A stretch of DNA of 64,000 nucleotides, taken from the NCBI GenBank assembly GCA_030737835.1, contig CM060849.1:11551716-11615715 (forward strand), in the 5' to 3' direction. This document shows positions 1 to 64,000 of this stretch, piece by piece. Origin of the DNA: Acorus gramineus. Taxonomy: Eukaryota > Streptophyta > Magnoliopsida > Acorales > Acoraceae. Numbering within the stretch: position 1 is the stretch's first letter; each line of letters starts with the position of its first letter. The position numbers and the translations under genes were made by a program. A model generated the notes under the pieces. It did no database searches, was not told the origin of the DNA, and was given only the letters and a program-made list of their open reading frames with translations.

Positions 1-156
1 GTATTTAGGTTTTAGTCCCCAGATTTAAAAGATAATTCTTTTTAATCCCTGAGAGAGTGAGAGTGACCTGTAAATTATTTAATTTTCTTTTTAGTCCCTG
101 ATGATATGGACTAAAAAGCAATTATCCTTTAAATCTGAGGACTAAAACCTAAATAC
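1..156. repeat. Foldback (MITE-like) repeat
   Basis: Bases 1-37 and 120-156 are inverted copies of each other with only a few mismatches; the outer ends read GTATTTAGGTTTTAGTCC and GGACTAAAACCTAAATAC. The centre contains further TTTTTAGTCCCTG-type sequence. The element may extend past the window start, so no target duplication can be tested. It is a small foldback element; superfamily unknown. Confidence 0.6.
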
Positions 157-657
157 GAAAAAGTAAGGGATCGATCACTAAATATGATGGTTTGTAGAGA
201 CTTAAAAATAAAAAACCATTTTTAAAAATATTATGACTCTGTAATTTTTTTATATTTAAAAATAGAACTTTATTTAGATGAGCTATTTTAATTTTCTATA
301 CAAAGACCATGATTGAGTTTAAAAAAATATTAGACTCATGTAGTCTTTCCGGCACGAAATGCATGCGGTTTTCACCTTTTTTTTATTTTTAAAAATATAA
401 CTCTATTTAAATGAGCTATGTATTTCATAAAAGATCAAATATATATTTCTGTATAAATTTATTTATAGAGCAAAAAGATTAACCAAGTATTTATCTCATG
501 AGAATGAGCATGTGAGTAACGAAATATGTGGGATGGTAATAGGACTGTGATATAACCATGCTCTTAATCTATTAAAATCTTGGAATCCACATTGAAAGAA
601 AGCCTATTCAAATCTTGCGAAAGGTCTTTCAAGGATCTTTCTATATTATTCTTGTAA

Positions 658-739
658 ATGTTTTGTTACCCTGATTATAAAAACCTTAAATACTTTAAAT
701 GTTTTGTTACCCTGATTATAAAAACCTTAAATACTTTAA
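658..739. repeat. Perfect 41-bp tandem duplication
   Basis: The 41-bp unit beginning ATGTTTTGTTACCCTGATTA occurs twice head to tail with no difference that I can see, so the duplication is recent or stabilised by slippage. The short reading frame across it is a by-product of the repeat. Confidence 0.85.
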
Positions 740-1159
740 AATACCATCTAGCGGTACAAAAACTTTTCATTATAAATAGTAGTGCCTCTTTTTTTTTAGT
801 GAAAAATAGTAGTACCACTTCATTTCAATATTTTACATCTAAATCTTCATAGAGTTGACCATAAGATTGGCAGTCTTATATTGGACAAGTGTCACATATC
901 TTAAGATAATTTTAAAAGCTATAAAACATTATTATAAAATTAAACATAAATGAGTGACAATTATAGTAGTTTTCATTTTTATGATGAAGAAATTATCATT
1001 CTCCTAAATGAATATTGTACCTCAATAGTTTTCTTTTGTAGGTCTGTGAAAACATGTAAGGTCAATCACAGAAAGTCTTTCCATCATAATAAAAAAAAAT
1101 AGATTCGTATGTGAACGTAGGCATGTAAGCATTAAGGAACCATCCAATGTATAGGAAAT

Positions 1160-1191
<32 letters not shown>

Positions 1192-2014
1192 AAGGAACAC
1201 CAATTGAATGTATGGCTCAATCATAAAAGATTTTGGTGATGTAGGATATCTTTCACAAAATAGTTAGTTTTGGTGATGTACGTAGAATATCTTTCAAACT
1301 TCCCACGAGTGCACACAAGTGAAAGTTGTGTAAGTTTTTGAGACAATTTTTGGGACATTTTTAATTCCCACATATTCAACCACCCACTGACCATCCTCTC
1401 AACAATACATCCAACAGAAGAAACATATAACATCAATGGCTAACAATTGTTAAATCAACTTTTGTTTATAGGTTAAACTAATTGTTAAAATACATTGGGG
1501 ATCATAGAGGTGGTTGAAAAGTCTAAATCAACACAAACATCTTGCTCCTGATTGGACGTTGGATGGATTCTAATCTTCCCACACTGCATGTTAAGGAGTT
1601 GATGACATTGGGTTGTAATATTTTTTACTTTTTAAGCTCTTCGTTCTTTGAAAAAAAAAAAAAAATTTATCCCAGTCAATAATCTCTGAATAATATTAGG
1701 AAAAGTCTAGTAGACCATCCACAGACTTTTTAATTTTTTAAAAATAATAAATATCATTTAATGAGATGAATATGATTTTTTAAATTTTTGTTCATTTTTT
1801 AGCATGATTTTTTTAAAAAGAAAGTATTTTGATTTATTTTTTAATTAATATGTATACCAATGAACAAGAGTAAGATTCTAACCCACAACTCCTCTTTTAT
1901 AAGGGGACACTTCTGTCAATGTATTGTCAAGCATAATTACTCAATTTCTATATTTGAGAATTCTAAAATTATGTATTATTATTTTAATTTTATAAAAGTT
2001 TATAAACTGTTTTA
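740..2014. other. AT-rich intergenic sequence
   Basis: No supported gene. It contains a TA microsatellite (about 1161-1190), an A-run near 1651 and scattered AT-rich sequence. Short frames here have no recognisable domain or compositional shift. Confidence 0.6.
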
Positions 2015-2023
2015 TATTATTTA

Positions 2024-3431
2024 CAGTCATGATACCCAGGCCTCAAAATATAAGCCTCACTCACAAGTCCCATGAGGTGTCATTATCTTATTGGTTGGAT
2101 TGTTGACTTTTCAAAAAGGGTAAAATGATAAAATACAAATTTGCCCTTTATTAAAAATTTGTCCCATTAACCCAAATCCCCTCATTTTCTTTATTAGGTT
2201 ATGACTCTTCCATGTGAATCTTAAAATCTATTTACCTATTTTAAATTTTGAATTCTGAAATCCTGACCAAAATTATAATTGAATCTCGATTACACCAAAA
2301 ATTATCTAAATTGTTTTCATCAAAATCCTTCAAACGGCTTAGATTTTTTTTTCGAACTTACATTCTTATTATACACATCAATTTTGTTTAAGAATGTTAT
2401 TAACTGAATATTAAAAAAGTTAGATATTTATTATTTTCAAATTTAAATAAAAAACACATATAGTTACCATATGAGCAATTACATTTTATATTGGTAGTTA
2501 CAGATACATTTCTTAAATGTTTACCTCTCTCATAACGATTTGTTACATTTACATAAAAACTGTTACATTTACATAAATGGAACAAACAATTACATTTACC
2601 TAAATATCAAACAGTTACAGTTACATTTACTCTTTGAAATCATCTATTTCAATTTCTAGTGCACTGCCGTCCAAAAAAAATGTAGCAGATTCCCCCACAA
2701 TAGTATGTAATTGACTGTTACATTTAGAAATATAACAAATATAAATTACTATTTGCATTGTAAGAAATGCAGTACAAGAATAAATGTTACATTTCAGACT
2801 GTTACATTTTATAAATGTATCAAAAAATAAATGTGTATTTCGACGTCAGAAATGTAACAATAACGAGTGTTACAATTATGAAATTAAAACGAAACAAAAT
2901 AAAAAAGTGTAATATGACGATCAATACATAAAAAAAAATTCGTGTTCAAATTTTAAAACATATAACATTGATTGAATATGTGATCGTAAAAATGTTAATT
3001 TTAATTTCGTATATGATTTGCATTCCAATAAGATCATAATATGATAAAAACAATTGTCAAACCTGATTTGGAAAACATTGATAGGAGATCCAACTCGAAC
3101 AAGAACAAATCAGTGTCTTCCAACTTCTCAAAATAAAAATTTCAGATTTGCTACAATGTATTCATCGTATATAATTTGGTTCTGAAGATGAAAGATCGAT
3201 TAAAATTGGTGCAAAAATAATTTTGATAGTTTAATCCAAAGATAATCGGCATTAATGATACTCTACGATTTGAGGAATCACATTAATTGTTGAAACTCCT
3301 TACAAAACGGAAGAAAATCATAACCACAATGTTTCCCAAATAGGCTTAAGGGTATAATAGACAATGTACACTTACCACATCATGGAGCTTGGTTTGAGGC
3401 TTGTGAAATTAGGACCTGGGAATCATTATTG
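2024..3431. mobile_element. Mutator-like non-autonomous transposon, copy 1
   Basis: The ends are inverted repeats: the left end begins CAGTCATGATACCCAGG and the right end reversed begins CAATAATGATTCCCAGG (14 of 17 match), with weaker similarity for about 60 bp further in (GCCTCA, CCATGAGGTG versus CCATGATGTG). It is flanked by an exact 9-bp target duplication TATTATTTA at 2015-2023 and 3432-3440, diagnostic of the Mutator superfamily. The interior is rich in scattered GTTACATTT motifs and has no transposase. Related copies lie at 44838 and 46191. Confidence 0.85.
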
Positions 3432-3774
3432 TATTATTTAATATTAAAATCCTAAATTTAGAATAACTTTAGTGGGTAAACTAATAACAAAAAAACCTAA
3501 TGAATAACATTTTAAGCACACCAAAATCAGAATTTGCAAAACCAACATGATCAATAATAGTTAACATAATTAATTTAAAAAATAACTCAGTTAATGATCA
3601 ATATCCTTATAGCTAACATGATGATAAAAAAACACAAACACAATGCAAACAAATTTATAACATCCACTCAAAGTCCCAAAAAGAACAACCCAACAATGAG
3701 AGAACTAGAGCAAGTACAACACTACGGGAGAAAATGCCATTCTTTTCCATTGCATGGGACCAGTTTTGTCTGTC

Positions 3775-3819
3775 CTCCCCCCCCCCCCCCCCCCCCCCCC
3801 GCAAAAAAAAAAAAAAAAA
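3775..3819. repeat. Poly-C then poly-A homopolymer tract
   Basis: A run of more than 20 C is followed by GC and then about 17 A. It sits about 220 bp upstream of the DUF688 gene. The proline and glycine runs it encodes in every frame are artefacts. Such tracts often vary in length and are prone to assembly error. Confidence 0.85.
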
Positions 3820-3940
3820 TTTACATTGTCACACACCCACTTACTTACGTTAGTGAGAATAAAAACAAACCACCACCTAAACAAAACAATCACAAACCAT
3901 ATTAAAAACGAATTCAAAAGGAAAAAGGAGACAGTGAAAC

Positions 3941-3948
3941 TATATATA
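3941..3948 (+). promoter_or_regulatory. TATA box of the DUF688 gene
   Basis: TATATATA lies 99 bp before the start codon and is followed by an A/C-rich leader (ACACACACACACCACCACT), usual for plant 5' UTRs. Transcription would begin near 3975, leaving a leader of roughly 65 nt. Confidence 0.55.
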
Positions 3949-4039
3949 CTTAAACACACACACACCACCACTAATAGAATCCGCAAACCACCCCCCCCAT
4001 CTCCATCTCTTCAATAACACACACAAAAAAGAAAAAAAA

Positions 4040-4630
4040 ATGAAGGAGATGAACTCTCCAATCTTCACCCCAAAATCCCAAACCGTCTACTCCTCCTCCT
4101 CCTCCTCCTCCTTCACATCGCCGCCATCCGCCCGCCGCCCGTACCGCTCAAAATCCACCTCCACCTACTCCTCCCCTCTCCAACCCCTCTCCGGCGTCCC
4201 CTTCTCATGGGAACACCAACCCGGCATCCCTAAACAACCCTTCTTCGCCCCCGCCACGCCTCGCGACCGCCTCCCCCTCCCTCCACCACTAAAGAACTCA
4301 ACCACCAAAACCAAAAAGCATCCAAAGAAATCACCTTTATCTTCCTCATCAACTCCCAAGAAGAAAGATCAACAACCATTCATAATGGATCCTTTCGCAG
4401 AGGCTCTGTTGGAGTGTTCAAAGGAGGTGAGTGGGCCGATGATGGAGGCCGAGCAATGCTGGAGGAGTCCGAAGGTGGTCCGGTCGATAAGCGACCGGTT
4501 AGGGTTCTACGTCGATAGGTGTGGGTGGTGCAAGATGGCGTGCGACGTCGCAGAGTCGCAGGTGTTCTTGCCCCGGATCCGGAGGATTGGGGCTTACGAT
4601 ATGCTCGGCGGTGGCGGCCGGCGGTTCTGA
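4040..4630 (+). CDS. DUF688-family protein, 196 aa, intronless
   Basis: This is the best-supported protein gene in the window. Residues 52-65 read GVPFSWEHQPGIPK, the signature of the plant DUF688 family, a group of basic serine- and proline-rich proteins with no established biochemical role. Residues 15-50 are Ser/Pro-rich (a seven-serine run at 18-24) and 75-110 are Lys/Pro/Ser-rich, so both parts are probably disordered. A second conserved-looking block, DPFAEALLECSKE (117-129), precedes a Cys-containing segment, CGWCKMACDV (161-170), and a Gly/Arg tail. There is no signal peptide or membrane segment. The gene is far more GC-rich than its surroundings, as expected for real coding DNA. The start at 4040 is the first ATG after an A-rich leader; a second in-frame ATG lies three codons on. 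Function unknown; family assignment is confident. Confidence 0.92.
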   Translation: MKEMNSPIFTPKSQTVYSSSSSSSFTSPPSARRPYRSKSTSTYSSPLQPLSGVPFSWEHQPGIPKQPFFAPATPRDRLPLPPPLKNSTTKTKKHPKKSPLSSSSTPKKKDQQPFIMDPFAEALLECSKEVSGPMMEAEQCWRSPKVVRSISDRLGFYVDRCGWCKMACDVAESQVFLPRIRRIGAYDMLGGGGRRF

Positions 4631-4820
4631 GGGTTAGCTAGCTTTGGCTTTGATCATTCAATGTGTGTGTTTTACTTGGTTTTTTTTTTTTTTTTTGGTA
4701 TGTGAGGGAGCTAGCTATGTACATAAATAAGTTCTTGTTGTTATAATGTTTTGGCTGGCTTTTTATTTGGCTTTATAAATGTTAATTGTGGATTTTTTTT
4801 TGCTTTTCATAATAAAGATG

Positions 4821-4918
4821 TTTTTTTTTTTTTTTTTTTTGGGTTGATAAGAATCGAACCTCCAACCTCTATTTGGGAGAGGGTGTGTCTCGACCACCTG
4901 GCTAAGGGGTCTGCCACA
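4821..4918 (-). mobile_element. Short tRNA-derived SINE (family S2)
   Basis: On the minus strand this reads as a tRNA-like head with an A-box-like TTAGCCAGGTGGTCGAGA, then a good B box, GGTTCGATTCTTA, then a 20-A tail. It is flanked by an exact 12-bp target duplication ATAATAAAGATG at 4809-4820 and 4919-4930. The body is only about 78 bp plus tail. It lies about 190 bp past the DUF688 stop and may fall in that gene's 3' UTR. Confidence 0.85.
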
Positions 4919-5224
4919 ATAATAAAGATGTTTATTGTTTCGAATTTAATTTTCTTATCTTTTGCAAGTTCAGAATGTGATGAAATGAGTGTTGTTGTTG
5001 TTGTCATATGTTTAAGTGATTGTGTTTTGAAATTTTTTGAAGAGGAGGTAACAATTATAGGATCGAGGAGTACATCGTTCAGTTTTAATTTTTGACCTTC
5101 GGGTTAATTTTGATAATTTGATAGCACCACGGTTGTTTTTTATGTTTTCTTGTTTTTATATATATATATATTATATATATATATATATATATATCCACTT
5201 ATATAAAGTAAAAATTATTATTAC

Positions 5225-5427
5225 TTTTTGTTTTTTTATGATTGGGGACCTTCCGTGGCTAACTTTACTGTCAAGCTGGTAGGCTATCTTTGTCTATTTT
5301 TTCTGGTTCCACAGAAAATTCTTTCGAATTTCGTCACACAAACAGAATTTTTGACACAGCGCCAAAATTTAAACTCAAGACCTACCTTTAACACAGATAA
5401 ACCATAAACCATTGTGTTATGACCACT
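5225..5427 (-). mobile_element. tRNA-derived SINE, family S1, copy 1
   Basis: On the minus strand the head reads ATAACACAATGGTTTATGG (A-box-like), then a degenerate B box near GGTCTTGAGTTTAAA, then a body with AAGAATTTTCTGTGGAACC, ending in an A/T-rich tail. The body motif TTTTCTGTG..ACC and the spacing recur at 21830 and 32925, all on the minus strand. No clean target duplication was found. Confidence 0.65.
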
Positions 5428-5447
5428 GGAGACAAAAATTATGCGAT

Positions 5448-5545
5448 TTTTTTTTGAAAATGGGTGCTCCCATGGGTTTGATACCCTGACCTCCTTCGTG
5501 GAGAAGGGAGGTGCTAGTCAACTAATCAAAAGTTTGGTTCACAAG
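5448..5545 (-). mobile_element. Possible degenerate SINE
   Basis: Read on the minus strand, it has TTGACTAGCACCTCCCTTC followed by a B-box-like GGTATCAAACCC and then an A-run near 5448. It is only tRNA-like in outline. It lies directly beside the S1 copy, so it may be a second retroposon aimed at the same A-rich spot. Confidence 0.35.
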
Positions 5546-5849
5546 ATTTAGGATTTATAACGAAGAGTTCTTAAGTAGTCAACCATCCCAATACTATTTT
5601 CGCCCAATCACACTTAACTTCGGAATTCTGATGAGATCCGGTGCATTAGTTTTTGTATGATCACACCCTATAAAGTATAAATGTTAGATATTTAATTTAA
5701 CAAAATATATAGCTCATTAGCTAAATGAGATTTCACATGATATTGCATACATGTAATGTGTAACATCTACTTTTAAGGGCACTATTCTTCTATCCATCAT
5801 CCCTGCTTGCGCTTGGACCTGAAGAGCGAGGAATGAGAAAAAGTATCAA

Positions 5850-6150
5850 GTCTATGTTTGATTCCAGAATTAAGTTATTCTAAAGTTTATGGCTATTTTA
5901 GTATAAATATGGATAAAATGATTTTTTGTTTGATTGTTTTTTTAATCATTCTAAGTTGGAAAACGTAATAATTAAGTTTTCATTGTTTGTAAATGTGAAT
6001 AAGGTGTGGATAAATAAAACAAATGATTACGGTTGATTTATCAGAGGTAATGATAGTTGATTTGATAGTAGATCTACATATTCTTTTGGATTAAATAACT
6101 TAATTCTAGAGTTTGACTGGAATCTATATACCATTTAATACCAGTTCACC
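5850..6150 (+). repeat. Dispersed 400-bp repeat family R4, copy 1
   Basis: The copy shares an ordered series of landmarks with the copies at 47995, 58505 and (reversed) 40935: TATGGCTATTTTAGTATAAA, GATAAAATGATTTT, AACGTAATAAT, AAATGTGAATAA, a GTTGATTT block, then CATATTCTTTTG. No coding capacity. Probably a non-autonomous transposon family; ends not defined. Confidence 0.6.
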
Positions 6151-8264
6151 TTTTTTGTCTTTTTAGTTTTCTCTATTTTCAATTACTCTTCATTTGAACA
6201 GTTTTTCTATTGAAATGAATACATGATTACAATTTCGTTAAAAAAAATCACCTTTTAACATTTTGTACGAAGAAGATAAGGTTACGCTACCAACTTTAAC
6301 AATAAATCCAATAGTGAAGTGAATTATATAAAAACAATGTAGTACAAGAATGGGTTGGAATCCTGTTTATGTTTAGGTATGTCCAGATTCTGTTTATATT
6401 AAAGGGTCCTCTGTACAGTTTGGTTGACCAAAAATGTCCCTGTCAAACTTTGTTCCAAATTAATGCATTTCATAAGATGAATGATCTATTCTATTTTTCT
6501 TCAACTCATTCCAAAAAAAAAAAGTAAAGAAATTTTGTTTCCTAGATACACTGAATAATTCAAATTATATTATCACGATTAATATTTTCATACTTTTGCG
6601 TTTCTTTTGGCATAAAAATTGTTATATTTAAAAACCATCTAAGATAATCGTGATAATTTAAAGAGGATTCTCAATTTAAAGAGGGTATTTGAATAGATAA
6701 TTGTGATAATTTAAAGAGGAAGAAAGGTCACAAGTACTACCTACTATTAATTATCCGAAATGAAAGGGAGGGAGAAAACAAAATAGATATGGTAAAAAAG
6801 TCATTGATAAAAGTAAAAAAAAAAAAAATGGGTCTCACATGTGTGACTTTGAAATGATAAGTCATTGAACAACACAGCATTGCTTGTCCAGCAAACAAAT
6901 CACATGAAAAAAACATATAAATATAGTTGTGTGTTTGGCAAGGGACGTTGTCTGCAAATTTGAGGTCGGTCCTCAATTTTTTAATTGAGAATCCTTGAAG
7001 TATTTTATTTAATAAATTATAAATACATGATTCTCTCATTATTAAACAGGATATCAAACCATAACAAATCATAATAGCTTCTCAATAGATGAATTAATGT
7101 CTTCCCTCAACTTTAGGGAAAGTGTGATGAATGAGCTCTCTTTTGAACTTTTTTTTTAAAATTGATTCATTTTTTAAAGGTTGAGTTAGGTTCTACAGTA
7201 TAGTTGTTGTCTCTGGTCTATTTGAATTTCTAAAATAGCTAGGCCCACTTAAGATTGAACTTGAGATCTAAGTTAATGGAATTGCCCACTTAACATTTTT
7301 TTAAGTATATATAAATATATGTAGCTAAGGAGGTGCATTCTTCTATTTAAAAAAAAAAAAAAGTACATTCTCATCAAAGCATAATTTTTTATATTTTTAA
7401 ATGGAGTATATACTGAGATAATAAAATACATTCACTGTGTTATTGATGTAGCAATTGCAAACAAAATCTGTAAAGCATGGTTAAGTGTATCAAGATGCCC
7501 AATTAAAATTGAAAATTGCACTCTGCTTGAAAAAAACATTAAAAATTATAATAATGATTGGATTCTTTCATATTTAATGTAATTTAGATGCTTATATGAT
7601 GAGTATCACTTATGAGCATGATTTATATTTTTTTTAGGTTATCATGATAGACAAGAAAATAAAAAGAATTTTAAAAATGATGAAATAATTAAAAGTTTAA
7701 AAACTCTAAATTATAGTAAAAGTTTGACTATTTAAAAAAATTTATATTTAAAAAAGGTTAGTGAAGAATTAATGAACTTTTTTATTCACATCCATAGGGG
7801 ATCATTTATCTATTTATATTAGCTACAATAACTCTTGCTCTTTCTTGAGATTATAACGAGATCCGATGTACTTACACTGGATGGTTATGATGGAGTCATG
7901 TTTGACCACAAGGCTAGTTAAGGTTAAATAATAATTGCTTGCGTATAGTATATTTCTTCATATCTTATAATTTGTTGTGTATAAATTTTTGAAATTTGTT
8001 AAGAGATTGTTGAGATATTTCGCAGTAAGGAGAGAACTTTGTATGGCAATATAGAGATGCATGCTAAATAGAAGTTTTTTAGTAGTAGTTTAGAGAGTGA
8101 GTCTGTAGTGAATCCATCTCTCTCTAGTGTTAATTGCATTCTCTCATAATTCTACTATTTTTGTAAGCTTAGGCTAAATTACACAAATTTGTGTTATGTC
8201 CTTGTTTTGATGTCGAGTTTGTTGGGTCGTTTTACAATACAATATATGCAAAAAGATTCACCAA
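6151..8264. other. AT-rich intergenic sequence
   Basis: No gene seen. The 111-codon minus-strand frame at 6737-7072 has no recognisable domain and low-complexity sequence. A moderately less AT-rich stretch near 7840-8220 has the feel of retrotransposon-derived sequence, but I cannot assign it. Confidence 0.5.
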
Positions 8265-8862
8265 AATCATATGAACATCGATTGCATGTGATGATCTAAT
8301 CAACCATAATTACTCTCAAACAGTAGAAGAAAATATTGATTTTGGTTCACAAGATTGAGACATATTGAAAGGTAAAACAAGTCTAATATTTATTATGGCA
8401 TGGTCCCATGAGAAACAAAGCTGATTTTTCTTTCATTTTCAAAGCGTGCAATCGATACACCTAATATAATGCGAAGTGCTGTGCAAGAAAATGATGGCCA
8501 TTTGAAATCATGAAAGTAATGTTAACCGAGCATGCATACACTTTTTTGGATTTGGGTGTCCCTTTCCTCCATAATGAGGGAGTCCCATCTTTATGATTTG
8601 AGCTCAGCTTTGCTTATAATTAGCAAATATCACCATAATTAATGGTATGTTATGCATATTTAAATCAACAGTGTTTTTAATAAATACATTAATATTAGAC
8701 CTACGGCTACAAATAAAATTGGATGATTAAATTGCATATTGAATATATAGCTATTGGAATGAATTTCTGGGAAGAGTTTTAGATAGGTAAGTAGTGGGGA
8801 ATTGAATTTAAAGACACATTGTTATAAATTTTGTTATCAATTATTGTTATCAATTATTGAGC
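8265..8862. repeat. 585-bp repeat, copy 1
   Basis: This matches 15386-15970 with, by eye, one substitution (GAGGGAG versus GAGAGAG) and one 13-bp tandem insertion (TTATCAATTATTG doubled here). No coding frame and no terminal repeats. Immediately after it, 8863-8891 repeats an internal piece of the same sequence (GAGTCCCATCTTTATGATTT), so the right edge is rearranged. Confidence 0.9.
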
Positions 8863-8891
8863 CGAGGGAGTCCCATCTTTATGATTTGAGC

Positions 8892-9058
8892 TGCTACAAA
8901 ACTGGTTTCGTAGCTAAAGGTAATCATTTGCTACGAAAATAAGGCTTTCGCAATGATAATAGCAACGAACAAATTTCGTCGAGAAAGAGTTTTGGCTACG
9001 AAATTGAAGGTTTTAGCTACGAACTATTTCGCAGCTAATGCCTGACTTTCTTGTAGTG
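8892..9058 (+). mobile_element. Small CACTA-like element or terminal fragment
   Basis: The right end reads CTTTCTTGTAGTG, the reverse of the CACTACAAGAAAG terminus of CACTA (En/Spm) transposons. The interior carries several copies of a GCTACGAAA subterminal motif in both orientations. The left edge (GCTACAAAACTGG) resembles a damaged left terminus. No 3-bp target duplication was confirmed. Confidence 0.65.
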
Positions 9059-9740
9059 TATTATTTGCATTAACGAATGTTAAACTTAAAATAAGATAAA
9101 TATAAAATCATGAAAGTGCATTTCATAAAATAAAGAAAAATTATAAAAACATAAATACATAATCGACAAAGTTCTGATCATACATCAGGCACGTGACCAT
9201 GTTTTTCAGCACTATGTGAACAACAATAATTTTCCTTGAATTTTAGGGCTTTGTTTTACAAACTTATTCCCTTTATTTTGCTTTTGTACAATAGCAACCC
9301 ACTTCTGGTGGTTTAAGATGTTTTACAATCTCTATGATTGTTATGCTTCTAAATATGTAAAACATAATCTCATCATTCAACTTCCATGGCTAAAATAAAT
9401 ATTAAAAAATGCATTTGCTTAATGCAGGGATGCTAAGCCATTGGATTGGTATATTTATATATATATGATTTTTCATCAAAAGTTCATTGTTCGGTAACGA
9501 TAATACATGAAATTGATGAATAGTTATTGCTTTCGCTATTGATATTGCTGGAGCACATATTTGAAGCATAATGGTCAATGGACCTTTCTTGATGAGGTAT
9601 TCTTTCTAAATCCTCTTATTACAATGGTGAAAGATGATCATAACTTTTACACGTTCCTGCTGGGATACAAGTGTCATAATAATTATTATTATGATCCTTC
9701 GAGGACCAAAAAAAAATCATCTGTATTGTCCAACATGGAC
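9059..9740. other. AT-rich intergenic sequence
   Basis: No gene, RNA gene or clear repeat boundary seen. The 72-codon frame at 9561-9779 runs into the following minisatellite and has no recognisable domain. Confidence 0.5.
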
Positions 9741-9748
9741 TCAAATAA

Positions 9749-10110
9749 CCATGATTTTTATATAATCCTTCAGGGATAATAAAATTGTATATAGTCCTTC
9801 ATGGACACGTTCGTCCTATCTTTTACATGATCCTTCAGGGATTCATTATATCAGAATTTTTTTTTTTTTATACTCATGTATGGACATATCTTTCACATGA
9901 TCCTTCAAGGATTCATTATATCAGAATTTTTGTATACTTATGTATGGACATATCTTTTACATGATCCTTCAGGGATCCATGCTATCATACTATTTTTTTT
10001 TTTTTTATGGTCCTTAAAAGATCCCTAAAAAAAATTTCATACCTTTTGTATGGTCCTACGGGACATTATTAATCATAACTTTTGCATAGTCCTTCAGAGA
10101 TACATGTACT
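9749..10110. repeat. Imperfect minisatellite, TCCTTCAGGGAT type
   Basis: About six units of roughly 50-75 bp are spaced around the core ATGATCCTTCAGGGATTC, followed by T-runs and ATGTATGGACATATCTTT. Some copies of the core are near-palindromic (TCCTTCAAGGA). Units differ mainly in T-run length. Confidence 0.75.
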
Positions 10111-11359
10111 CATCATTTTTTTTTCATTGAAATAAGAAATGATGATGAACCAAGATATAAGCCATTACATAATTCAACATGGTATGATGTCCACAGGGGT
10201 GATAAATAAACATGTTATGCAAGCTTATCTAACAAAAATAATAATAACTATAACCCACGTTATTAGAAGAACAGATTAGCATATTTTGCTCATAGCTACA
10301 CATAGAAGCCGAATTAAATTAATTAGATAATGGTTGTGGCAGGTGAGCATTATATCATGATAATTGATTTGAACACATCTCTCAAAGTATTAGAAATTTT
10401 AAAATACCATGGTGAAGGGTACATCCTTTTCATATCAGCATACTAGTATAAAAATGAAAAGTTGCAAATTGTATCATCTAAATATGCTAATCTAAATCAT
10501 AGCATATGGTTGCCGGATATCATCACAAAAAATATCATTATTAATAAAAAAAATATCATAACTAACTGTTCTACCAAAAACAAAATTCAAAACCAATATA
10601 TGATTTCTACTTGTTACTATACGTAGCACCCACAATGAGCACTTCTATCAAAGGGCATGCATTAGTATATACAAATTTTTTTTTTTTTGAACAGCAACAT
10701 GTATAATGGCCCGATGTAAAAATGACTCATAATGAGCACTTCTACTTGTAACCCATAGACGACATAATTTGTGTACTGACAAGTGATAACATGCACAAAT
10801 TTAAAACACGTTTCATTTTTTAATTCAAATAATGATTTTAACCATGATACTAGATATTATTGGCTAATATACAATTCCATATGTTCGAAGTATCACATGA
10901 ATAAAGAATGAAACCAGAAAATAAAAGTACACATTAATTAATATATGCAAATATATCAATGAAATATTGCACCCATACAGTGCACATAAATTAACCATAT
11001 ATGTATATTTATATCAAGAAGTTTAAATTGACTTTTCTTTAAAGATGGAGAATAGTAAATTAAGACTATATGATAATTAGAAATAGTCCATAATCAAAGT
11101 AAATGCACAATTCAAACATTCATACGGATTTGATTATGAACTATGGATTCATCCGTATATTACTTACATGAGATAGGAATATTGAACATGGCTGAAAGTG
11201 AATTTACATATGTAGCATAGGGTATGAGATCAACACCCTTTTTTTTTTTTTAACATAAATTTTTTTATAAAAGTGTATACTATGTTGTATACAAAATATC
11301 AAATAAAATTCATGATGATTTGAACATCATCAACTCACCAAAATACAAACCTCGAGAGC
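10111..11359. other. AT-rich sequence next to the copia LTR
   Basis: No gene or protein remnant seen. Given the orientation of the LTR to its right, at least the right part is probably untranslated interior of that element; the left limit is not visible. Confidence 0.4.
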
Positions 11360-11697
11360 ATCGTCGTGCTGATAACGTGTTATAAAATAATGACAAAGAG
11401 ATAGAAACACAAAATAAACACAAAAGATATTTGAGGACAAGAGGAAGTATTGTTCTTCAAGAACTTCTCATTTCATTTCTCATCTATTCTCATTGATATT
11501 CTTCATGTTACACAAGCCCTCTATTTATAGGGTCACAACCACAATGATAGGAAACCCAAAATACACACCAAGATAAATGCATACACAAATGCATGAATTA
11601 CAACTTTAATATAGTACATTATACCAAGATGAATCTATTTATTGTGTGGTCATCCACAAATATATGCATGTATCTTCAAATGCATATATTTATAACA
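11360..11697 (-). mobile_element. Copia-type LTR fossil with primer-binding region
   Basis: 11378-11697 (320 bp) is bounded by TGTTATA and TATAACA, a 7-bp inverted repeat typical of LTR ends. On the minus strand it holds a TATA-like CCCTATAAATAGAGGGC and, just past its 3' end, ACACGTTATCAGCACGA, the primer-binding type seen next to many plant copia 5' LTRs. The interior would run leftward. No partner LTR or protein part was found, so it is a broken copy. Age cannot be judged from one LTR. Confidence 0.7.
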
Positions 11698-12173
11698 GCA
11701 TCATTCCATTATTATAAATTTTCAAATTCACAATAAATAATATCACATCTACCTTTAATATGTGAGCCCATATTGGAAAGCATTTTGATATGCTCAGTCT
11801 TAAAAATTATCTTGAATACGTAACTTATTAATTTCATTGAAAAATACGTAACTTATCTTTTTTACTAATCATCTTCAATAAAATGAACATAAATGATAAA
11901 TAAGAACTGGATAATCATTTATAACTTTAGATGATAATCTTTATTTAAGTTTTTAGTATAAGGAATCATAATTTAAGATGTGTAAGGATATTACATGAGA
12001 TAATTTTTTTTTTACCAGAACATTGATATACTAGATCATTTTTACAATCATATATGTAGTTTTCCTCTATTGTAACCTATTATATAGTTAGTCAGTTTGA
12101 TATATAATATTAAAAAAAATTAAAAAAAAATTCCTCAGGAAGTTGGGTTGTTGGGGGGAGGGGGAGACAGACT
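11698..12173. other. AT-rich intergenic sequence
   Basis: Nothing recognised beyond low-complexity A/T tracts. Confidence 0.5.
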
Positions 12174-12512
12174 TAGGGTCCGTTTGAAAAGAAAAGTAGC
12201 TTTTGGAATAAAGCTGTTTTTTAAGATGATTTTAGACCTTGACTTTTTTAGAATGTTTTTTTTTAAATCAGGAATCAATATTTGAAAGGAGTTTAATGTT
12301 TGGCAGAGAAAGTTGCTTTTCAATTTAAAAAATCGATTCTGACAAAAAAACGTTGTTTCTGAGCTTTTTAAAACACAGATTTTGAGAGAAAAATTAAAAG
12401 GAATCCAGCTTCCGATTCTGCAAAAAGCTGTCCCGTTTGACTACACGCTTTTAGCTTTTCAGCTTTTCAAAAAGCAAAAGCGTACCCCAACGCACAACCA
12501 AACGGGACCTAC
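12174..12512. mobile_element. MITE, GGGTCCGTTTG type, copy 1
   Basis: The left end TTAGGGTCCGTTTGAAAAG and the reversed right end GTAGGTCCCGTTTGGTTG are terminal inverted repeats of a plant MITE class. The sister copy at 38794-39150 shares AGCTTTTG(G/A)AATAAAGCTG near its left end and the same right end. Target duplication is short and uncertain. Confidence 0.75.
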
Positions 12513-12658
12513 ATTTGAAGATGTCAAATTTGGCTCGACAGAAAATGTAGATTTCTACATATTAGTCTTCAACTGCATTAATATCTGGAAAATGCTCTGA
12601 AACTTCCACACAAATTAAAAACTAATGCACGGTACACTAAAAACCAGCCTAAGACCAT

Positions 12659-12666
12659 TATAAATA
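12659..12666 (+). promoter_or_regulatory. TATA box of the secreted-peptide gene
   Basis: TATAAATA, a consensus plant TATA box, stands 101 bp before the ATG at 12760. The predicted leader contains an ATT trinucleotide repeat (about 12706-12732). Confidence 0.55.
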
Positions 12667-12699
12667 GCAATACTATCCTAACATAAGCCCTCAATTGTT

Positions 12700-12732
<33 letters not shown>

Positions 12733-12759
12733 TTTGTTTTACTTAGGCTCGATACAACA

Positions 12760-13433
12760 ATGCTCTTGCGTTTCCTAACCCGTTTCATGCTCTCGATCCT
12801 CATCGCGTGCATGATTGGAATGATCTTCACATCAGCAGCTCTTCTACGTAAGTTTGATGATAATATTTAGAAAAGATTATGACAAACAACTCTTCACTTA
12901 ATGCAGTTTTTGAAAATGACTTTTGATGAAACATAATTTTGTTATGTTCATACAATAACTGTTTTTTTATGATTAAAAGCTTCTTTTATTTTTTTTTAAA
13001 ACAATTTAGGTCGTTGAAGGTGTTTGGACATGAATTTGGACTATGTATGATTCCTGTAAAAGAATAAATACTCTCACCAATCAAATCTTCATCCCCACCA
13101 ACCAGAAATTTTTTATGGCTTATGGGAACAATAAGAGGAGGAGGAGAGCGAGAGGAGGGGTCAGGAAGGGGGGAAGAAAGAGAGGGGGAGAGAGAGAGTG
13201 TCTGGGAGAGGGGTGAAAGAGGGTGGTGGGGGTAGAGGTGGGGGGCAAGTGGAGTTCCCCCCCCCCCCCCCCCCCCCCCCGACCCCGCCTTCTCGGCCCC
13301 TCAGCCCTCCGTCGTTCCCTCACTTGCCTCCTCTCCTTCCCTTCCCGACCAGCCCCTCTCTCTCTCCCCAGGCTCCTCCAACATCCACCACCTACTGGCT
13401 CCTGCCACCCTCTTCGTTGATCTCTCTCACTTT

Positions 13434-13474
<41 letters not shown>

Positions 13475-13781
13475 AACCACCAACCAAAATTTTTGTTTTT
13501 AGTTGATGGGGATAGAGATTGGGTTGATGGGGGACAAACGTTATCTAAAAATGTATTAAAAAACTACTTAAACTCATTTACAAACGTTGATTTTAGTAGC
13601 TTTAAAATCAAAATTAAACATCTAATTTAATATCCACTGTAACTAATTGAACAATAATTTTTCTTGCACAGGTGGGGAAGAGATTCACAAAAATCGTCAC
13701 CATTTTATAGAAGTAGGAGCTTTCAGACTTTACAGTCCCCCACCACCACCACCTTCCACTCCACCGGGACCGCACCCATAA
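12760..13781 (+). CDS. Putative small secreted proline-rich peptide, 65 aa, two exons
   Basis: Exon 1 (12760-12847) ends at a consensus donor, C/GTAAGT, and exon 2 (13672-13781) follows a good acceptor, TTTTTCTTGCACAG. The intron is 824 bp and phase 1. The joined protein has an N-terminal hydrophobic signal-like segment (residues 4-29, MLLRFLTRFMLSILIACMIG then MIFTSAALL), a short polar linker RGEEIHKNRHHFIEVGAFRL, and a C-terminal YSPPPPPPSTPPGPHP. This is the layout of plant peptide-hormone precursors. The tail faintly recalls CLE (GPxP) and IDA-type (PPS) peptides but matches neither consensus, so I name no family. Exon 1 is clearly more GC-rich than its flanks. A TATA box lies upstream and AATAAA at 14059. 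Each exon is too short to be convincing alone; the splice signals, composition and promoter together carry the call. Confidence 0.5.
13126..13475. repeat. Long polypurine/polypyrimidine switch inside the intron
   Basis: About 130 bp of almost pure G/A is followed by a run of over 20 C and about 200 bp of almost pure C/T, ending in a CT microsatellite (13438-13472). The halves are roughly complementary and could form a hairpin or triplex. Long frames on both strands here are compositional artefacts. Confidence 0.8.
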
Positions 13782-14058
13782 AGGTTTCACTGAGTACGGA
13801 TTTTGTTTCCAGACCTGTGTTCTTTCAATTTGATTCCAGCCAATATACTCAATTTAACTTTGCTAATGAAGAGCAGTTTATGTTTGAAAAAGTTTGTGAT
13901 GTTTTTTAATCTAATTATACAAGTTTTTCTTTGCTTCTGTTTGATACTTAGGTGACAACCTGGGTGGTGCTCTTCAACCTGCTTTGGGAAGAGATTGATT
14001 AAGCCATGTAAATGAGTTACGTACTTACGTGAAGTTGGTTTCACTAGGATGTCAGAAC

Positions 14059-14064
14059 AATAAA
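14059..14064 (+). terminator. Candidate polyadenylation signal
   Basis: AATAAA about 280 bp past the stop codon of the secreted-peptide gene. An in-between TACTTAG/GTGAC at about 13950 could be a 3' UTR splice acceptor, but that is speculative. Confidence 0.35.
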
Positions 14065-14117
14065 ATTAAGCTTCATTTTGTGTGTGTATCAACATTATTG
14101 ATATATGGATCAGTATA

Positions 14118-14290
14118 AACAAAGTCATATTCAATTCTTCATCCCCCCATCCCCCCCCCCTAAGTCTGTAATTTAAAATCGGAAATAAAATCGGGTAACA
14201 AACTTTTAAAGTAGATCATATTCAATTCTTCACCTCCCTTCAGAGTTTGTAATTCAAAATCAGAAATGAAATCAGGTAACAAATTTTTAC
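14118..14290. repeat. Tandem duplication, about 90-bp unit
   Basis: The order CATATTCAATTCTTCA(C)C...GT(C/T)TGTAATT(T/C)AAAATC.GAAAT.AAATC.GGTAACAAA is present twice in a row. The first copy contains a C-run (about 14147-14160). Confidence 0.7.
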
Positions 14291-14749
14291 CTTTATTAAA
14301 AAAAAGAGTAGAGGGGCTTCTCCTTTGTTATTTTCAAGTAGGTGACTAATTAATTGGGTTAAATTTGACTATTTTTTCATGGTGAAGATGATTTGGATGA
14401 CATTTTTAGTTAAAAATTACAAATTAAAAATTTCAATCGATCAGTAAGAAATGAAAAAGAAACACACAATTATAAAATAAAATATATATATTTACATGGT
14501 TCGATAAAGATTGTTCACATCCATGGAGATGAAAGAAATAACTTTCTAATTGATTCTTTGGATTATAGGTATGTGTGATGGTGATAGTAATATGATTTTT
14601 TTATCTCAAATACTATAGGGTTGCTTGTGATCAATTGTATGAGAAAATTCAACCCACAAAATAATATAGCTTAACTTACGTTTTTAGTGAGTAAAAAGTA
14701 TTTTGAACATTCTCCATTAGTGCAATTTTTCTTGATGATCCAGAAATGA

Positions 14750-15370
14750 AATGTAATATATATGCGAGAGCATATGAGAGAGCAGATGCAACAACAGATG
14801 CGAGAGCAGATGTGAGAGTTTATTTATCAGTTTACACAGTCAGCCCATGGTTCATCTGGTTTATCTAGATTATCGGGGGGCCATTAGATGATTTTTGTTA
14901 TCAAATTTAATTTTTGTAATTTTGAATATTATTCAAATATTATCTTTTATATGACATTTTGAATTTTATCAAATGCTATTTTGAATTTTATATTTTGTTT
15001 GAGCAAATATCTATTTTAGGAATCAAATGTAATTCATATTTTAGGTATAATCTTAATTGACTTCAATATTTAGTGACGTTTAAAACTATCGCTATTGTTA
15101 TTCCTGATATGCTACGGTTTTCAACCGTTGCCGTATCCTTTAGTTTTTTTAATCTAAATACACTTAACGCGATGGTTAAAACCATCACTATAAGATGTGT
15201 ATAATGACGGTTTTTAGCCGTCATCATACATATGTCAAAATGTCACTATATACATAATATGACACCACATACAAGCGCATATATATAAACGTCACCAAAT
15301 GGATTAGCAACGATTTTTAGCTTATGATGATGGTTATAAACCGTTACCGTAATGTACTTCTCTTGTAGTG
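14750..15370 (+). mobile_element. 3' end of a CACTA (En/Spm) transposon
   Basis: The right terminus CTCTTGTAGTG at 15370 is the reverse of CACTACAAGAG, and several inverted AACCGT/ACGGTT subterminal motifs lie between 15070 and 15360 (ACGGTTTTCAACCGT, ACGGTTTTTAGCCGT). Upstream, 14762-14886 is the degenerate end of a transposon-encoded protein. The left half of the element is not present in recognisable form. Confidence 0.8.
14762..14886 (+). pseudogene. CACTA transposon protein C-terminal remnant
   Basis: Plus-strand translation gives MREHMREQMQQQMREQM, a stop, then EFIYQFTQSAHGSSGLSRL and SGGH before the terminal stop. Met/Arg/Glu/Gln repeats ending in a Gly/Ser/Leu-rich tail are common at the C-terminus of plant CACTA-associated proteins. 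The internal stop (TGA where CGA would fit) shows it is dead. Confidence 0.65.
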
Positions 15371-15385
15371 TATATTAACCACTAC

Positions 15386-15970
15386 AATCATATGAACATC
15401 GATTGCATGTGATGATCTAATCAACCATAATTACTCTCAAACAGTAGAAGAAAATATTGATTTTGGTTCACAAGATTGAGACATATTGAAAGGTAAAACA
15501 AGTCTAATATTTATTATGGCATGGTCCCATGAGAAACAAAGCTGATTTTTCTTTCATTTTCAAAGCGTGCAATCGATACACCTAATATAATGCGAAGTGC
15601 TGTGCAAGAAAATGATGGCCATTTGAAATCATGAAAGTAATGTTAACCGAGCATGCATACACTTTTTTGGATTTGGGTGTCCCTTTCCTCCATAATGAGA
15701 GAGTCCCATCTTTATGATTTGAGCTCAGCTTTGCTTATAATTAGCAAATATCACCATAATTAATGGTATGTTATGCATATTTAAATCAACAGTGTTTTTA
15801 ATAAATACATTAATATTAGACCTACGGCTACAAATAAAATTGGATGATTAAATTGCATATTGAATATATAGCTATTGGAATGAATTTCTGGGAAGAGTTT
15901 TAGATAGGTAAGTAGTGGGGAATTGAATTTAAAGACACATTGTTATAAATTTTGTTATCAATTATTGAGC
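15386..15970. repeat. 585-bp repeat, copy 2
   Basis: This is the near-identical partner of 8265-8862. It starts right after CACTACA at 15380, 15 bp past the CACTA end, and stops at GAGC before unrelated sequence. No TG...CA ends, no primer-binding site beside either copy and no retroviral interior between them. Confidence 0.9.
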
Positions 15971-17033
15971 TGAGTCAATCAGAGTGGCTTTTGATTATAT
16001 TATGAGAACCAATTTTTACCAAAAGACTCACTTCCAAACAGGATTTGAGACAAAATTACTCAATCAAACTTAGGTTGTTTGATAACCCGGGTACAGGATG
16101 AAATTTTTTCCTTCATTAGGAACCAAATTTTGATTGATTCTATATGGGAAATGAAAATAATTTTTTTTTTTTTTTTTTGCCAATATCATCCAAGAATAAC
16201 TACACAAATGAAATATTCCAAACACTGTGTAAAGGTTTTAGTATGAGAATGAGAAGGCTCACACAAATTCTTAGAATGTTACACTGGTCTACAATTTATA
16301 AGTTAGTGTTTTGTTATCCTTTTTTCAGCCTTAATTCTCGTCATATATACCTCGTCATATATCCACATTAAAAAAGTATACACTTGTTAGAAAATTTTCT
16401 CACTCTTTTATAAATGCATTCATACCATTCATTAGAATATATATATATATTTTTTATTTTTTATAATGGTTTATACCTCATTAGATGAATTATATTACTT
16501 TTTAAAATATAGGTGGGACTGGATCATTTTCCTTATATTTAAGATAGTTTAAGCCTATTTAATTTAGAACCAGCCCCCATTCATAAAAAAAAGATATAGA
16601 AAAAGAACGCTATTACACAGTCTTTTTTCTATTATCAATTCTAGTCTCATATACCTCGTTAGCATCATATACTCACATTAACGATATATATGCATGCCTC
16701 GTTAGAAATTTGTTACATTGCCTATAAATGAATCCATATGCACACAATTTATTGGATCAGAATAAATGTTCTTTTTTTTTATTATAAAAATATGTATCTA
16801 ATTAGATAGTGAATAATATTTCTAAAAACATTTAAAACTTGTGACTGAAAATGGAGCTCAAAAGAAAATTGTATTTAAAGACATATTCCATAAAAAAATG
16901 AAAAAAAAAATATATATAAAGCCAAAAAACACACCGTGCCTAATTCCAGGCCCAACCCTGGAAATTGGGGGGCTGTCCTTGAAATTAAGTCCCTCATGTG
17001 GTTGTAACAAAACTCATCAATTAAACCCCAAAA
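15971..17033. other. AT-rich intergenic sequence with weak internal duplication
   Basis: No gene. Around 16300-16450 and 16630-16790 a similar order recurs (TATACCTCGT, ATATACTCACATTA or ATATCCACATTA, CGTTAGAAA or TGTTAGAAA, TATAAATG), suggesting an old local duplication. Confidence 0.45.
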
Positions 17034-17430
17034 TAGGGGTGGTAAACAAGCCGAACGAGCTGAGCTTTGACATGTTCAAGCTCGGCTCATTTATAAACGA
17101 GTCGAGTTGAGCTCACGAGCCTCAACGAGCTTAACGTTCTTCTTCATTTTAGGGTTTTTAGCCTAAATGAGTCGAGTTCATGACCTAAATGAGCATAACT
17201 TTGTATTGATTTAATGTTTTTATTTTACAAAGGAGTTGATTCAAGCTTCAACTAAATTTTTTATAACACAAACGAGCCGAATTTAATAACAAAATGAAGC
17301 TCGATCCAGGTCCCGAGCTTAACCGAGCTTTAAAAATTATTCAAGCTCGCTTATTTGTCTAATTAAACAAGCCTGAACGAGCTCCAACCGAGTCGAGCCC
17401 AAGCGGCTTGGTTCGTTTACAAGTCGTACC
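17034..17430. mobile_element. hAT-like MITE rich in GAGC/GCTC motifs, copy 1
   Basis: Left end TAGGGGTGGTAAACAAGCC and reversed right end GGGTACGACTTGTAAACG are imperfect terminal inverted repeats. The interior is dense in AGCTCG, CGAGCC and GAGTCGAG motifs, typical of a plant hAT-like MITE group. A sister copy lies at 41934-42388. Confidence 0.65.
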
Positions 17431-17820
17431 CAAAAACGGGGGATTTGATCTTAACTCTCGTGGCTAACTAAATAATCTATTAATGGCATGAACTAATTAT
17501 GTAATAGAACTTTGAAATTAAATTTTGGTAAAATTTTTATGAATGTATATACGTCACTTTATTTATATAGATAAGTAGTGGAATTTGAATTTAAGTACAA
17601 GTCCAACCCTAGAAAATGCCATAGAAATTTAATTCTAGCATAACTAATTTTTACTGAGATTCAATGCAAAACAAGATTCAGGACAAGAGTACTAATTTAG
17701 GGTATGCTTGATAGGCTAGTACATAGGAGAATTCTTTCTTTCCACCGAACTATGACTAAAGTAAATCCTGCTTAGTAGATTATAATGGTTTGAAAATAGT
17801 CTCACATAGGTTATAGAGAA

Positions 17821-18952
17821 GGGGATGGTTATTTAAACCCCTGTTTAGTGGAAAACCATCCCAATTGAAAAATCACCCAACCAATTTTTTAGAACCTATA
17901 AAACCACCCTGACTAAATACTATTGTGTAAAACCACCCCTACCGAACACACCCCATTTTGAACCAAGCCCACCGCCTGTACTGTTCGATAAACCTAGTGT
18001 CGACCAATGCTACATACATCGACACTAGAAGTGTCGAACTGAAGGGTTACACAAACATTTTTTTTGTTATAATATCGACACATGTATTGTCGATATGTGT
18101 TAAATATGTTGCTAAGCGGAGTGTCAATACTAGCAGATTATTGAAAAATAAAAAGAGTTATGCTTTTCAAACTAACATCTTCTTCTTGTTTTTTTTTGTG
18201 TTATATTTTGTCCTATGAAATCCTCGTTGATCAATGATTTTGATTCATTTCCTAATTATTAGTTTGATATAATTTATTTTTTATATATATTCAAACCAGG
18301 CTGGCAATATAAACTAACAAGGACTCATTTTATTCAAATATGTGATTGATGTTAGTTTGAAAAGCATAACTCTTTTATTTTGTGTGTATATAACTTTTAA
18401 TTTCTTGTATATGATTGAGTATTTACTTAATTTTTTTAAAGTGTAGTATGATTCCCAAGGAACGTATTTGATCTACAGCTTTTAATCGAAAAAATTATTC
18501 TAAGGACATGACATCGAGTTCTCGAGATGATGAAATTCAAGCATATCCATAAGAAGTAGTTTGTAATTATCTATTGATATCGACATTATCATTGTTGACC
18601 ATTAGCATTTTTCTCGACATCTTATATGTCGACCGATACTTATTTTTTTATTTTCAATAATCTGCTAGTATCGACATTCCACTTGGCGACATATCTAACA
18701 CATATCGACAATACATGTGTCGATATTATAACAAAAAAAAAATGTTTGTGTAACCCTTCAGTTTGACACTAGAAGTGTCGACATATATAGCATCGGTCGA
18801 CACTATGTTTGTCGAACAATACAGGGGGTGGGCTTGGTTCAAAATAAGGTGTGGTCGATAGGGGTGATTTTTCTTTGATTTTGAGTGCATAATTAAAAAT
18901 AATTAATCATGGGGTGGTTTTCTAATTATATTGGGTGGGTATATAACTCCCC
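17821..18952. mobile_element. Mutator-like element with long inverted repeats
   Basis: Inverted arms of more than 300 bp (17821-18150 against 18640-18952) start at GGGG/CCCC and include CATTTTGAACCAAGCCCACC, GTGTAACCCTTCAGTTTGAC and repeated TGTCGA/TCGACA motifs. The flanks carry a 9-bp duplication with one mismatch (TATAGAGAA at 17812, TGTAGAGAA at 18953), as expected for Mutator. The centre (18230-18640) has no transposase frame. Confidence 0.8.
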
Positions 18953-18961
18953 TGTAGAGAA

Positions 18962-20044
18962 TAGTTTTTTTCACATTATACAGTGATCCAGTGGATTGAG
19001 TGATGTCTTGAAAGAATCAAGAGGGAGAAAATGGCCCACATACACACGTGTGGGCAGTTTGCCAGATTAGGCGCATTATTTAGCAAGTGCGCGTGATTAA
19101 AAGCAATATATGATTTTTTTGCTGAATTTTATTTTTCAATGGTGGTATAATTTGAATGGTGGTCAGAAGGCCAATAGTTATGTTTGGAGTATGCAACCTT
19201 TCAATTTGCACCTTTCTGTTTAGGAAAGAATTCACACCTCTCTTTTTTCAAAGAAAATGTAACTCTTTGAAAGGATGCAAATTCATGCAAATTCAAATGC
19301 AAAGGAAGCCACCATTTGAAACAGACAACCTCACAGATCTATAAATCCCTATTGATTCTATAAATTTGATTATCAATGTTAACAGTCTCACAGAGAGTTG
19401 TATGAAATCCTCAAAGTTGTTATCTATAAATTTCTATTAGAGTTTTGTTATATTCTGAATGTGTTTTGTTTAGACCTTTTAACAAACTCAGTATCCTGAG
19501 TGATGATAAATAATACTTTCAAGAAAAGCGCATTTCATGTCTCAAAACTCATGATCTTCTATGTTGTCAACATTCTCAATAGATTCTTTAGGATTAAAGA
19601 ATGAAGGAAATTAAATTTTTTTACATCATCCAAAAATAATTATATTAATGAAAGATTTCAAGAATTATGTTATTTTATTTAATTAAAATTTATTAATTTA
19701 AAAATAACTCTGAAATCATACGAGACCTTTTCAATGGTATAATTTTTTTATATAAAAAATGTATTAATATTAATAACATTTATTAATGAGTTTTAATGTA
19801 ATATTATATAATTATAAAAATAATATTAAGGATAGTGAAAAATTGGAGGGGGATGGATAGAGCTCTCTCAAAAAAAAAAAAATCTCCTCCAAAAATGGAC
19901 TTCTAAATTTGGAGGCTTTCATTGGAGATGATCTAAGAGCTAAAAGGAGCTCTTATGAAATAAGAAATAAGAAATCATAAGAAATAAAAGGAGCTCTAAT
20001 GCACTCAATCTATTTAATTTGCAGCTCGTTTTCTAGTTTCATAC
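18962..20044. other. AT-rich intergenic sequence
   Basis: No gene seen. Short frames such as 19156-19344 have no recognisable features. Confidence 0.5.
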
Positions 20045-20066
20045 GCTATGATAGCGCTATCATAGC
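20045..20066. repeat. Perfect 22-bp palindrome
   Basis: GCTATGATAGC is followed directly by its reverse complement GCTATCATAGC with no spacer. It sits at the edge of a less AT-rich block (20040-20470). Confidence 0.85.
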
Positions 20067-21619
20067 TGTGAGAGGTAAAAATGTCCTCTCCTCTTGAATG
20101 GGCCGGACTTGAGGACGGTCCGGGTTTAGTTTGAGTAGATCCGCGAAGAGACGATTATTAGGATCCGCCGTAGTTCATGTTTGACGAGAACCCAATCTCC
20201 ATTAAAATGAGATTTCAAGATTGGGTCTAGGGTTATCTTTTTTGGGGAAGAAGAACAAGAGTCTGCCCCCCCTCTCTCTCTCCATCCTTTTTTTTTTCTC
20301 TTTGTGAAAGGGATATCATTCTATTTATAGTGGGAGAGGATGTACCTATTGCCATGGAGGTGTGAGTATATCAAATGATAGAATCCCCATCTGGCCCATC
20401 TTGAGATGGTGTTGTGTTTATGGCCCAATGTCATGGGTCGAGATGGTATGACTTTTTAAATAGATCTTAAGATGTGACAGATTTGATCTTCTACAATAGT
20501 GTATGACGTTCTACCAGTACAAAAATATTTTATGTTTTGGAAGAGGAAAAAATATACACTGGTGTATCTCAGTATATACTTTCACATAATAACATATACT
20601 TCAATAGAAAAATATATAATTTAAAAAAAAATGGTATAAGTGGTAAATGGGGTGGACAAATCACTTTTCCAAAAAAAAAAAATTAGAACAAAAACACATG
20701 AGTGCCTAAAATTAAGTATATACTTTCACATAATCAAACAAAGTCACATTTGTATCATGAAATAAATAAATTATGTGATGTCTTATTTGCGATCCTCATT
20801 GATTTTTATTAAAATATACAATAGTCTATTTAGATATAATTGAAATTTATATATTAAAATATATTAGTATATTAAAAAAAATAAAAAAAAACTTCTGATC
20901 TCATATATTATAACATTATATACTGAGTTATCATAATGTATGAGACCATAAAGGGGACTCCAAAATAGACTGAGTGTATCAATGCGTCTTATATAAACAT
21001 ACAAACCTATATAAATCATACATCTTCCATTAACTAAAAATAGAGTTAAAAATATGATTAATTGTCATAAAACTCATCGGTTGAACCCAAATACAGTGAT
21101 ATCATATAACTCCTAGCTAACCAAATAATCTTTTGCATGCCTTGTAATCATAAATTAAAATTACAACAAATATAAAGGAATCTTGAAAATTAAATTTAGT
21201 CACTCCTTCCTGAAAACCTGTAGTGCATCCCAGACTATTATTTACTTTGTCATAACTCACTATATACTGTATTAAATTGTATGCATTCCAGTATATAGTT
21301 TAACCACATGATCACCATAATATAATACATAACTCAGGTACAATTTTTTAGGTTTTCTAAAAATGTGTCTCTACGATTCATTGGAATATTTGTTTCATCT
21401 TTTATGAAACACATACCTTCCCCCTTATTAGATGAGATTTGTAATTATCATTAACAAATTTAATCTGGCGTGCACAAAATTTGGGACTGAAGAACGTATC
21501 ATGCGTAACAATATGAATTTGACTATACTTTAAAAAAATTAAAAAGATGTTAGAATTGCAAATGGGGCCGGAATGGAGTTCTTTATTTTCTTTTTTATTT
21601 TTAAAATTCAAAGTAGGGT
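20067..21619. other. Intergenic block, partly retroelement-like
   Basis: 20070-20470 is GC-richer, with a TATA-like CTATTTATAGTGGGAG and a CT-rich tract, and could be a promoter-like or LTR-like remnant, but no boundaries or proteins support a call. 20470-21619 is AT-rich with nothing recognised. Confidence 0.4.
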
Positions 21620-21795
21620 CTCCTCATCATTCCTTCTTTTTTTTCTCGCCTGTAATAGTTTTATATATTTACTTGGACAATATAATTATTTTGCGTTTTA
21701 ACCTTTCTTTCGTTTTAAAATTCAAAGGAAATGCACTCCTCAAGATGTTTGTTCTATTGCGTCTGGGGGAAGAGAAGCACCAAATTTGAGTACTG
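21620..21795 (+). repeat. Orphan C module of the RNA array
   Basis: The order TGTAATAGTTTTATATA, TTTGGACAATATAATTATTTT, AAATGCACTCCTCAAGATGT, TTGTTCTATTGCGTCTGGGG, AGAGAAGCACCAAATTTGAG matches the tails that follow B modules at 26160, 28780, 32080 and 37290. No A or B module precedes it, so this is the remnant of a unit left of the main array. Confidence 0.7.
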
Positions 21796-21829
21796 AAGAC
21801 TGTTGATCATAGATTTTGCTTCTTCTTTT

Positions 21830-22018
21830 TTTTGTATCGAGCTACCTCTTGTAGCTGATCTTTCGGTCAAGTTGGATAGACTATCTCCGTCTGTGTGCTC
21901 CGGTTCCACAAAAAAAATTTCAATTTTTGTCAACACACATAATGGTAAGTCAACACCAAGACTCGATATCAAGACATATCCTTTTTACATGTAAACTCTG
22001 AACCGTTGCACTATTTCC
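21830..22018 (-). mobile_element. tRNA-derived SINE, family S1, copy 2
   Basis: Minus-strand head AATAGTGCAACGGTTCAGAG (A-box-like), B-box-like GATATCGAGTCTTGGTG, and body with AAATTTTTTTTGTGGAACC and GATAGTCTATCCAAC, ending in an A-rich tail at 21823-21836. It is inserted directly beside the orphan C module. Confidence 0.65.
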
Positions 22019-22025
22019 CATGGGA

Positions 22026-22161
22026 CATATTTTGCATTGTTTGTTTTCCATTAGAGATTGTTTGTTTTCCTCATCACGAATTTTTTCTCTCCTGCAATCA
22101 TATTTGGTTTGTTTTCTGAATGCCAAGTCTATGATGGAAAACAAACAATGCAAAACATATG
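22026..22161. repeat. Hairpin-forming inverted repeat
   Basis: Arms 22026-22051 and 22134-22161 are complementary over about 26 bp with a 2-nt difference (core GCATTGTTTGTTTTCCAT). The 82-nt loop is unremarkable. It could be a small foldback element or a young hairpin RNA source; nothing decides. Confidence 0.7.
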
Positions 22162-22479
22162 ATATGAATACACACAATGCTTGTGGTGTCTTTTTTTTAT
22201 TGAACTATATAACTAACATCTAAATGAACTATTTTATTCATGTCTTGTTTGTGGTTAGTTCCTTCAATGTTTTATTGTTGTCAAGAAGTGTTGAGATATA
22301 AGAAGAAATCATAATTTACGAGATTTCATTCATCTTTTATTTTTAGTAGATTAAGTTAATGTTTATCAACTCCTCTATCTTATTTTTTCTAATCTTTCTC
22401 TATCTTCTATATGACAACTCCTCTATCAAATCAGTGCATATACATGGATTTATGAATGTCATTTGCATATTTACTTGCT

Positions 22480-22875
22480 CCAACTCATAGATGGATTGAA
22501 AAAAAATAGTGAATGTTAATTTCTGGGATAGCATCGTCAACATGGAAATGACATGCGTTGAAGAGATAATGCATAGGCTTTTGTTATTGAAGAGGTGATT
22601 CCAACGTGGATGGGACCAGCGATTTTGGCTTCATGTCCGCATATCATATGAGAACAGAGCTTTTTGGGTAGTCTAAATGATGTTCATACTTGAATTGTAT
22701 GTGCCCAAACTCCTCCTTATGTTGGATGCAGGACGAACGGCTCTTGTACTCAGACTTCCCATGCTCATGTGCTTTGTTTTCTTTTTTGCTTACCTCCTTG
22801 ACTTTATCTATTGGACCTTTGTAACTAATTTTTCAGTTATGAATAATTTTTAGTTTTTTTAAATAAAAAAAAAAA
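22480..22875 (+). mobile_element. Possible retroposon 3' end
   Basis: Less AT-rich text ending in TTTTCAGTTATGAATAATTT and a mixed A/T tail resembles the 3' UTR and tail of plant LINEs. No protein remnant was found in any frame. Confidence 0.3.
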
Positions 22876-23389
22876 TTTCAAAGATAGGTGTGTTTGCCTT
22901 CTGGGGATTAAGTATTTTATGTCTGGTCTGGGATTGGGAGCCAATGAGAGATGGGTGCACAAATCTTGATCTCCCAATTAATGATCAAACTCTGAATTTG
23001 GTGAGAGAGGTCATAGATATTATAGTAAATGAAATGTACATTCTTATGTGCACAACTGACTCCCTGAGGTACATATCGGTTCTACGCTATTATTGCATAA
23101 TCTGGTAGTATAACATGTAGCTCTCTTTTGAGAGCCTCTTGCACCAAAAAAAAGTAAAGGGTACATATTAATCACAAAATAACATAAAATGATACATCCA
23201 TCCTTGTGTGTAGTGTCATCTACACTCCGCACTGTTCAATTTTTTTCTTAAAGTATATACGTTAGTGGTCGAGATGCGATGGGATTCATACCTATGTCAG
23301 AGACAACATGAGCCTTTGTCATCACCATCCCTATTGGCAATATCTATGCCAAATGTGTGAGCATAAGCAGTGGTTACAAAGTATATGTT
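22876..23389. other. Intergenic sequence, unassigned
   Basis: No recognisable gene; the frames at 22890-23108 and 23044-23232 lack domains. Confidence 0.4.
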
Positions 23390-23605
23390 TGAAATGCTTC
23401 ACATAGATGTGGTTGCATACTCGCATGCAGAGTCATGGTATTTGGATTCCCAAAGATGTGATTGCATACGAATTGTTTGGACATATTCTTTGTAAAAATG
23501 TGGTTGCATACAAATTGTTTGTTCAAATTCTTTACAAAGATGTGATCACATAAGATGTGTTCGTATAGAAGTGTTTGAACATTTGCTTCACAAAGATGTG
23601 TTGGA
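23390..23605. repeat. Minisatellite, about 55-bp unit
   Basis: Four imperfect units share AAAGATGTGGTTGCATAC(G/A)AATTGTTT followed by an ACAT(T/A)NCTT-like stretch. Some units read GATGTGATTGCATAC or GATGTGATCACATA. Confidence 0.7.
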
Positions 23606-23779
23606 GAAGATGATATAATCTCATAGACTTTTTACATATCAATTTCTTTGCCATAATTTATTTATGATATATCTTTCCATTGTTCTCTAAGGACATCATT
23701 TCTTTGAATGATTTCTTATGATATGGTAGAACCAATTGTTATGGATGAATGAAGAATGGCTGAATCAAAGTGGGTGCAT

Positions 23780-24650
23780 CAGAGAGGCGGTCATGGAAGT
23801 AGAGGTCGACGGTCAGAGGCGAAGAAGATAATGATCGAGGAGATATGGTAGGAGAATGTTTGGATCAAAAGGGATGGAGGGGAAGAGTTTGGTAGATGTG
23901 AACATACGAGAAAAAGATGGTTTGCAGAACTATTCAACACAAAGAAGATAACGATATATTCAAGACTCGACACAACCACTGTCAGTAGGTGTTACAATTG
24001 GTGGAGGGGTGAGAGTCCAAGCTTCGACATGATTGCGGTAAAGGCTTCAGCAATCTGGAGAGTGTATCCCTCTTAAAGTCAGGTTTTTTTCTATGGCTTA
24101 TATACCAAGAATGCCTTTTAACAAGGGCATTCAGGGCTCGTTGGGCGCCCATCGATGACCACTCATTTGTTCTATGCAGTGCTGGTGAGGAAATTGTTGC
24201 GTACCTAATGGTGGATTGCTTGCTGACGAGGGTGTTATGGAAGCGGCTTAGTTCGACGACGGGGTTTCAAGGTGTCTTTACTGATTTGGAGGGATTGTGG
24301 GATGCGGGTCGTCGTCTGAGAGCGAGAGGGAATAGGAGTGCACAAGCGAAGGTTTCACAGACTCTTGTCCTGACGATTGTTTGGGCTATTTGGCTTACTC
24401 GCAATCATTGTTTGTTTTGTAACAAAATGGTGTACGTAGAGAATGTGTAGAATATGGTAGTGACTTTCATTACTGATTGGGGTACCACGTGTATGAGGGC
24501 ACGTCGGATGTCTTTTATGGGGGGGGGGGGGGGTCTTGTAATCGAGGGGTAATGTCTTTATTTATTTTTGTGCTCGCTTTCGCAGATCTCTTCTCTATCG
24601 ATCTCATATGTTTTTGTTTTTCTGATTTGGGTATGTCTACTTTATTAATA
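23780..24650 (+). mobile_element. 5'-truncated L1-type LINE, 3' end
   Basis: The only coding part left is the zinc-finger-like tail of the LINE reverse transcriptase (24086-24450). The following 3' UTR ends near a TTTATTAATAATATTGAGACC stretch typical of plant LINE 3' ends. 23780-24085 is plausibly earlier LINE sequence but out of frame. A G-run (about 24520-24532) lies in the 3' UTR. Confidence 0.65.
24086..24450 (+). pseudogene. LINE reverse transcriptase C-terminal zf-RVT remnant
   Basis: One plus frame reads GFFLWLIYQECLLTRAFRAR then WAPIDDHSFVLCSAGEEIVA, YLMVDCLLTRVLWKRL, ending QTLVLTIVWAIWLTRNHCLF and CNKMVYVENV. The pattern F-W-(x)n-L-TR...C-LC...E----L---C-----LW and the later WAIW-TRN-- block are hallmarks of the zf-RVT region that closes ORF2 of plant L1 elements. 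The frame is open for about 120 codons but the catalytic domains are absent, so it is a dead fragment. Confidence 0.8.
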
Positions 24651-25205
24651 ATATTGAGACCATGCTTATCATTTCTGAAAACAAAAATGATATATTCGAG
24701 ATTTTATCAAGTCACAGGGTATTTTGTCAGTAAAAGATTGTTTTACCAATTTTATAGGGGTTTATTTGAATATAATTTTAGATAACTTTGTTCATAGAGG
24801 GAATATTAGAACAATTTATCTAGGAACTAAATTAAATCAATTTAGCAAAATTTGTAAGGAATTGTAGATATTTAAAATACGTTCGTGCAAAAGAAAAAAT
24901 AAAAGTAAGTGATGGAAAATAAAAATAAAAAATTTAAACATTTACAAATCTTGTGTCAAACAAGGAAAATAAAAAAAAATTTCATCACTTTTTCTTTTTT
25001 ATTTTGTTTAATTAAGAAATGTGAGAAAAAAAAATTTCCCTTCCTCATAGAGAATTTTCAAAAAAGTGATAAAAAAATTTATCATATGTACAAATACTAA
25101 AAAAATTAGTTAAAAAAATAATATTTTACTTTTCATTATAATTTTTTAAATTCAAATTCTTTTATTTTCTATCATTTCATTTTAAATTTATAAAAAGTTA
25201 TAATA
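24651..25205. other. Very AT-rich spacer before the RNA array
   Basis: A/T homopolymer-rich sequence without gene, repeat boundary or promoter signal. Confidence 0.5.
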
Positions 25206-25515
25206 CTATTGATTGTTTAAGAAAAGAAAAAAAAAGTGGGGCCAGTGCACCACACTACATAGGGTTCCCTGCCCACGTGTAAATCTTTATAGTACAGCAA
25301 AGGACACATCTTTACAATTCTTGGCGAGGCTGTTTTGGGAGGAAAAAAAAAAGGTTCAGGGCAAGAGGCGGGCCCCTACCTCTCTCTCCCGATTCATCTT
25401 TCCCCAAAACCCCTCCCACTTTTGCCTCCCACCCAAGATGAACAATAAAAATAGGCCCTCTTTAATATATATCTAATCTTGTATATGGATCTGTTTTGGA
25501 GGTGAAGCAAAGACA
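25206..25515 (+). promoter_or_regulatory. Upstream region of unit 1 with a G-box
   Basis: CCCACGTGTAA at about 25273-25283 contains the G-box/ABRE core CACGTG; a related GCACACGTGCC lies upstream of unit 3 (about 30017). Both are followed by TTCTTGGCGAGGCTGTTTTG or TTCCTGGCGAGGTTGTTTTG. CTCTTTAATATATATCTAAT at about 25459 may supply a TATA element. Promoter function is inferred from position only. Confidence 0.35.
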
Positions 25516-25583
25516 TGGAGAGAGAGTTGCTGGTTATGAGGGTTGCCCTTCTCTCTCCATCTCCCTATGAAAATATCAGCCCT
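25516..25583 (+). ncRNA. A module 1 (unit 1)
   Basis: GGGTTG at 25540-25545 can pair with CAGCCC at 25577-25582 (one G-U). The loop is CT-rich. This is one of the shortest and best-kept copies. Confidence 0.45.
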
Positions 25584-25650
25584 ACACATATATATATACA
25601 AGGAAAATGTTACACTCAGTCCTTTTTATTCTGTTGTTTATACATGCATC

Positions 25651-25743
25651 CAGTCATGGCATGGCAAAGAAAAAGCTTTGGATGGCTTGATTTTGTTTTG
25701 TTTCAAGGCAACCAGTTTTTCTTTTGCAGCCATTTATTTGGGT
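25651..25743 (+). ncRNA. Truncated B module (hairpin only), unit 1
   Basis: It keeps the hairpin (TCATGGCATGGCAAAG, GGATGGCTTGA, TCAAGGCAACC, TTTTGCAGCCA) but lacks the C box, D box and terminal stem. The inner helix has changed on both sides (GCTTGA with TCAAGGC), so pairing survives. Confidence 0.4.
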
Positions 25744-25756
25744 AAAAAAAAAAAAA

Positions 25757-25838
25757 CAGTAGAGAGAGGATTGAAGGTTTGTGGGTTGCCCTTTCTCCTC
25801 TCCCTCAGCCAATGATCCTCACAAAAAACACAGCCCTT
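25757..25838 (+). ncRNA. A module 2 (unit 1, second type)
   Basis: Reads TTTGTGGGTTGCCCTTTCTC, then CAGCCAATGATCCTCAC, then ACACAGCCC. GGGTTG/CAGCCC pairing kept. The ATG found in other A modules is TTG/GTG here, against a start-codon role. Confidence 0.45.
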
Positions 25839-25954
25839 CCTTATGAAAAGAAAGAAGCGCTGATACACTCAGTCATTCCGTTTTGTATATTGAGGTGTAG
25901 CTCTTTTGCTCTCTCTCTCTCTCTCTCTCTCTCTCATACATACACACACATATT

Positions 25955-26159
25955 GAGGCAGTGATGATTATTAAGTTATGGTTGGTTTTTGAAACCGATC
26001 TCATACAGAGAAAGTGATTCCCTCACTGAATCCATTCATGGCGGGGCAAAATTAAAGCTTTGGATGGCCTGATTTTCATTTCAGGCAACCGGTTTCTTTT
26101 GTTTTTGCAGCCACTGATTTGGGTTGAAATCTGACTGAGAAAAGGCGAATCTGAGCCTC
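25955..26159 (+). ncRNA. B module 1: C/D-box snoRNA-like RNA, 205 nt
   Basis: Starts GAGGC-A-GTGATGA (5-bp stem half plus C box) and ends CTGA-GCCTC (D box plus other stem half). The body has a hairpin with three stacked helices: ATGGC/GCCA, GCAAA/TTTGC, and GCCTGA/TCAGGC closing a TTTTCATT loop. A second CTGA (GACTGAGAAAA) precedes the D box. C/D snoRNAs are usually 70-150 nt, so this is long. rRNA targets cannot be judged by eye. A CT microsatellite lies just upstream. Confidence 0.55.
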
Positions 26160-26640
26160 CTTTTTTTTTGCTATAAAATTTTTATGTACTCATTTGGATT
26201 TTGGATATTATAAAGTTTTTGGGTTTTAAATAATCTCTTTCATCTCATTGAGAAGTAAATGCAGTCTTTAAGGTGTTTGTTTTATTGCGTCTGTGAGAGT
26301 AGAAGTAATGAATTTGAGTAACTGCAAATGGAAGAATCACTCTGTATTTTGAATCTCATGACATTGTATGTGCTATCTGAGTTCAGTCCCTTGGAAGCTG
26401 AGTTTGTTCCATAGGTGATATTGTTTTGAGTTTCATTGTCGGAGAAACTGAGTTCAGTCCCTTTGGAAGCATTCTTTTGAGAACTCACCCACATGTTCCT
26501 CTCATTACATGAGTTGTTCATGTGAGGACTGCAATGCTGAAAACCATTGCAACGCTGAAAACCATTATGCAAACTCCAAAACAAATGTGAATCTTGGACA
26601 AGCATTTCAATTGAATGGCAGAACCAGTTTCAGGCATTGC
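26160..26640 (+). repeat. C tail of unit 1
   Basis: Contains GCAGTCTTTAAGGTGTTTG, TTTTATTGCGTCTGTGAGAG and, further on, GAATCTCATGACATTGTATG and GTGAATCTTGGACAAGCA, which recur after other B modules or near 34030. GAGTTCAGTCCCTT(T)GGAAGC occurs twice (about 26380 and 26450). The minus-strand frames here show no domain. Confidence 0.5.
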
Positions 26641-26809
26641 TACATAAATTGCAGAACTTAAAATTGCCAATCCATGTAGTGTGTTCATGGATTCCATTGA
26701 TTTAATGTATATCAAAATACTTGGTTTGGTAAAATTGGTTCAGAATTTTTCTTTATGCAATAATCTATTTCAGATAGATTTATGTGAGAACTAGGAACAG
26801 AGGGAATTT

Positions 26810-27150
26810 TGCATGGATCACACACAAATGAAGTATTTTAAACATCTTGTTTTTCTAGGGGACTTGGTTAACAGGATATTTCTTCATAGGAAAAAGATGC
26901 ACACAGCCCTAACTGCATTTCGTTGTTTTTCTTTTGTTTTTTTTTTAAATCACATTCACCCTTTGAAGTATATATTGAGATATATTAGTGTATTTTTTTT
27001 ATAGTAAAAAAATAAAAAATAAATTGAGTTATTTATTATGATAGGATTCATATACTATGATAATGTAGTATATACTATGTTATTATTGTGTATGAAGCTA
27101 TAAAACGGGCCGTAAAAAAATCTATGTGTATCAGTGCTATTATTCATAAA
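26810..27150. other. AT-rich spacer between units 1 and 2
   Basis: Nothing recognised; contains A/T runs and TATATTGAGATATATTAG-like sequence also seen near 42690. Confidence 0.4.
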
Positions 27151-27154
27151 CAGC

Positions 27155-27345
27155 TCAGTTTTTTTTTTTTTTTTTTTTCTTGGTAAACAAGGCCCACAAG
27201 AGCAAGTACACACAGGGAATAAGGCCTATAATCCAATTAAAACTTTTCATAAGAGGGATATACGTACTGGGATCAAACCTGGGTTGTCCACTAGAGACGT
27301 GTGGATCTCCAGTGGACGAGCCAGGTTTTGACAAGGTAATTGAGT
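27155..27345 (-). mobile_element. Probable retroposon (SINE-like) within the array
   Basis: The minus strand carries a B-box-like GGTTTGATCCCAGTACG and ends in an A-run of more than 20 (27161-27179), with TAGTGGACAACCCAGG upstream of the box. No target duplication was confirmed. It is inserted between units 1 and 2. Confidence 0.5.
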
Positions 27346-27480
27346 GACAATGACCTTCCTGAACATAAACAGCCCAGCTAGGCGAGGGGAGGGGATGCGC
27401 ATAAACAATGACCTTGCTAGGCGAGGGGATGTGCATAAACAGCCCAGCTAATTGAGTGACAATGACCTTCCTGAACATGG
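27338..27480. repeat. Short interleaved direct repeats
   Basis: AATTGAGTGACAATGACCTT (with CCTGAACAT) occurs twice and GCTAGGCGAGGGGA with GCATAAACA occurs twice within 140 bp, a local serial duplication. Confidence 0.7.
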
Positions 27481-28023
27481 AGTATGCAAGGCTACGTTTC
27501 ACATTGTTCGATGTGTTATGTAATGGCAACCGGGGAATGGATGTTTCACAAGCTAAGCTATATTTTTCAATGGGTTGATAAACCCAGTCTCTTTTATAGT
27601 ACAAAAGCAGTATCTCAATCAATTATATGCTTTACTACTGGAATATATATTGTCCTAGTATCTTATATACTCTACTCAATATAGTTTATGTTTGAAATTT
27701 TCATTATTATAAGTAAATGAAAATATGTATTGAATTATTTAGATATATATTTTATTTTTTTATTATAGTATGTACTTTGTTAGATGAATATATAATTAAA
27801 AAACAATGTTTTAAAAATCCCACTTAGGTCCCGATTAATCCCTCGCTTAGGTTTAGGTGGTCCGAGCCCTCTCCGCAGATAAGCACCCTTCCTTTCCCAA
27901 TCTATCATCCCCAGAACCCCTAATCCCCCGTTTGCCTCCCAAGACAAACAATAAAAATAAGCCATTTCAACATCTATCTAACCTTATAGATCTATCTGTC
28001 TTGGGGATGAAGCAAAGACCATG

Positions 28024-28119
28024 AAGAGAGAGTTGCTGGTTATGAGGGTTGCCCTTCTCTCTCTCTCCATCCTCACTTTTCCACTGCTTTTTGTCCCCCC
28101 AAAGGAAACTCTCAGCCCT
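28024..28119 (+). ncRNA. A module 3 (unit 2)
   Basis: GGTTATGAGGGTTGCCCTTC pairs through GGGTTG with CAGCCC at 28113-28118. The loop is longer than in A1 and CT-rich. The upstream 140 bp are a direct duplicate of those before A1. Confidence 0.45.
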
Positions 28120-28198
28120 GTATATATATATGCGTGTGTGTGTGTGTGTAAGGAAAATGTTATATTCAGCCCCCGTTTTTGTGTTGTTTATACATATA

Positions 28199-28245
28199 TC
28201 CAATCATGGAAGGCAACCACTTTTTCTTTTTGCAGCTATTTGTGT
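28199..28245 (+). ncRNA. Truncated B hairpin remnant, unit 2
   Basis: Only AATCATGGAAGGCAACCACT and TTTTTGCAGCTATTTG remain; the central half of the hairpin has been lost. Probably non-functional. Confidence 0.35.
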
Positions 28246-28246
28246 G

Positions 28247-28368
28247 GTGGTGAGGCTGATTTTGGGGGAAAAAACAGTAGAGAGAGGATTGCAGGTTTGT
28301 GGGTTGCCCTTTCCCTTCTCTCTCTCTCTCTCTCAGCCAATGATCCTCACAAAAATCCACAGCCCTTC
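28247..28368 (+). ncRNA. A module 4 with leader (unit 2)
   Basis: The leader GGTGAGGCTGATTTTGGGGG can pair with the downstream CAGCCAATGATCCTCAC (GTGAGG/CCTCAC), outside the GGGTTG/CAGCCC helix. A CT repeat has grown in the loop. Confidence 0.45.
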
Positions 28369-28498
28369 CTTATGAAAAGAAAGAGCGCTGTTACACTCAG
28401 TTCATTCCCATTTTTGCTTATGGAGGTCTCGCTCTCTCTCTCTCTCTCTCTCTTTCTATCTATCTATCCATCTATTTTTCTGTCACATTATCCATATT

Positions 28499-28700
28499 GA
28501 GGCAGTGATGATTCTGATTGGGTTTTGGAAGATACAGACACTTTGGTGATTCCCGCACTTATTAGTCCATTCATGGCGGGGCAAAAAAGGATTTGGATGG
28601 CCTGATTTTCTTTTCAGGCAACCGATTTTGTTTTGCAGCCATTAATTTGGGTATTGGTGTGGGTTGGAAATCTGACTGAGAAAAGGCGAATCTGAGCCTC
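28499..28700 (+). ncRNA. B module 2: C/D-box snoRNA-like RNA, 202 nt
   Basis: GAGGCAGTGATGATTCTG to AATCTGAGCCTC. The hairpin is fully kept: CATGGCGGGGCAAAA, GGATGGCCTGATTTTC, TTCAGGCAACCG, TTTTGCAGCCA. Differs from B1 mainly in the segment between C box and hairpin. Confidence 0.55.
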
Positions 28701-28779
28701 CCCTTTCACAGTTTGACCTTATCAAGGGTTATAGCATCCTCTCTCCTTTTCATTCGTTCTTTTTTTTTTTTTTTTTTAT

Positions 28780-28945
28780 TCTTCTGTAATAGTTATATTG
28801 TATACTCATTTGGATTTAGGATGTTATAATTATTTTGAGTTTTTATTCTTTCTTTCAGTTCTTTGATTCTCATTGAGAACAAATGATGTTTCTAAGATGT
28901 TTGATTTACTGCGTCTATGAGAGAAGTTAAAATTTTATCTGGAAT
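28780..28945 (+). repeat. C tail of unit 2
   Basis: TGTAATAGTTATATTG, TCATTTGGATTTAGG, TTCTAAGATGTTTGATTTAC and GCGTCTATGAGAGAAG align in order with the other C tails. CTTAAGATCTCATGAGATTG follows at about 29022. Confidence 0.55.
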
Positions 28946-29239
28946 GTTCTCTGTGTTCTTGAACAGAATGAGAATGAACACCCTGAATCTGGCTTTGCCA
29001 GTGAGGATTGTTTGTGCCCTTTCTTAAGATCTCATGAGATTGTGTGGATGGTGTGAAACTTTGAATTGCATAACCACAAACCCAGGTTTCATGAAACCGT
29101 GATACATATCATGTAGTGTTGTATCAAGAACATAAATGTGGGAGACGTTTCGACCGTATATGTGGGATTGGTGATGCTCTATAGCTAAGGTGACGGATAT
29201 CCAATTCCACAATGGGAGTTTGTATAGTGAGGGGTGATC

Positions 29240-29985
29240 GGGTGTATGTGTCTTCCATTAGTTGGATGTCTCTTCTAATTCAGAGGTTTGGCGATGAGAG
29301 CCGTTCTGATTAGAACTGTATTTCTAACCTTTCTTTGCTTGTGTTTTGTGTTATATTCTTCTTTCTTTTAGAATTTGTAATAAAATTGGAAAGTAGACAT
29401 TTAATTATTTTTTTTTCCACTGATTTAATATAAATGTGAAAGTTTAATACAAAGAAGCTATCAAATCAAATGCTCCACAAATCCGCAGTCCCAGATACCA
29501 TTGTTATTTGACTTATTTGAACATTTGCTTTGTTTTTTTACTATTTGGTCAATGATGTAAGCTATTCTGATACAGGTAATTATTTTAGTATCGATAAGAA
29601 ATAAATTATTTTTTGTTTCGCTGTATATTTAATTATTTTTGTTGGATAACATAATGATAAAAATTTTAGTCCTTTGACATGGGTAAGAATTTAATAAAAA
29701 AAAATAAAAAAAAATTATAAAAATATAAAAAAAATGATTTGATAGATGAAATTTTTCATTAAAACGTGATGAAATATGGGTTTACATGCAATCTCTTAAA
29801 CTAGTATAATTAATTAGGTGGATAACACAATTCGAGGATATCTAAAATACCAGTATCAATTTAGTTTTATCTATTTTAATATATATCTATACAGACATGT
29901 TTTTATATTATTTTATTCGTATCTGTTCTTCCTCTCTTCTACATGCTGAACAGTTGCGAAAGAAATGGCAGAGATATAACAACTC
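29240..29985. other. Spacer between units 2 and 3
   Basis: AT-rich with no gene, repeat or motif recognised. Confidence 0.45.
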
Positions 29986-30172
29986 CAACCTTGTTTTATT
30001 TTCTCCTTGCAAGCAGCACACGTGCCAAATTTCACATATATGAAAATTAATAAAAAAAATTCCTGGCGAGGTTGTTTTGGGAAAAACACAACCAGACAGA
30101 CCTCTCCCCAGGGCCCAATTCATCTATCCCCAAACCACAACATGTGAACTGTGGAGGGGAAAAAAATGGAGA

Positions 30173-30258
30173 TTGGAGAGGGGGTTTAGCTGGTTATGAG
30201 GGTTGCCCTTCTCCTTCTTCATCTCCCTTCTCCTCTGCCCTACAAAAATAACAGCCCT
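30173..30258 (+). ncRNA. A module 5 (unit 3)
   Basis: GGGGTTTAGCTGGTTATGAG variant, shared exactly with A12. GGGTTG pairs with CAGCCC in AACAGCCCTATT. A purine run before and CCCTTCTCC after the helix are also complementary (GGAGAGGG with CCCTTCTCC). Confidence 0.45.
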
Positions 30259-30343
30259 ATTGCATGTGAACTTGAATTAATCCATCCACCCAAAGAAAGA
30301 AAGAAAAAAAAAAACATTTTCTCAACCAATTTTTCTGAAGGTA

Positions 30344-30409
30344 AAGAGAGGGGTTGCTGGTTATGAGGGTTGCCCTTTCTCCTCTCTTCCCTATAAAAAT
30401 CACAGCCCC
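30344..30409 (+). ncRNA. A module 6 (unit 3)
   Basis: Compact copy: GGTTGCTGGTTATGAGGG, CCCTTTCTCCTCTC, then TCACAGCCCC. Helix kept. Confidence 0.45.
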
Positions 30410-30490
30410 TCAAAACACTTCTGCAGAAATAACTGCAGAAGGGTCTGAAGTGTAACAGCGCTCTTTTTAACATTTATCTAATATTGCTTG

Positions 30491-30578
30491 TGTGGCTGTT
30501 CTCAGATGAAGGGATGCAGGTATGAGGGTTGCCATTCTCCTTCTTTCATTTCCTCTACCTATGGAAAATAACAGCCCT
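30491..30578 (+). ncRNA. A module 7 (unit 3)
   Basis: Leader GTGGCTGTTCTCAGATGAAG, then GCAGGTATGAGGGTTGCCAT and AACAGCCCTAT. The third successive A copy in this unit, showing that A modules also multiply alone. Confidence 0.45.
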
Positions 30579-30648
30579 ATACATATATGTATATTGATAT
30601 ACATGGGAAAATGTTATGCACTGTCCTTTTTATGTGTGTGTGTGTGTA

Positions 30649-30730
30649 TTCATTCATGCCAGGGCAAAAGCTTTGGATGGTCTGATTTTTTTGTTTCAGA
30701 CAACCAGTTTTTTGCAGCCATTTATTTTTG
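30649..30730 (+). ncRNA. Truncated B hairpin with a compensatory change, unit 3
   Basis: The inner helix reads GTCTGA/TCAGAC where most copies have GCCTGA/TCAGGC: a C-G pair has become U-A by changes on both sides. The outer parts (CATGCCAGGGCAAAAG, TTTTGCAGCCA) remain. No C or D box. Confidence 0.45.
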
Positions 30731-30734
30731 TTGT

Positions 30735-30873
30735 GATGCTGATTTGGGGGAAAATGTAGAGGGGTTTGCTGGTGTGAGGGTTGCCCTTTCTCTCTCTTGT
30801 CTTTTTTTTTTCTTCCTCAGCTGATGATCCTCACATCTTTTAGTCTCCCAAGATGCGAAAAAAAAGGCAGCCC
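30735..30873 (+). ncRNA. A module 8 (unit 3)
   Basis: GATGCTGATTTGGGGGAAAA leader, GGTGTGAGGGTTGCCC, CAGCTGATGATCCTCAC, then GGCAGCCC. Main helix kept; the leader helix is weakened. Confidence 0.4.
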
Positions 30874-31100
30874 TTCATAAAGATCATGGTTATGATGCGC
30901 ACAGTTACCCTTTCAGGTTGCATATTTAGGTCTCTCTCTCTCTCTCTCTCTCTCTCATATTATGTTCTGTTTGAGCAGATCTGTTACAGAAACACTGTTA
31001 TTCCCTCTCAGCTTATAGTGATGATACAAACACCCGGGGAACATGGTTGCATATTGAGGTGTACCTCTTTTGCTTTCTCTCTCACACATTCATACATTTT

Positions 31101-31337
31101 GAGGCAGTGATGATCTTGTTATGTTATGGTTGGTTCTTGAAACTGATCTGTTACAGATACCATGTTGTTCTCCCCCCTGCATCCATTCATGGCTGGGCAA
31201 AAAAAACAAAAAAAAACTTTGGATTGCCTGATTTTTTTTAATTCGGGAAACTGGTTTTTTTTTTTTTTTTTTGCTGCTACTGAATTGGGTATTGGTTTGG
31301 GTTGAAAGATGTCTGAGAAAAGGCAAATCTGAGCCTC
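31101..31337 (+). ncRNA. B module 3: C/D-box snoRNA-like RNA, 237 nt, partly degenerate
   Basis: C box, D box and GAGGC/GCCTC stem are intact, but the hairpin is eroded: a 19-T run, TTGCCTGA with TTCGGGAAAC, and GCTGCTACTGA for GCAGCCACTGA. The longest copy because of A and T run growth. Confidence 0.5.
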
Positions 31338-31379
31338 TCTTATTCTTTTACTCCCCTTTCACAGATCCCTTCCATCATG

Positions 31380-31486
31380 ATTTGGGGGAAAACAAGATAC
31401 AAAACACTAAATTTGTGCTTTAGGGGATTGCTGGTTTGAGGATTGCCCATTCCTCTCTCTGTCTTTATATTTACCACCTCAGCCCT
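31380..31486 (+). ncRNA. A module 9 (unit 4)
   Basis: GGTTTGAGGATTGCCCATTC with CTCAGCCC: the helix has one A-C mismatch (GGATTG), so this is one of the weaker copies. Confidence 0.4.
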
Positions 31487-31514
31487 TCATAAAGTCATGG
31501 AAAATGATGTACTA

Positions 31515-31651
31515 AGGCTGCGTTTGGTTGCACGATTGCAAAACTGATTTTAGGAGATTTTGGCCCCCATTTTTCTGTTTGGAAGCGGGTTTGGGAAAAA
31601 TAGCTTCTTGCAAACCCAAAAGCTACCTAAACCCGTTTTCAAACAGAGCCT
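31515..31651. mobile_element. MITE inserted inside unit 4
   Basis: 137 bp with inverted ends AGGCTGCGTTTGGTTG and (reversed) AGGCTCTGTTTGAAAACG and a 3-bp duplication CTA at 31512 and 31652. It separates A9 from B4 and dates after unit duplication. Confidence 0.75.
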
Positions 31652-31741
31652 CTACAACCTCAGTTGCATATTGAGTGTAGCTCTTTTGCTCGGGAACGGT
31701 TACTTCCACCCCATAAAATATTAAGCCCTACCCAATATATT

Positions 31742-31946
31742 GAGGCAGTGATGATTTTATTATGTTGTAGTTGGTTTTTGATGATATAATACAGAAACCA
31801 TGTTATTCCCTACGGCATCTGTTCATGGTGGGGCAAGAAAGCTGTGGATGGTCTTAGGCAACCGGTTTCTTGCAGCCATTTATATGGATGTGGTTGGGTT
31901 ATTAAATTGAGTAGATATTGTCTGAGGAAAGGCGAATCTGAGCCTC
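31742..31946 (+). ncRNA. B module 4: C/D-box snoRNA-like RNA, 205 nt
   Basis: Ends intact (GAGGCAGTGATGAT, AATCTGAGCCTC). The middle helix is GCAAGAAA/TTTCTTGC, eight pairs, where B1 has GCAAA/TTTGC, so an A-U pair has become G-C. The outer helix uses a G-U pair (TGGT/GCCA). The inner helix is shortened (TCTTAGG). Confidence 0.5.
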
Positions 31947-32079
31947 TGTTTTTTTTTTACTCTCCCTTTTCACTCTATCAATTGTGGTTATTTTTTTTAA
32001 ATATAAGTTCAGGTTTTAATTAGGCCTTGTTGAAAACCCAGTTATTCAGATTAATGTTTGCTACAATTTTTTTTTTTAT

Positions 32080-32225
32080 AGTTTTATGTATTGAGTTAAA
32101 TATTATGATTATTCGTGGCTTTTAATCTTAATGATTCTTATTGAAAAGCATATGCAGTCCTTTAAGGTGTTTCTTTTATTGCTTCTTGGAGAAGAGCACC
32201 TAACTTCACTTATGCAAGATGCAAG
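32080..32225 (+). repeat. C tail of unit 4
   Basis: CAGTCCTTTAAGGTGTTTC, TTTTATTGCTTCTTGGAG and AAGAGCACCTAACTTCAC match the family order. Confidence 0.5.
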
Positions 32226-32924
32226 AATCACCTTTATTTTCAAGGGTGTTGTTACACGGTCCTAGATTGTTGCGTGTAATCTTGAATCTGCAACAAGGTA
32301 TATGTTCTACAATGAAATTTATGCTTTGTTAGATGAAACATGCTGTGTATTTTGTTAGATGAAATCTTGAATCCTGGAAGTTGTTATATACAATTACATG
32401 CACGTTGTTAAAGTTTACACTACAATTCTTTTGATATTTGCTATTACATACTATTTGTTGGAGTTTATACTTCATGTTTGGAAGATGTAGACTCATTATT
32501 GAAATATATATATATTAAAAAAGTAAAAGCTTGCAGGGGCTCTGCATGGGGTTGTAAACAGGATTGTCCTCATCAATTTTTTTTATTTTTATAAAGGATA
32601 CTATTAAGGAGAGTCTCCCGTGATGCAGTTCTCAAATGCTTAAATTATCTAATTCAATGAAATTTTTTTATGAGTTTTACATTTACAAGTTTTGTATAAT
32701 GGATATTTTGTTGTGTATGAGACTGCACATGGGAATATAAATAAGAGTTGCGTGCAACATCATTAATGAAACACTGAGAACTGCTAGGACCGCCTGGATG
32801 TGGTTTTCCCTTATGGGACCTTGTATATGTCTGAAGATCTCATGACCCTGTGACAGTGAGAGGTTGGTGTGACTATGGGTCATTTGTGATCTTGTTTTGT
32901 GTTGTTTAGCTTGCTTCTTTTTTT

Positions 32925-33105
32925 TTTTTTTTTTATATATATTGAAGAGACTTCCAAACTGGGAAGGCTATATCTGCCTGTTTATCTCGGTCTCACAGAA
33001 AATTCTTTGAAATAATTGCCAACAAACAGGTGGGTAAATCAGCATCAAAACTCGAACCCATGAGCTTCCCTTAACGCCGGTAAGCCTTGAACTATTGTTT
33101 AACTT
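32925..33105 (-). mobile_element. tRNA-derived SINE, family S1, copy 3
   Basis: Minus-strand head TTAAACAATAGTTCAAGGC, a good B box GGGTTCGAGTTTTGATG, body AAGAATTTTCTGTGAGACCG and an A tail over T-run 32919-32934. Clearest of the three S1 copies. Confidence 0.75.
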
Positions 33106-35550
33106 GCATTATGTTAGTTGTCCTAAAAACCATAGTAGATCGAAAGCTGCAATTCCAGCTCACATTGGAGTTGGAACACCGCCTTGGATCTAAACACGGG
33201 CGCGCCCATGACTGAACCTCAGAATACCTTAGATTCCAGCTGACCATGAGAACCCACATTGGGATTTATCTTGCTTGGAAATGCATGTTGGTAAGAGTGT
33301 GTTTGAACTGCCATTGCGTGAGGGTGGTTGCAATGTGCGTACAACTAAACCATTTTAGAAAAAATATGAATTTTTTTATTTTTTTTTGTATGATCCTCTT
33401 TGGTATTCATACTATCAAAATACTCAGTTACATCCTATATATCAAAAGCATGATCTTCTTTGACCTCCTGTATACGTTTATACGAGGATTGTATAATTGG
33501 AGATATCCACTGCCGAATATGATACTCCACTAGGCTCATTGTTAGCTGTAATCTGGTTGTCTTCCTTGCAATTCTATCAGGTGCCTGAACTACCTTCCGG
33601 GCTACTTTTACAAAAATGTATTGGGGCTGTACCCATATCCATGAGTTTGATTTGAGATATGTATACCTGAAGTTGAGTAGGCCCTTGTCCCTTACCTGTC
33701 AAAATGCTGAGGACTAGCTGTGCGTCACTACATACATGCGCGTTTTTAAGCCCCGTCTTCCTCGTCTGACTGATTTCCAGTGCATTCTTGAGTCTCCATT
33801 TGGATTGTGTATGACCAAATTCTACTGGAGTATGCAGCCCCCAGTATTTGCCAAGGTGACATGCTGATGTGCAGCTCCGGCCACGCGAGAGATTAGATCC
33901 ACACTGCCATCAGTTACCACAGATATTTTATGCTGTTGCTTTGCACTGGATGCCTAACTGTCCAGAAGGAGTTCATAGTGTCATCACCTTTATTTTTAAA
34001 CAGCATAAGCATTCCCACATCATTAGAAGAAATATGAATGTTGGACAAGCAATTGGTTTGAACTGGGAATCATGGGCGATCGTTTTTCAATTTGAAGTCA
34101 CTCGAAACATTGAATATATGTGTTTGTAATATGTATGTTTATAAAACAATATTAATTAACCAAGTGCTAAACTCTATAGATGGCTAATAATACACTTTTT
34201 TCTTTTTTCAGGCTAAGGATAACTTCCATTTGTCATAGTTTTAACACCCGTTTAGATTAGCGGTGGAGCGGATTTTATGGCGTGTGCATTGGCTCAAAAC
34301 TGTACAGCCAATCAAAACACAAAGTGGTGTTGGGTGTTTTAGATGCATTTCTTTTATGTGTAAAACAGCTTGTATTTGAGAAGCTCTTGAACCAATGCTT
34401 CTCAAATGCAGAGTTTCAACCCCTTGTCTATCAAAAATTAGGGGTTATTGTACCCTCTGCATTTCTAAACTTCTAAACGCATGGTTCTTTTGATAAAATC
34501 TAGATATTCCATGTAACTATGGTTGAATTTGAGTAAAGAATCAGTGTGAAGGATCTGTTGCATCGCCTTCGATGTATGATTCAAACTTATCTGGGGTTAA
34601 TGCAAAACCATTCAGTCTCGTTTTCAATTTCAATTTTTTTAAAAAAAATTATATTTTTGAGGTATTTATTTTTATAAAATGTGAAAGATATATTACAATG
34701 AATTGGATGATATTTGAAAATTTTCAATGAGGTATATAACTCATTACAGTGAATAGAGGGGACTAACGATGTATATGAGATTATATTTATGATCGAAAAA
34801 AGGGTTGATTATACCAATACTATGAATGTAAATTGTAATATTTTAAAAATTGAACCGTTTAATTAATTGAAAAAATCACTGGATGAAAATATATTAATAT
34901 AAAAAATATTAATTAATTATAATATAAAAAATATATTAATTATCAACACTAAATAAAACTATAAAATGTTTTAGAAAATATTTCAATAAAATTTTATTTA
35001 AATTCATAACATGATGTTAATATATAAAATCTAATTTTTTTTATTAGATATCATTTTTTATAAAGTAATTAGTCTCAGTTTCTATAAATAAAGAATATAT
35101 CAGTTTAATCAACCTGTTTCAGTCAACCAGTAGGTCCATGGGGTTTTATCGACTTTTTATATTATTGGATTTTAAGGATAAATCAAATCAAAATTTATTA
35201 TGGGTGATGGTTTGACCGGTTCAACCGGCAAGATCAAGTTTTAAAACTTTAAAACATTATTAAATCGTTGCCGGTACATTAAAACTCAAGTTTTCATGAA
35301 TATTTTTACACTTGAGTTTTTAGTAAAGATAATTTTATAAAATCATGTTTGATAGGGGTATATGCACAAGAATTCCAAAAAGTCAAAAAAGCAAAACCTG
35401 CTGTCAATTTGTTCTAAGGTTGCATTTGATAGTACAATTGAACAGTTTTTACACAAAAAAAAATTGTTTTTAAACATATTTTAAACAAATAATGTTCAAA
35501 ATTGCAGCATAAAATTAGTTGTGCAATCTCACTACCTAACCCTACTTAAA
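33106..35550. other. Gap in the RNA array
   Basis: 33100-34480 is less AT-rich but no frame has a recognisable domain. GAATGTTGGACAAGCAATTG near 34035 matches the far tail of unit 1, so part may be array-derived. 34600-35400 is AT-rich, with TTGACCGGTTCAACCGGC (about 35210), a motif found in plant repeats. Confidence 0.4.
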
Positions 35551-35559
35551 TCTTTGGGG

Positions 35560-35673
35560 GTGAAGCCCTTCTTAGGTGAAGGGGAAACAGTGGAGAGGGG
35601 GATTGCTGGTTATGAGGGTTGTCCTTCTCCATTTCCCCCTTCTCCTCTCTGCTCTATGAAATAAACAGCCCTA
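35560..35673 (+). ncRNA. A module 10 (unit 5)
   Basis: GGTTATGAGGGTTGTCCTTC, then AACAGCCCTAAAC; helix kept. A second leader (TTTATCTAATATTGTTG, TGAGGCTATTGTCAGG) follows at 35701, but its A module is cut off by a CT repeat. Confidence 0.45.
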
Positions 35674-35779
35674 AACAATTTGCTGAGCGTATCATTTTCC
35701 CTTTATCTAATATTGTTGTTGTGAGGCTATTGTCAGGTGAAGTGAAACAATGGAACTCTCTCTCTCTCTCACCCATATT

Positions 35780-35986
35780 GAGGCAGTGATGATTTTGTTA
35801 TGTTCTTTTGGTTTTCTTTTAAACCAATCTGTTACAGACAGCATGTTATTAACTCACAGCTTTGCTCTTTCAAGGCAAGACAAAAAAACCTTTGGATGGC
35901 CTTATTTTTTTTGTTACAGGCAACCAGTTTTTGCAGTCACTGATTTGGGTTTGAAATCTGTCTGAGAAAAGGCGAATCTGAGCTTC
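35780..35986 (+). ncRNA. B module 5: C/D-box snoRNA-like RNA, 207 nt
   Basis: The only copy with a changed 3' stem half, GCTTC, which still pairs with GAGGC by a G-U wobble. C and D boxes intact. The inner hairpin helix is weakened (GCCTTA versus ACAGGC). Confidence 0.5.
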
Positions 35987-36009
35987 TCTTTTTTCTTAAA
36001 TTCACTCGT

Positions 36010-36115
36010 TTTTATATTATAACAAATTTTGGGATTTAAGTCATCTTTCATTGCCTTGGTTCTGAGGGGTAAATGGGGTCTTTAAGGTGCTTGTTGTATT
36101 GTCTCCGAGAGAAAT
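36010..36115 (+). repeat. C tail of unit 5
   Basis: GGGGTCTTTAAGGTGCTTG and TTGTATTGTCTCCGAGAG match the family, then the sequence runs into unit 6 within 100 bp, giving the tightest unit spacing in the array. Confidence 0.45.
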
Positions 36116-36222
36116 GCCCATATCCGGTATAATGCAACAATCTTCCAAACAGCATACATTGATATGATAGAATAACAGGCATTTTTGTTTATAAAAGACA
36201 AGCTTTTGAGGTGGAAGAGAAA

Positions 36223-36305
36223 ATGGAGAGATGTTGGTATGAGGGCTGCCCTTCTCTCCTCATACAGCCCAAAAATAATATCAACAATAATAATAATACA
36301 GCCCA
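36223..36305 (+). ncRNA. A module 11 (unit 6, CTG subfamily)
   Basis: GGTATGAGGGCTGCCCTTC. GGGCTG (36243-36248) pairs perfectly with CAGCCC (36265-36270); a second CAGCCC lies at 36300-36305. The G-U of the TTG subfamily is a C-G pair here. Confidence 0.45.
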
Positions 36306-36376
36306 TGATTTTTATTTGCTTTTTTTTTACCCCTCTAATTTGGTGCTGCTGCTGCTGCTATTTGGGTTTCTATTTA

Positions 36377-36585
36377 GAGGCAATGATGATTGTTTTGTTG
36401 GGTTGATTTTATGTCTGAACTGACAATGAATTGAAAGCACACCTCTCTTATTAGCATCCATTCATTTCATGGCAGGGCAAGCATTGGATGGCCTGATTTT
36501 TGTTTTTTAACTCATCAGGGTAACCTTCTTGCAGCCATTGACTTGGGTGTTGTTTGGTTTGTGTGAATCCCTTGATCTGAGCCTC
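36377..36585 (+). ncRNA. B module 6: C/D-box snoRNA-like RNA, 209 nt (CTG subfamily)
   Basis: GAGGCAATGATGAT to GATCTGAGCCTC. Middle helix GCAAG/CTTGC, inner helix CCTGA/TCAGG with AGGGTAACC. The second CTGA before the D box found in B1 is absent. Preceded by a GCT trinucleotide repeat rather than CT. Confidence 0.5.
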
Positions 36586-36650
36586 CACTTTTCCCATCAT
36601 CTATATCATTTATCTAATCTTGCAGGTGTCAAGCTGTTTTGGGTGAAGAG

Positions 36651-36742
36651 GAAAGGAGAGGGGGTTTAGCTGGTTATGAGGGTTGCCCTTCTCCTCCTCC
36701 ATCTCCCTTCTCTTCCCCCCATATGAAAACAAAACAGCCCTA
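36651..36742 (+). ncRNA. A module 12 (unit 7)
   Basis: Leader TTTATCTAATCTTGCAGG then AAGCTGTTTTGGGTGAAG; core nearly identical to A5. AAACAGCCC closes the helix. Confidence 0.45.
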
Positions 36743-36778
36743 TATAAGCATAACCTTTTCCATGATCTAATCTTTCTT

Positions 36779-36881
36779 GTGAGGCTGAACTTATATGAAG
36801 TGAAAACAGTGGAGAAGGGGGTTGCTGGTTATGAGGGTTGCCCTTCTCCTCCTCCATTTAGATGGAAATTAACAGCCCTAT
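36779..36881 (+). ncRNA. A module 13 (unit 7)
   Basis: Leader GTGAGGCTGAACTTATATG; core GGTTATGAGGGTTGCCCTTC with TTAACAGCCC. A truncated B stub (CATTCATGGCAGGGTAAAAG, 36961-36985) follows. Confidence 0.45.
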
Positions 36882-37032
36882 GATTGTATTTCTATATACA
36901 TGGGAAAATGATATGTCCTTCCTTTGTGTGTGTGTGTGTGTGTGTGTATGTCTATATATATTCATTCATGGCAGGGTAAAAGCTAATATATGGCCTCTCT
37001 CTCTCTCTCTCTTTCATGCGCACTTACATATT

Positions 37033-37247
37033 GAGGCAGTGATGATTTTATCATGTTCCGTTTGGTTTTCTTTTGGAACCAATCTAATACAGACAGTATA
37101 TTATTCACTCACAGCTTTGCCCATTCATGGCGGCGCAAAAACCTTTGGAAGGCCTGATTTTTTTTTATATATGTTTCAGGCAACCGTTTTTTTTGCAGCC
37201 ACTGGTTTGGGTTGAAATCTGTCTGAGAAAAGGTGAATCTGAGCCTC
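37033..37247 (+). ncRNA. B module 7: C/D-box snoRNA-like RNA, 215 nt
   Basis: Well-kept copy: GAGGCAGTGATGAT, CATGGCGGCGCAAAAA, GGAAGGCCTGATTTT, TTTCAGGCAACCG, TTTTGCAGCCACTG, AATCTGAGCCTC. The T-run before TTGCAGCC varies in length. Confidence 0.55.
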
Positions 37248-37284
37248 TCTTCCCTCTCACAACTTAAGTTCAAACTAAGGTCTC

Positions 37285-37590
37285 TCCTCTTCTTCCTGTA
37301 ATGGTTTTATATACATATTTGGATAATATAACTAATATTGGGATTTTACTTGTATGTTGTATTGCCATTAAGAGAAGTGTCAACTTCACCGATGACAATG
37401 CAATACATATTCTGTATTGGGATTCGGATGACAACTTAACTGATGGCTGTTCACCAAGAACGAGTTTGGCCTTGCCTGTGGAAACCCTGCTTGTGTTTCT
37501 GAAGTTCTCAAGATCTCATGAGTCTTTAAGGTGTTTGATATATTGTGTCTATGAGAGGAGTACCAAACTTATTCAAGTGCAATAATCACT
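37285..37590 (+). repeat. C tail of unit 7
   Basis: TGTAATGGTTTTATATAC, TTTGGATAATATAACTAAT, then GTCTTTAAGGTGTTTG and ATTGTGTCTATGAGAGGAG, with a 150-bp insert in the middle carrying CTCAAGATCTCATGAG. Confidence 0.5.
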
Positions 37591-37879
37591 CTTATTTTGA
37601 AGCCAGAGGTCATAAACAATAACACCCATTATATCACACCAGTTTTTATCAGGCTCAGATTAAGATATGGACACATGTTATTTCACACATTTAATATTTG
37701 AGTTTTGTGAAGATTTTAAATATGTGTCGGTCCCTAGTTAGTCCCTCATAGGAAATAACAAGTTTGATCAATCTCAGGCAAAGGGGGGATATTGATGTTA
37801 AGAGTGTTTTCCTTACCCCTCCCAGTCCATAACCCCATGATCATATTAGCCTTTTCAGATGATCTATAAATTTTCTAAT

Positions 37880-38014
37880 TTTTGGGGGCGAAGCTGTTTT
37901 GGGTGAAGAAAAAAGACTGAAGAGGGAGGTTGCTAGTAATGACTTGTGAGGGTTGCCAATCTCCTGCATGTATGTATACATATGTGTATACGTGTATGCA
38001 TACAACATCCCTAT
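37880..38014 (+). ncRNA. A module 14, degenerate
   Basis: Leader GGGGGCGAAGCTGTTTTGGG intact, then GTGAGGGTTGCCAATCTCC and ACAACATCCC in place of ACAGCCC. TATG/TATAC repeats have invaded the loop. No B follows directly. Confidence 0.35.
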
Positions 38015-38137
38015 ACATGTATGTATACATATACAATTAACATAAGTATGCTGTTACTCTCTCTCTCTCTCTCTGCGATGGAGAGAGAGTGATATATTAA
38101 AATATTGACATTCATTGAAAAAAATCCAATACTGACG

Positions 38138-38204
38138 AGAGTGATGCTGGTATGAGGGCTGCCCTTCACTCCCCCCACTCTATTTTTTTGGAAATACAGC
38201 CCAA
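38138..38204 (+). ncRNA. A module 15 (unit 8, CTG subfamily)
   Basis: GCTGGTATGAGGGCTGCCC with ATACAGCCC; perfect GGGCTG/CAGCCC helix. Confidence 0.45.
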
Positions 38205-38317
38205 AAAATAATAATAAAATAAATAATTATACAGCCCATGCTTTTCTTTGTTTTTCTTTCCTTCTGATTCCACATGCTTTTGCTGCTGCTGCTGTTATTT
38301 GTGTTTCTTTTATTTTA

Positions 38318-38530
38318 GAGGCAATGATGATCTAGTTCTTCTGTTGGGTGGGTTTTGTGTTCTGTGACTTCACAATGAACTGAAATCAGACCTCTTTCCC
38401 TCTACTTCCTTTCACTCATGGCAGGGCAAGCTTTGGATGGCCTGATTTTTTTAAATCATCAGGGCAACCGTTTTGCAGCCATTGATTTGGGTGTGGTTTG
38501 GGATTTTTCTATGGTCTTGATCTGAGCCTC
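38318..38530 (+). ncRNA. B module 8: C/D-box snoRNA-like RNA, 213 nt (CTG subfamily)
   Basis: GAGGCAATGATGATC to GATCTGAGCCTC. The inner helix is CCTGAT/ATCAGG, six pairs; GGCAACCG, TTTTGCAGCCATTGATTTGG retained. A GCT repeat precedes it, as in unit 6. Confidence 0.55.
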
Positions 38531-38793
38531 CCCATTTTATCTTTCTCATATTATTTTTTATTTATTTTTTATATGGGGTTTCTATGGTTTTGGACTTGAA
38601 CATCTCTGTTTGGTTTTATAAGACGAAGGCTTTGTTTTGTTGTCTATATTTAGATCTGTGTAGTGTTCAGTTTTTTTTTTTTTTTTTAAGAAAATACTAT
38701 GCTCAACTTGCCCTCCCAAATGTAGTTTACATTTTTTGTGTTTTTATAAAGTGAAAAAGAAACCTGATTTTTTTTTTTTGAAATACATGTAAT

Positions 38794-39150
38794 CTTAGCG
38801 TCCGTTTGAAAACACAGATTGAAAATTAGCTTTTGAAATAAAGCTGTTTTTAAAGATGATTTTAAACTTTGATTTTTATTGGAATGTTTTTTTTTTTTTA
38901 ATTCAGGAATCAATATTTGAAAACAGGCGATGTTTAACAGAGAATGTTACTTTTAAATTAAAAAAATCGATTCCGAAAAAAAAAAACATTATTTTTTAGC
39001 TCCTCAAAATACGGATTTTAAGAGAAAAAAATAAAAGGAATACAGTTTCCAATTATGAATAAAGCTGTTCCGTTTGACTACATGATTTTAACTTTTTAAC
39101 TTTAAAAAAAACAAAAGCTGTCTCAAACGTGCAATCAAACGGGATCTTAG
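38794..39150. mobile_element. MITE, GGGTCCGTTTG type, copy 2
   Basis: Ends CTTAGCGTCCGTTTGAAAA and (reversed) CTAAGATCCCGTTTGATTG. Body aligns with 12174-12512. Inserted downstream of unit 8. Confidence 0.75.
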
Positions 39151-39310
39151 AAAAATACCTATATAGATCTAATTAATTCTTTAAATTAAATTTTAGCTCT
39201 CAGATAAAAAAAAATAAGTTTTGAATAATTTTAAACTTTAAAATAATTTAATTCTTTGATCAAACGGGGATCGAAGTATCTATTTAGATACTCTACATAT
39301 TAGAGTTTTA

Positions 39311-39711
39311 GAGCATCTTCAATAGACATGTTAACTCATTAATTAGTATTAGATTTTTAAAAAATATGTAAAAATGGTGCTCTAATGGAAGTGTTAAAGG
39401 CAATCTAAATATAGGTCCCGCCTGTCATATGTTAAGAGAAGTGTTAATTGTCACTAGTACTTTAGTCAATCAAACGTAGGCCCACCATTTAAAATATTAA
39501 AAAAAAAATATTTTGGGTGGGTGGAGAAATGTGAGTGGGTGGAGAGATGAGTCCACTATTATTTTATTTTGGTTAGTTATTTAGTTAATCCATTGGAATA
39601 ACCATAATCAACTAAGTAATAATGTAGTAAATAAGTGTTTAGTTGAGCGATAAAGTGTTGATATGATATTTTAACATCTTTATTAATTAACATGTTCATT
39701 AAAGATGTTTT
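39311..39711. mobile_element. MITE with GAGCATCTTCAATAG ends
   Basis: Left end GAGCATCTTCAATAGACATG and reversed right end AAACATCTTTAATGAACATG are inverted repeats continuing to TTAA(C/T)TCATT-like sequence. A GAGCATCT(C/T)CAAT end is common among plant MITEs. Boundary precision is a few bases. Confidence 0.6.
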
Positions 39712-39929
39712 TAATTAAAGAGAATAAATACATAAATAAACTCATAAACCGATCAAGGAACGGGACATCTAAAAAAATATCAACAATTTAAATATGAAAA
39801 AAGCTCTCTAATAATAAAAATGATATAATGCTAACAACAGATGCCTTCCAATTTTCAAAAAGCACTCATTGATATGACACAACAGCTGGTCTTTCTCTAT
39901 AAAAGACAATAATGTTGGAAGCAGTAAAA

Positions 39930-40054
39930 GTAGGGGGGAGAGAAAAAAAAAGAGAGGTGAAGCTGGTTCGAGGGCTGCCCTTCCCTCCCTCAAATATCTC
40001 TATTTTCTTGGTCACCAGATATAAAAAGAAAAAGAAAGAAAACAGCCCCACCTG
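39930..40054 (+). ncRNA. A module 16 (unit 9, CTG subfamily)
   Basis: GCTGGTTCGAGGGCTGCCC: the ATG is TTCGAG here. AAACAGCCCCACC closes the perfect helix over a long A/T-containing loop. Confidence 0.45.
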
Positions 40055-40134
40055 GTTCATGGCTTTCTTTGTTTTCAGTTGATCCTCTTTATGTGCTTCT
40101 TCTGTTGCTGCTGTTGTTGTTTGTGTGTCTATTT

Positions 40135-40349
40135 GAGGCAATGATGATCATTCATTCTGTTGTGTTGGCTGTGTGTCTAGTCTGACTTCATAATGAACTG
40201 AGAGCATATCTATCTCTCCACATCTATCCATTCATGGCAGGGCAAGCATTGGATGGCCTGGTTTTGAAAACTGATCAGGGTAACCGTTTTGCAGCCATTG
40301 ATTTGGGGTGTGGTTTGGGATTTTCTATGATGTTCTTAATCTGAGCCTC
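40135..40349 (+). ncRNA. B module 9: C/D-box snoRNA-like RNA, 215 nt (CTG subfamily)
   Basis: GAGGCAATGATGATC to AATCTGAGCCTC. Hairpin CATGGCAGGGCAAG, GGATGGCCTGGTTTT, GATCAGGGTAACCG, TTTTGCAGCCATTG. CCTG/CAGG inner pairing. Preceded by GCT/GTT repeats. Confidence 0.55.
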
Positions 40350-40930
40350 ACCCTTTTTTTTTTCTCAAGTTTTGTTTGCTTCAGTTTTTGGGTTTGAGGT
40401 TTCTATGGTTTTGGACTGGGTCATCATTGTTTATTGACCGAATCCATTGGTTGTATCAGACTACGCAACATATAAACCGAATTTTATATTGAGTAGTACT
40501 GTGTCTAACAATTGTGTAGCTCGATATTGATAATATCTAGGTCTGATTGGATTTAAAACTGTTTAATTGTAGAAGGGTAGAGCTTTGATTTTTTCGTCTG
40601 TATATTTAGATATGGCGATGTTCATTTTGAGTTGTTTTCTTTTAATACTATGATTTTGTTGATCTGACTTTGGATTAAAGGGCATTTGATAATTATCATA
40701 ACGAAAGAAAAATAATTACACATCAAAAAGGGAAAAAATTAAATTAAAAGATAGTATCCAAGCTCCAGTTTGGGAGACGAACTGGTCACTGATGGAGAAT
40801 AAAAAGGAATAGAGATGAATAAGTCTCAAAATCTATTTATTTACAAGGAATAAGTGTATCTATTCCAAGAATATACGAGTAAACTGTGGAATAGATATGA
40901 ATAAGTCTCAAAATCTATTTATTTAGAAGG
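40350..40930. other. Spacer after unit 9
   Basis: AT-rich. GAATAAGTCTCAAAATCTAT occurs twice (about 40819 and 40898), with AATAGA.ATGAATAAG, a local 80-bp duplication. Confidence 0.5.
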
Positions 40931-40934
40931 AATA

Positions 40935-41345
40935 AGCTCCCATTTGCTTTTGGTATAAGACCCCGGATAAACCTAGATAAGAATTTTCAAGTGTTTGTTT
41001 ACCCTGGATAACCTCTGATAAAGTATGTCATAATAAACCCTGATAAAGTGGTATATGGATTCAACCTCTGTAATTAAAGTATTCAAGGTTATTTCACCCA
41101 AAGAATATGTGGGTCCACTGTCAATTCAACTGTCACCACTTCTTATAAATCACATGTCAAATCAACTGTCATTACTTTTGTACATTTTATAAATCATTAT
41201 CCATATTTTATTCACATTTTATCCAAACAACAAAACATTTATTATTACGTTTACCAATCAAACACAAAATCATTTTATCTTTATTTATACTCACTTATGT
41301 TTGGATAAATGTATATCCTAGAATAAAATCTAAGTGTATTTATTC
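40935..41345 (-). repeat. Dispersed repeat R4, inverted copy
   Basis: Reverse complement shows the same landmarks as 47995 and 58505 (GTATAAATAAAGATAAAATG, AACGTAATAATAAA, CACATATTC). The plus strand reads AATCATTTTATCTTTATTTA and AATATGTGGGTCCACTG. Confidence 0.65.
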
Positions 41346-41399
41346 CAGAATATATGAGTAAACTGTGTTAGTATTATTTTATCAATCTATTCTATCGGT

Positions 41400-41933
41400 G
41401 TAAGGGGACTCTAGCATTAAATTTTTTTGAATATTTTTACATATATCAATAAATAAATAAATTAATGCACGAAAAGAACATGTTGGTGTACATAAGATCA
41501 CTTCTAATATTATTCATCAAAGGGTGCTAATACACTCAATCCTTATTGTGGTTGAAGTTCAAGTAACTTTCTTCAAATCTATATATACTGGGTTAGGTTA
41601 GTAGTATAATCTAGCTTAAGAAAATATTAAAAAAGTATACATTTGATCCATTTAAATATATACAGTTTTATTTGTAAAAATGTGCATTAATATATGTATA
41701 TATCTCGAAAGAATTTTTATTAGACACAAACATATACATTAAATCGATTAAGAAAAAATGTGTAAAAATGTTGTTAAGAAAAAAAATAAAAATATATATG
41801 TTACATCTAATTGACTAAGTACTTTATTAGGCATAAGCATACTTTAAAATAAATTTTAAAGCCGTGTTAGGATACTACTAATTAAACTGGCCCAAAATAC
41901 TAGCCTAATTGAAAATGTGTGTAGGTGTCTCTA
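41400..41933. other. AT-rich spacer
   Basis: Nothing recognised. Confidence 0.45.
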
Positions 41934-42388
41934 GGGTAAATGAGTTGAGCTTTGACATGTTCAAGCTCAACTTGTTTATAATTAAGCTCAGTTTGGAATC
42001 AAACTTAATTTTGTATTTAATTTTGGCCCATTTGGTTTGTGAAAAAACTCGGTTGAAGTTTCGCTCGGTTCATTTGTAAAAAAAAGCTCGAGGTGCAAGC
42101 TCAAACCAAGGTTCGAGCTTAAGCTCGTTTAACTCATTTAGCTCAATAAAAACTAATTTAGCGACTAAAACATGTGAAAAACAGATAACATATCAAAAAA
42201 AAAATAATCATATGCGAAAAATTATCACTAAACAATTATATTCGAAAGAGTTCGTATAGACTAATTGCTCAGTTTGAGCTCGGCTATTTTATAATTAAGC
42301 TTTAAAAAGTATTCAAACAATGAGCCGAGCACGAATGAGCTCCAACTGAGTCAAACCCAAACCACTTGGCTCTTTTACCACTCTTAGG
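41934..42388. mobile_element. hAT-like MITE rich in GAGC/GCTC, copy 2
   Basis: Left end TCTAGGGTAAATGAGTTGAG, then AGCTTTGACATGTTCAAGCT exactly as in copy 1 at 17034. Reversed right end CCTAAGAGTGGTAAAAGAGC. Less well preserved than copy 1. Confidence 0.6.
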
Positions 42389-42930
42389 TTTCACATCTTC
42401 CGTTTGGGATCAACCAAACGAAGGAAAATGATATCTTCCGTTTTTTATTTTTATTTTTAATTATACACTAATTGAAATACATGATATAAAAAATGATAAA
42501 GATACAACTTCTTACAAATTCAGGTTTAAATTTAACTTTTGAAAAAAAAAACTGATTCTTAGACCTGTTTTCCAAAAAGGAAAAAGATACACACAGCCCC
42601 TATTGGAGCTCTAATTATAGTTCATCCCGTTTTTTTTTTTAAAACAAAATCATACACTCACCATTTGAAATACATGCTATTATATAAAATGAAGTATGTA
42701 TTAGTGTATTTTTTTTATAAAGAAAAAAAAAAGATTATATATTATATATTATGATAGTGCAGTATATCATAACGGACGGTAAAAGAATTGCCTATAACAG
42801 CGCTCTTTCAAAAAGTCCCCGGTGTAGCAAAGAAAACATGGAGCCCAAAATATTGGTCCAGTTGGTAACTTTTAGGCTTATCCTGCCTCATTTATACCCC
42901 AAAGACTAACAAAGCAGCTTTAGTTTGGGT
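42389..42930. other. Spacer before unit 10
   Basis: AT-rich; GGAAAAAGATACACACAGCC near 42580 resembles AGGAAAAAGATGCACACAGC at 26888, so it may be array-derived. Confidence 0.4.
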
Positions 42931-43088
42931 GGCGAGCCTCTGATTTGGGGGAAAATAGTGGACAGAGGAAAGCTGGTATGAGGGTTGCCCATTCCTCCAT
43001 CTCCACCTATCTTCCCCCAATGCCCATGATCCTCCTATCTTCAAATCCCCCACCTTCCCAGATGGAAAAAAAAAAAAAAACAGCCCTT
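42931..43088 (+). ncRNA. A module 17 (unit 10)
   Basis: Leader GGCGAGCCTCTGATTTGGGG, core AGCTGGTATGAGGGTTGCCC, AACAGCCC after a 15-A run. Helix kept. Confidence 0.45.
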
Positions 43089-43154
43089 TCGTTATTCACC
43101 CCTTCTAATTATAAACATCAACCTATAAGCATTTCATTTGTATTTATTTTCTTA

Positions 43155-43305
43155 GTGAGGCTGATTTGGGGAAAAAAAAAAGGCAGAGAGATTTGCTGGT
43201 TTGAGGGTTGCCCTTATCTCTCTGTCCTTTTATCCTTCTCCCTCAGCCAATGATCCTCACATCTGTTGATCTCCCCCCCCCCCCCCCCCCCCCCCAACAC
43301 AGCCC
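43155..43305 (+). ncRNA. A module 18 (unit 10)
   Basis: GTGAGGCTGATTTGGGG pairs with CAGCCAATGATCCTCAC as in A4; core GGTTTGAGGGTTGCCCTTA and ACACAGCCC. A C-run of more than 20 interrupts the 3' side. Confidence 0.45.
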
Positions 43306-43382
43306 TTCATAAAAAAAAAAAAAAACAAAGAAAAAAAAAATTGTCTCTCTCTCTGTCACACACACATACACATATACATACT

Positions 43383-43602
43383 GAGGCAGTGATGATTTTG
43401 TATGTTATGGTTGGTTTTTGCAACCGATCTAAAACAGATCATGTTCTTCTTCCCTCTGCGTCCATTAATGGTGGGGCAAAAAGCTTTGGATGGCTTGATG
43501 TTCTTTGATTCAGGCAACCAGTTCTTTTGCAGCCAATGATTTGGATGTGGTTTGGGCTATGATTCATATTGGAACATCTGATACGACAAGAATCTGAGCC
43601 TC
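43383..43602 (+). ncRNA. B module 10: C/D-box snoRNA-like RNA, 220 nt
   Basis: GAGGCAGTGATGAT to AATCTGAGCCTC. The inner helix GCTTGA/TCAGGC pairs with one G-U; outer TGGT/GCCA also by G-U; middle GCAAAA/TTTTGC intact. Last unit; no C tail follows. Confidence 0.55.
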
Positions 43603-44820
43603 TCTCTATCTTCTTCCCCCACTGAATATTTCTTCTTGGTTTTGCTTCTTCTTTTGTTTTTTTTCTTCTTGGCCGGGATTTATTTGTTTCCTTTTCTATT
43701 ATTATTATTTTATAAAAAATATTAGAGTCAATCCTTTTCCTATGATTAGGGCCAGTAAACGAGTTGAACAACTTACAAATTTATGCTTTTGCTTACAAAT
43801 TCATTGGAGAAAAATGTGTTGATGATGAACCTCAATGAGTTGGACACCCTTTGAATCTTTGTTCCATTTTTTTATCTGGTTCTTAGAGAGAGGAGAGGTT
43901 TTTTGGGGTGGGGTTTGTTTTATCAGATCTGGGGAGGAGAGACTGAAATGTTTTTCATATCTCGTAAGGAGTGAGAGAGAGAGGGAGGTCTTTTGGGTGG
44001 GGTTTGAAAAAAAAACAAATCTGCTGAAGAGGATTGAGAGAGTGAAAGGATTTGGTTTTGTTTGTGAACCGGTTTCAATGCTTTTTTTCTTTTTCTTTTT
44101 TGAGACGCACTAAGCACCGTCCGATCTAAGATTCATTGATTGAATGGCTATTAATGAATGCGGCCCATTCCCGCAGAGCCGCACGTAACTTTTTTACTTT
44201 CGAGTTAAATGAATTTAATTTTTTTATAAATGTAAATTTTTTTAACAAGATATATATCTCATTTAATGATAAATGTTTTATTAGATATTTATGTATATAT
44301 AAGATTGTATTTTGAACTGTAAAAAGAATGAAGTGTAATAATGCTTTTATTTTACGAAGTTATTGTGTCAAATTGATCTTGGTGATTATAGATGCTTTAG
44401 ACTACGGTGCAATTCAATCGGTTTAGTTTAATTTATTACATGCGGCATTCATTAATAGCTATATATATATAAACTTGTGTTAAAAAAAAAAAAAACTACT
44501 CCAAGGAATTGTATGAACTCATATATATAACATGTGAAAAAAATTTCTAACAACATATATATCTTATTATAGTGAGTATAAGTGTCTAATATGTGGGTGT
44601 AGATGTAGCTATAAAATGAGTTCAAATACATATCACATTTTTTGGAAAAATGTTATTATCAATCCATTTTAAAGTTCAAAACACAATCCGTGAATATTTC
44701 ATTTTTAAAATCATATTCATCGTCTAGTTAGATATGTATTTATATATATAAAAAAATGAAATATATATTATGATTATTGACTTATATCATTTATGGAAAG
44801 TGTAAATTTTTTTCAATGAG
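43603..44820. other. Sequence downstream of the array
   Basis: 43850-44060 is purine-rich on the plus strand (so CT-rich on the minus strand), like a plant 5' leader, but no coding exon was found on either strand. The rest is AT-rich. Frames at 43439-43771 and 43835-44113 have no domains. Confidence 0.4.
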
Positions 44821-44837
44821 ATATATATTTTTAACAG

Positions 44838-46184
44838 TTCTGCTACATAGGCCTCATTATATAAGCCTCACTCATATGCCCCATGAGGTGTCAAATTTTT
44901 ATTAGCTACCTAATTTTTCATTACAAAAAGGCAAAAAACCAAAGTACATAACTACCCTTATTTCCAACCGTTTTTTCTAATACATATCCACCACTTAAAA
45001 AAATCATTCCGGCCAGTGGTTTATCTCTTCAATCCTCCTCCGGATTCCACATTTTTCAACCTTCATATCTACTTTTTGATGAATGTAAATAATTTTTGAC
45101 GAAACACTAAGATCAGATAAAAAGTCAATTACATTTTATGCAATTTTATGCATATAACTTAGTTTTGAAATATATTGCACAAATAATTCAGTGAACTGAC
45201 TTTTATTATTTAAACATCTGTTATATTGCAAACATATAACTGGTTTACAAAATATAATGCATAAATGTTCATATTAGTTTGAAAAAGTAACACAACCACA
45301 TGCCAATATAACATCAAAACTCTATAAAATCCTTCAAAAAACATATTTAACATCAAACACCAGATTCAAAGAAAAAATTGTAACCAAAAGCCAGATCAAA
45401 GGCTGCCATATTTAATATTAAACACCAAATTCAATAAAAAAAATTGTAATAAATGCAAAAACAAACAATAAGAAAGGTCATATCTGAATCAACAGATATT
45501 GAAAACGATAGTTAAATCAATCAATTGCACAAAAAGGTTAGTTACATTTGTGAATGTAAATAACTTTTACAATATATTCATATAACAAATCAGTTACATT
45601 CATAAATGTAAATAACTTATAAAAAAATGTATAAATATATAAATTAGTTTGGAATGCAATTATCTTTTGAAAATTAATGCATATAAGTCCAATAAAATTA
45701 TGAATATGTAACTGACTTTAAATATTAAACAATAATATTTCAGATTCAAACTTCAACATCAAAACACCAGATCACACAAACATGTAAAAATATATCACAT
45801 AAATTAATGCAATTGGTTTGTTAGATACATTTGAAATGATTTTGAATTTTAAAAAACGGTGGAGATAGATAGAGGTTGGAGGAGGTGGAGGCTGGAGGAA
45901 GACTTGAAAAGTAGTCAAACCACCTCTCATATGATAGAGGACGACGAGAAGAATTCAGAGGTGGTAACGTTGGTCGTTAGAGATGAACATGCAGACCGGA
46001 ATGATTTTTTAAAGTGGTGGATGACTTAAAAGGGTATAAAAAGAATTCTACATTTGTTTAACTGTCTCATTAATAAGGTATAGGTTAACCAAATTAAAGT
46101 GAAGGGCATTATCGGTTATATCATTAATGCTACCTCATGGGGCTTATATGGAGCTTATGTAATGGGGCTTGTGAATCATTTTTC
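44838..46184. mobile_element. Mutator-like non-autonomous transposon, copy 2
   Basis: Same family as 2024-3431: left arm GCCTCATTATATAAGCCTCA and CCCCATGAGGTG; right arm reversed AATGATTCACAAGCCCCATT and CCCCATGAGGTAGC. Flanks TTTTAACAG (44829) and TTTTAACAA (46185) form a 9-bp target duplication with one mismatch. The interior repeats ATAAATGTAAATAACTT. Confidence 0.8.
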
Positions 46185-46190
46185 TTTTAA

Positions 46191-47700
46191 CAATAATGAT
46201 TTTTGAGCCCTAATTAATAGACCCCATGACCCCATTAGGTGGCACGGTAGAAATTCCTCTTTTACCCTTAAGTGTCCCATTTGCATTTAATTTTATAACT
46301 GAACCCTAAATTGTTGGAAGTTCTTTCTTAAAAAAAAAAAAAAACTAATTCAATCGATCTTCAATTCAATGCGAAATTGCATAACATAATATTTAGAACA
46401 AACAAAAATCTGATTCCACTTTGTGTGAAGAGTTTCATTTTTTTTTTTTTTGATCCAAGCGAGTTGTTTGTGATGGAATCAATGACGATTGTTTCAGGTT
46501 TAATCAATTTAATATTTTTGATTTTTTATTATACAAATATTAATTATGTGATGAATCTCATTATGCCGTATAAAAAAATCCGTTTTAAGCATTGAATTCG
46601 CCTAGCAGTATCGTTTCTGTTTTTTTCGATATATATAATCGTTTATGATGTTTTAGATGTGCATAATTTTGTATATTAAAACTATGAGTATGTTCAATAT
46701 TTTATAATTATTTTTAACTCATTTACATTCGGGGAAACATATTTTTTAAAATTTTGAATCTAGATACAAAATGTGCATAAATTTTTTTATGACAAATCCA
46801 GATACAGTAATGTGTATCTGAATAATATATGCATATTGTGTTTCGTATATTTTGTTTATTTTTTATGATTATTTGATTAATGTAAGTCATTGAATTTTTA
46901 ATTTGTTTTTGTCATGCATATATAATGATATTTATTAATCATCAAAGCAATGCATTATTAGCAAATGAACCAAAATTGTTTTATTTGAATTTCGACATTA
47001 TCCAATTGGATTCAGATACGTAGTAAACATGTTTTCAGACACATTGGATAATTTTCAGATTTACGACACTAATTTCAGATACATATAGATATTTGTTACA
47101 ATCTAACATATGCTAAATTATAAATTAAATAAAATGTAATAATACACCATTTACACTCCTATGGAATTTAAAACAATTATTGGCTATAATCAACTCTTAT
47201 TGAACATTGTTAGTTGGTGGCATATAGTATTTTAAATTTGATGTTCCATTTTGATATCATTTAATAGGATTCAGATACATGTGTAAAACATGTTTTTTAG
47301 ATTCAACGGATAATCATAAATGATTTTGATATATATTTATGAAAATCATTATCTCAAATTTTTTAGATACATATATATCTAAAAAAACTAATATAAAACT
47401 ATATCAAAGTATCTGAAAAAACTAATATATTCATCTGTATCTGAAATTCTAATATATTCATTTATATTTGTAGCTGTATCTCAAAAAAAGTAGAGGTAGA
47501 AATCGGAGGAGATGGAGGTCGAAGGAGGGCTCGAAAGGTAGCCGATCCACGTCTTATTTGATAGATGTCAATGAGAGAAATCAAAGGGTGGTGACATCGA
47601 TCGCTGGAGATGAGGAGGCCAGCCAGAATGGATTTTTGAAGTAGCGGTGACATAGGAGGATAAAAAAGAAATTCATTTAAAAAATAAAGTGTTGTATTGG
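46191..47700. mobile_element. Mutator-like transposon, copy 3, right end unclear
   Basis: Starts CAATAATGATTTTTGAGCCC, the family terminus, only 6 bp after copy 2, and continues GACCCCATGACCCCATTAGG. Near its right side, GGAGATGGAGGTCGAAGGAG to GGTGACATAGGAGGATAAAA parallels 45890-46035 of copy 2. No right inverted repeat or target duplication found. The interior is rich in GATACATAT motifs. Confidence 0.65.
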
Positions 47701-47994
47701 AAGGTAGTTATAGCAATGTATTTTTAATGAGATATTGCAGGTGAATAGAGGGAGCTAAAAATTTATATGAGACTGCACGAGATGTTGTTAAAAGAGAGCG
47801 AAAAGGATTGAGTTTGGGTGGCCGCAATGGCAGCCCATCTAACGACCATCTAACGATCCACGTTTTTGGCCCAAGTCACACACCACCAAATGAGTTCTTT
47901 TGTTTGCCAAGTTGACACTTGATCTTTAATAGAATTATATATATATTAAATAGCATATTGATTTTTTTATTAGCATATTGATTTTTTTGCTCCA

Positions 47995-48400
47995 GTTTGG
48001 ATGCAGAATATGATTTATTTTTGTGTATGCAATTATTTTGGTATAAATGAGTATAAATAAGGATAAAGTGATTTTATGTTTGGTTGTGTTTTGAATTATT
48101 CTCATTAGAAAACGTAATAATAAAATTTTTATTATTTGAATAAAATGTGGGATAATGATTTATAGAATGTGAAAAAATGATAATAGTTGATTTGACATGT
48201 GATTTATAAGAGGTGATGATAAATGATTTCACAGTGGATCCACATATTCTTTAAGTAGAATAACATTAAATAAACTTTAATTATATTTTGGGTTGGAATT
48301 TATATACCAGTTTATTCAGACATACATTATCCTAGGATAAACATCTAAACACTTTATTTAATATATTCCACCTTATTTTAAAATTTATTCGAGGTTGTAC
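47995..48400 (+). repeat. Dispersed repeat R4, copy 3
   Basis: GGTATAAATGAGTATAAATA, AAAACGTAATAATAAAATTT, ATTTGACATGTGATTTATAA, TCCACATATTCTTTAAG. Same orientation as 5850 and 58505. Confidence 0.65.
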
Positions 48401-49306
48401 TACATGAGGGCTTTGGGAACTTCAAATTGACTTGAATTTTCGTGGCTCATGAATTTGTCACTCATAGACGGACTGATGACTAGCATTATTTTTTTAAAAA
48501 TAAGTAAAACTAATTTTCCCAGACGACAGTATATGGCTTGGCCTTGGGTTACCCCATTGAGGGCAGTGGCTGAGGCAATTAGAGTTGCAGTTAAAGTGCG
48601 CCCGACAACTAGATTTAAGAAAGTTACGTATGTTCATATTCTGAACATTTAATTCGATTATTATCACAAAATATATTTTGTCATTTACAATTATAGGATT
48701 GTATAGAAGAGATTTGTCGTTATGATAATCAAGAGGATGTATAGCTCAATATGCTTGAAAGATTCAAGCGATATGATTCACGCAGTAGTTGTATAGATTA
48801 TGTGGAAGCAGTTACTTAATCAACCTACACAGGCTATTGTATAAAACATTTTGTAAGAAGAATAGATGCCCATTAGTGCTGGGCCTTGAAATCTAAAAAA
48901 TAATAATAATAAATAAATCCAATCAACAGAATCACTGGTTGTGGCAAAAAGTATTAAAAAATCTTCCAAAATATCATTCAAAACTAAATCAGCCTATTTT
49001 CGAAAAATTCCTTAGAAATTCTAGTTTCACCCCTATATAAAAAGTCTCCCCCACAATTCCAATCATGGATGACCATATCAAGCACTCACATTTTAATGTT
49101 GTGCCATTAACTAATGATAAAATGGCTCATTAGCGTGATCCATATTGGTAGTTGTGATGATTTCACACATGGCTATAGCTGGTAGAGAATAATGAAAATT
49201 GTCTAGGCCTAGTATTCAAATTGGTAACAATTTCTACTTCACACCGTGATCTTTTCATTTCTAGAATAATATGGTCGTGGAGTGTATTTAAATCCTTATC
49301 TTTTAG
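48401..49306. other. Intergenic sequence, unassigned
   Basis: 48530-48640 is a little GC-richer (GGGCAGTGGCTGAGGCAATT) but has no recognised protein. The rest is AT-rich. Confidence 0.4.
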
Positions 49307-49420
49307 ATAATTAAGCATAACACGCACTTTGTACACGGACATTCTGCGTCGGTGAACTTTTTCCATCACCACAATAGCGATGCGAATATGGTAGCTGATT
49401 TCGTGACCAAGGGGAATTAG
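49307..49420 (+). pseudogene. RNase H-like domain remnant of a LINE
   Basis: One frame ends HHHNSDANMVADFVTKGN before a stop. The motif H-x-x-N-x-x-A(N)-x-x-AD-x-x-(A/T)K-G is the C-terminal signature of the RNase H-like domain carried by plant L1-type elements and their derivatives. A stop lies just before residue 1, so no intact gene. Confidence 0.5.
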
Positions 49421-50380
49421 AACTCAAAACTTGTTGCATTGAAATTTGTGGAAGCCACACAATAAGCCACACAATGAGTGATCATGAACATCAAAATCAA
49501 ACTGCATTTTGAACATAAAAAGGCAACAAAAATTATTGATGAACATCTGTATTTTCTCTATAGATTCCTTAACCAAACTACTCTTCCATCTCCCAACACA
49601 CTAATAAAAGCTGAGGCATCTTTGAAACATCGAACAAACAATACAGCGCATGCGCGCTGAGACGTGCACACAAGAACAACACCCGACATACCGGCCGGCA
49701 AAGCCATCCATAAAGGCGGCTCCCTCACATTCTTTCAGACATTCTGAGGCCCCATCAGCAATTCTTGCCTCCCTTAGAGACCACCTTTAGTTTTTTTTTT
49801 TCCATTCCACAAGAAAGGTATGAAAAAAGGTGCAGTTTCTGGAAATGAAGTAACCATTAAGGACACTTGCGCATAATGCTGACCCACTAAGGATGTCCAG
49901 GTTCATGTTCGAGATGCATTTCCAAATCGATATATATACACACACATATTCATATACATATACATGCATGTGACTTATTTCAAAGGGGACATGTGGAAAC
50001 ATGGTTTGAATGATGAATATACTTTTGTAGGAAGTCAAAAACTATAAACATGTTTTTGAATGTCTAAATTTTTTTAATGATTAATTGAAAAGTGACACTC
50101 AAATTTTTAGTTATAAGTGTCACTTGAAATCAGTTTCTTTTTTTTTTCAAAAAAAAAATAAAAACAGGGGAAAAGAAAAAAAAAAGTATATTTTAAAAAA
50201 AAAACTATGGTTTTAGGAATCAAACGATGTTCTCAATTGTGAGATTAATACCACATGGGATGACATTTTAGCTAGGGCCATGAGTACTTCCCATAGAGTT
50301 AAATCTTTACAGACTTTAGCACATGCACAAAATTTGTGAGTGATTATGTGCATCTATGATTTTTTCAATATTAAGAGAAA
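49421..50380. other. Intergenic sequence, unassigned
   Basis: 49630-49790 is GC-richer (ACCGGCCGGCAAAGCCATC) without recognisable coding. The rest is AT-rich. Confidence 0.4.
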
Positions 50381-51340
50381 TAATTTTGGCATTCCTCTTC
50401 ATATAAAAAAAAAAAGTTTAAAAGATATTATTTTAAGTTGTCCTAAGAACAACATGATGTGAGTAGCTTTGGATGGCTTAGCACGATAAGATCCATAAAA
50501 AAAAAAAAACTAAAAGGACTCACGTAAAATATGCTGGCATTCTGTGCATCATGATTTTTTTTTAGAGTTAAAGACATCTAAGTCCCTACAAACATGAAAA
50601 AATCCATTTAAGTCCCTACTAAAATTGGGACAGACGTACGAGTCCCTGAAAACTAAAAAAAAAACCCAATTAGCATCCCTGAGTTAAATTTCTATCTAAA
50701 CTTAACGGAATATTCCTAGAATATTCCATCACATATAATTGTGTAAACATTAAAGTTCTTATAAACAGTTATAAAGACATTAAAGTTCTTATAAACAGTT
50801 ATAAAGACAAATTAGTACCTGCAAAAGATAAAATTACTTCTAAACGAATTTTACATTAAATTGTGTACACATTGCAGTCCCTATAAATAATCATAAAGAC
50901 AAATTAGTCCCCGCAAAAGATAAAATTACCCCTGAAAGACTTTTACATTTAATTGAATAGACATTACAGTCTTTATAAACAATCATAAAAGCAAATTGGT
51001 CCTTGTAAAAAATAAAAATACCCCTCAAGGATTTTTACATTTAATTATGTAGACATTGCAGTCTTTATAAACAATCATAAATACAAGTAATATAATTTAT
51101 TTATTTATTTCTTTATCTTCTATCCTATCGCTCACACTCCACCTGAAGATCTCAATTTGGATGTAAAAAAAAATATTTTAACTGATAGAATATATTCTTT
51201 TTACCTTTTTGTTTGTAGGGAATTAAAAGTGGCATGAGTATAATAAAATTGTCTCTGCCAGGAATGTAAATAAACAAATTTTGTGAAAAATCATGTATAG
51301 GTATTTCAAAGCAAGTAAACACGTTAAAGAAAAGAGCATT

Positions 51341-53687
51341 TATAACGTCTCTGTATTTTTAGCCTTATATATTTATTTTAAATATATAATATAATTTTTT
51401 TAATTGAAATTTAATTATTTCATTTTTAGATTTGACGGTGGGCCCAAATGGGCTCAATTTGATTTATAATTATAATAATTATAAATTGATGTTGAAGTAT
51501 TTATTTTATATTTTTATGGAGATCTTTATAGTCTCAAGATATTTTGGTTGAAATTTGTTGAGTTTCAGAGTTTGAAAAATTAGGTTTTTAGGATTTTGTG
51601 TCAAGTTGTTGGGCTGAGGGATCTGGTTGCGATTGCAGAATACATTTTTATAGCCTATAGGGAGTTGTCTGTAAATCGTACAGAGATCTTTTTGTAAATT
51701 GGAAAAGGACCTCGTTGTAAACCCGGAATACTTAGCGTTCGTTTTGTAATTTGGTAAAAATCTCTTTTATATAACACGTTTTGGGTTAGGGTTTGCATCA
51801 GATTTTTTATGAGACATGAAGGATGGTGATGACCTAACCCTACCCGTCGAGTACCACAAAGTAAGAAATATTTCTCTATTTATTTTTATTGTTTAGTGTT
51901 TCAATTTATTTTCGTTAGAAGATGATTGTGTCAATAGATTATTTGAGGAAGAAGGTTGATGGGTTAGGGTTAACGTTTGATTGATTTTAAATAGTGATGT
52001 TTTTATTAGATTTCAATGGATCTCGAAGGATTTCTTAAGATCAAACTAGATTTATTGGTTTTGGGTATTTAAGGGTTATTTTCGGGTTGATTATATACCT
52101 AGATGCTAAATCATGTTTTTGACCTTGAAGGGATTGTTTATGGGGAAAATGTATTTCACAAACAGAAATAGGTTTTGAAAAGATCTTTCTAACGAATCAT
52201 GAATCGTCCAATTTGGAATTACGGGTAGAAAGTTATGATTTTTCAAAGATTTCTGTGCAGTTTCTTAGAATTCAAATATTTAGCTTCATGACCAAGTTTG
52301 ATAAATTTTAGAGATTAAAGGGATCCCAAATGGATGTTTAATGAGTATAATTTAATTTGTGGGTTTTGATGATTTTGTTGATCTTGGTGACTCAAATTGG
52401 ATCTTAAATCGATAATTTGATTTAGTGGGATCAATGAATATTAATTGGATATTATTGTTATTTGGATGCAAATTGATTGGATTGAGTTATTTGGATTATT
52501 GGAGTTGTAGTGGAGCCTTAGTGGATCATTGGAGTTGTAGTGGATTATTTGTCTAAATATTTTATTTGAGGATTGATCGATTATGTGGACCTTATGAAAT
52601 AAATAGATATTGATTATCGGATCATTGTGAGATATGAACACTTTAATATTTATTTGGAGTTGGGATTTTTGTTAGGCTTTTAAGGTGAGTTGCGGATTTG
52701 TAGGTCTATTAGATACGGGCTCTTGGGATTATTGGGACAAGTGTTGTTGTAAGTTGTTAGTCAGTTGTTTGTTATGATTGAATGATTTTCTTATTTATTG
52801 ATTGCATAATTGTTATGCTAGGTTATCTACGTGCGAGTGTATAACGTTCATGCACGTGCATCGGTTTGTATTGCGTGGACTGGAGGTGAGTGGATGTCTC
52901 TATATTATTTGAAAATTATTTTATGATTATGAAATCTATCTTGTATGAAGCATATGAGCATGTTATCATCATATAGGTTGATATTTTGGATATATCGTAT
53001 GCATTGGAAATTATGGGATTTATGAAAATTGTTGCATGCTGTATACTTAAAAGAATAAGTAGTTTTGATTGTGCATGCATTAAATCATCTAGGTGGCTTA
53101 GGCTAGGTGGATGCGGTCTAAAATTTGACCCAAGTCTAGGTGGCTATGTCTATGTGGCTCGTTTTTCAAAGCGAAATCTCTGCAGCTAGGTGTTGTGAAA
53201 AGCGGGCATGCGTGTCCGTTGCATTCATACTCATCATATAGTTTTGAGAAGAGTGTTTTATAACATCATGTATTCCTTAAATGAGAAGTTTTACACTTGG
53301 CATGTTTTGAATAACATTTTTATCATAAGATTTATGTATCATATACTGTTTAGCGAGACACCTTTATAAAGTTATTATTTTTGAACAGTATATTATTGGG
53401 ACACTAGTGTCCATTCACTGAGCACGTGGTAGCTCATCCCTCTCTTTTCCCAACCTTTCAGATTTGCCGTTGGTGGTTGTCGATCTCGTTAAGACATTGG
53501 AGGTTGAAGCTTGTATTTTATTTCTGGAGCACTAGACTTGTGTAGAAGGTGTTGTTCATTTATTTGGCATGAGAGGACCCATATGTATGACAGTGTGGAT
53601 ATATATAAATTAAGTTGTTTTTGATGTATATTGAATTTGTGTTGGATTTTAGCCTTCACAATATATGTATAATTATGGTGATGTATT

Positions 53688-53758
<71 letters not shown>

Positions 53759-53831
53759 TTTGAGGAAGAATTAAGGTAATGCAATCGGATTTCACGCTTC
53801 AAAACGAAGTCGTGGATTCTGAGGCGTTACA
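51341..53831. mobile_element. Solo LTR, probably Ty3/gypsy type, 2.49 kb
   Basis: It lies exactly where 59967-61178 has uninterrupted sequence (GAGCATTATTCATTAC). The ends are short inverted repeats of the TGTAACG/CGTTACA class and 5-bp flanks GCATT/ACATT suggest a target duplication. The large size and typical motifs (GGGTTAGGGTTTGCATCAGA near 51785, GCACGTGGTAGCTCATCCC near 53423) fit a large gypsy LTR. No internal protein region or second LTR, so it is a recombination relic; it is younger than the host element. Confidence 0.7.
53690..53756. repeat. AT dinucleotide microsatellite
   Basis: About 32 AT repeats inside the solo LTR; likely polymorphic. Confidence 0.9.
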
Positions 53832-54494
53832 ACATTATTCATTACTTGCTCAGGTGGAGTGTGAGCAATAGGATAAAAGATAAAAGAATAAATAAAAAAA
53901 ATTATATTATTTGTCTTTATGATTGTTTATAAGTAAATAAGGACTGCAATGTCTACACAATTAAATGTAAAAATTCTTCATGGGCATTTTTGTCTTTTAC
54001 AGGACCAATTTGTCTTTACAATTATTTATAAGGACTATAATATATATCCAATTAAACGTAAAAATCTTTCAGGGCAATTTTATCTTTTGCAAGGGCTAGT
54101 TTGTCTTTATAATTGTTTATAGGGACTGCAATGTGTACACAATTTAATGTAAAAGTCTTTCAGGGGCAATTTTATCTTTTACAATGATTAATTTGTCTTT
54201 ATAACTGTTTGTAAGGACTTCAGTGTCTACACAATTATATGTGATGAAATATTGTAGGAATATTCCGTTAAGTTTAATTTGAGTGAAAATTTAATTCAGA
54301 GATAATAATTGAGTTTTTCTGAGTTTTCAAGAACTTGTACGTTTGTCCCAATTTTAATAGGGACTTATATGGATTTTCTCATGTTTGTAGGGATTTAGAT
54401 GTTTTAACCTTTTTTTTTAACATTATAAGAGAAAATTAAAGTAGGCATTCCTCATATAAAAAAAAAAAGGATATCATTTTAAGTTGTCCAAAGA

Positions 54495-54740
54495 ATAACA
54501 AAACCCACGCTGGCACAGCTGGTGTATTTGTGGCCGTCATGGTTTCGCCGGACTTGAATCTCCCATTTTGGGTCCTCAGTCGGTTTATGTGTTTTATTTT
54601 TTTTTAATTTTTATAGCTCTCCTACATTTTCTTTCTTATTCTTGCCACCTCCTCTCTTCTCCCACACCATTTTTTGTTTATTTGTAACTGTTGCGAGACT
54701 ACGAATGAACTACCACTTCTCAACAAAAAAGAAAAAAAAG
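54495..54740 (+). mobile_element. tRNA-derived SINE (family S3)
   Basis: Head TGGCACAGCTGGTG (A-box-like), then CGCCGGACTTGAATCTCCC (B-box-like), a CT-rich body and an AAAAAAGAAAAAAAAG tail. AAAGAATAAC before and AAAGAACAAC after form the target duplication. It interrupts sequence that is continuous at 50390-50500, which confirms the insertion. Confidence 0.75.
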
Positions 54741-54749
54741 AACAACACG

Positions 54750-55107
54750 ATGTGAGTAGCTGTGGGAGTGCTTATCACCATAAAATCAAAAGAAAACGAG
54801 TTGAAATAACTCTTGTAAATATATATTTTAGATATCTATGACTTTGATGCGGGTAAAAACAACTTTTATGATATACACCAATAGGCTATATCAAAATACA
54901 AAATTTTATTTGTTTTGATCCTAAAAAGTCACTTTTTACAAAACAATTATCATTTAAAATCATTTATATTTCTCATAATTTTGATCATTTATAAAGTCCT
55001 GTTAGTCTTCTTATATTATCCGGTGAACTTGTTAGCAAGACAGTATTAGAACGAAATAGAAGTGTACTGATTTAATGAGTTTGTTCTGTTCTGAAAAGAT
55101 GAAGACC
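54750..55107. other. AT-rich spacer
   Basis: Nothing recognised. Confidence 0.45.
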
Positions 55108-55690
55108 GATGTTAGAGTTGGACTCTATGTCCTTAAGACTATATTCGCTCCGTAGAGATGCTCACGGACCAAGCGACAGTTTCCCAGGATACAACGGTCC
55201 GACTCCCTACGGTAGCAGCACTTCAAACCGAACGGACAATGAACTGACTGTGTTTTTCTCCAACTCTGATTGGAATGCTATGAGACTTGAATGCAAACTC
55301 CAATAGGCTGAATGCTTATTGCAGTGAATGATTGGATGATCTTAAATGCAGAGACTGGGTGGAATTTAGAGGGTAAAAAATCGGTTGAAAAGACTCTTGG
55401 AGGACTCCATTCCTCTATTTCATTTTTAACTGAAACAGAGTCTTAGGCACCCCTCCAGTCAAACATCCAACGGTCAGATCATAACCGTTGATCCGATGGC
55501 CCATACTGCATCTGAGGATTCATTCGATCGATGGTTCAGATTTCATTTGATCAAAATGATCTCCACCGTCCGATCTGACAAAAGGTCCAAAAAGAAAAGG
55601 TTCCAACTCCCAGCGACAATGCGTAAGTGCTAAGTGCCACTCTAAAACGCCCAATACGCCCCCACGCGCGCGGGGTGGTTCATAAAGATC
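55108..55690. other. GC-richer block, possibly retroelement-derived
   Basis: Starts near TGTTAGAGTTGGACTC and contains CAACGGTCAGATCATAACC and CACGCGCGCGGGG. Such text is common in plant retroelement LTRs or intergenic repeats, but neither boundaries nor proteins support a firm call. Confidence 0.3.
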
Positions 55691-57849
55691 CACCATAGGT
55701 GTCCATCAAAAGTAATTCACTAGAAATCCACTATACGTTCATCTACTCAACGAGAAAAACATAATCTAATGAGTTTCTACTAAAAATAATTAGTGGAACC
55801 CAAACTCATTTTAACCCAAAATTGATCAAAACCCAAGTTTTTTCCAACAATCAGTAAAACTCCTAATAGTTATTCATCTTATGTTTTTAGAAATCATGTG
55901 ATTGTAGCCTACAAAGGGAGTCGCATTATTCATTATTCTTATAAGAACAATTAAATAAGAGACAAAATATTATTTTCTTTTCTCCCTTGTAGATTCAATG
56001 CTTTATCTAAAAAATAATTGTGATCTTAAAAGTTGTGAATTATTGAAATAACAAACAAATTATAGTCTTCCACGTCTCTTGCACACGCGTAGTCTGACAT
56101 TAATGGATTCTGAAAAAGTTTCATAGCAACCTAAACTTCGTCCCTTGAAAGAGATGTGTGGTAGAGGAATTGAAGGAAGCATATATGTCACTCTCCAATA
56201 CATCACATTTATCACACTATACAATCATGTGAGACAAAAGTATTAAATAAAATCTGGTGACACTCTCTGTCTGTGAAGGATTGCATTGGTGTTTAGGGAT
56301 TCTAAAAGAGATCGGGCTCCTTTGATTCTCAATAATATTGTAACTCTTAATGAAGTCACTATTGATCGAACGCCACGTGTCGCATCTTCGATGGCATCCG
56401 AGGATCTTCCAAGGCTTAAAGCAAGGACCTGACCACTCAATTAATCCTTCTTTGGATTCCTAATTGGATAACACCATCAGTGAAAAAAGGTGATCACTTT
56501 AGACAAGCTTTTCATAAAGCATTCAATCAGTGGGTAAATTGTTCTGTCATCGCTCTCATCACCAAAAGAAATAATTAATTAATTGTTTATTACAAGGCAC
56601 AATATTAATCAAACTTTTCACTGGGGTAAACTGATTTTATGTTTTATGCTTAGGGGGAAATGCTTTTGCTTTAAAATAAACCAATAGTAGGAAAATAAAA
56701 TAAAATAAAATGACAAGCTACCTATGAGGTCCAATCAGAGTCGGATCTCATTTGGTCTTATCAATCTCTAATATTTATAGTAATTTAAGATTTTCAAAAA
56801 GTGATTTCTGATCCTGCACAAATATGATTCAGATATCATACATGTGCGGACATATGCGCGCATATCAAAAATAAAAAAATATTGACATAGTCGAATAATA
56901 AAATTTCTTTTTCACCAATGAGAAGATGCAAGTTTGATTCACATTGTTCATTGATGATGTAGTAATATGATATGATGGATGTATAGTATAATTATCAATC
57001 TACTCTACATTACGTTGAAAAACCATGTGAGGATTATATCATTTTTAATTGTTTTTATCACAAATGAGACTGACCAAATTGACTAAAAAGTTTATACATC
57101 TCATGAGAAGCATGGCCCTTTAGAAAATCAATTTTTGTTGTTGCTACTGCTCGTGTTCATTTTATCAAATATGGATCATATGAAAATGTTTGTCCCCACT
57201 AAACTACTTAGGTTCGAAAGCCTTGTGAACTATCAAAGGGGAAATTGAACTGGGAATGAATGAAATAGATTAATATGACCCTACATGACTTTAATATTGC
57301 CATATAAAGTAGAGGACAAATTCCACTGCTCCAAAAGTAAAATCACTAAATACTTGTATTGTATTGTGGTTTTCTTTCTATTGAAATGACACTTGTTCTC
57401 CTACATAGCACTTACTTTTTTAGGATTTTAATTTCTTGCTTTACACCTCAAAAACAAGGGTTGTTGGAGAGACTTGAAATGGGAAAAAAAAAGAAGGGGG
57501 AAAAAAACAAATGATGTGCCCACATAATTGGATCTGGTTTGCCATTGTTTTCAAATTCACATAAAAGAAGAGTCTTGCACGATAGCTCTGGCAAGCCCGA
57601 TGCAGAGTCTTGGGAAAAATAAAAAGGAAAATATCCATTTTTGCAGTTCTAAGATGTGTTAATTTTTTTTACAATATAAATTTATCTAATGAATTTTTCC
57701 TTTTCTTTAATGGGTGTTTATCCTTCTGGACCATTTGTACCAAGCTTCCTTTGATATAAAATAGTAGTCTACCAGTCTATTTTTTTAAAAAAAATTATCT
57801 AATAAAAAAAATATATATATATAATCGAATTGATTGATTACGTGTTTTT
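55691..57849. other. Intergenic sequence
   Basis: AT-rich with no gene recognised. The minus frame 56243-56440 (LALSLGRSSDAIEDATRGVR) has a normal-looking composition but no recognised domain. (TAAAA) repeat near 56695. Confidence 0.4.
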
Positions 57850-57859
57850 ATTTTTTTTT

Positions 57860-58505
57860 ATTTTCCTGATCTAGTACATACTAGATTATACTTGTATATA
57901 TTAGACTAGGAGAAAGTTGGAATGGCTGATGAGTGCATCATAATCTCAAATTAAAACACATCAAATTATTGGCTTTGTGTGAAGATGATGCCCAAGTATC
58001 CACACTCCATTTATTTGGAGCACTTATGAAGACAATCAAGAAAATCATTTACTTTAAATTTCATCTCATAAATATTGTGTCTTTTTTTATTTTTCTAAAC
58101 TAGCTAGTACATACTAGATTATACTAATATTTACTAGACTAGGAGATAGTGGGAAATGCAGATGAGTTCATATGGTAACCTCAAATAAAAAACTTCAAAT
58201 TATTGGTTTTTGTGTAAAGATGTCCAAGTATCCACGCTGCATTTATTTGGAGCATTCAAAAAGACAATCAAGAAAATCATTTACTTTAATTTTCATCTCA
58301 TGTAAATATTGTGTCTTTTTTCATTTTTCTAATCTAATACATACTAAATTATACTAATATTTTCTAGACTGGCCAACTAGGAGAAAATGGGAAATGTAGA
58401 TGAGTGCATCGTAACCTCAAATAAAAAACTTTAAATTACACAAAATACCCAAGTATCCGCACCCCACTTATTTGGAGCACTCATAACAACCACCAAGAAT
58501 TATCC
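57860..58505. repeat. Tandem triplet of a 232-bp unit
   Basis: The landmark CTAGTACATACTAGATTATA occurs at 57871 and 58104 and a variant (CTAATACATACTAAATTATA) at 58334, periods 233 and 230. Each unit continues ACTAGGAGA, GATGAGTGCATC or GATGAGTTCATA, CAAGTATCCAC, TTATTTGGAGCA. The third unit is shortest and most diverged. Confidence 0.85.
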
Positions 58506-58935
58506 ATGTCTGATTCGAGAATTAAATTATTCTGATATTTATGGCTATTCTAGTATGAATAAAGATAAAATGATTTTGTATTTGACCGTGTTTTGAATTA
58601 TTTTCATTGGGCAACGTAATAATAAAGTTTTTGTTATTTAGATAAAATGTGAATAAAATGTAGATACAAATTTATAAAAGGTAAAAAAATGATGACAGTT
58701 GATTTATAAGAGGTGATGACATGTGATTTGACTGTGAATCCATATATTCTTTTGATTTGAATAACCTGGAATAACTTAATTCTAATGAGTGGATGTAATC
58801 CATATATCACTTTATACTAGTTAATTCTGGCGTACAGTTTTCTTATTTATTTCAGTCATCCAAACATTCATAATGAAATTATTTCAATTAATTTTAATTT
58901 ATTCTAGGCTTATTTTTGAACCAAACATGGGCTAA
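58506..58935 (+). repeat. Dispersed repeat R4, copy 4
   Basis: Best-kept copy: GATTCGAGAATTAAATTATT, GATAAAATGATTTTGTATTT, CAACGTAATAATAAAG, GAGGTGATGACATGTGATTT, CATATATTCTTTTG. Begins directly at the end of the 232-bp triplet. Confidence 0.65.
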
Positions 58936-59159
58936 AGGGTTTAACTTTAGCACCTATAGATCAATGACAAACAGTTTTGCGCATATATGCATTTTTGGAA
59001 AAAGAAATAAGTGATTTTTAGGACATTTTTCATAAATTGTCATTTGTTTGTTGTAAAGTTTTAAATTACATTAATGTTTCCAAAAGAAGAAAAAGTGGAA
59101 TTTATCATTGCTGTACATCACTTCACAGAAGTCCATTTAAAACATGCTCATCAATATTT

Positions 59160-59950
59160 TCCGAGTTTGAATTTGATTGAAACTCATCAGGTAAGGATAT
59201 TTTGCTGTGGTGTATTTGGATCTTTTTTAATGGTTTAGTCAGGCCACATTGTGCTCATGTGGCATCTTAGGATTGATTGGCCACATATTGTGCATTTTTA
59301 AAAATCCACTTAAGGGTGAGAGACTTTTGCGCCTAGTTTTGTCTTGGATAAAGAATTATGATAAGAAAAAGATTAGGTTAAATGATTTGTTATCCTATAT
59401 AGCATAAAAAAATGAAGATAAAGTATGGACAATGGTTCACGTTTTGAGATAAAAAATGAGGATAGTTTGTTCTGGGTAAAAGGTGGAACAGACCTTATCC
59501 CAAGTTTTTTATCCTAATTTTATAAAATTGGGATAACATTTATTACTATCATTTCCAAGAAAATAAATGAAAAAAAAGAAAAGAATGTGCTCCACTAAAC
59601 AATATTAATGCCTCATTAATAGGAAGGGTAGATTTGATATTTTTTTAAAAAATTTGAAATTATCCCATATGTGATCCAAATGCAAGATTGAGAATAAGAA
59701 AATAAAAAATAAGAATAATAAAAAACATTACCAAATAAAAATCTGAATAAAAATAATGATTTTTTTATCCCTACAAATTAGACTAATTTATCATAAAAAT
59801 TTATTCATTTATGCCTTGGTGTCCCCATTACATTTATTGAAATCACAGATTTTTGACACCAAATTTGGAGCACTAACTGTTTTTTTAATGATTGAATTGT
59901 TGCATGCGATTTCTCTTTAATTGAACTCTTACTTCAAATGAATTATGTTG
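59160..59950. repeat. Local duplication, copy 1
   Basis: GATTGATTGGCCACA and TTGGTGTCCCCATTA followed by CCAAATTTGGAGCACTAACT and TTGTTGCATGC recur in the same order at 61640-62000. Here the two blocks are separated by about 500 bp of AT-rich sequence (59345-59810), probably inserted. Confidence 0.65.
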
Positions 59951-59966
59951 TACCTAATTAAAAAAA

Positions 59967-61178
59967 GAGTTAAAGATATTTAAGTCTCTATAAATATGAA
60001 AAAACCCTTATAAGTTCCTCCTAAAATTGGGACAGACGTTCGAGTCTCTGAAAACTCAGAAAAATCCAATTATCATCCCTGAGTTAAATTTTCATCCAAA
60101 CTTAACAGAATATTCCTAGAATATTTCATCACATATAATTGTGTAGACATTGAAGTCCTTATAAACAGTCATAAAGACAAATTAGTCCCTGTAAAAGACA
60201 AAATTACCCCTAAAAGACTTTTACATTAAATTGTGTACACATTGTAGTATCTATAAATAATCATAAAGATAAATTAGTCCCCGCAAAAGATAAAATTACC
60301 CTTAAAAGACTTTTACATTTAATTGAATAGACATTACAGTCCTTATAAACAATCGTAAAGATAAATTGGTCCCTCTAAAAGACAAAAATAACCTTGAAGG
60401 ATTTTTACATTTAATTGTGTAGACATTGCAGTCCTTATAAACAATCATAAAAAGAAATAATATAATTTATTTATTTATTTTTGTGAAAAATCATGTATAG
60501 GTATTTCAAAGTAAGCAAACACCTTAAAGAAAAGAGCATTATTCATTACTTGTTCAGGTGAAGTGTGAGCAATAGGATAAAAAATGAAAGAATAAATAAA
60601 AAATATATTATTTGTCTTTTTTATTGTTTATAAGGAAATAAGGACTGCAATTTCTACACAATTGAATTTAAAAATTCTTCAGAGGTATTTTGTCTTTTAC
60701 ATGGACCAATTTGTCATCATTACGGTTATTTATAAGGACTATAATGTCTATCCAATTAAATGTAAAAATCTTTCAGGGGCAATTTTATCTTTTGCAAGGA
60801 CTAATTTGTCTTTATGATTATTTATTGGGACTGCAATGTGTACACAATTTAATGTAAAAGTCTTTCAGGGGCAATTTTGTCTTTTGCAGGGACTATTTTG
60901 TCTTTATAACTGTTTATAAAGACTTCAATGTCTACACAATTATATGTGACAAAATATTCTGAGAATATTCCGTTAAGTTTGGATGAAAATTTAACTCATG
61001 GATGATAATTGGATTTTTCTGAGTTTTTAGGGACTCATACGTCTGTCACAATTTTGATAGGGACTTGTATGAATTTTTTCATATTTGTAGGTTTTTAGGG
61101 ACTCATACGTCTGTCACAATTTTGATAGGGACTTGTATGAATTTTTTCATATTTGTAAAAACTTAGATATCTTTAACC
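59967..61178. mobile_element. Foldback Mutator-like element, unsplit copy
   Basis: Arms 59967-60470 and 60580-61178; ends GAGTTAAAGATATTTAAGTC and reversed GGTTAAAGATATCTAAG. The centre TCATGTATAGGTATTTCAAA to GAGCATTATTCATTACTTG matches both sides of the solo-LTR insertion at 51341. Near the right end a 66-bp block (TAGGGACTCATACGTCTGTC) is tandemly doubled. Flanked by A-runs. Confidence 0.8.
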
Positions 61179-61639
61179 CTTAAAAAAAAACTTAATGATT
61201 ATATTGGGAAATATCAAATCATTTTTTATTAAGAGAACACATCTGGTGAGAGCTTGCCAAAATGACACGTGAACATATCATGTCTTCTAGCTAGGCATGT
61301 GAAGCAATATTTGAAGAAATTAAGTTTTATACGGAGGTGAATTTAATTTATATAAATCTTAAATTAAATTGAACAATTCATAAATTGAACCGAACAACTG
61401 ATTATTATTCCAACTGAACCATTCATACATATATCAAATATTAAACATCATTTGAATCCGTGTGTTGAATTGACTAAACAAGATGATCGATATGATCGAT
61501 ATGAACTAATTGAATAATTCATAAGTTATCACACACTATTAACCCTAATGGAAATTGGCCAACCCTGATTTGAATGAACACACTATATATTAACCCTATT
61601 AATCCATGATTTGATTGAACCCCTCATTGATTGTTTATT

Positions 61640-62000
61640 AATACTTTATTGGAAGGTCAATTTAACTTCATTATGTGATTTTATTTTGCTGTGTATGTAG
61701 TTGAATCTTTTAGTTGGGTCGGTCAACACTGCTGATGTGGCTTCTAAGGATTGATTGGCCACACAATGTGGACTTTTAAATATCTTGGGACGTTTACATG
61801 CAACCGCCCACCTAGTTAGCCACTTATTGGTGCTTGTAGAGCCCAACCAATCATATTAGGGTTGGGATTTGGTGTCCCCATTAACATATGTGACAATTTT
61901 GTACCCAAATTTGGAGCACTAACTCTTTTTAATTATTTAATTTGTTGCATGCAATCTCTTTGGTTGACCTCATCAAAATTTAGAGTTATTTATGTTCATT
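61640..62000. repeat. Local duplication, copy 2
   Basis: Partner of 59160-59950, without the 500-bp interruption: GGATTGATTGGCCACACAAT and TTTGGTGTCCCCATTAACAT are only about 105 bp apart. The foldback element lies between the two copies. Confidence 0.65.
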
Positions 62001-64000
62001 TTGTGTGGTGGTCACAAACTCGAGTTCATTGCATATTCCTATATATTATACTTCATGTATTCGATTTATGCATCAGAAGTCTTAGCTTACAAAGCACTTG
62101 AAAACAACTTTAAAATTGAACTTTGTTCTTGCATAATATTTATTTTTTAATTGTTTTTTCATGTGGTCAAAAAAGTTGTCCAAGATATATTGATGGTTTG
62201 CGAAAAATTAAATTACAAACTTCATTGACATATGATACCCATTTTTAAAAATTTATTAAATATTAGACTTCTATAAAAAAAAATAGAATACATCAAAGGC
62301 TGCTTCTAGAAATCAATTCTCACTGCAATATACACAACAACACAACAACGCGCATTAAATAAATAATTTTCTTTAGCAAATTAATAGTGACATGTCTGAT
62401 GATTTATCAGATGCACATGATTTGTGGATGATCATGTGCACCTGTAATTTTTTTAACTAACGTATGCACTGAAAATATTCATGTAGCATCATTGTTTGGT
62501 CAAATTTAATTTACTTTGAAAAGCGGAACAAGTATTACAATTCCACTTGTACCATATATCATAGTGGTGCATTAATTTCACCACAAGCAAATACAACCAT
62601 ATAACAACAACCACTCAACCAAGGCACTTCTCTTCATTGAGGATCCTAGCTAAACTTGAGTCTTCTTCCCATTGACCAGAAGATTTAACCAAAAAAAAAA
62701 ATTCTAATGAAAATAGTAATTGATCAACATTAGAAATTTCCACAATTTATACATGACAAAAAAAATATTAAATATAAAATACCCTGGTTGGATATTATGT
62801 GTACACTCCCAAATTCAGGAAATACAAAGTAAGTTTGATTCAAAAATCAAAAGGCATCCATCAAGAGTTTCAAAGAATATGTAAATCAAGCAATCCAATA
62901 AATCATCTCACGTTAGTACTGTATGCACACAGTAAAAGCATCCAACACAATCTTCCAAAAACACATTCATCTTTCTCAACCAAAACCATGAATATTGTTA
63001 TTGCAACTTCAGAATACTTTTGAGCTTGTGAATTCTTTTTATTGCATATTATCCAAAAAAGCTTTATTCGTAAAGCTGTCTGGGACGCAACACAAAGCAC
63101 ATTCATTGAATGTCCAACCCTCCAAAGCATTTCAATTTCTAAAGCACACAATAATAATCTACCAAGTTTTATTGCACAACTGTTTTTTTTAGCTTTGAAA
63201 CATTGACTAATCATTTGATACTCTCTCTTGTCCATCCATTCAAACCATATCATTAATGAATCGGTTCCATCCTCAGATTATTTCAAAAGTTGGCTTCGGG
63301 TGGCCTTTCTTTTGAGGGTACAAAACCCTGGAAGCTATTTAGGTTATGAGCACTACATGATTCCATTCCATCACAATCGTATATATATTTGAAAAAATAA
63401 AGGAACTTTAAGCCTTCAGAGGTATATTAATTGATACAATTATGATATAAAACTAAAAAGATGATATTTAATGTCAATTGGCAAAAAAATATTTCAAAAT
63501 ATCTTTGTTTTCTATAGATTAGCATTTTGAACTTCTAATAATGTTTAACTAGACTAGGATTTAAATGATTTTTTCATTCACTGTTAATAGATAAAGTACT
63601 AATATTAAATAAATATAAATAAAAGTAAGTGCAAAAACAGTCACCCTACATTTCTCTTTGTCACACATTTAATTAATATTAAGGAAAATGACAACAAAAA
63701 AAAAACTCATAAAAGTTAGAAATGCTCAAATCAGTCACTTTTTAAAATTATATATAAAAAAATCTCATTTCACAATTTTAAAAACTCAAAAGACTAACCT
63801 ACCCTTATGTAATTATTGAATCATTAACATGTCTTTAACCCTTATTAGGTTATTTCACACCAAAAACTTATTTTTCCTATAAAATAACAATATCTCTCTA
63901 TATGACCCAAACCAATCCCCTTTCTCCCTACCCGTTAAAAATAAATAAATAAATAAACCTTACCCGTGTGATCCTTTGAATTGTGGCAATGGAGGTCGAT
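62001..64000. other. AT-rich terminal region
   Basis: No gene supported. The 116-codon minus frame at 62903-63253 is the longest open frame here, with near-normal composition, but I recognise no domain and see no promoter or splice context; an old pseudogene exon is possible. GATCATGTGCAC near 62440 with GCACATGAT upstream forms a small hairpin. The last bases (GGCAATGGAGGTCGAT) resemble the interior of the Mutator-like family (47510), so another copy may begin here. Confidence 0.35.

Follow-up and report, generated by a model that had tools for sequence, protein, structure and literature searches.

A tandem array of putative structured non-coding RNA genes in Acorus gramineus

Between 25.5 and 43.6 kb of the window (the whole stretch of 64,000 nucleotides of Acorus gramineus DNA that was analysed) a small set of sequence modules recurs on one strand, which raises the question of what kind of locus this is. 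The reading favoured here, on sequence evidence and at a probability of roughly 0.55, is a new family of non-coding RNA genes in tandem array, the product of which would form a box C/D-like, non-guide particle.

Organization and distribution of the arrays

The modules are the A element, the hairpin M, the B domain that contains an M, and the C tail 3' of B. The array's A cores number 18 and its B ends 10, all on the + strand, as had been stated in a preliminary description (about ten same-strand units, 18 A motifs, 10 B ends). With up to three mismatches and on both strands, the A core has 35 matches in the window, against 10.3 expected from shuffles. The A-core scan also yields a decoy at 16968, and a stricter anchor retains 17 of the array's A cores. 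The box-C-like 14-mer is present in 10 exact copies, each of which has TCTGAGCYTC as its 3' end. The B domains delimited in this way measure 202-237 nt. The hairpin motif TGCAGCCATTGATTTGGGT gives 11 matches where 0.03 are expected (up to three mismatches). The C-tail block CTTTAAGGTGTTTG was found 3' of B five times in the array (26266, 28890, 32160, 36080, 37524) and once outside it (21738), in a scan that tolerated up to 8 mismatches in 27 and admitted one apparent chance match at 4656; the C-tail block TGWCTGAGAAAAGGCGAATCTGAG has 7 copies. The earlier figure of at least six C tails depends on which definition is used. The features are as follows (window coordinates, strand, description).

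21611..21792, +, orphan C-tail copy 5' of the array (core match 21738)
25512..25582, +, A element, unit 1 (core 25538, CAGCCC 25577)
25642..25741, +, free-standing M hairpin between the two A elements of unit 1
25760..25836, +, second A element, unit 1 (core 25781, CAGCCC 25831)
25955..26159, +, B, hairpin domain with box C/D-type closure (M 26029-26122)
26243..26353, +, C tail block 3' of B (core 26266)
28021..28118, +, A element (core 28044, CAGCCC 28113)
28275..28365, +, A element (core 28299, CAGCCC 28360)
28499..28700, +, B domain (M 28564-28650)
28873..28922, +, C tail block
30174..30257, +, A element (core 30198, CAGCCC 30252)
30343..30408, +, A element (core 30365, CAGCCC 30403)
30500..30577, +, A element (core 30524, CAGCCC 30572)
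30647..30729, +, free-standing M hairpin; apical stem with compensatory C-G to U-A change
30750..30873, +, A element (core 30776, CAGCCC 30868)
31101..31337, +, B domain (M 31180-31288)
31415..31485, +, A element, GGATTG variant (core 31438, CAGCCC 31480)
31742..31946, +, B domain (M 31816-31887; apical stem strongly shortened)
32143..32192, +, C tail block
35590..35671, +, A element (core 35614, CAGCCC 35666)
35780..35986, +, B domain (M 35863-35948)
36063..36112, +, C tail block
36190..36196, +, TATAAAA, candidate promoter of a short unit, 51 nt 5' of its A core
36222..36304, +, A element, GGGCTG variant (core 36241, CAGCCC 36265 and 36299)
36377..36585, +, B domain (M 36455-36546)
36655..36740, +, A element (core 36678, CAGCCC 36735)
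36810..36878, +, A element (core 36833, CAGCCC 36873)
37033..37247, +, B domain (M 37118-37210)
37507..37556, +, C tail block
37920..37970, +, degenerate A element lacking CAGCCC (core 37948)
38136..38237, +, A element, GGGCTG variant (core 38154, CAGCCC 38197 and 38232)
38318..38530, +, B domain (M 38409-38490)
39898..39904, +, TATAAAA, candidate promoter of a short unit, 72 nt 5' of its A core
39945..40048, +, A element, GGGCTG variant (core 39970, CAGCCC 40043)
40135..40349, +, B domain (M 40225-40306)
42955..43086, +, A element (core 42980, CAGCCC 43081)
43183..43305, +, A element (core 43203, CAGCCC 43300); stem GCAGAGAGAU/AUCUCUCUGU
43383..43602, +, B domain (M 43459-43544)

The genome of 398.6 Mb contains three large arrays, two on C3 in inverted orientation and one on C6. 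The window array is one of these; the span first given for it, 25206..43602, is real and takes in only this one of the three. Arrays V and S are largely collinear. C7 carries a small cluster of compact units, and full solitary genes are found at L034 and L040. The compact form (C7, L034, L040) consists of 5'-A, a short-repeat linker and B-3'. Intact C/D-closed units number 26 across the 7 sources tallied. The A-core genome scan gave 88 matches, several of which, outside the arrays, were left out, and the inventory of loci is a lower bound. The solitary L034 and L040 suggest where the arrays originated. Five matches to the box-C 14-mer (L032, L033, L035, L036 and L037) and the M-motif match L039 proved unrelated. 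L038 is a degenerate unit.

Promoter-like motifs accompany some of these genes. L040 has a telo-box and a TATA box (AAACCCTA at 64, CTATAAAAG at about 92), AAACCCTA lying upstream of the TATA box. Of the C7 genes, the one at L010:5386 has a reverse-oriented telo-box 69 nt 5' of its A core, and L034 has one, likewise reversed, 266 nt 5' of its own A core (L034:1718); none was seen before two further C7 genes. AAACCCTA was not found on either strand at 24-45 kb of the window, nor any convincing USE or TeloSII in the array. TATA-like strings are common in the AT-rich array region, and one of three short units is without a clear TATA.

Structure and conservation of the modules

The A element is a stem with the loop GGGYTG, which is complementary to CAGCCC 3' of the stem. 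CAGCCC follows 51 of 64 A cores (upstream control 14/64, reversed motif 0/64); in array V the exact hexamer is missing from 11 of 23 A cores. The stem itself forms 6.55 of 9 pairs in one register versus 5.96 when permuted (65 modules, A cores without an upstream anchor being omitted; 0/10000). In the register test offsets 1, 3 and 4 were null and offset 0 stood at 3/10000, and two further pairing tests gave 10/10000 and 58/20000. We infer that A forms an H-type pseudoknot in vivo; in the copies inspected, GGGYTG-CAGCCC varies only by G-C/G-U or single mismatches, so covariation offers no proof of it.

M is a long hairpin, a stem-loop of 72-109 nt, with an asymmetric 3-nt bulge and A/T runs of variable length in the stem. 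B is an M closed by GAGGC-ART-GATGA...CTGA-GCCTC, a sequence arrangement with box C/D kink-turn geometry. Box C (RUGAUGA) and box D (CUGA) near the ends, together with a terminal stem, are present in 10 of 10 cases in the window. Among 29 copies, a count that omits the degenerate c7d, c8 and c9, the terminal stem shows 7 substitutions, six of which keep the pair as G-U. The T run 3' of GCCTC does not occur in all copies.

Pairing in M was assessed on alignment A3, in which the original 32 rows became 36 by removal of one M copy spanning two loci and addition of five C7/L034 copies. In these 36 copies 92.0% of 822 cells are paired. Double changes were observed in 8 of 24 pairs versus 3.5 in shuffles (1/500), further pair types numbered 27 versus 23.3 (14/500), and the covariation score was 0.148 versus 0.121 (0/500), falling to at most 0.074 when slid; these shuffle tests are inflated because the copies are related. 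Pairing of each M arm is better with its native partner than with permuted ones (2/20000 overall; window 2/5000, V 206/5000, and S 804/5000, which alone is not significant). Copy W_31816 was misparsed in this permutation test and in anchored counting. A-run length is correlated with T-run length (Spearman 0.64), and compensatory apical-stem changes occur in M of C7 and L034. RNAalifold on a plain MAFFT alignment of B returned 14 pairs and zero double changes; this was read as misalignment of unequal-length blocks, and anchored counting and A3 were used instead. Folding energies are mostly mildly better than those of shuffled sequences (z -1.31, -0.91, -1.63, -1.46), and only L034 is strong (-3.85). 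A splice-site reading of TTTTTGCAG was considered and disfavoured because the covarying M stem has this sequence as one of its arms.

Between V and S, that is, the C3 versus C6 arrays, identity is 669/713 (93.8%) in modules and 1238/1411 (87.7%) in spacers (Fisher 6.8e-6); a second comparison gave 271/287 versus 553/643 (Fisher 1.3e-4). In two of eight unit comparisons the modules are not better kept throughout: 35550-36110 versus 36780-37610 (M 0.81, spacer 0.86), and window 30150-31360 versus S (C/D motif 12/21). No reading frame is kept, since block spacings are random modulo 3 (12/12/8 and 12/10/10) and 22 of 32 M copies contain in-frame stops, which agrees with the frame shifts between units reported earlier.

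Alternative explanations

The same frame data bear on the exceedingly improbable case that A or M encodes short peptides, either secreted or of a MAGQxLDGL type. Many window A cores do contain an ATG (..LLVMRVALL), and in short units ATGGCAGGGCAAGC.TTGGATGGC in M translates as MAGQALDGL, but the ATG is missing from most A cores of V and S, and the frames of the two M arms differ among copies; coding in A or M was rejected on grounds of frame. A further possibility is that the array is a source of miRNAs or phased siRNAs, with Dicer-like enzymes supplied by the M hairpins or by antisense transcription. An array of same-strand hairpins of this length would suit such precursors, and A elements give weak matches to the miRNA models mir-483, mir-1175, mir-9201 and MIR2670 (E 0.1 to 1.7). 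These matches are far under gathering scores, the bulge and variable A/T runs of M are unlike a miRNA duplex, which in a precursor is near-perfect over some 21 nt and yields small RNAs, and conservation spans both M arms as well as the separate A and kink-turn motifs, which makes this origin unlikely. At gathering score, Rfam 15 finds only a degenerate 5S in the window. A relaxed scan of 25-44 kb gives 16 matches, all below gathering; the best are to mir-297 (E 4.5e-5) on a TA-rich repeat at 37964-38034, and the others have E of at least 0.1, one of them to snoR144, an H/ACA model, across B at 31126-31284 (E 0.1; 27.9 of 100 bits). The L034 and L040 units have no match, the sole one (mir-135) being outside the unit. 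Searches of the literature by motif strings and topic yielded no such array and no match to the strings. The earlier statement that no known microRNA, tasiRNA, snRNA or snoRNA family can be assigned is upheld at these thresholds for array and solitary units.

A canonical box C/D guide snoRNA with an expansion, modifying rRNA or snRNA, would account for box C, box D and the 5-6 bp terminal stem. It is very unlikely, given that the sequence 5' of box D differs among subfamilies and no Rfam snoRNA matches at threshold; complements of two upstream-of-D sequences matched, apart from the arrays, only a few isolated sites, with no rDNA-like tandem matches in an assembly that may lack rDNA. Equally poor is the prospect of a transposable element or satellite, that is, structured repeats spread by mobile-element activity without a cellular function. 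One array fragment (V 25753-25903 joined to about 26175-26345) is present in all 20 loci L012-L031, which were selected by matches to M or box C patterns, and each of the 20 carries one or more termini of a repeat whose ends are inverted. Identity to a dispersed transposon, which the preliminary description had named as counting against an RNA gene, holds for this fragment only. No such terminus occurs in the window, in array S or in L004, L007, L008, L010, L011, L034 and L040, and array V has a single one (L003:9673). The collinearity of V and S, the better conservation of paired modules than of spacers and the two solitary full genes also speak against this explanation. In the 20 loci a DNA transposon carries part of what would be a structured RNA gene.

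Proposed particle and comparison with known RNAs

The proposal of a tandemly amplified structured RNA gene is supported by M covariation, the A-stem register, module conservation, the lack of a kept frame and the lack of Rfam matches at threshold. In the favoured reading of a box C/D-like particle, Pol II would transcribe the units from promoters with a TATA box, joined in some compact genes by a telo-box. The kink-turn may be bound by a 15.5K/L7Ae-type protein that shields the 3' end, and the A pseudoknot near the 5' end may offer a second surface for protein or RNA binding; the RNA would serve as a nuclear scaffold, not as a methylation guide. Array units would have acquired extra A and M modules and become multivalent RNAs. 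More tentatively, and with some doubt, this could be an undescribed class of plant RNP RNA with a 5' pseudoknot and a 3' kink-turn-closed hairpin, derived from one or two solitary genes and made multivalent in three arrays. Few long RNAs of plants are known to have a structure backed by covariation. The family provides dozens of natural variants within one genome and two solitary genes amenable to knock-out, and the arrays show a non-coding RNA gene acquiring modules via duplication.

Box C/D snoRNAs have RUGAUGA/CUGA, a terminal stem, a 3-nt bulge geometry and, beside D or D', a conserved antisense element to rRNA or snRNA; they are bound by 15.5K, NOP56/58 and fibrillarin. B shares the boxes, the terminal stem and the bulge geometry with them, including long U3-type ones, but is 133-237 nt long, with a long internal hairpin, apparently no kept guide and an A element at the opposite end. 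Telomerase RNA combines a pseudoknot with a snoRNA-type 3' domain, an architecture resembling the 5' pseudoknot-like and 3' snoRNA-like domains seen here. Its template comprises about 1.5 telomere repeats, and no AAACCCTA is present at 24-45 kb of the window; that of L040 precedes its TATA box. Compact units have one C/D-closed domain, not two as in sno-lincRNAs of the lncCOBRA1/HID1 type, the promoters of which are marked by telo-box, Site II or TATA elements. GUT15 carries a tRNA-like part, whereas ARAGORN found 0 tRNA-like genes in the window and 8 loci. A review describes CR20/GUT15 as a plant lncRNA family conserved in angiosperms.

HID1 (HIDDEN TREASURE 1), according to its description in a review, is a nuclear RNA of 236 nt with snoRNA-like domains and a structure conserved between Arabidopsis and rice. 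The compact unit is similar in size and likewise would yield a short plant RNA with conserved structure and a snoRNA-like domain, so that a plant lncRNA already known outside Rfam, such as HID1, might have been amplified in this species. By description alone, HID1 has two snoRNA-like domains and no arrays are mentioned, as against one domain plus a pseudoknot-like element here, and such an identity is distinctly unlikely. lncCOBRA1 is an Arabidopsis intergenic RNA of 500-600 nt with snoRNA-type structure, a telo-box promoter and a proposed scaffold role (PMC9175010). It has two domains homologous to SNORD59, whereas the array family has one C/D-like closing motif around an unrelated hairpin, an additional 5' pseudoknot-like element and arrayed copies.

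The array in the window and the wider family

The array is one site of a real, conserved, structured RNA family that is new both to Rfam and to the literature searched. The window belongs to contig C3 in a plant genome of 398.6 Mb, and the array occupies 25.5-43.6 kb on its plus strand. A motif recount bore out the 18 A cores and 10 B domains of the preliminary description; the B domains are 202-237 nt long (n=10), and 12 M hairpins are also present. The C tails, blocks located 3' of B and previously put at six or more, number five inside the array, with one orphan copy outside it at 21738; an alternative definition gives seven. Allowing ≤3 mismatches, the A core has 35 matches in the window vs. 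10.3 in the shuffled expectation, and the M 3' arm has 11 vs. 0.03 expected from shuffles. A zf-RVT domain, probably a retrotransposon remnant, lies just upstream of the array (24013-24447, plus strand). A lone degenerate 5S rRNA match of 62.3 bits, perhaps a 5S-carrying retroelement or a pseudogene, is located at 5550-5668 (minus strand).

Two other large arrays were identified. Array V is in inverted orientation on C3, about 25-36 kb past the window end; array S is on contig C6, and the best matching stretches of V and S are largely in the same order. A stretch of 845 bp of V recurs on contig C4 as a 99% copy. Pattern searches revealed compact units (A, linker and B only) on contig C7 (loci L010 and L011), and two solitary genes are known, L034 (C3, 22.5 Mb) and L040 (C6, 14.78 Mb), the former being the best non-self match of the latter (72% over query 7-260). 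Strictly intact units closed by the C/D motif number 10 in the window, seven in V, five in S, two on C7 and one in each solitary gene. L038 (2058-2265), located at 25.04 Mb of C3, holds an isolated degenerate B unit that resembles the array copies. Neighboring genes (L002, L009, L006) encode an ABC transporter and dirigent proteins near V and an NB-ARC protein near the C4 fragment.

Structure of the A, M and B modules

From 5' to 3', A consists of a purine-rich arm, GCTGGTTTGA, the loop GGGYTGCC, a pyrimidine-rich arm and, further 3', CAGCCC, the complement of GGGYTG. At offset 2 (65 modules), arms form 6.55 of nine pairs with their own partners vs. 5.96 when permuted, and none of 10000 permutations was as high; offsets 1, 3 and 4 were null, and offset 0 reached 3/10000. 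Two weaker forms of the test gave 10/10000 and 58/20000. For 51 of 64 A cores, CAGCCC follows at a distance of ≤131 nt: 17/17 in the window (under a strict anchor rule, which excludes the degenerate core 37948), 12/23 in V, 17/19 in S and 5/5 elsewhere. The reversed motif gave 0/64, and the upstream stretch, where earlier A elements lie, 14/64. Judged from its sequence, A is likely an H-type pseudoknot; the GGGYTG-CAGCCC pairing hardly varies, so that covariation offers no proof of it. The A stem on C7 is a variant, AGAGGGAUGAA/UUCAUCCCUCU.

Two further blocks accompany A. The second conserved block, with the sequence AGCCRATGATYCTYA (in L034, GTCCGATGATTCCTA), separates the A stem from CAGCCC; both solitary genes have it, as do A elements with a long loop. 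The leader-like block, GTGAGGCTGATTTTGGGGGAAAA with up to 6 mismatches, precedes many A elements, and its GGCTG could compete for CAGCC.

Locations of the two blocks
Window 25807-25821: second conserved block
Window 43245-43259: second conserved block
L040 268-282: second conserved block
L034 1755-1769: second conserved block
Window 25324: leader-like block
Window 28250: leader-like block
Window 30066: leader-like block
Window 30733: leader-like block
Window 36628: leader-like block
Window 43155: leader-like block

M is a long hairpin, CCA-TCA-TGGC..GCAAAA..TGG..GGCCTGA pairing with TCAGGC..CCA..TTTTGC-A-GCCA-TGA-TGG; in 36 copies, 92.0% of 822 cells are paired. Changes on both sides affect 8 of 24 pairs (3.5 ± 1.4 shuffled; 1/500) and 15 cells (4.1 shuffled; 0/500), and further pair types number 27 (23.3 shuffled; 14/500). 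The covariation score is 0.148 vs. 0.121 shuffled (0/500) and ≤0.074 for slid versions; the copies are mutually related, which makes the shuffle tests generous, and sliding the register is a better control. Arms pair better with their own partners than with permuted ones overall (2/20000) and in the window (2/5000), less clearly in V (206/5000) and not within S alone (804/5000). The length of the A-run correlates with that of the T-run (Spearman 0.64). The apical stem varies strongly in compact units, with UUUGA/UCAAA and UUUGA/UCAAG on C7 and UCCCC/GGGGG in L034. B is M enclosed by GAGGC-ART-GATGA and CTGA-GCCTC, a spacing that leaves exactly the three-base bulge of box C/D kink-turns. In its 5-bp terminal stem (29 copies), six of seven substitutions retain the pair as G-U. 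Counting against the structure, RNAalifold found no double change in an unanchored B alignment. Folded singly, most copies were unexceptional (z -0.91 to -1.63), and only L034 was strong (z -3.85).

Conservation, presumed RNA ends and a probable transposon-borne fragment

In a collinear V/S segment, 669 of 713 module positions are identical (93.8%) vs. 1238 of 1411 outside (87.7%; Fisher 6.8e-6); a second segment gave 271/287 (94.4%) vs. 553/643 (86.0%; 1.3e-4). Taking the module mask from the other sequence of the pair gave similar values. Unit by unit, modules were not better kept throughout in two of eight comparisons, one with M at 0.81 vs. spacer at 0.86, the other with the C/D motif at 12/21. 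A protein-coding reading is disfavored, because distances between blocks are random modulo 3 (12/12/8 and 12/10/10) and 22 of 32 M copies contain in-frame stops.

L040 has a telo-box (64) and CTATAAAAG (about 92) upstream of the predicted RNA. Telo-boxes in reverse orientation are present 69 nt ahead of the A core at L010:5386 and, in L034, 266 nt ahead of the core; none was found near two other C7 genes. TATA-like boxes, strings common in the region, precede the A cores in two of the three short window units (36190, 39898). As these promoter-like boxes lie ahead of A, A is presumed to be near the 5' end of the RNA and B at its 3' end.

Twenty loci (L012-L031), chosen by matches to M or box C patterns, all join V 25753-25903 to about V 26175-26345 (L004, minus strand), with 84-95% identity per piece. 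L013 and L014 lie within one longer duplication, so not all 20 are separate insertions. Mutual comparison of 12 of them (L012-L023) revealed a common block of up to 1.15 kb. The element ends are inverted repeats, about 40 nt by eye, starting GGGTTAAATGCATATAA; of the four loci inspected, all showed the 5' end and three the 3' end. At ≤2 mismatches, GGGTTAAATGCATATAA occurs in 20/20 loci and flanks the fragment on both sides, 1.0-1.4 kb apart, in 12 (L013-L017, L019, L020, L022, L023, L027-L029); the window, L004, L007, L008, L010, L011, L034 and L040 have no match, and V has a single lone one (L003:9673). We read this as a DNA transposon that probably captured a fragment of an array unit, rather than as the origin of the RNA family. 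L041 contains a second fragment with one GGGTTAAATGCATATAA terminus.

Identity, proposed function and analogues

Rfam gave only sub-threshold matches for the array and the solitary genes, and six motif strings from the family did not occur in the literature searched. No tRNA-like part was found in the window or in eight loci, nor a telomerase template in the array. Two putative guide stretches had no rDNA-like targets in the assembly, from which rDNA may be missing. As to function, which we infer, a compact gene would most likely yield a stable nuclear RNA; its 3' kink-turn would recruit a 15.5K/L7Ae-type protein, its 5' pseudoknot would offer another binding surface, with the variable linker connecting the two. 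The arrays would yield longer RNAs that contain multiple A and M modules. Judged by published descriptions of lncCOBRA1 (PMC9175010) and HID1 (reviews PMC10226578, PMC4563214, PMC9673970, PMC9032736), the family probably belongs to neither, and these two RNAs are its nearest described analogues.
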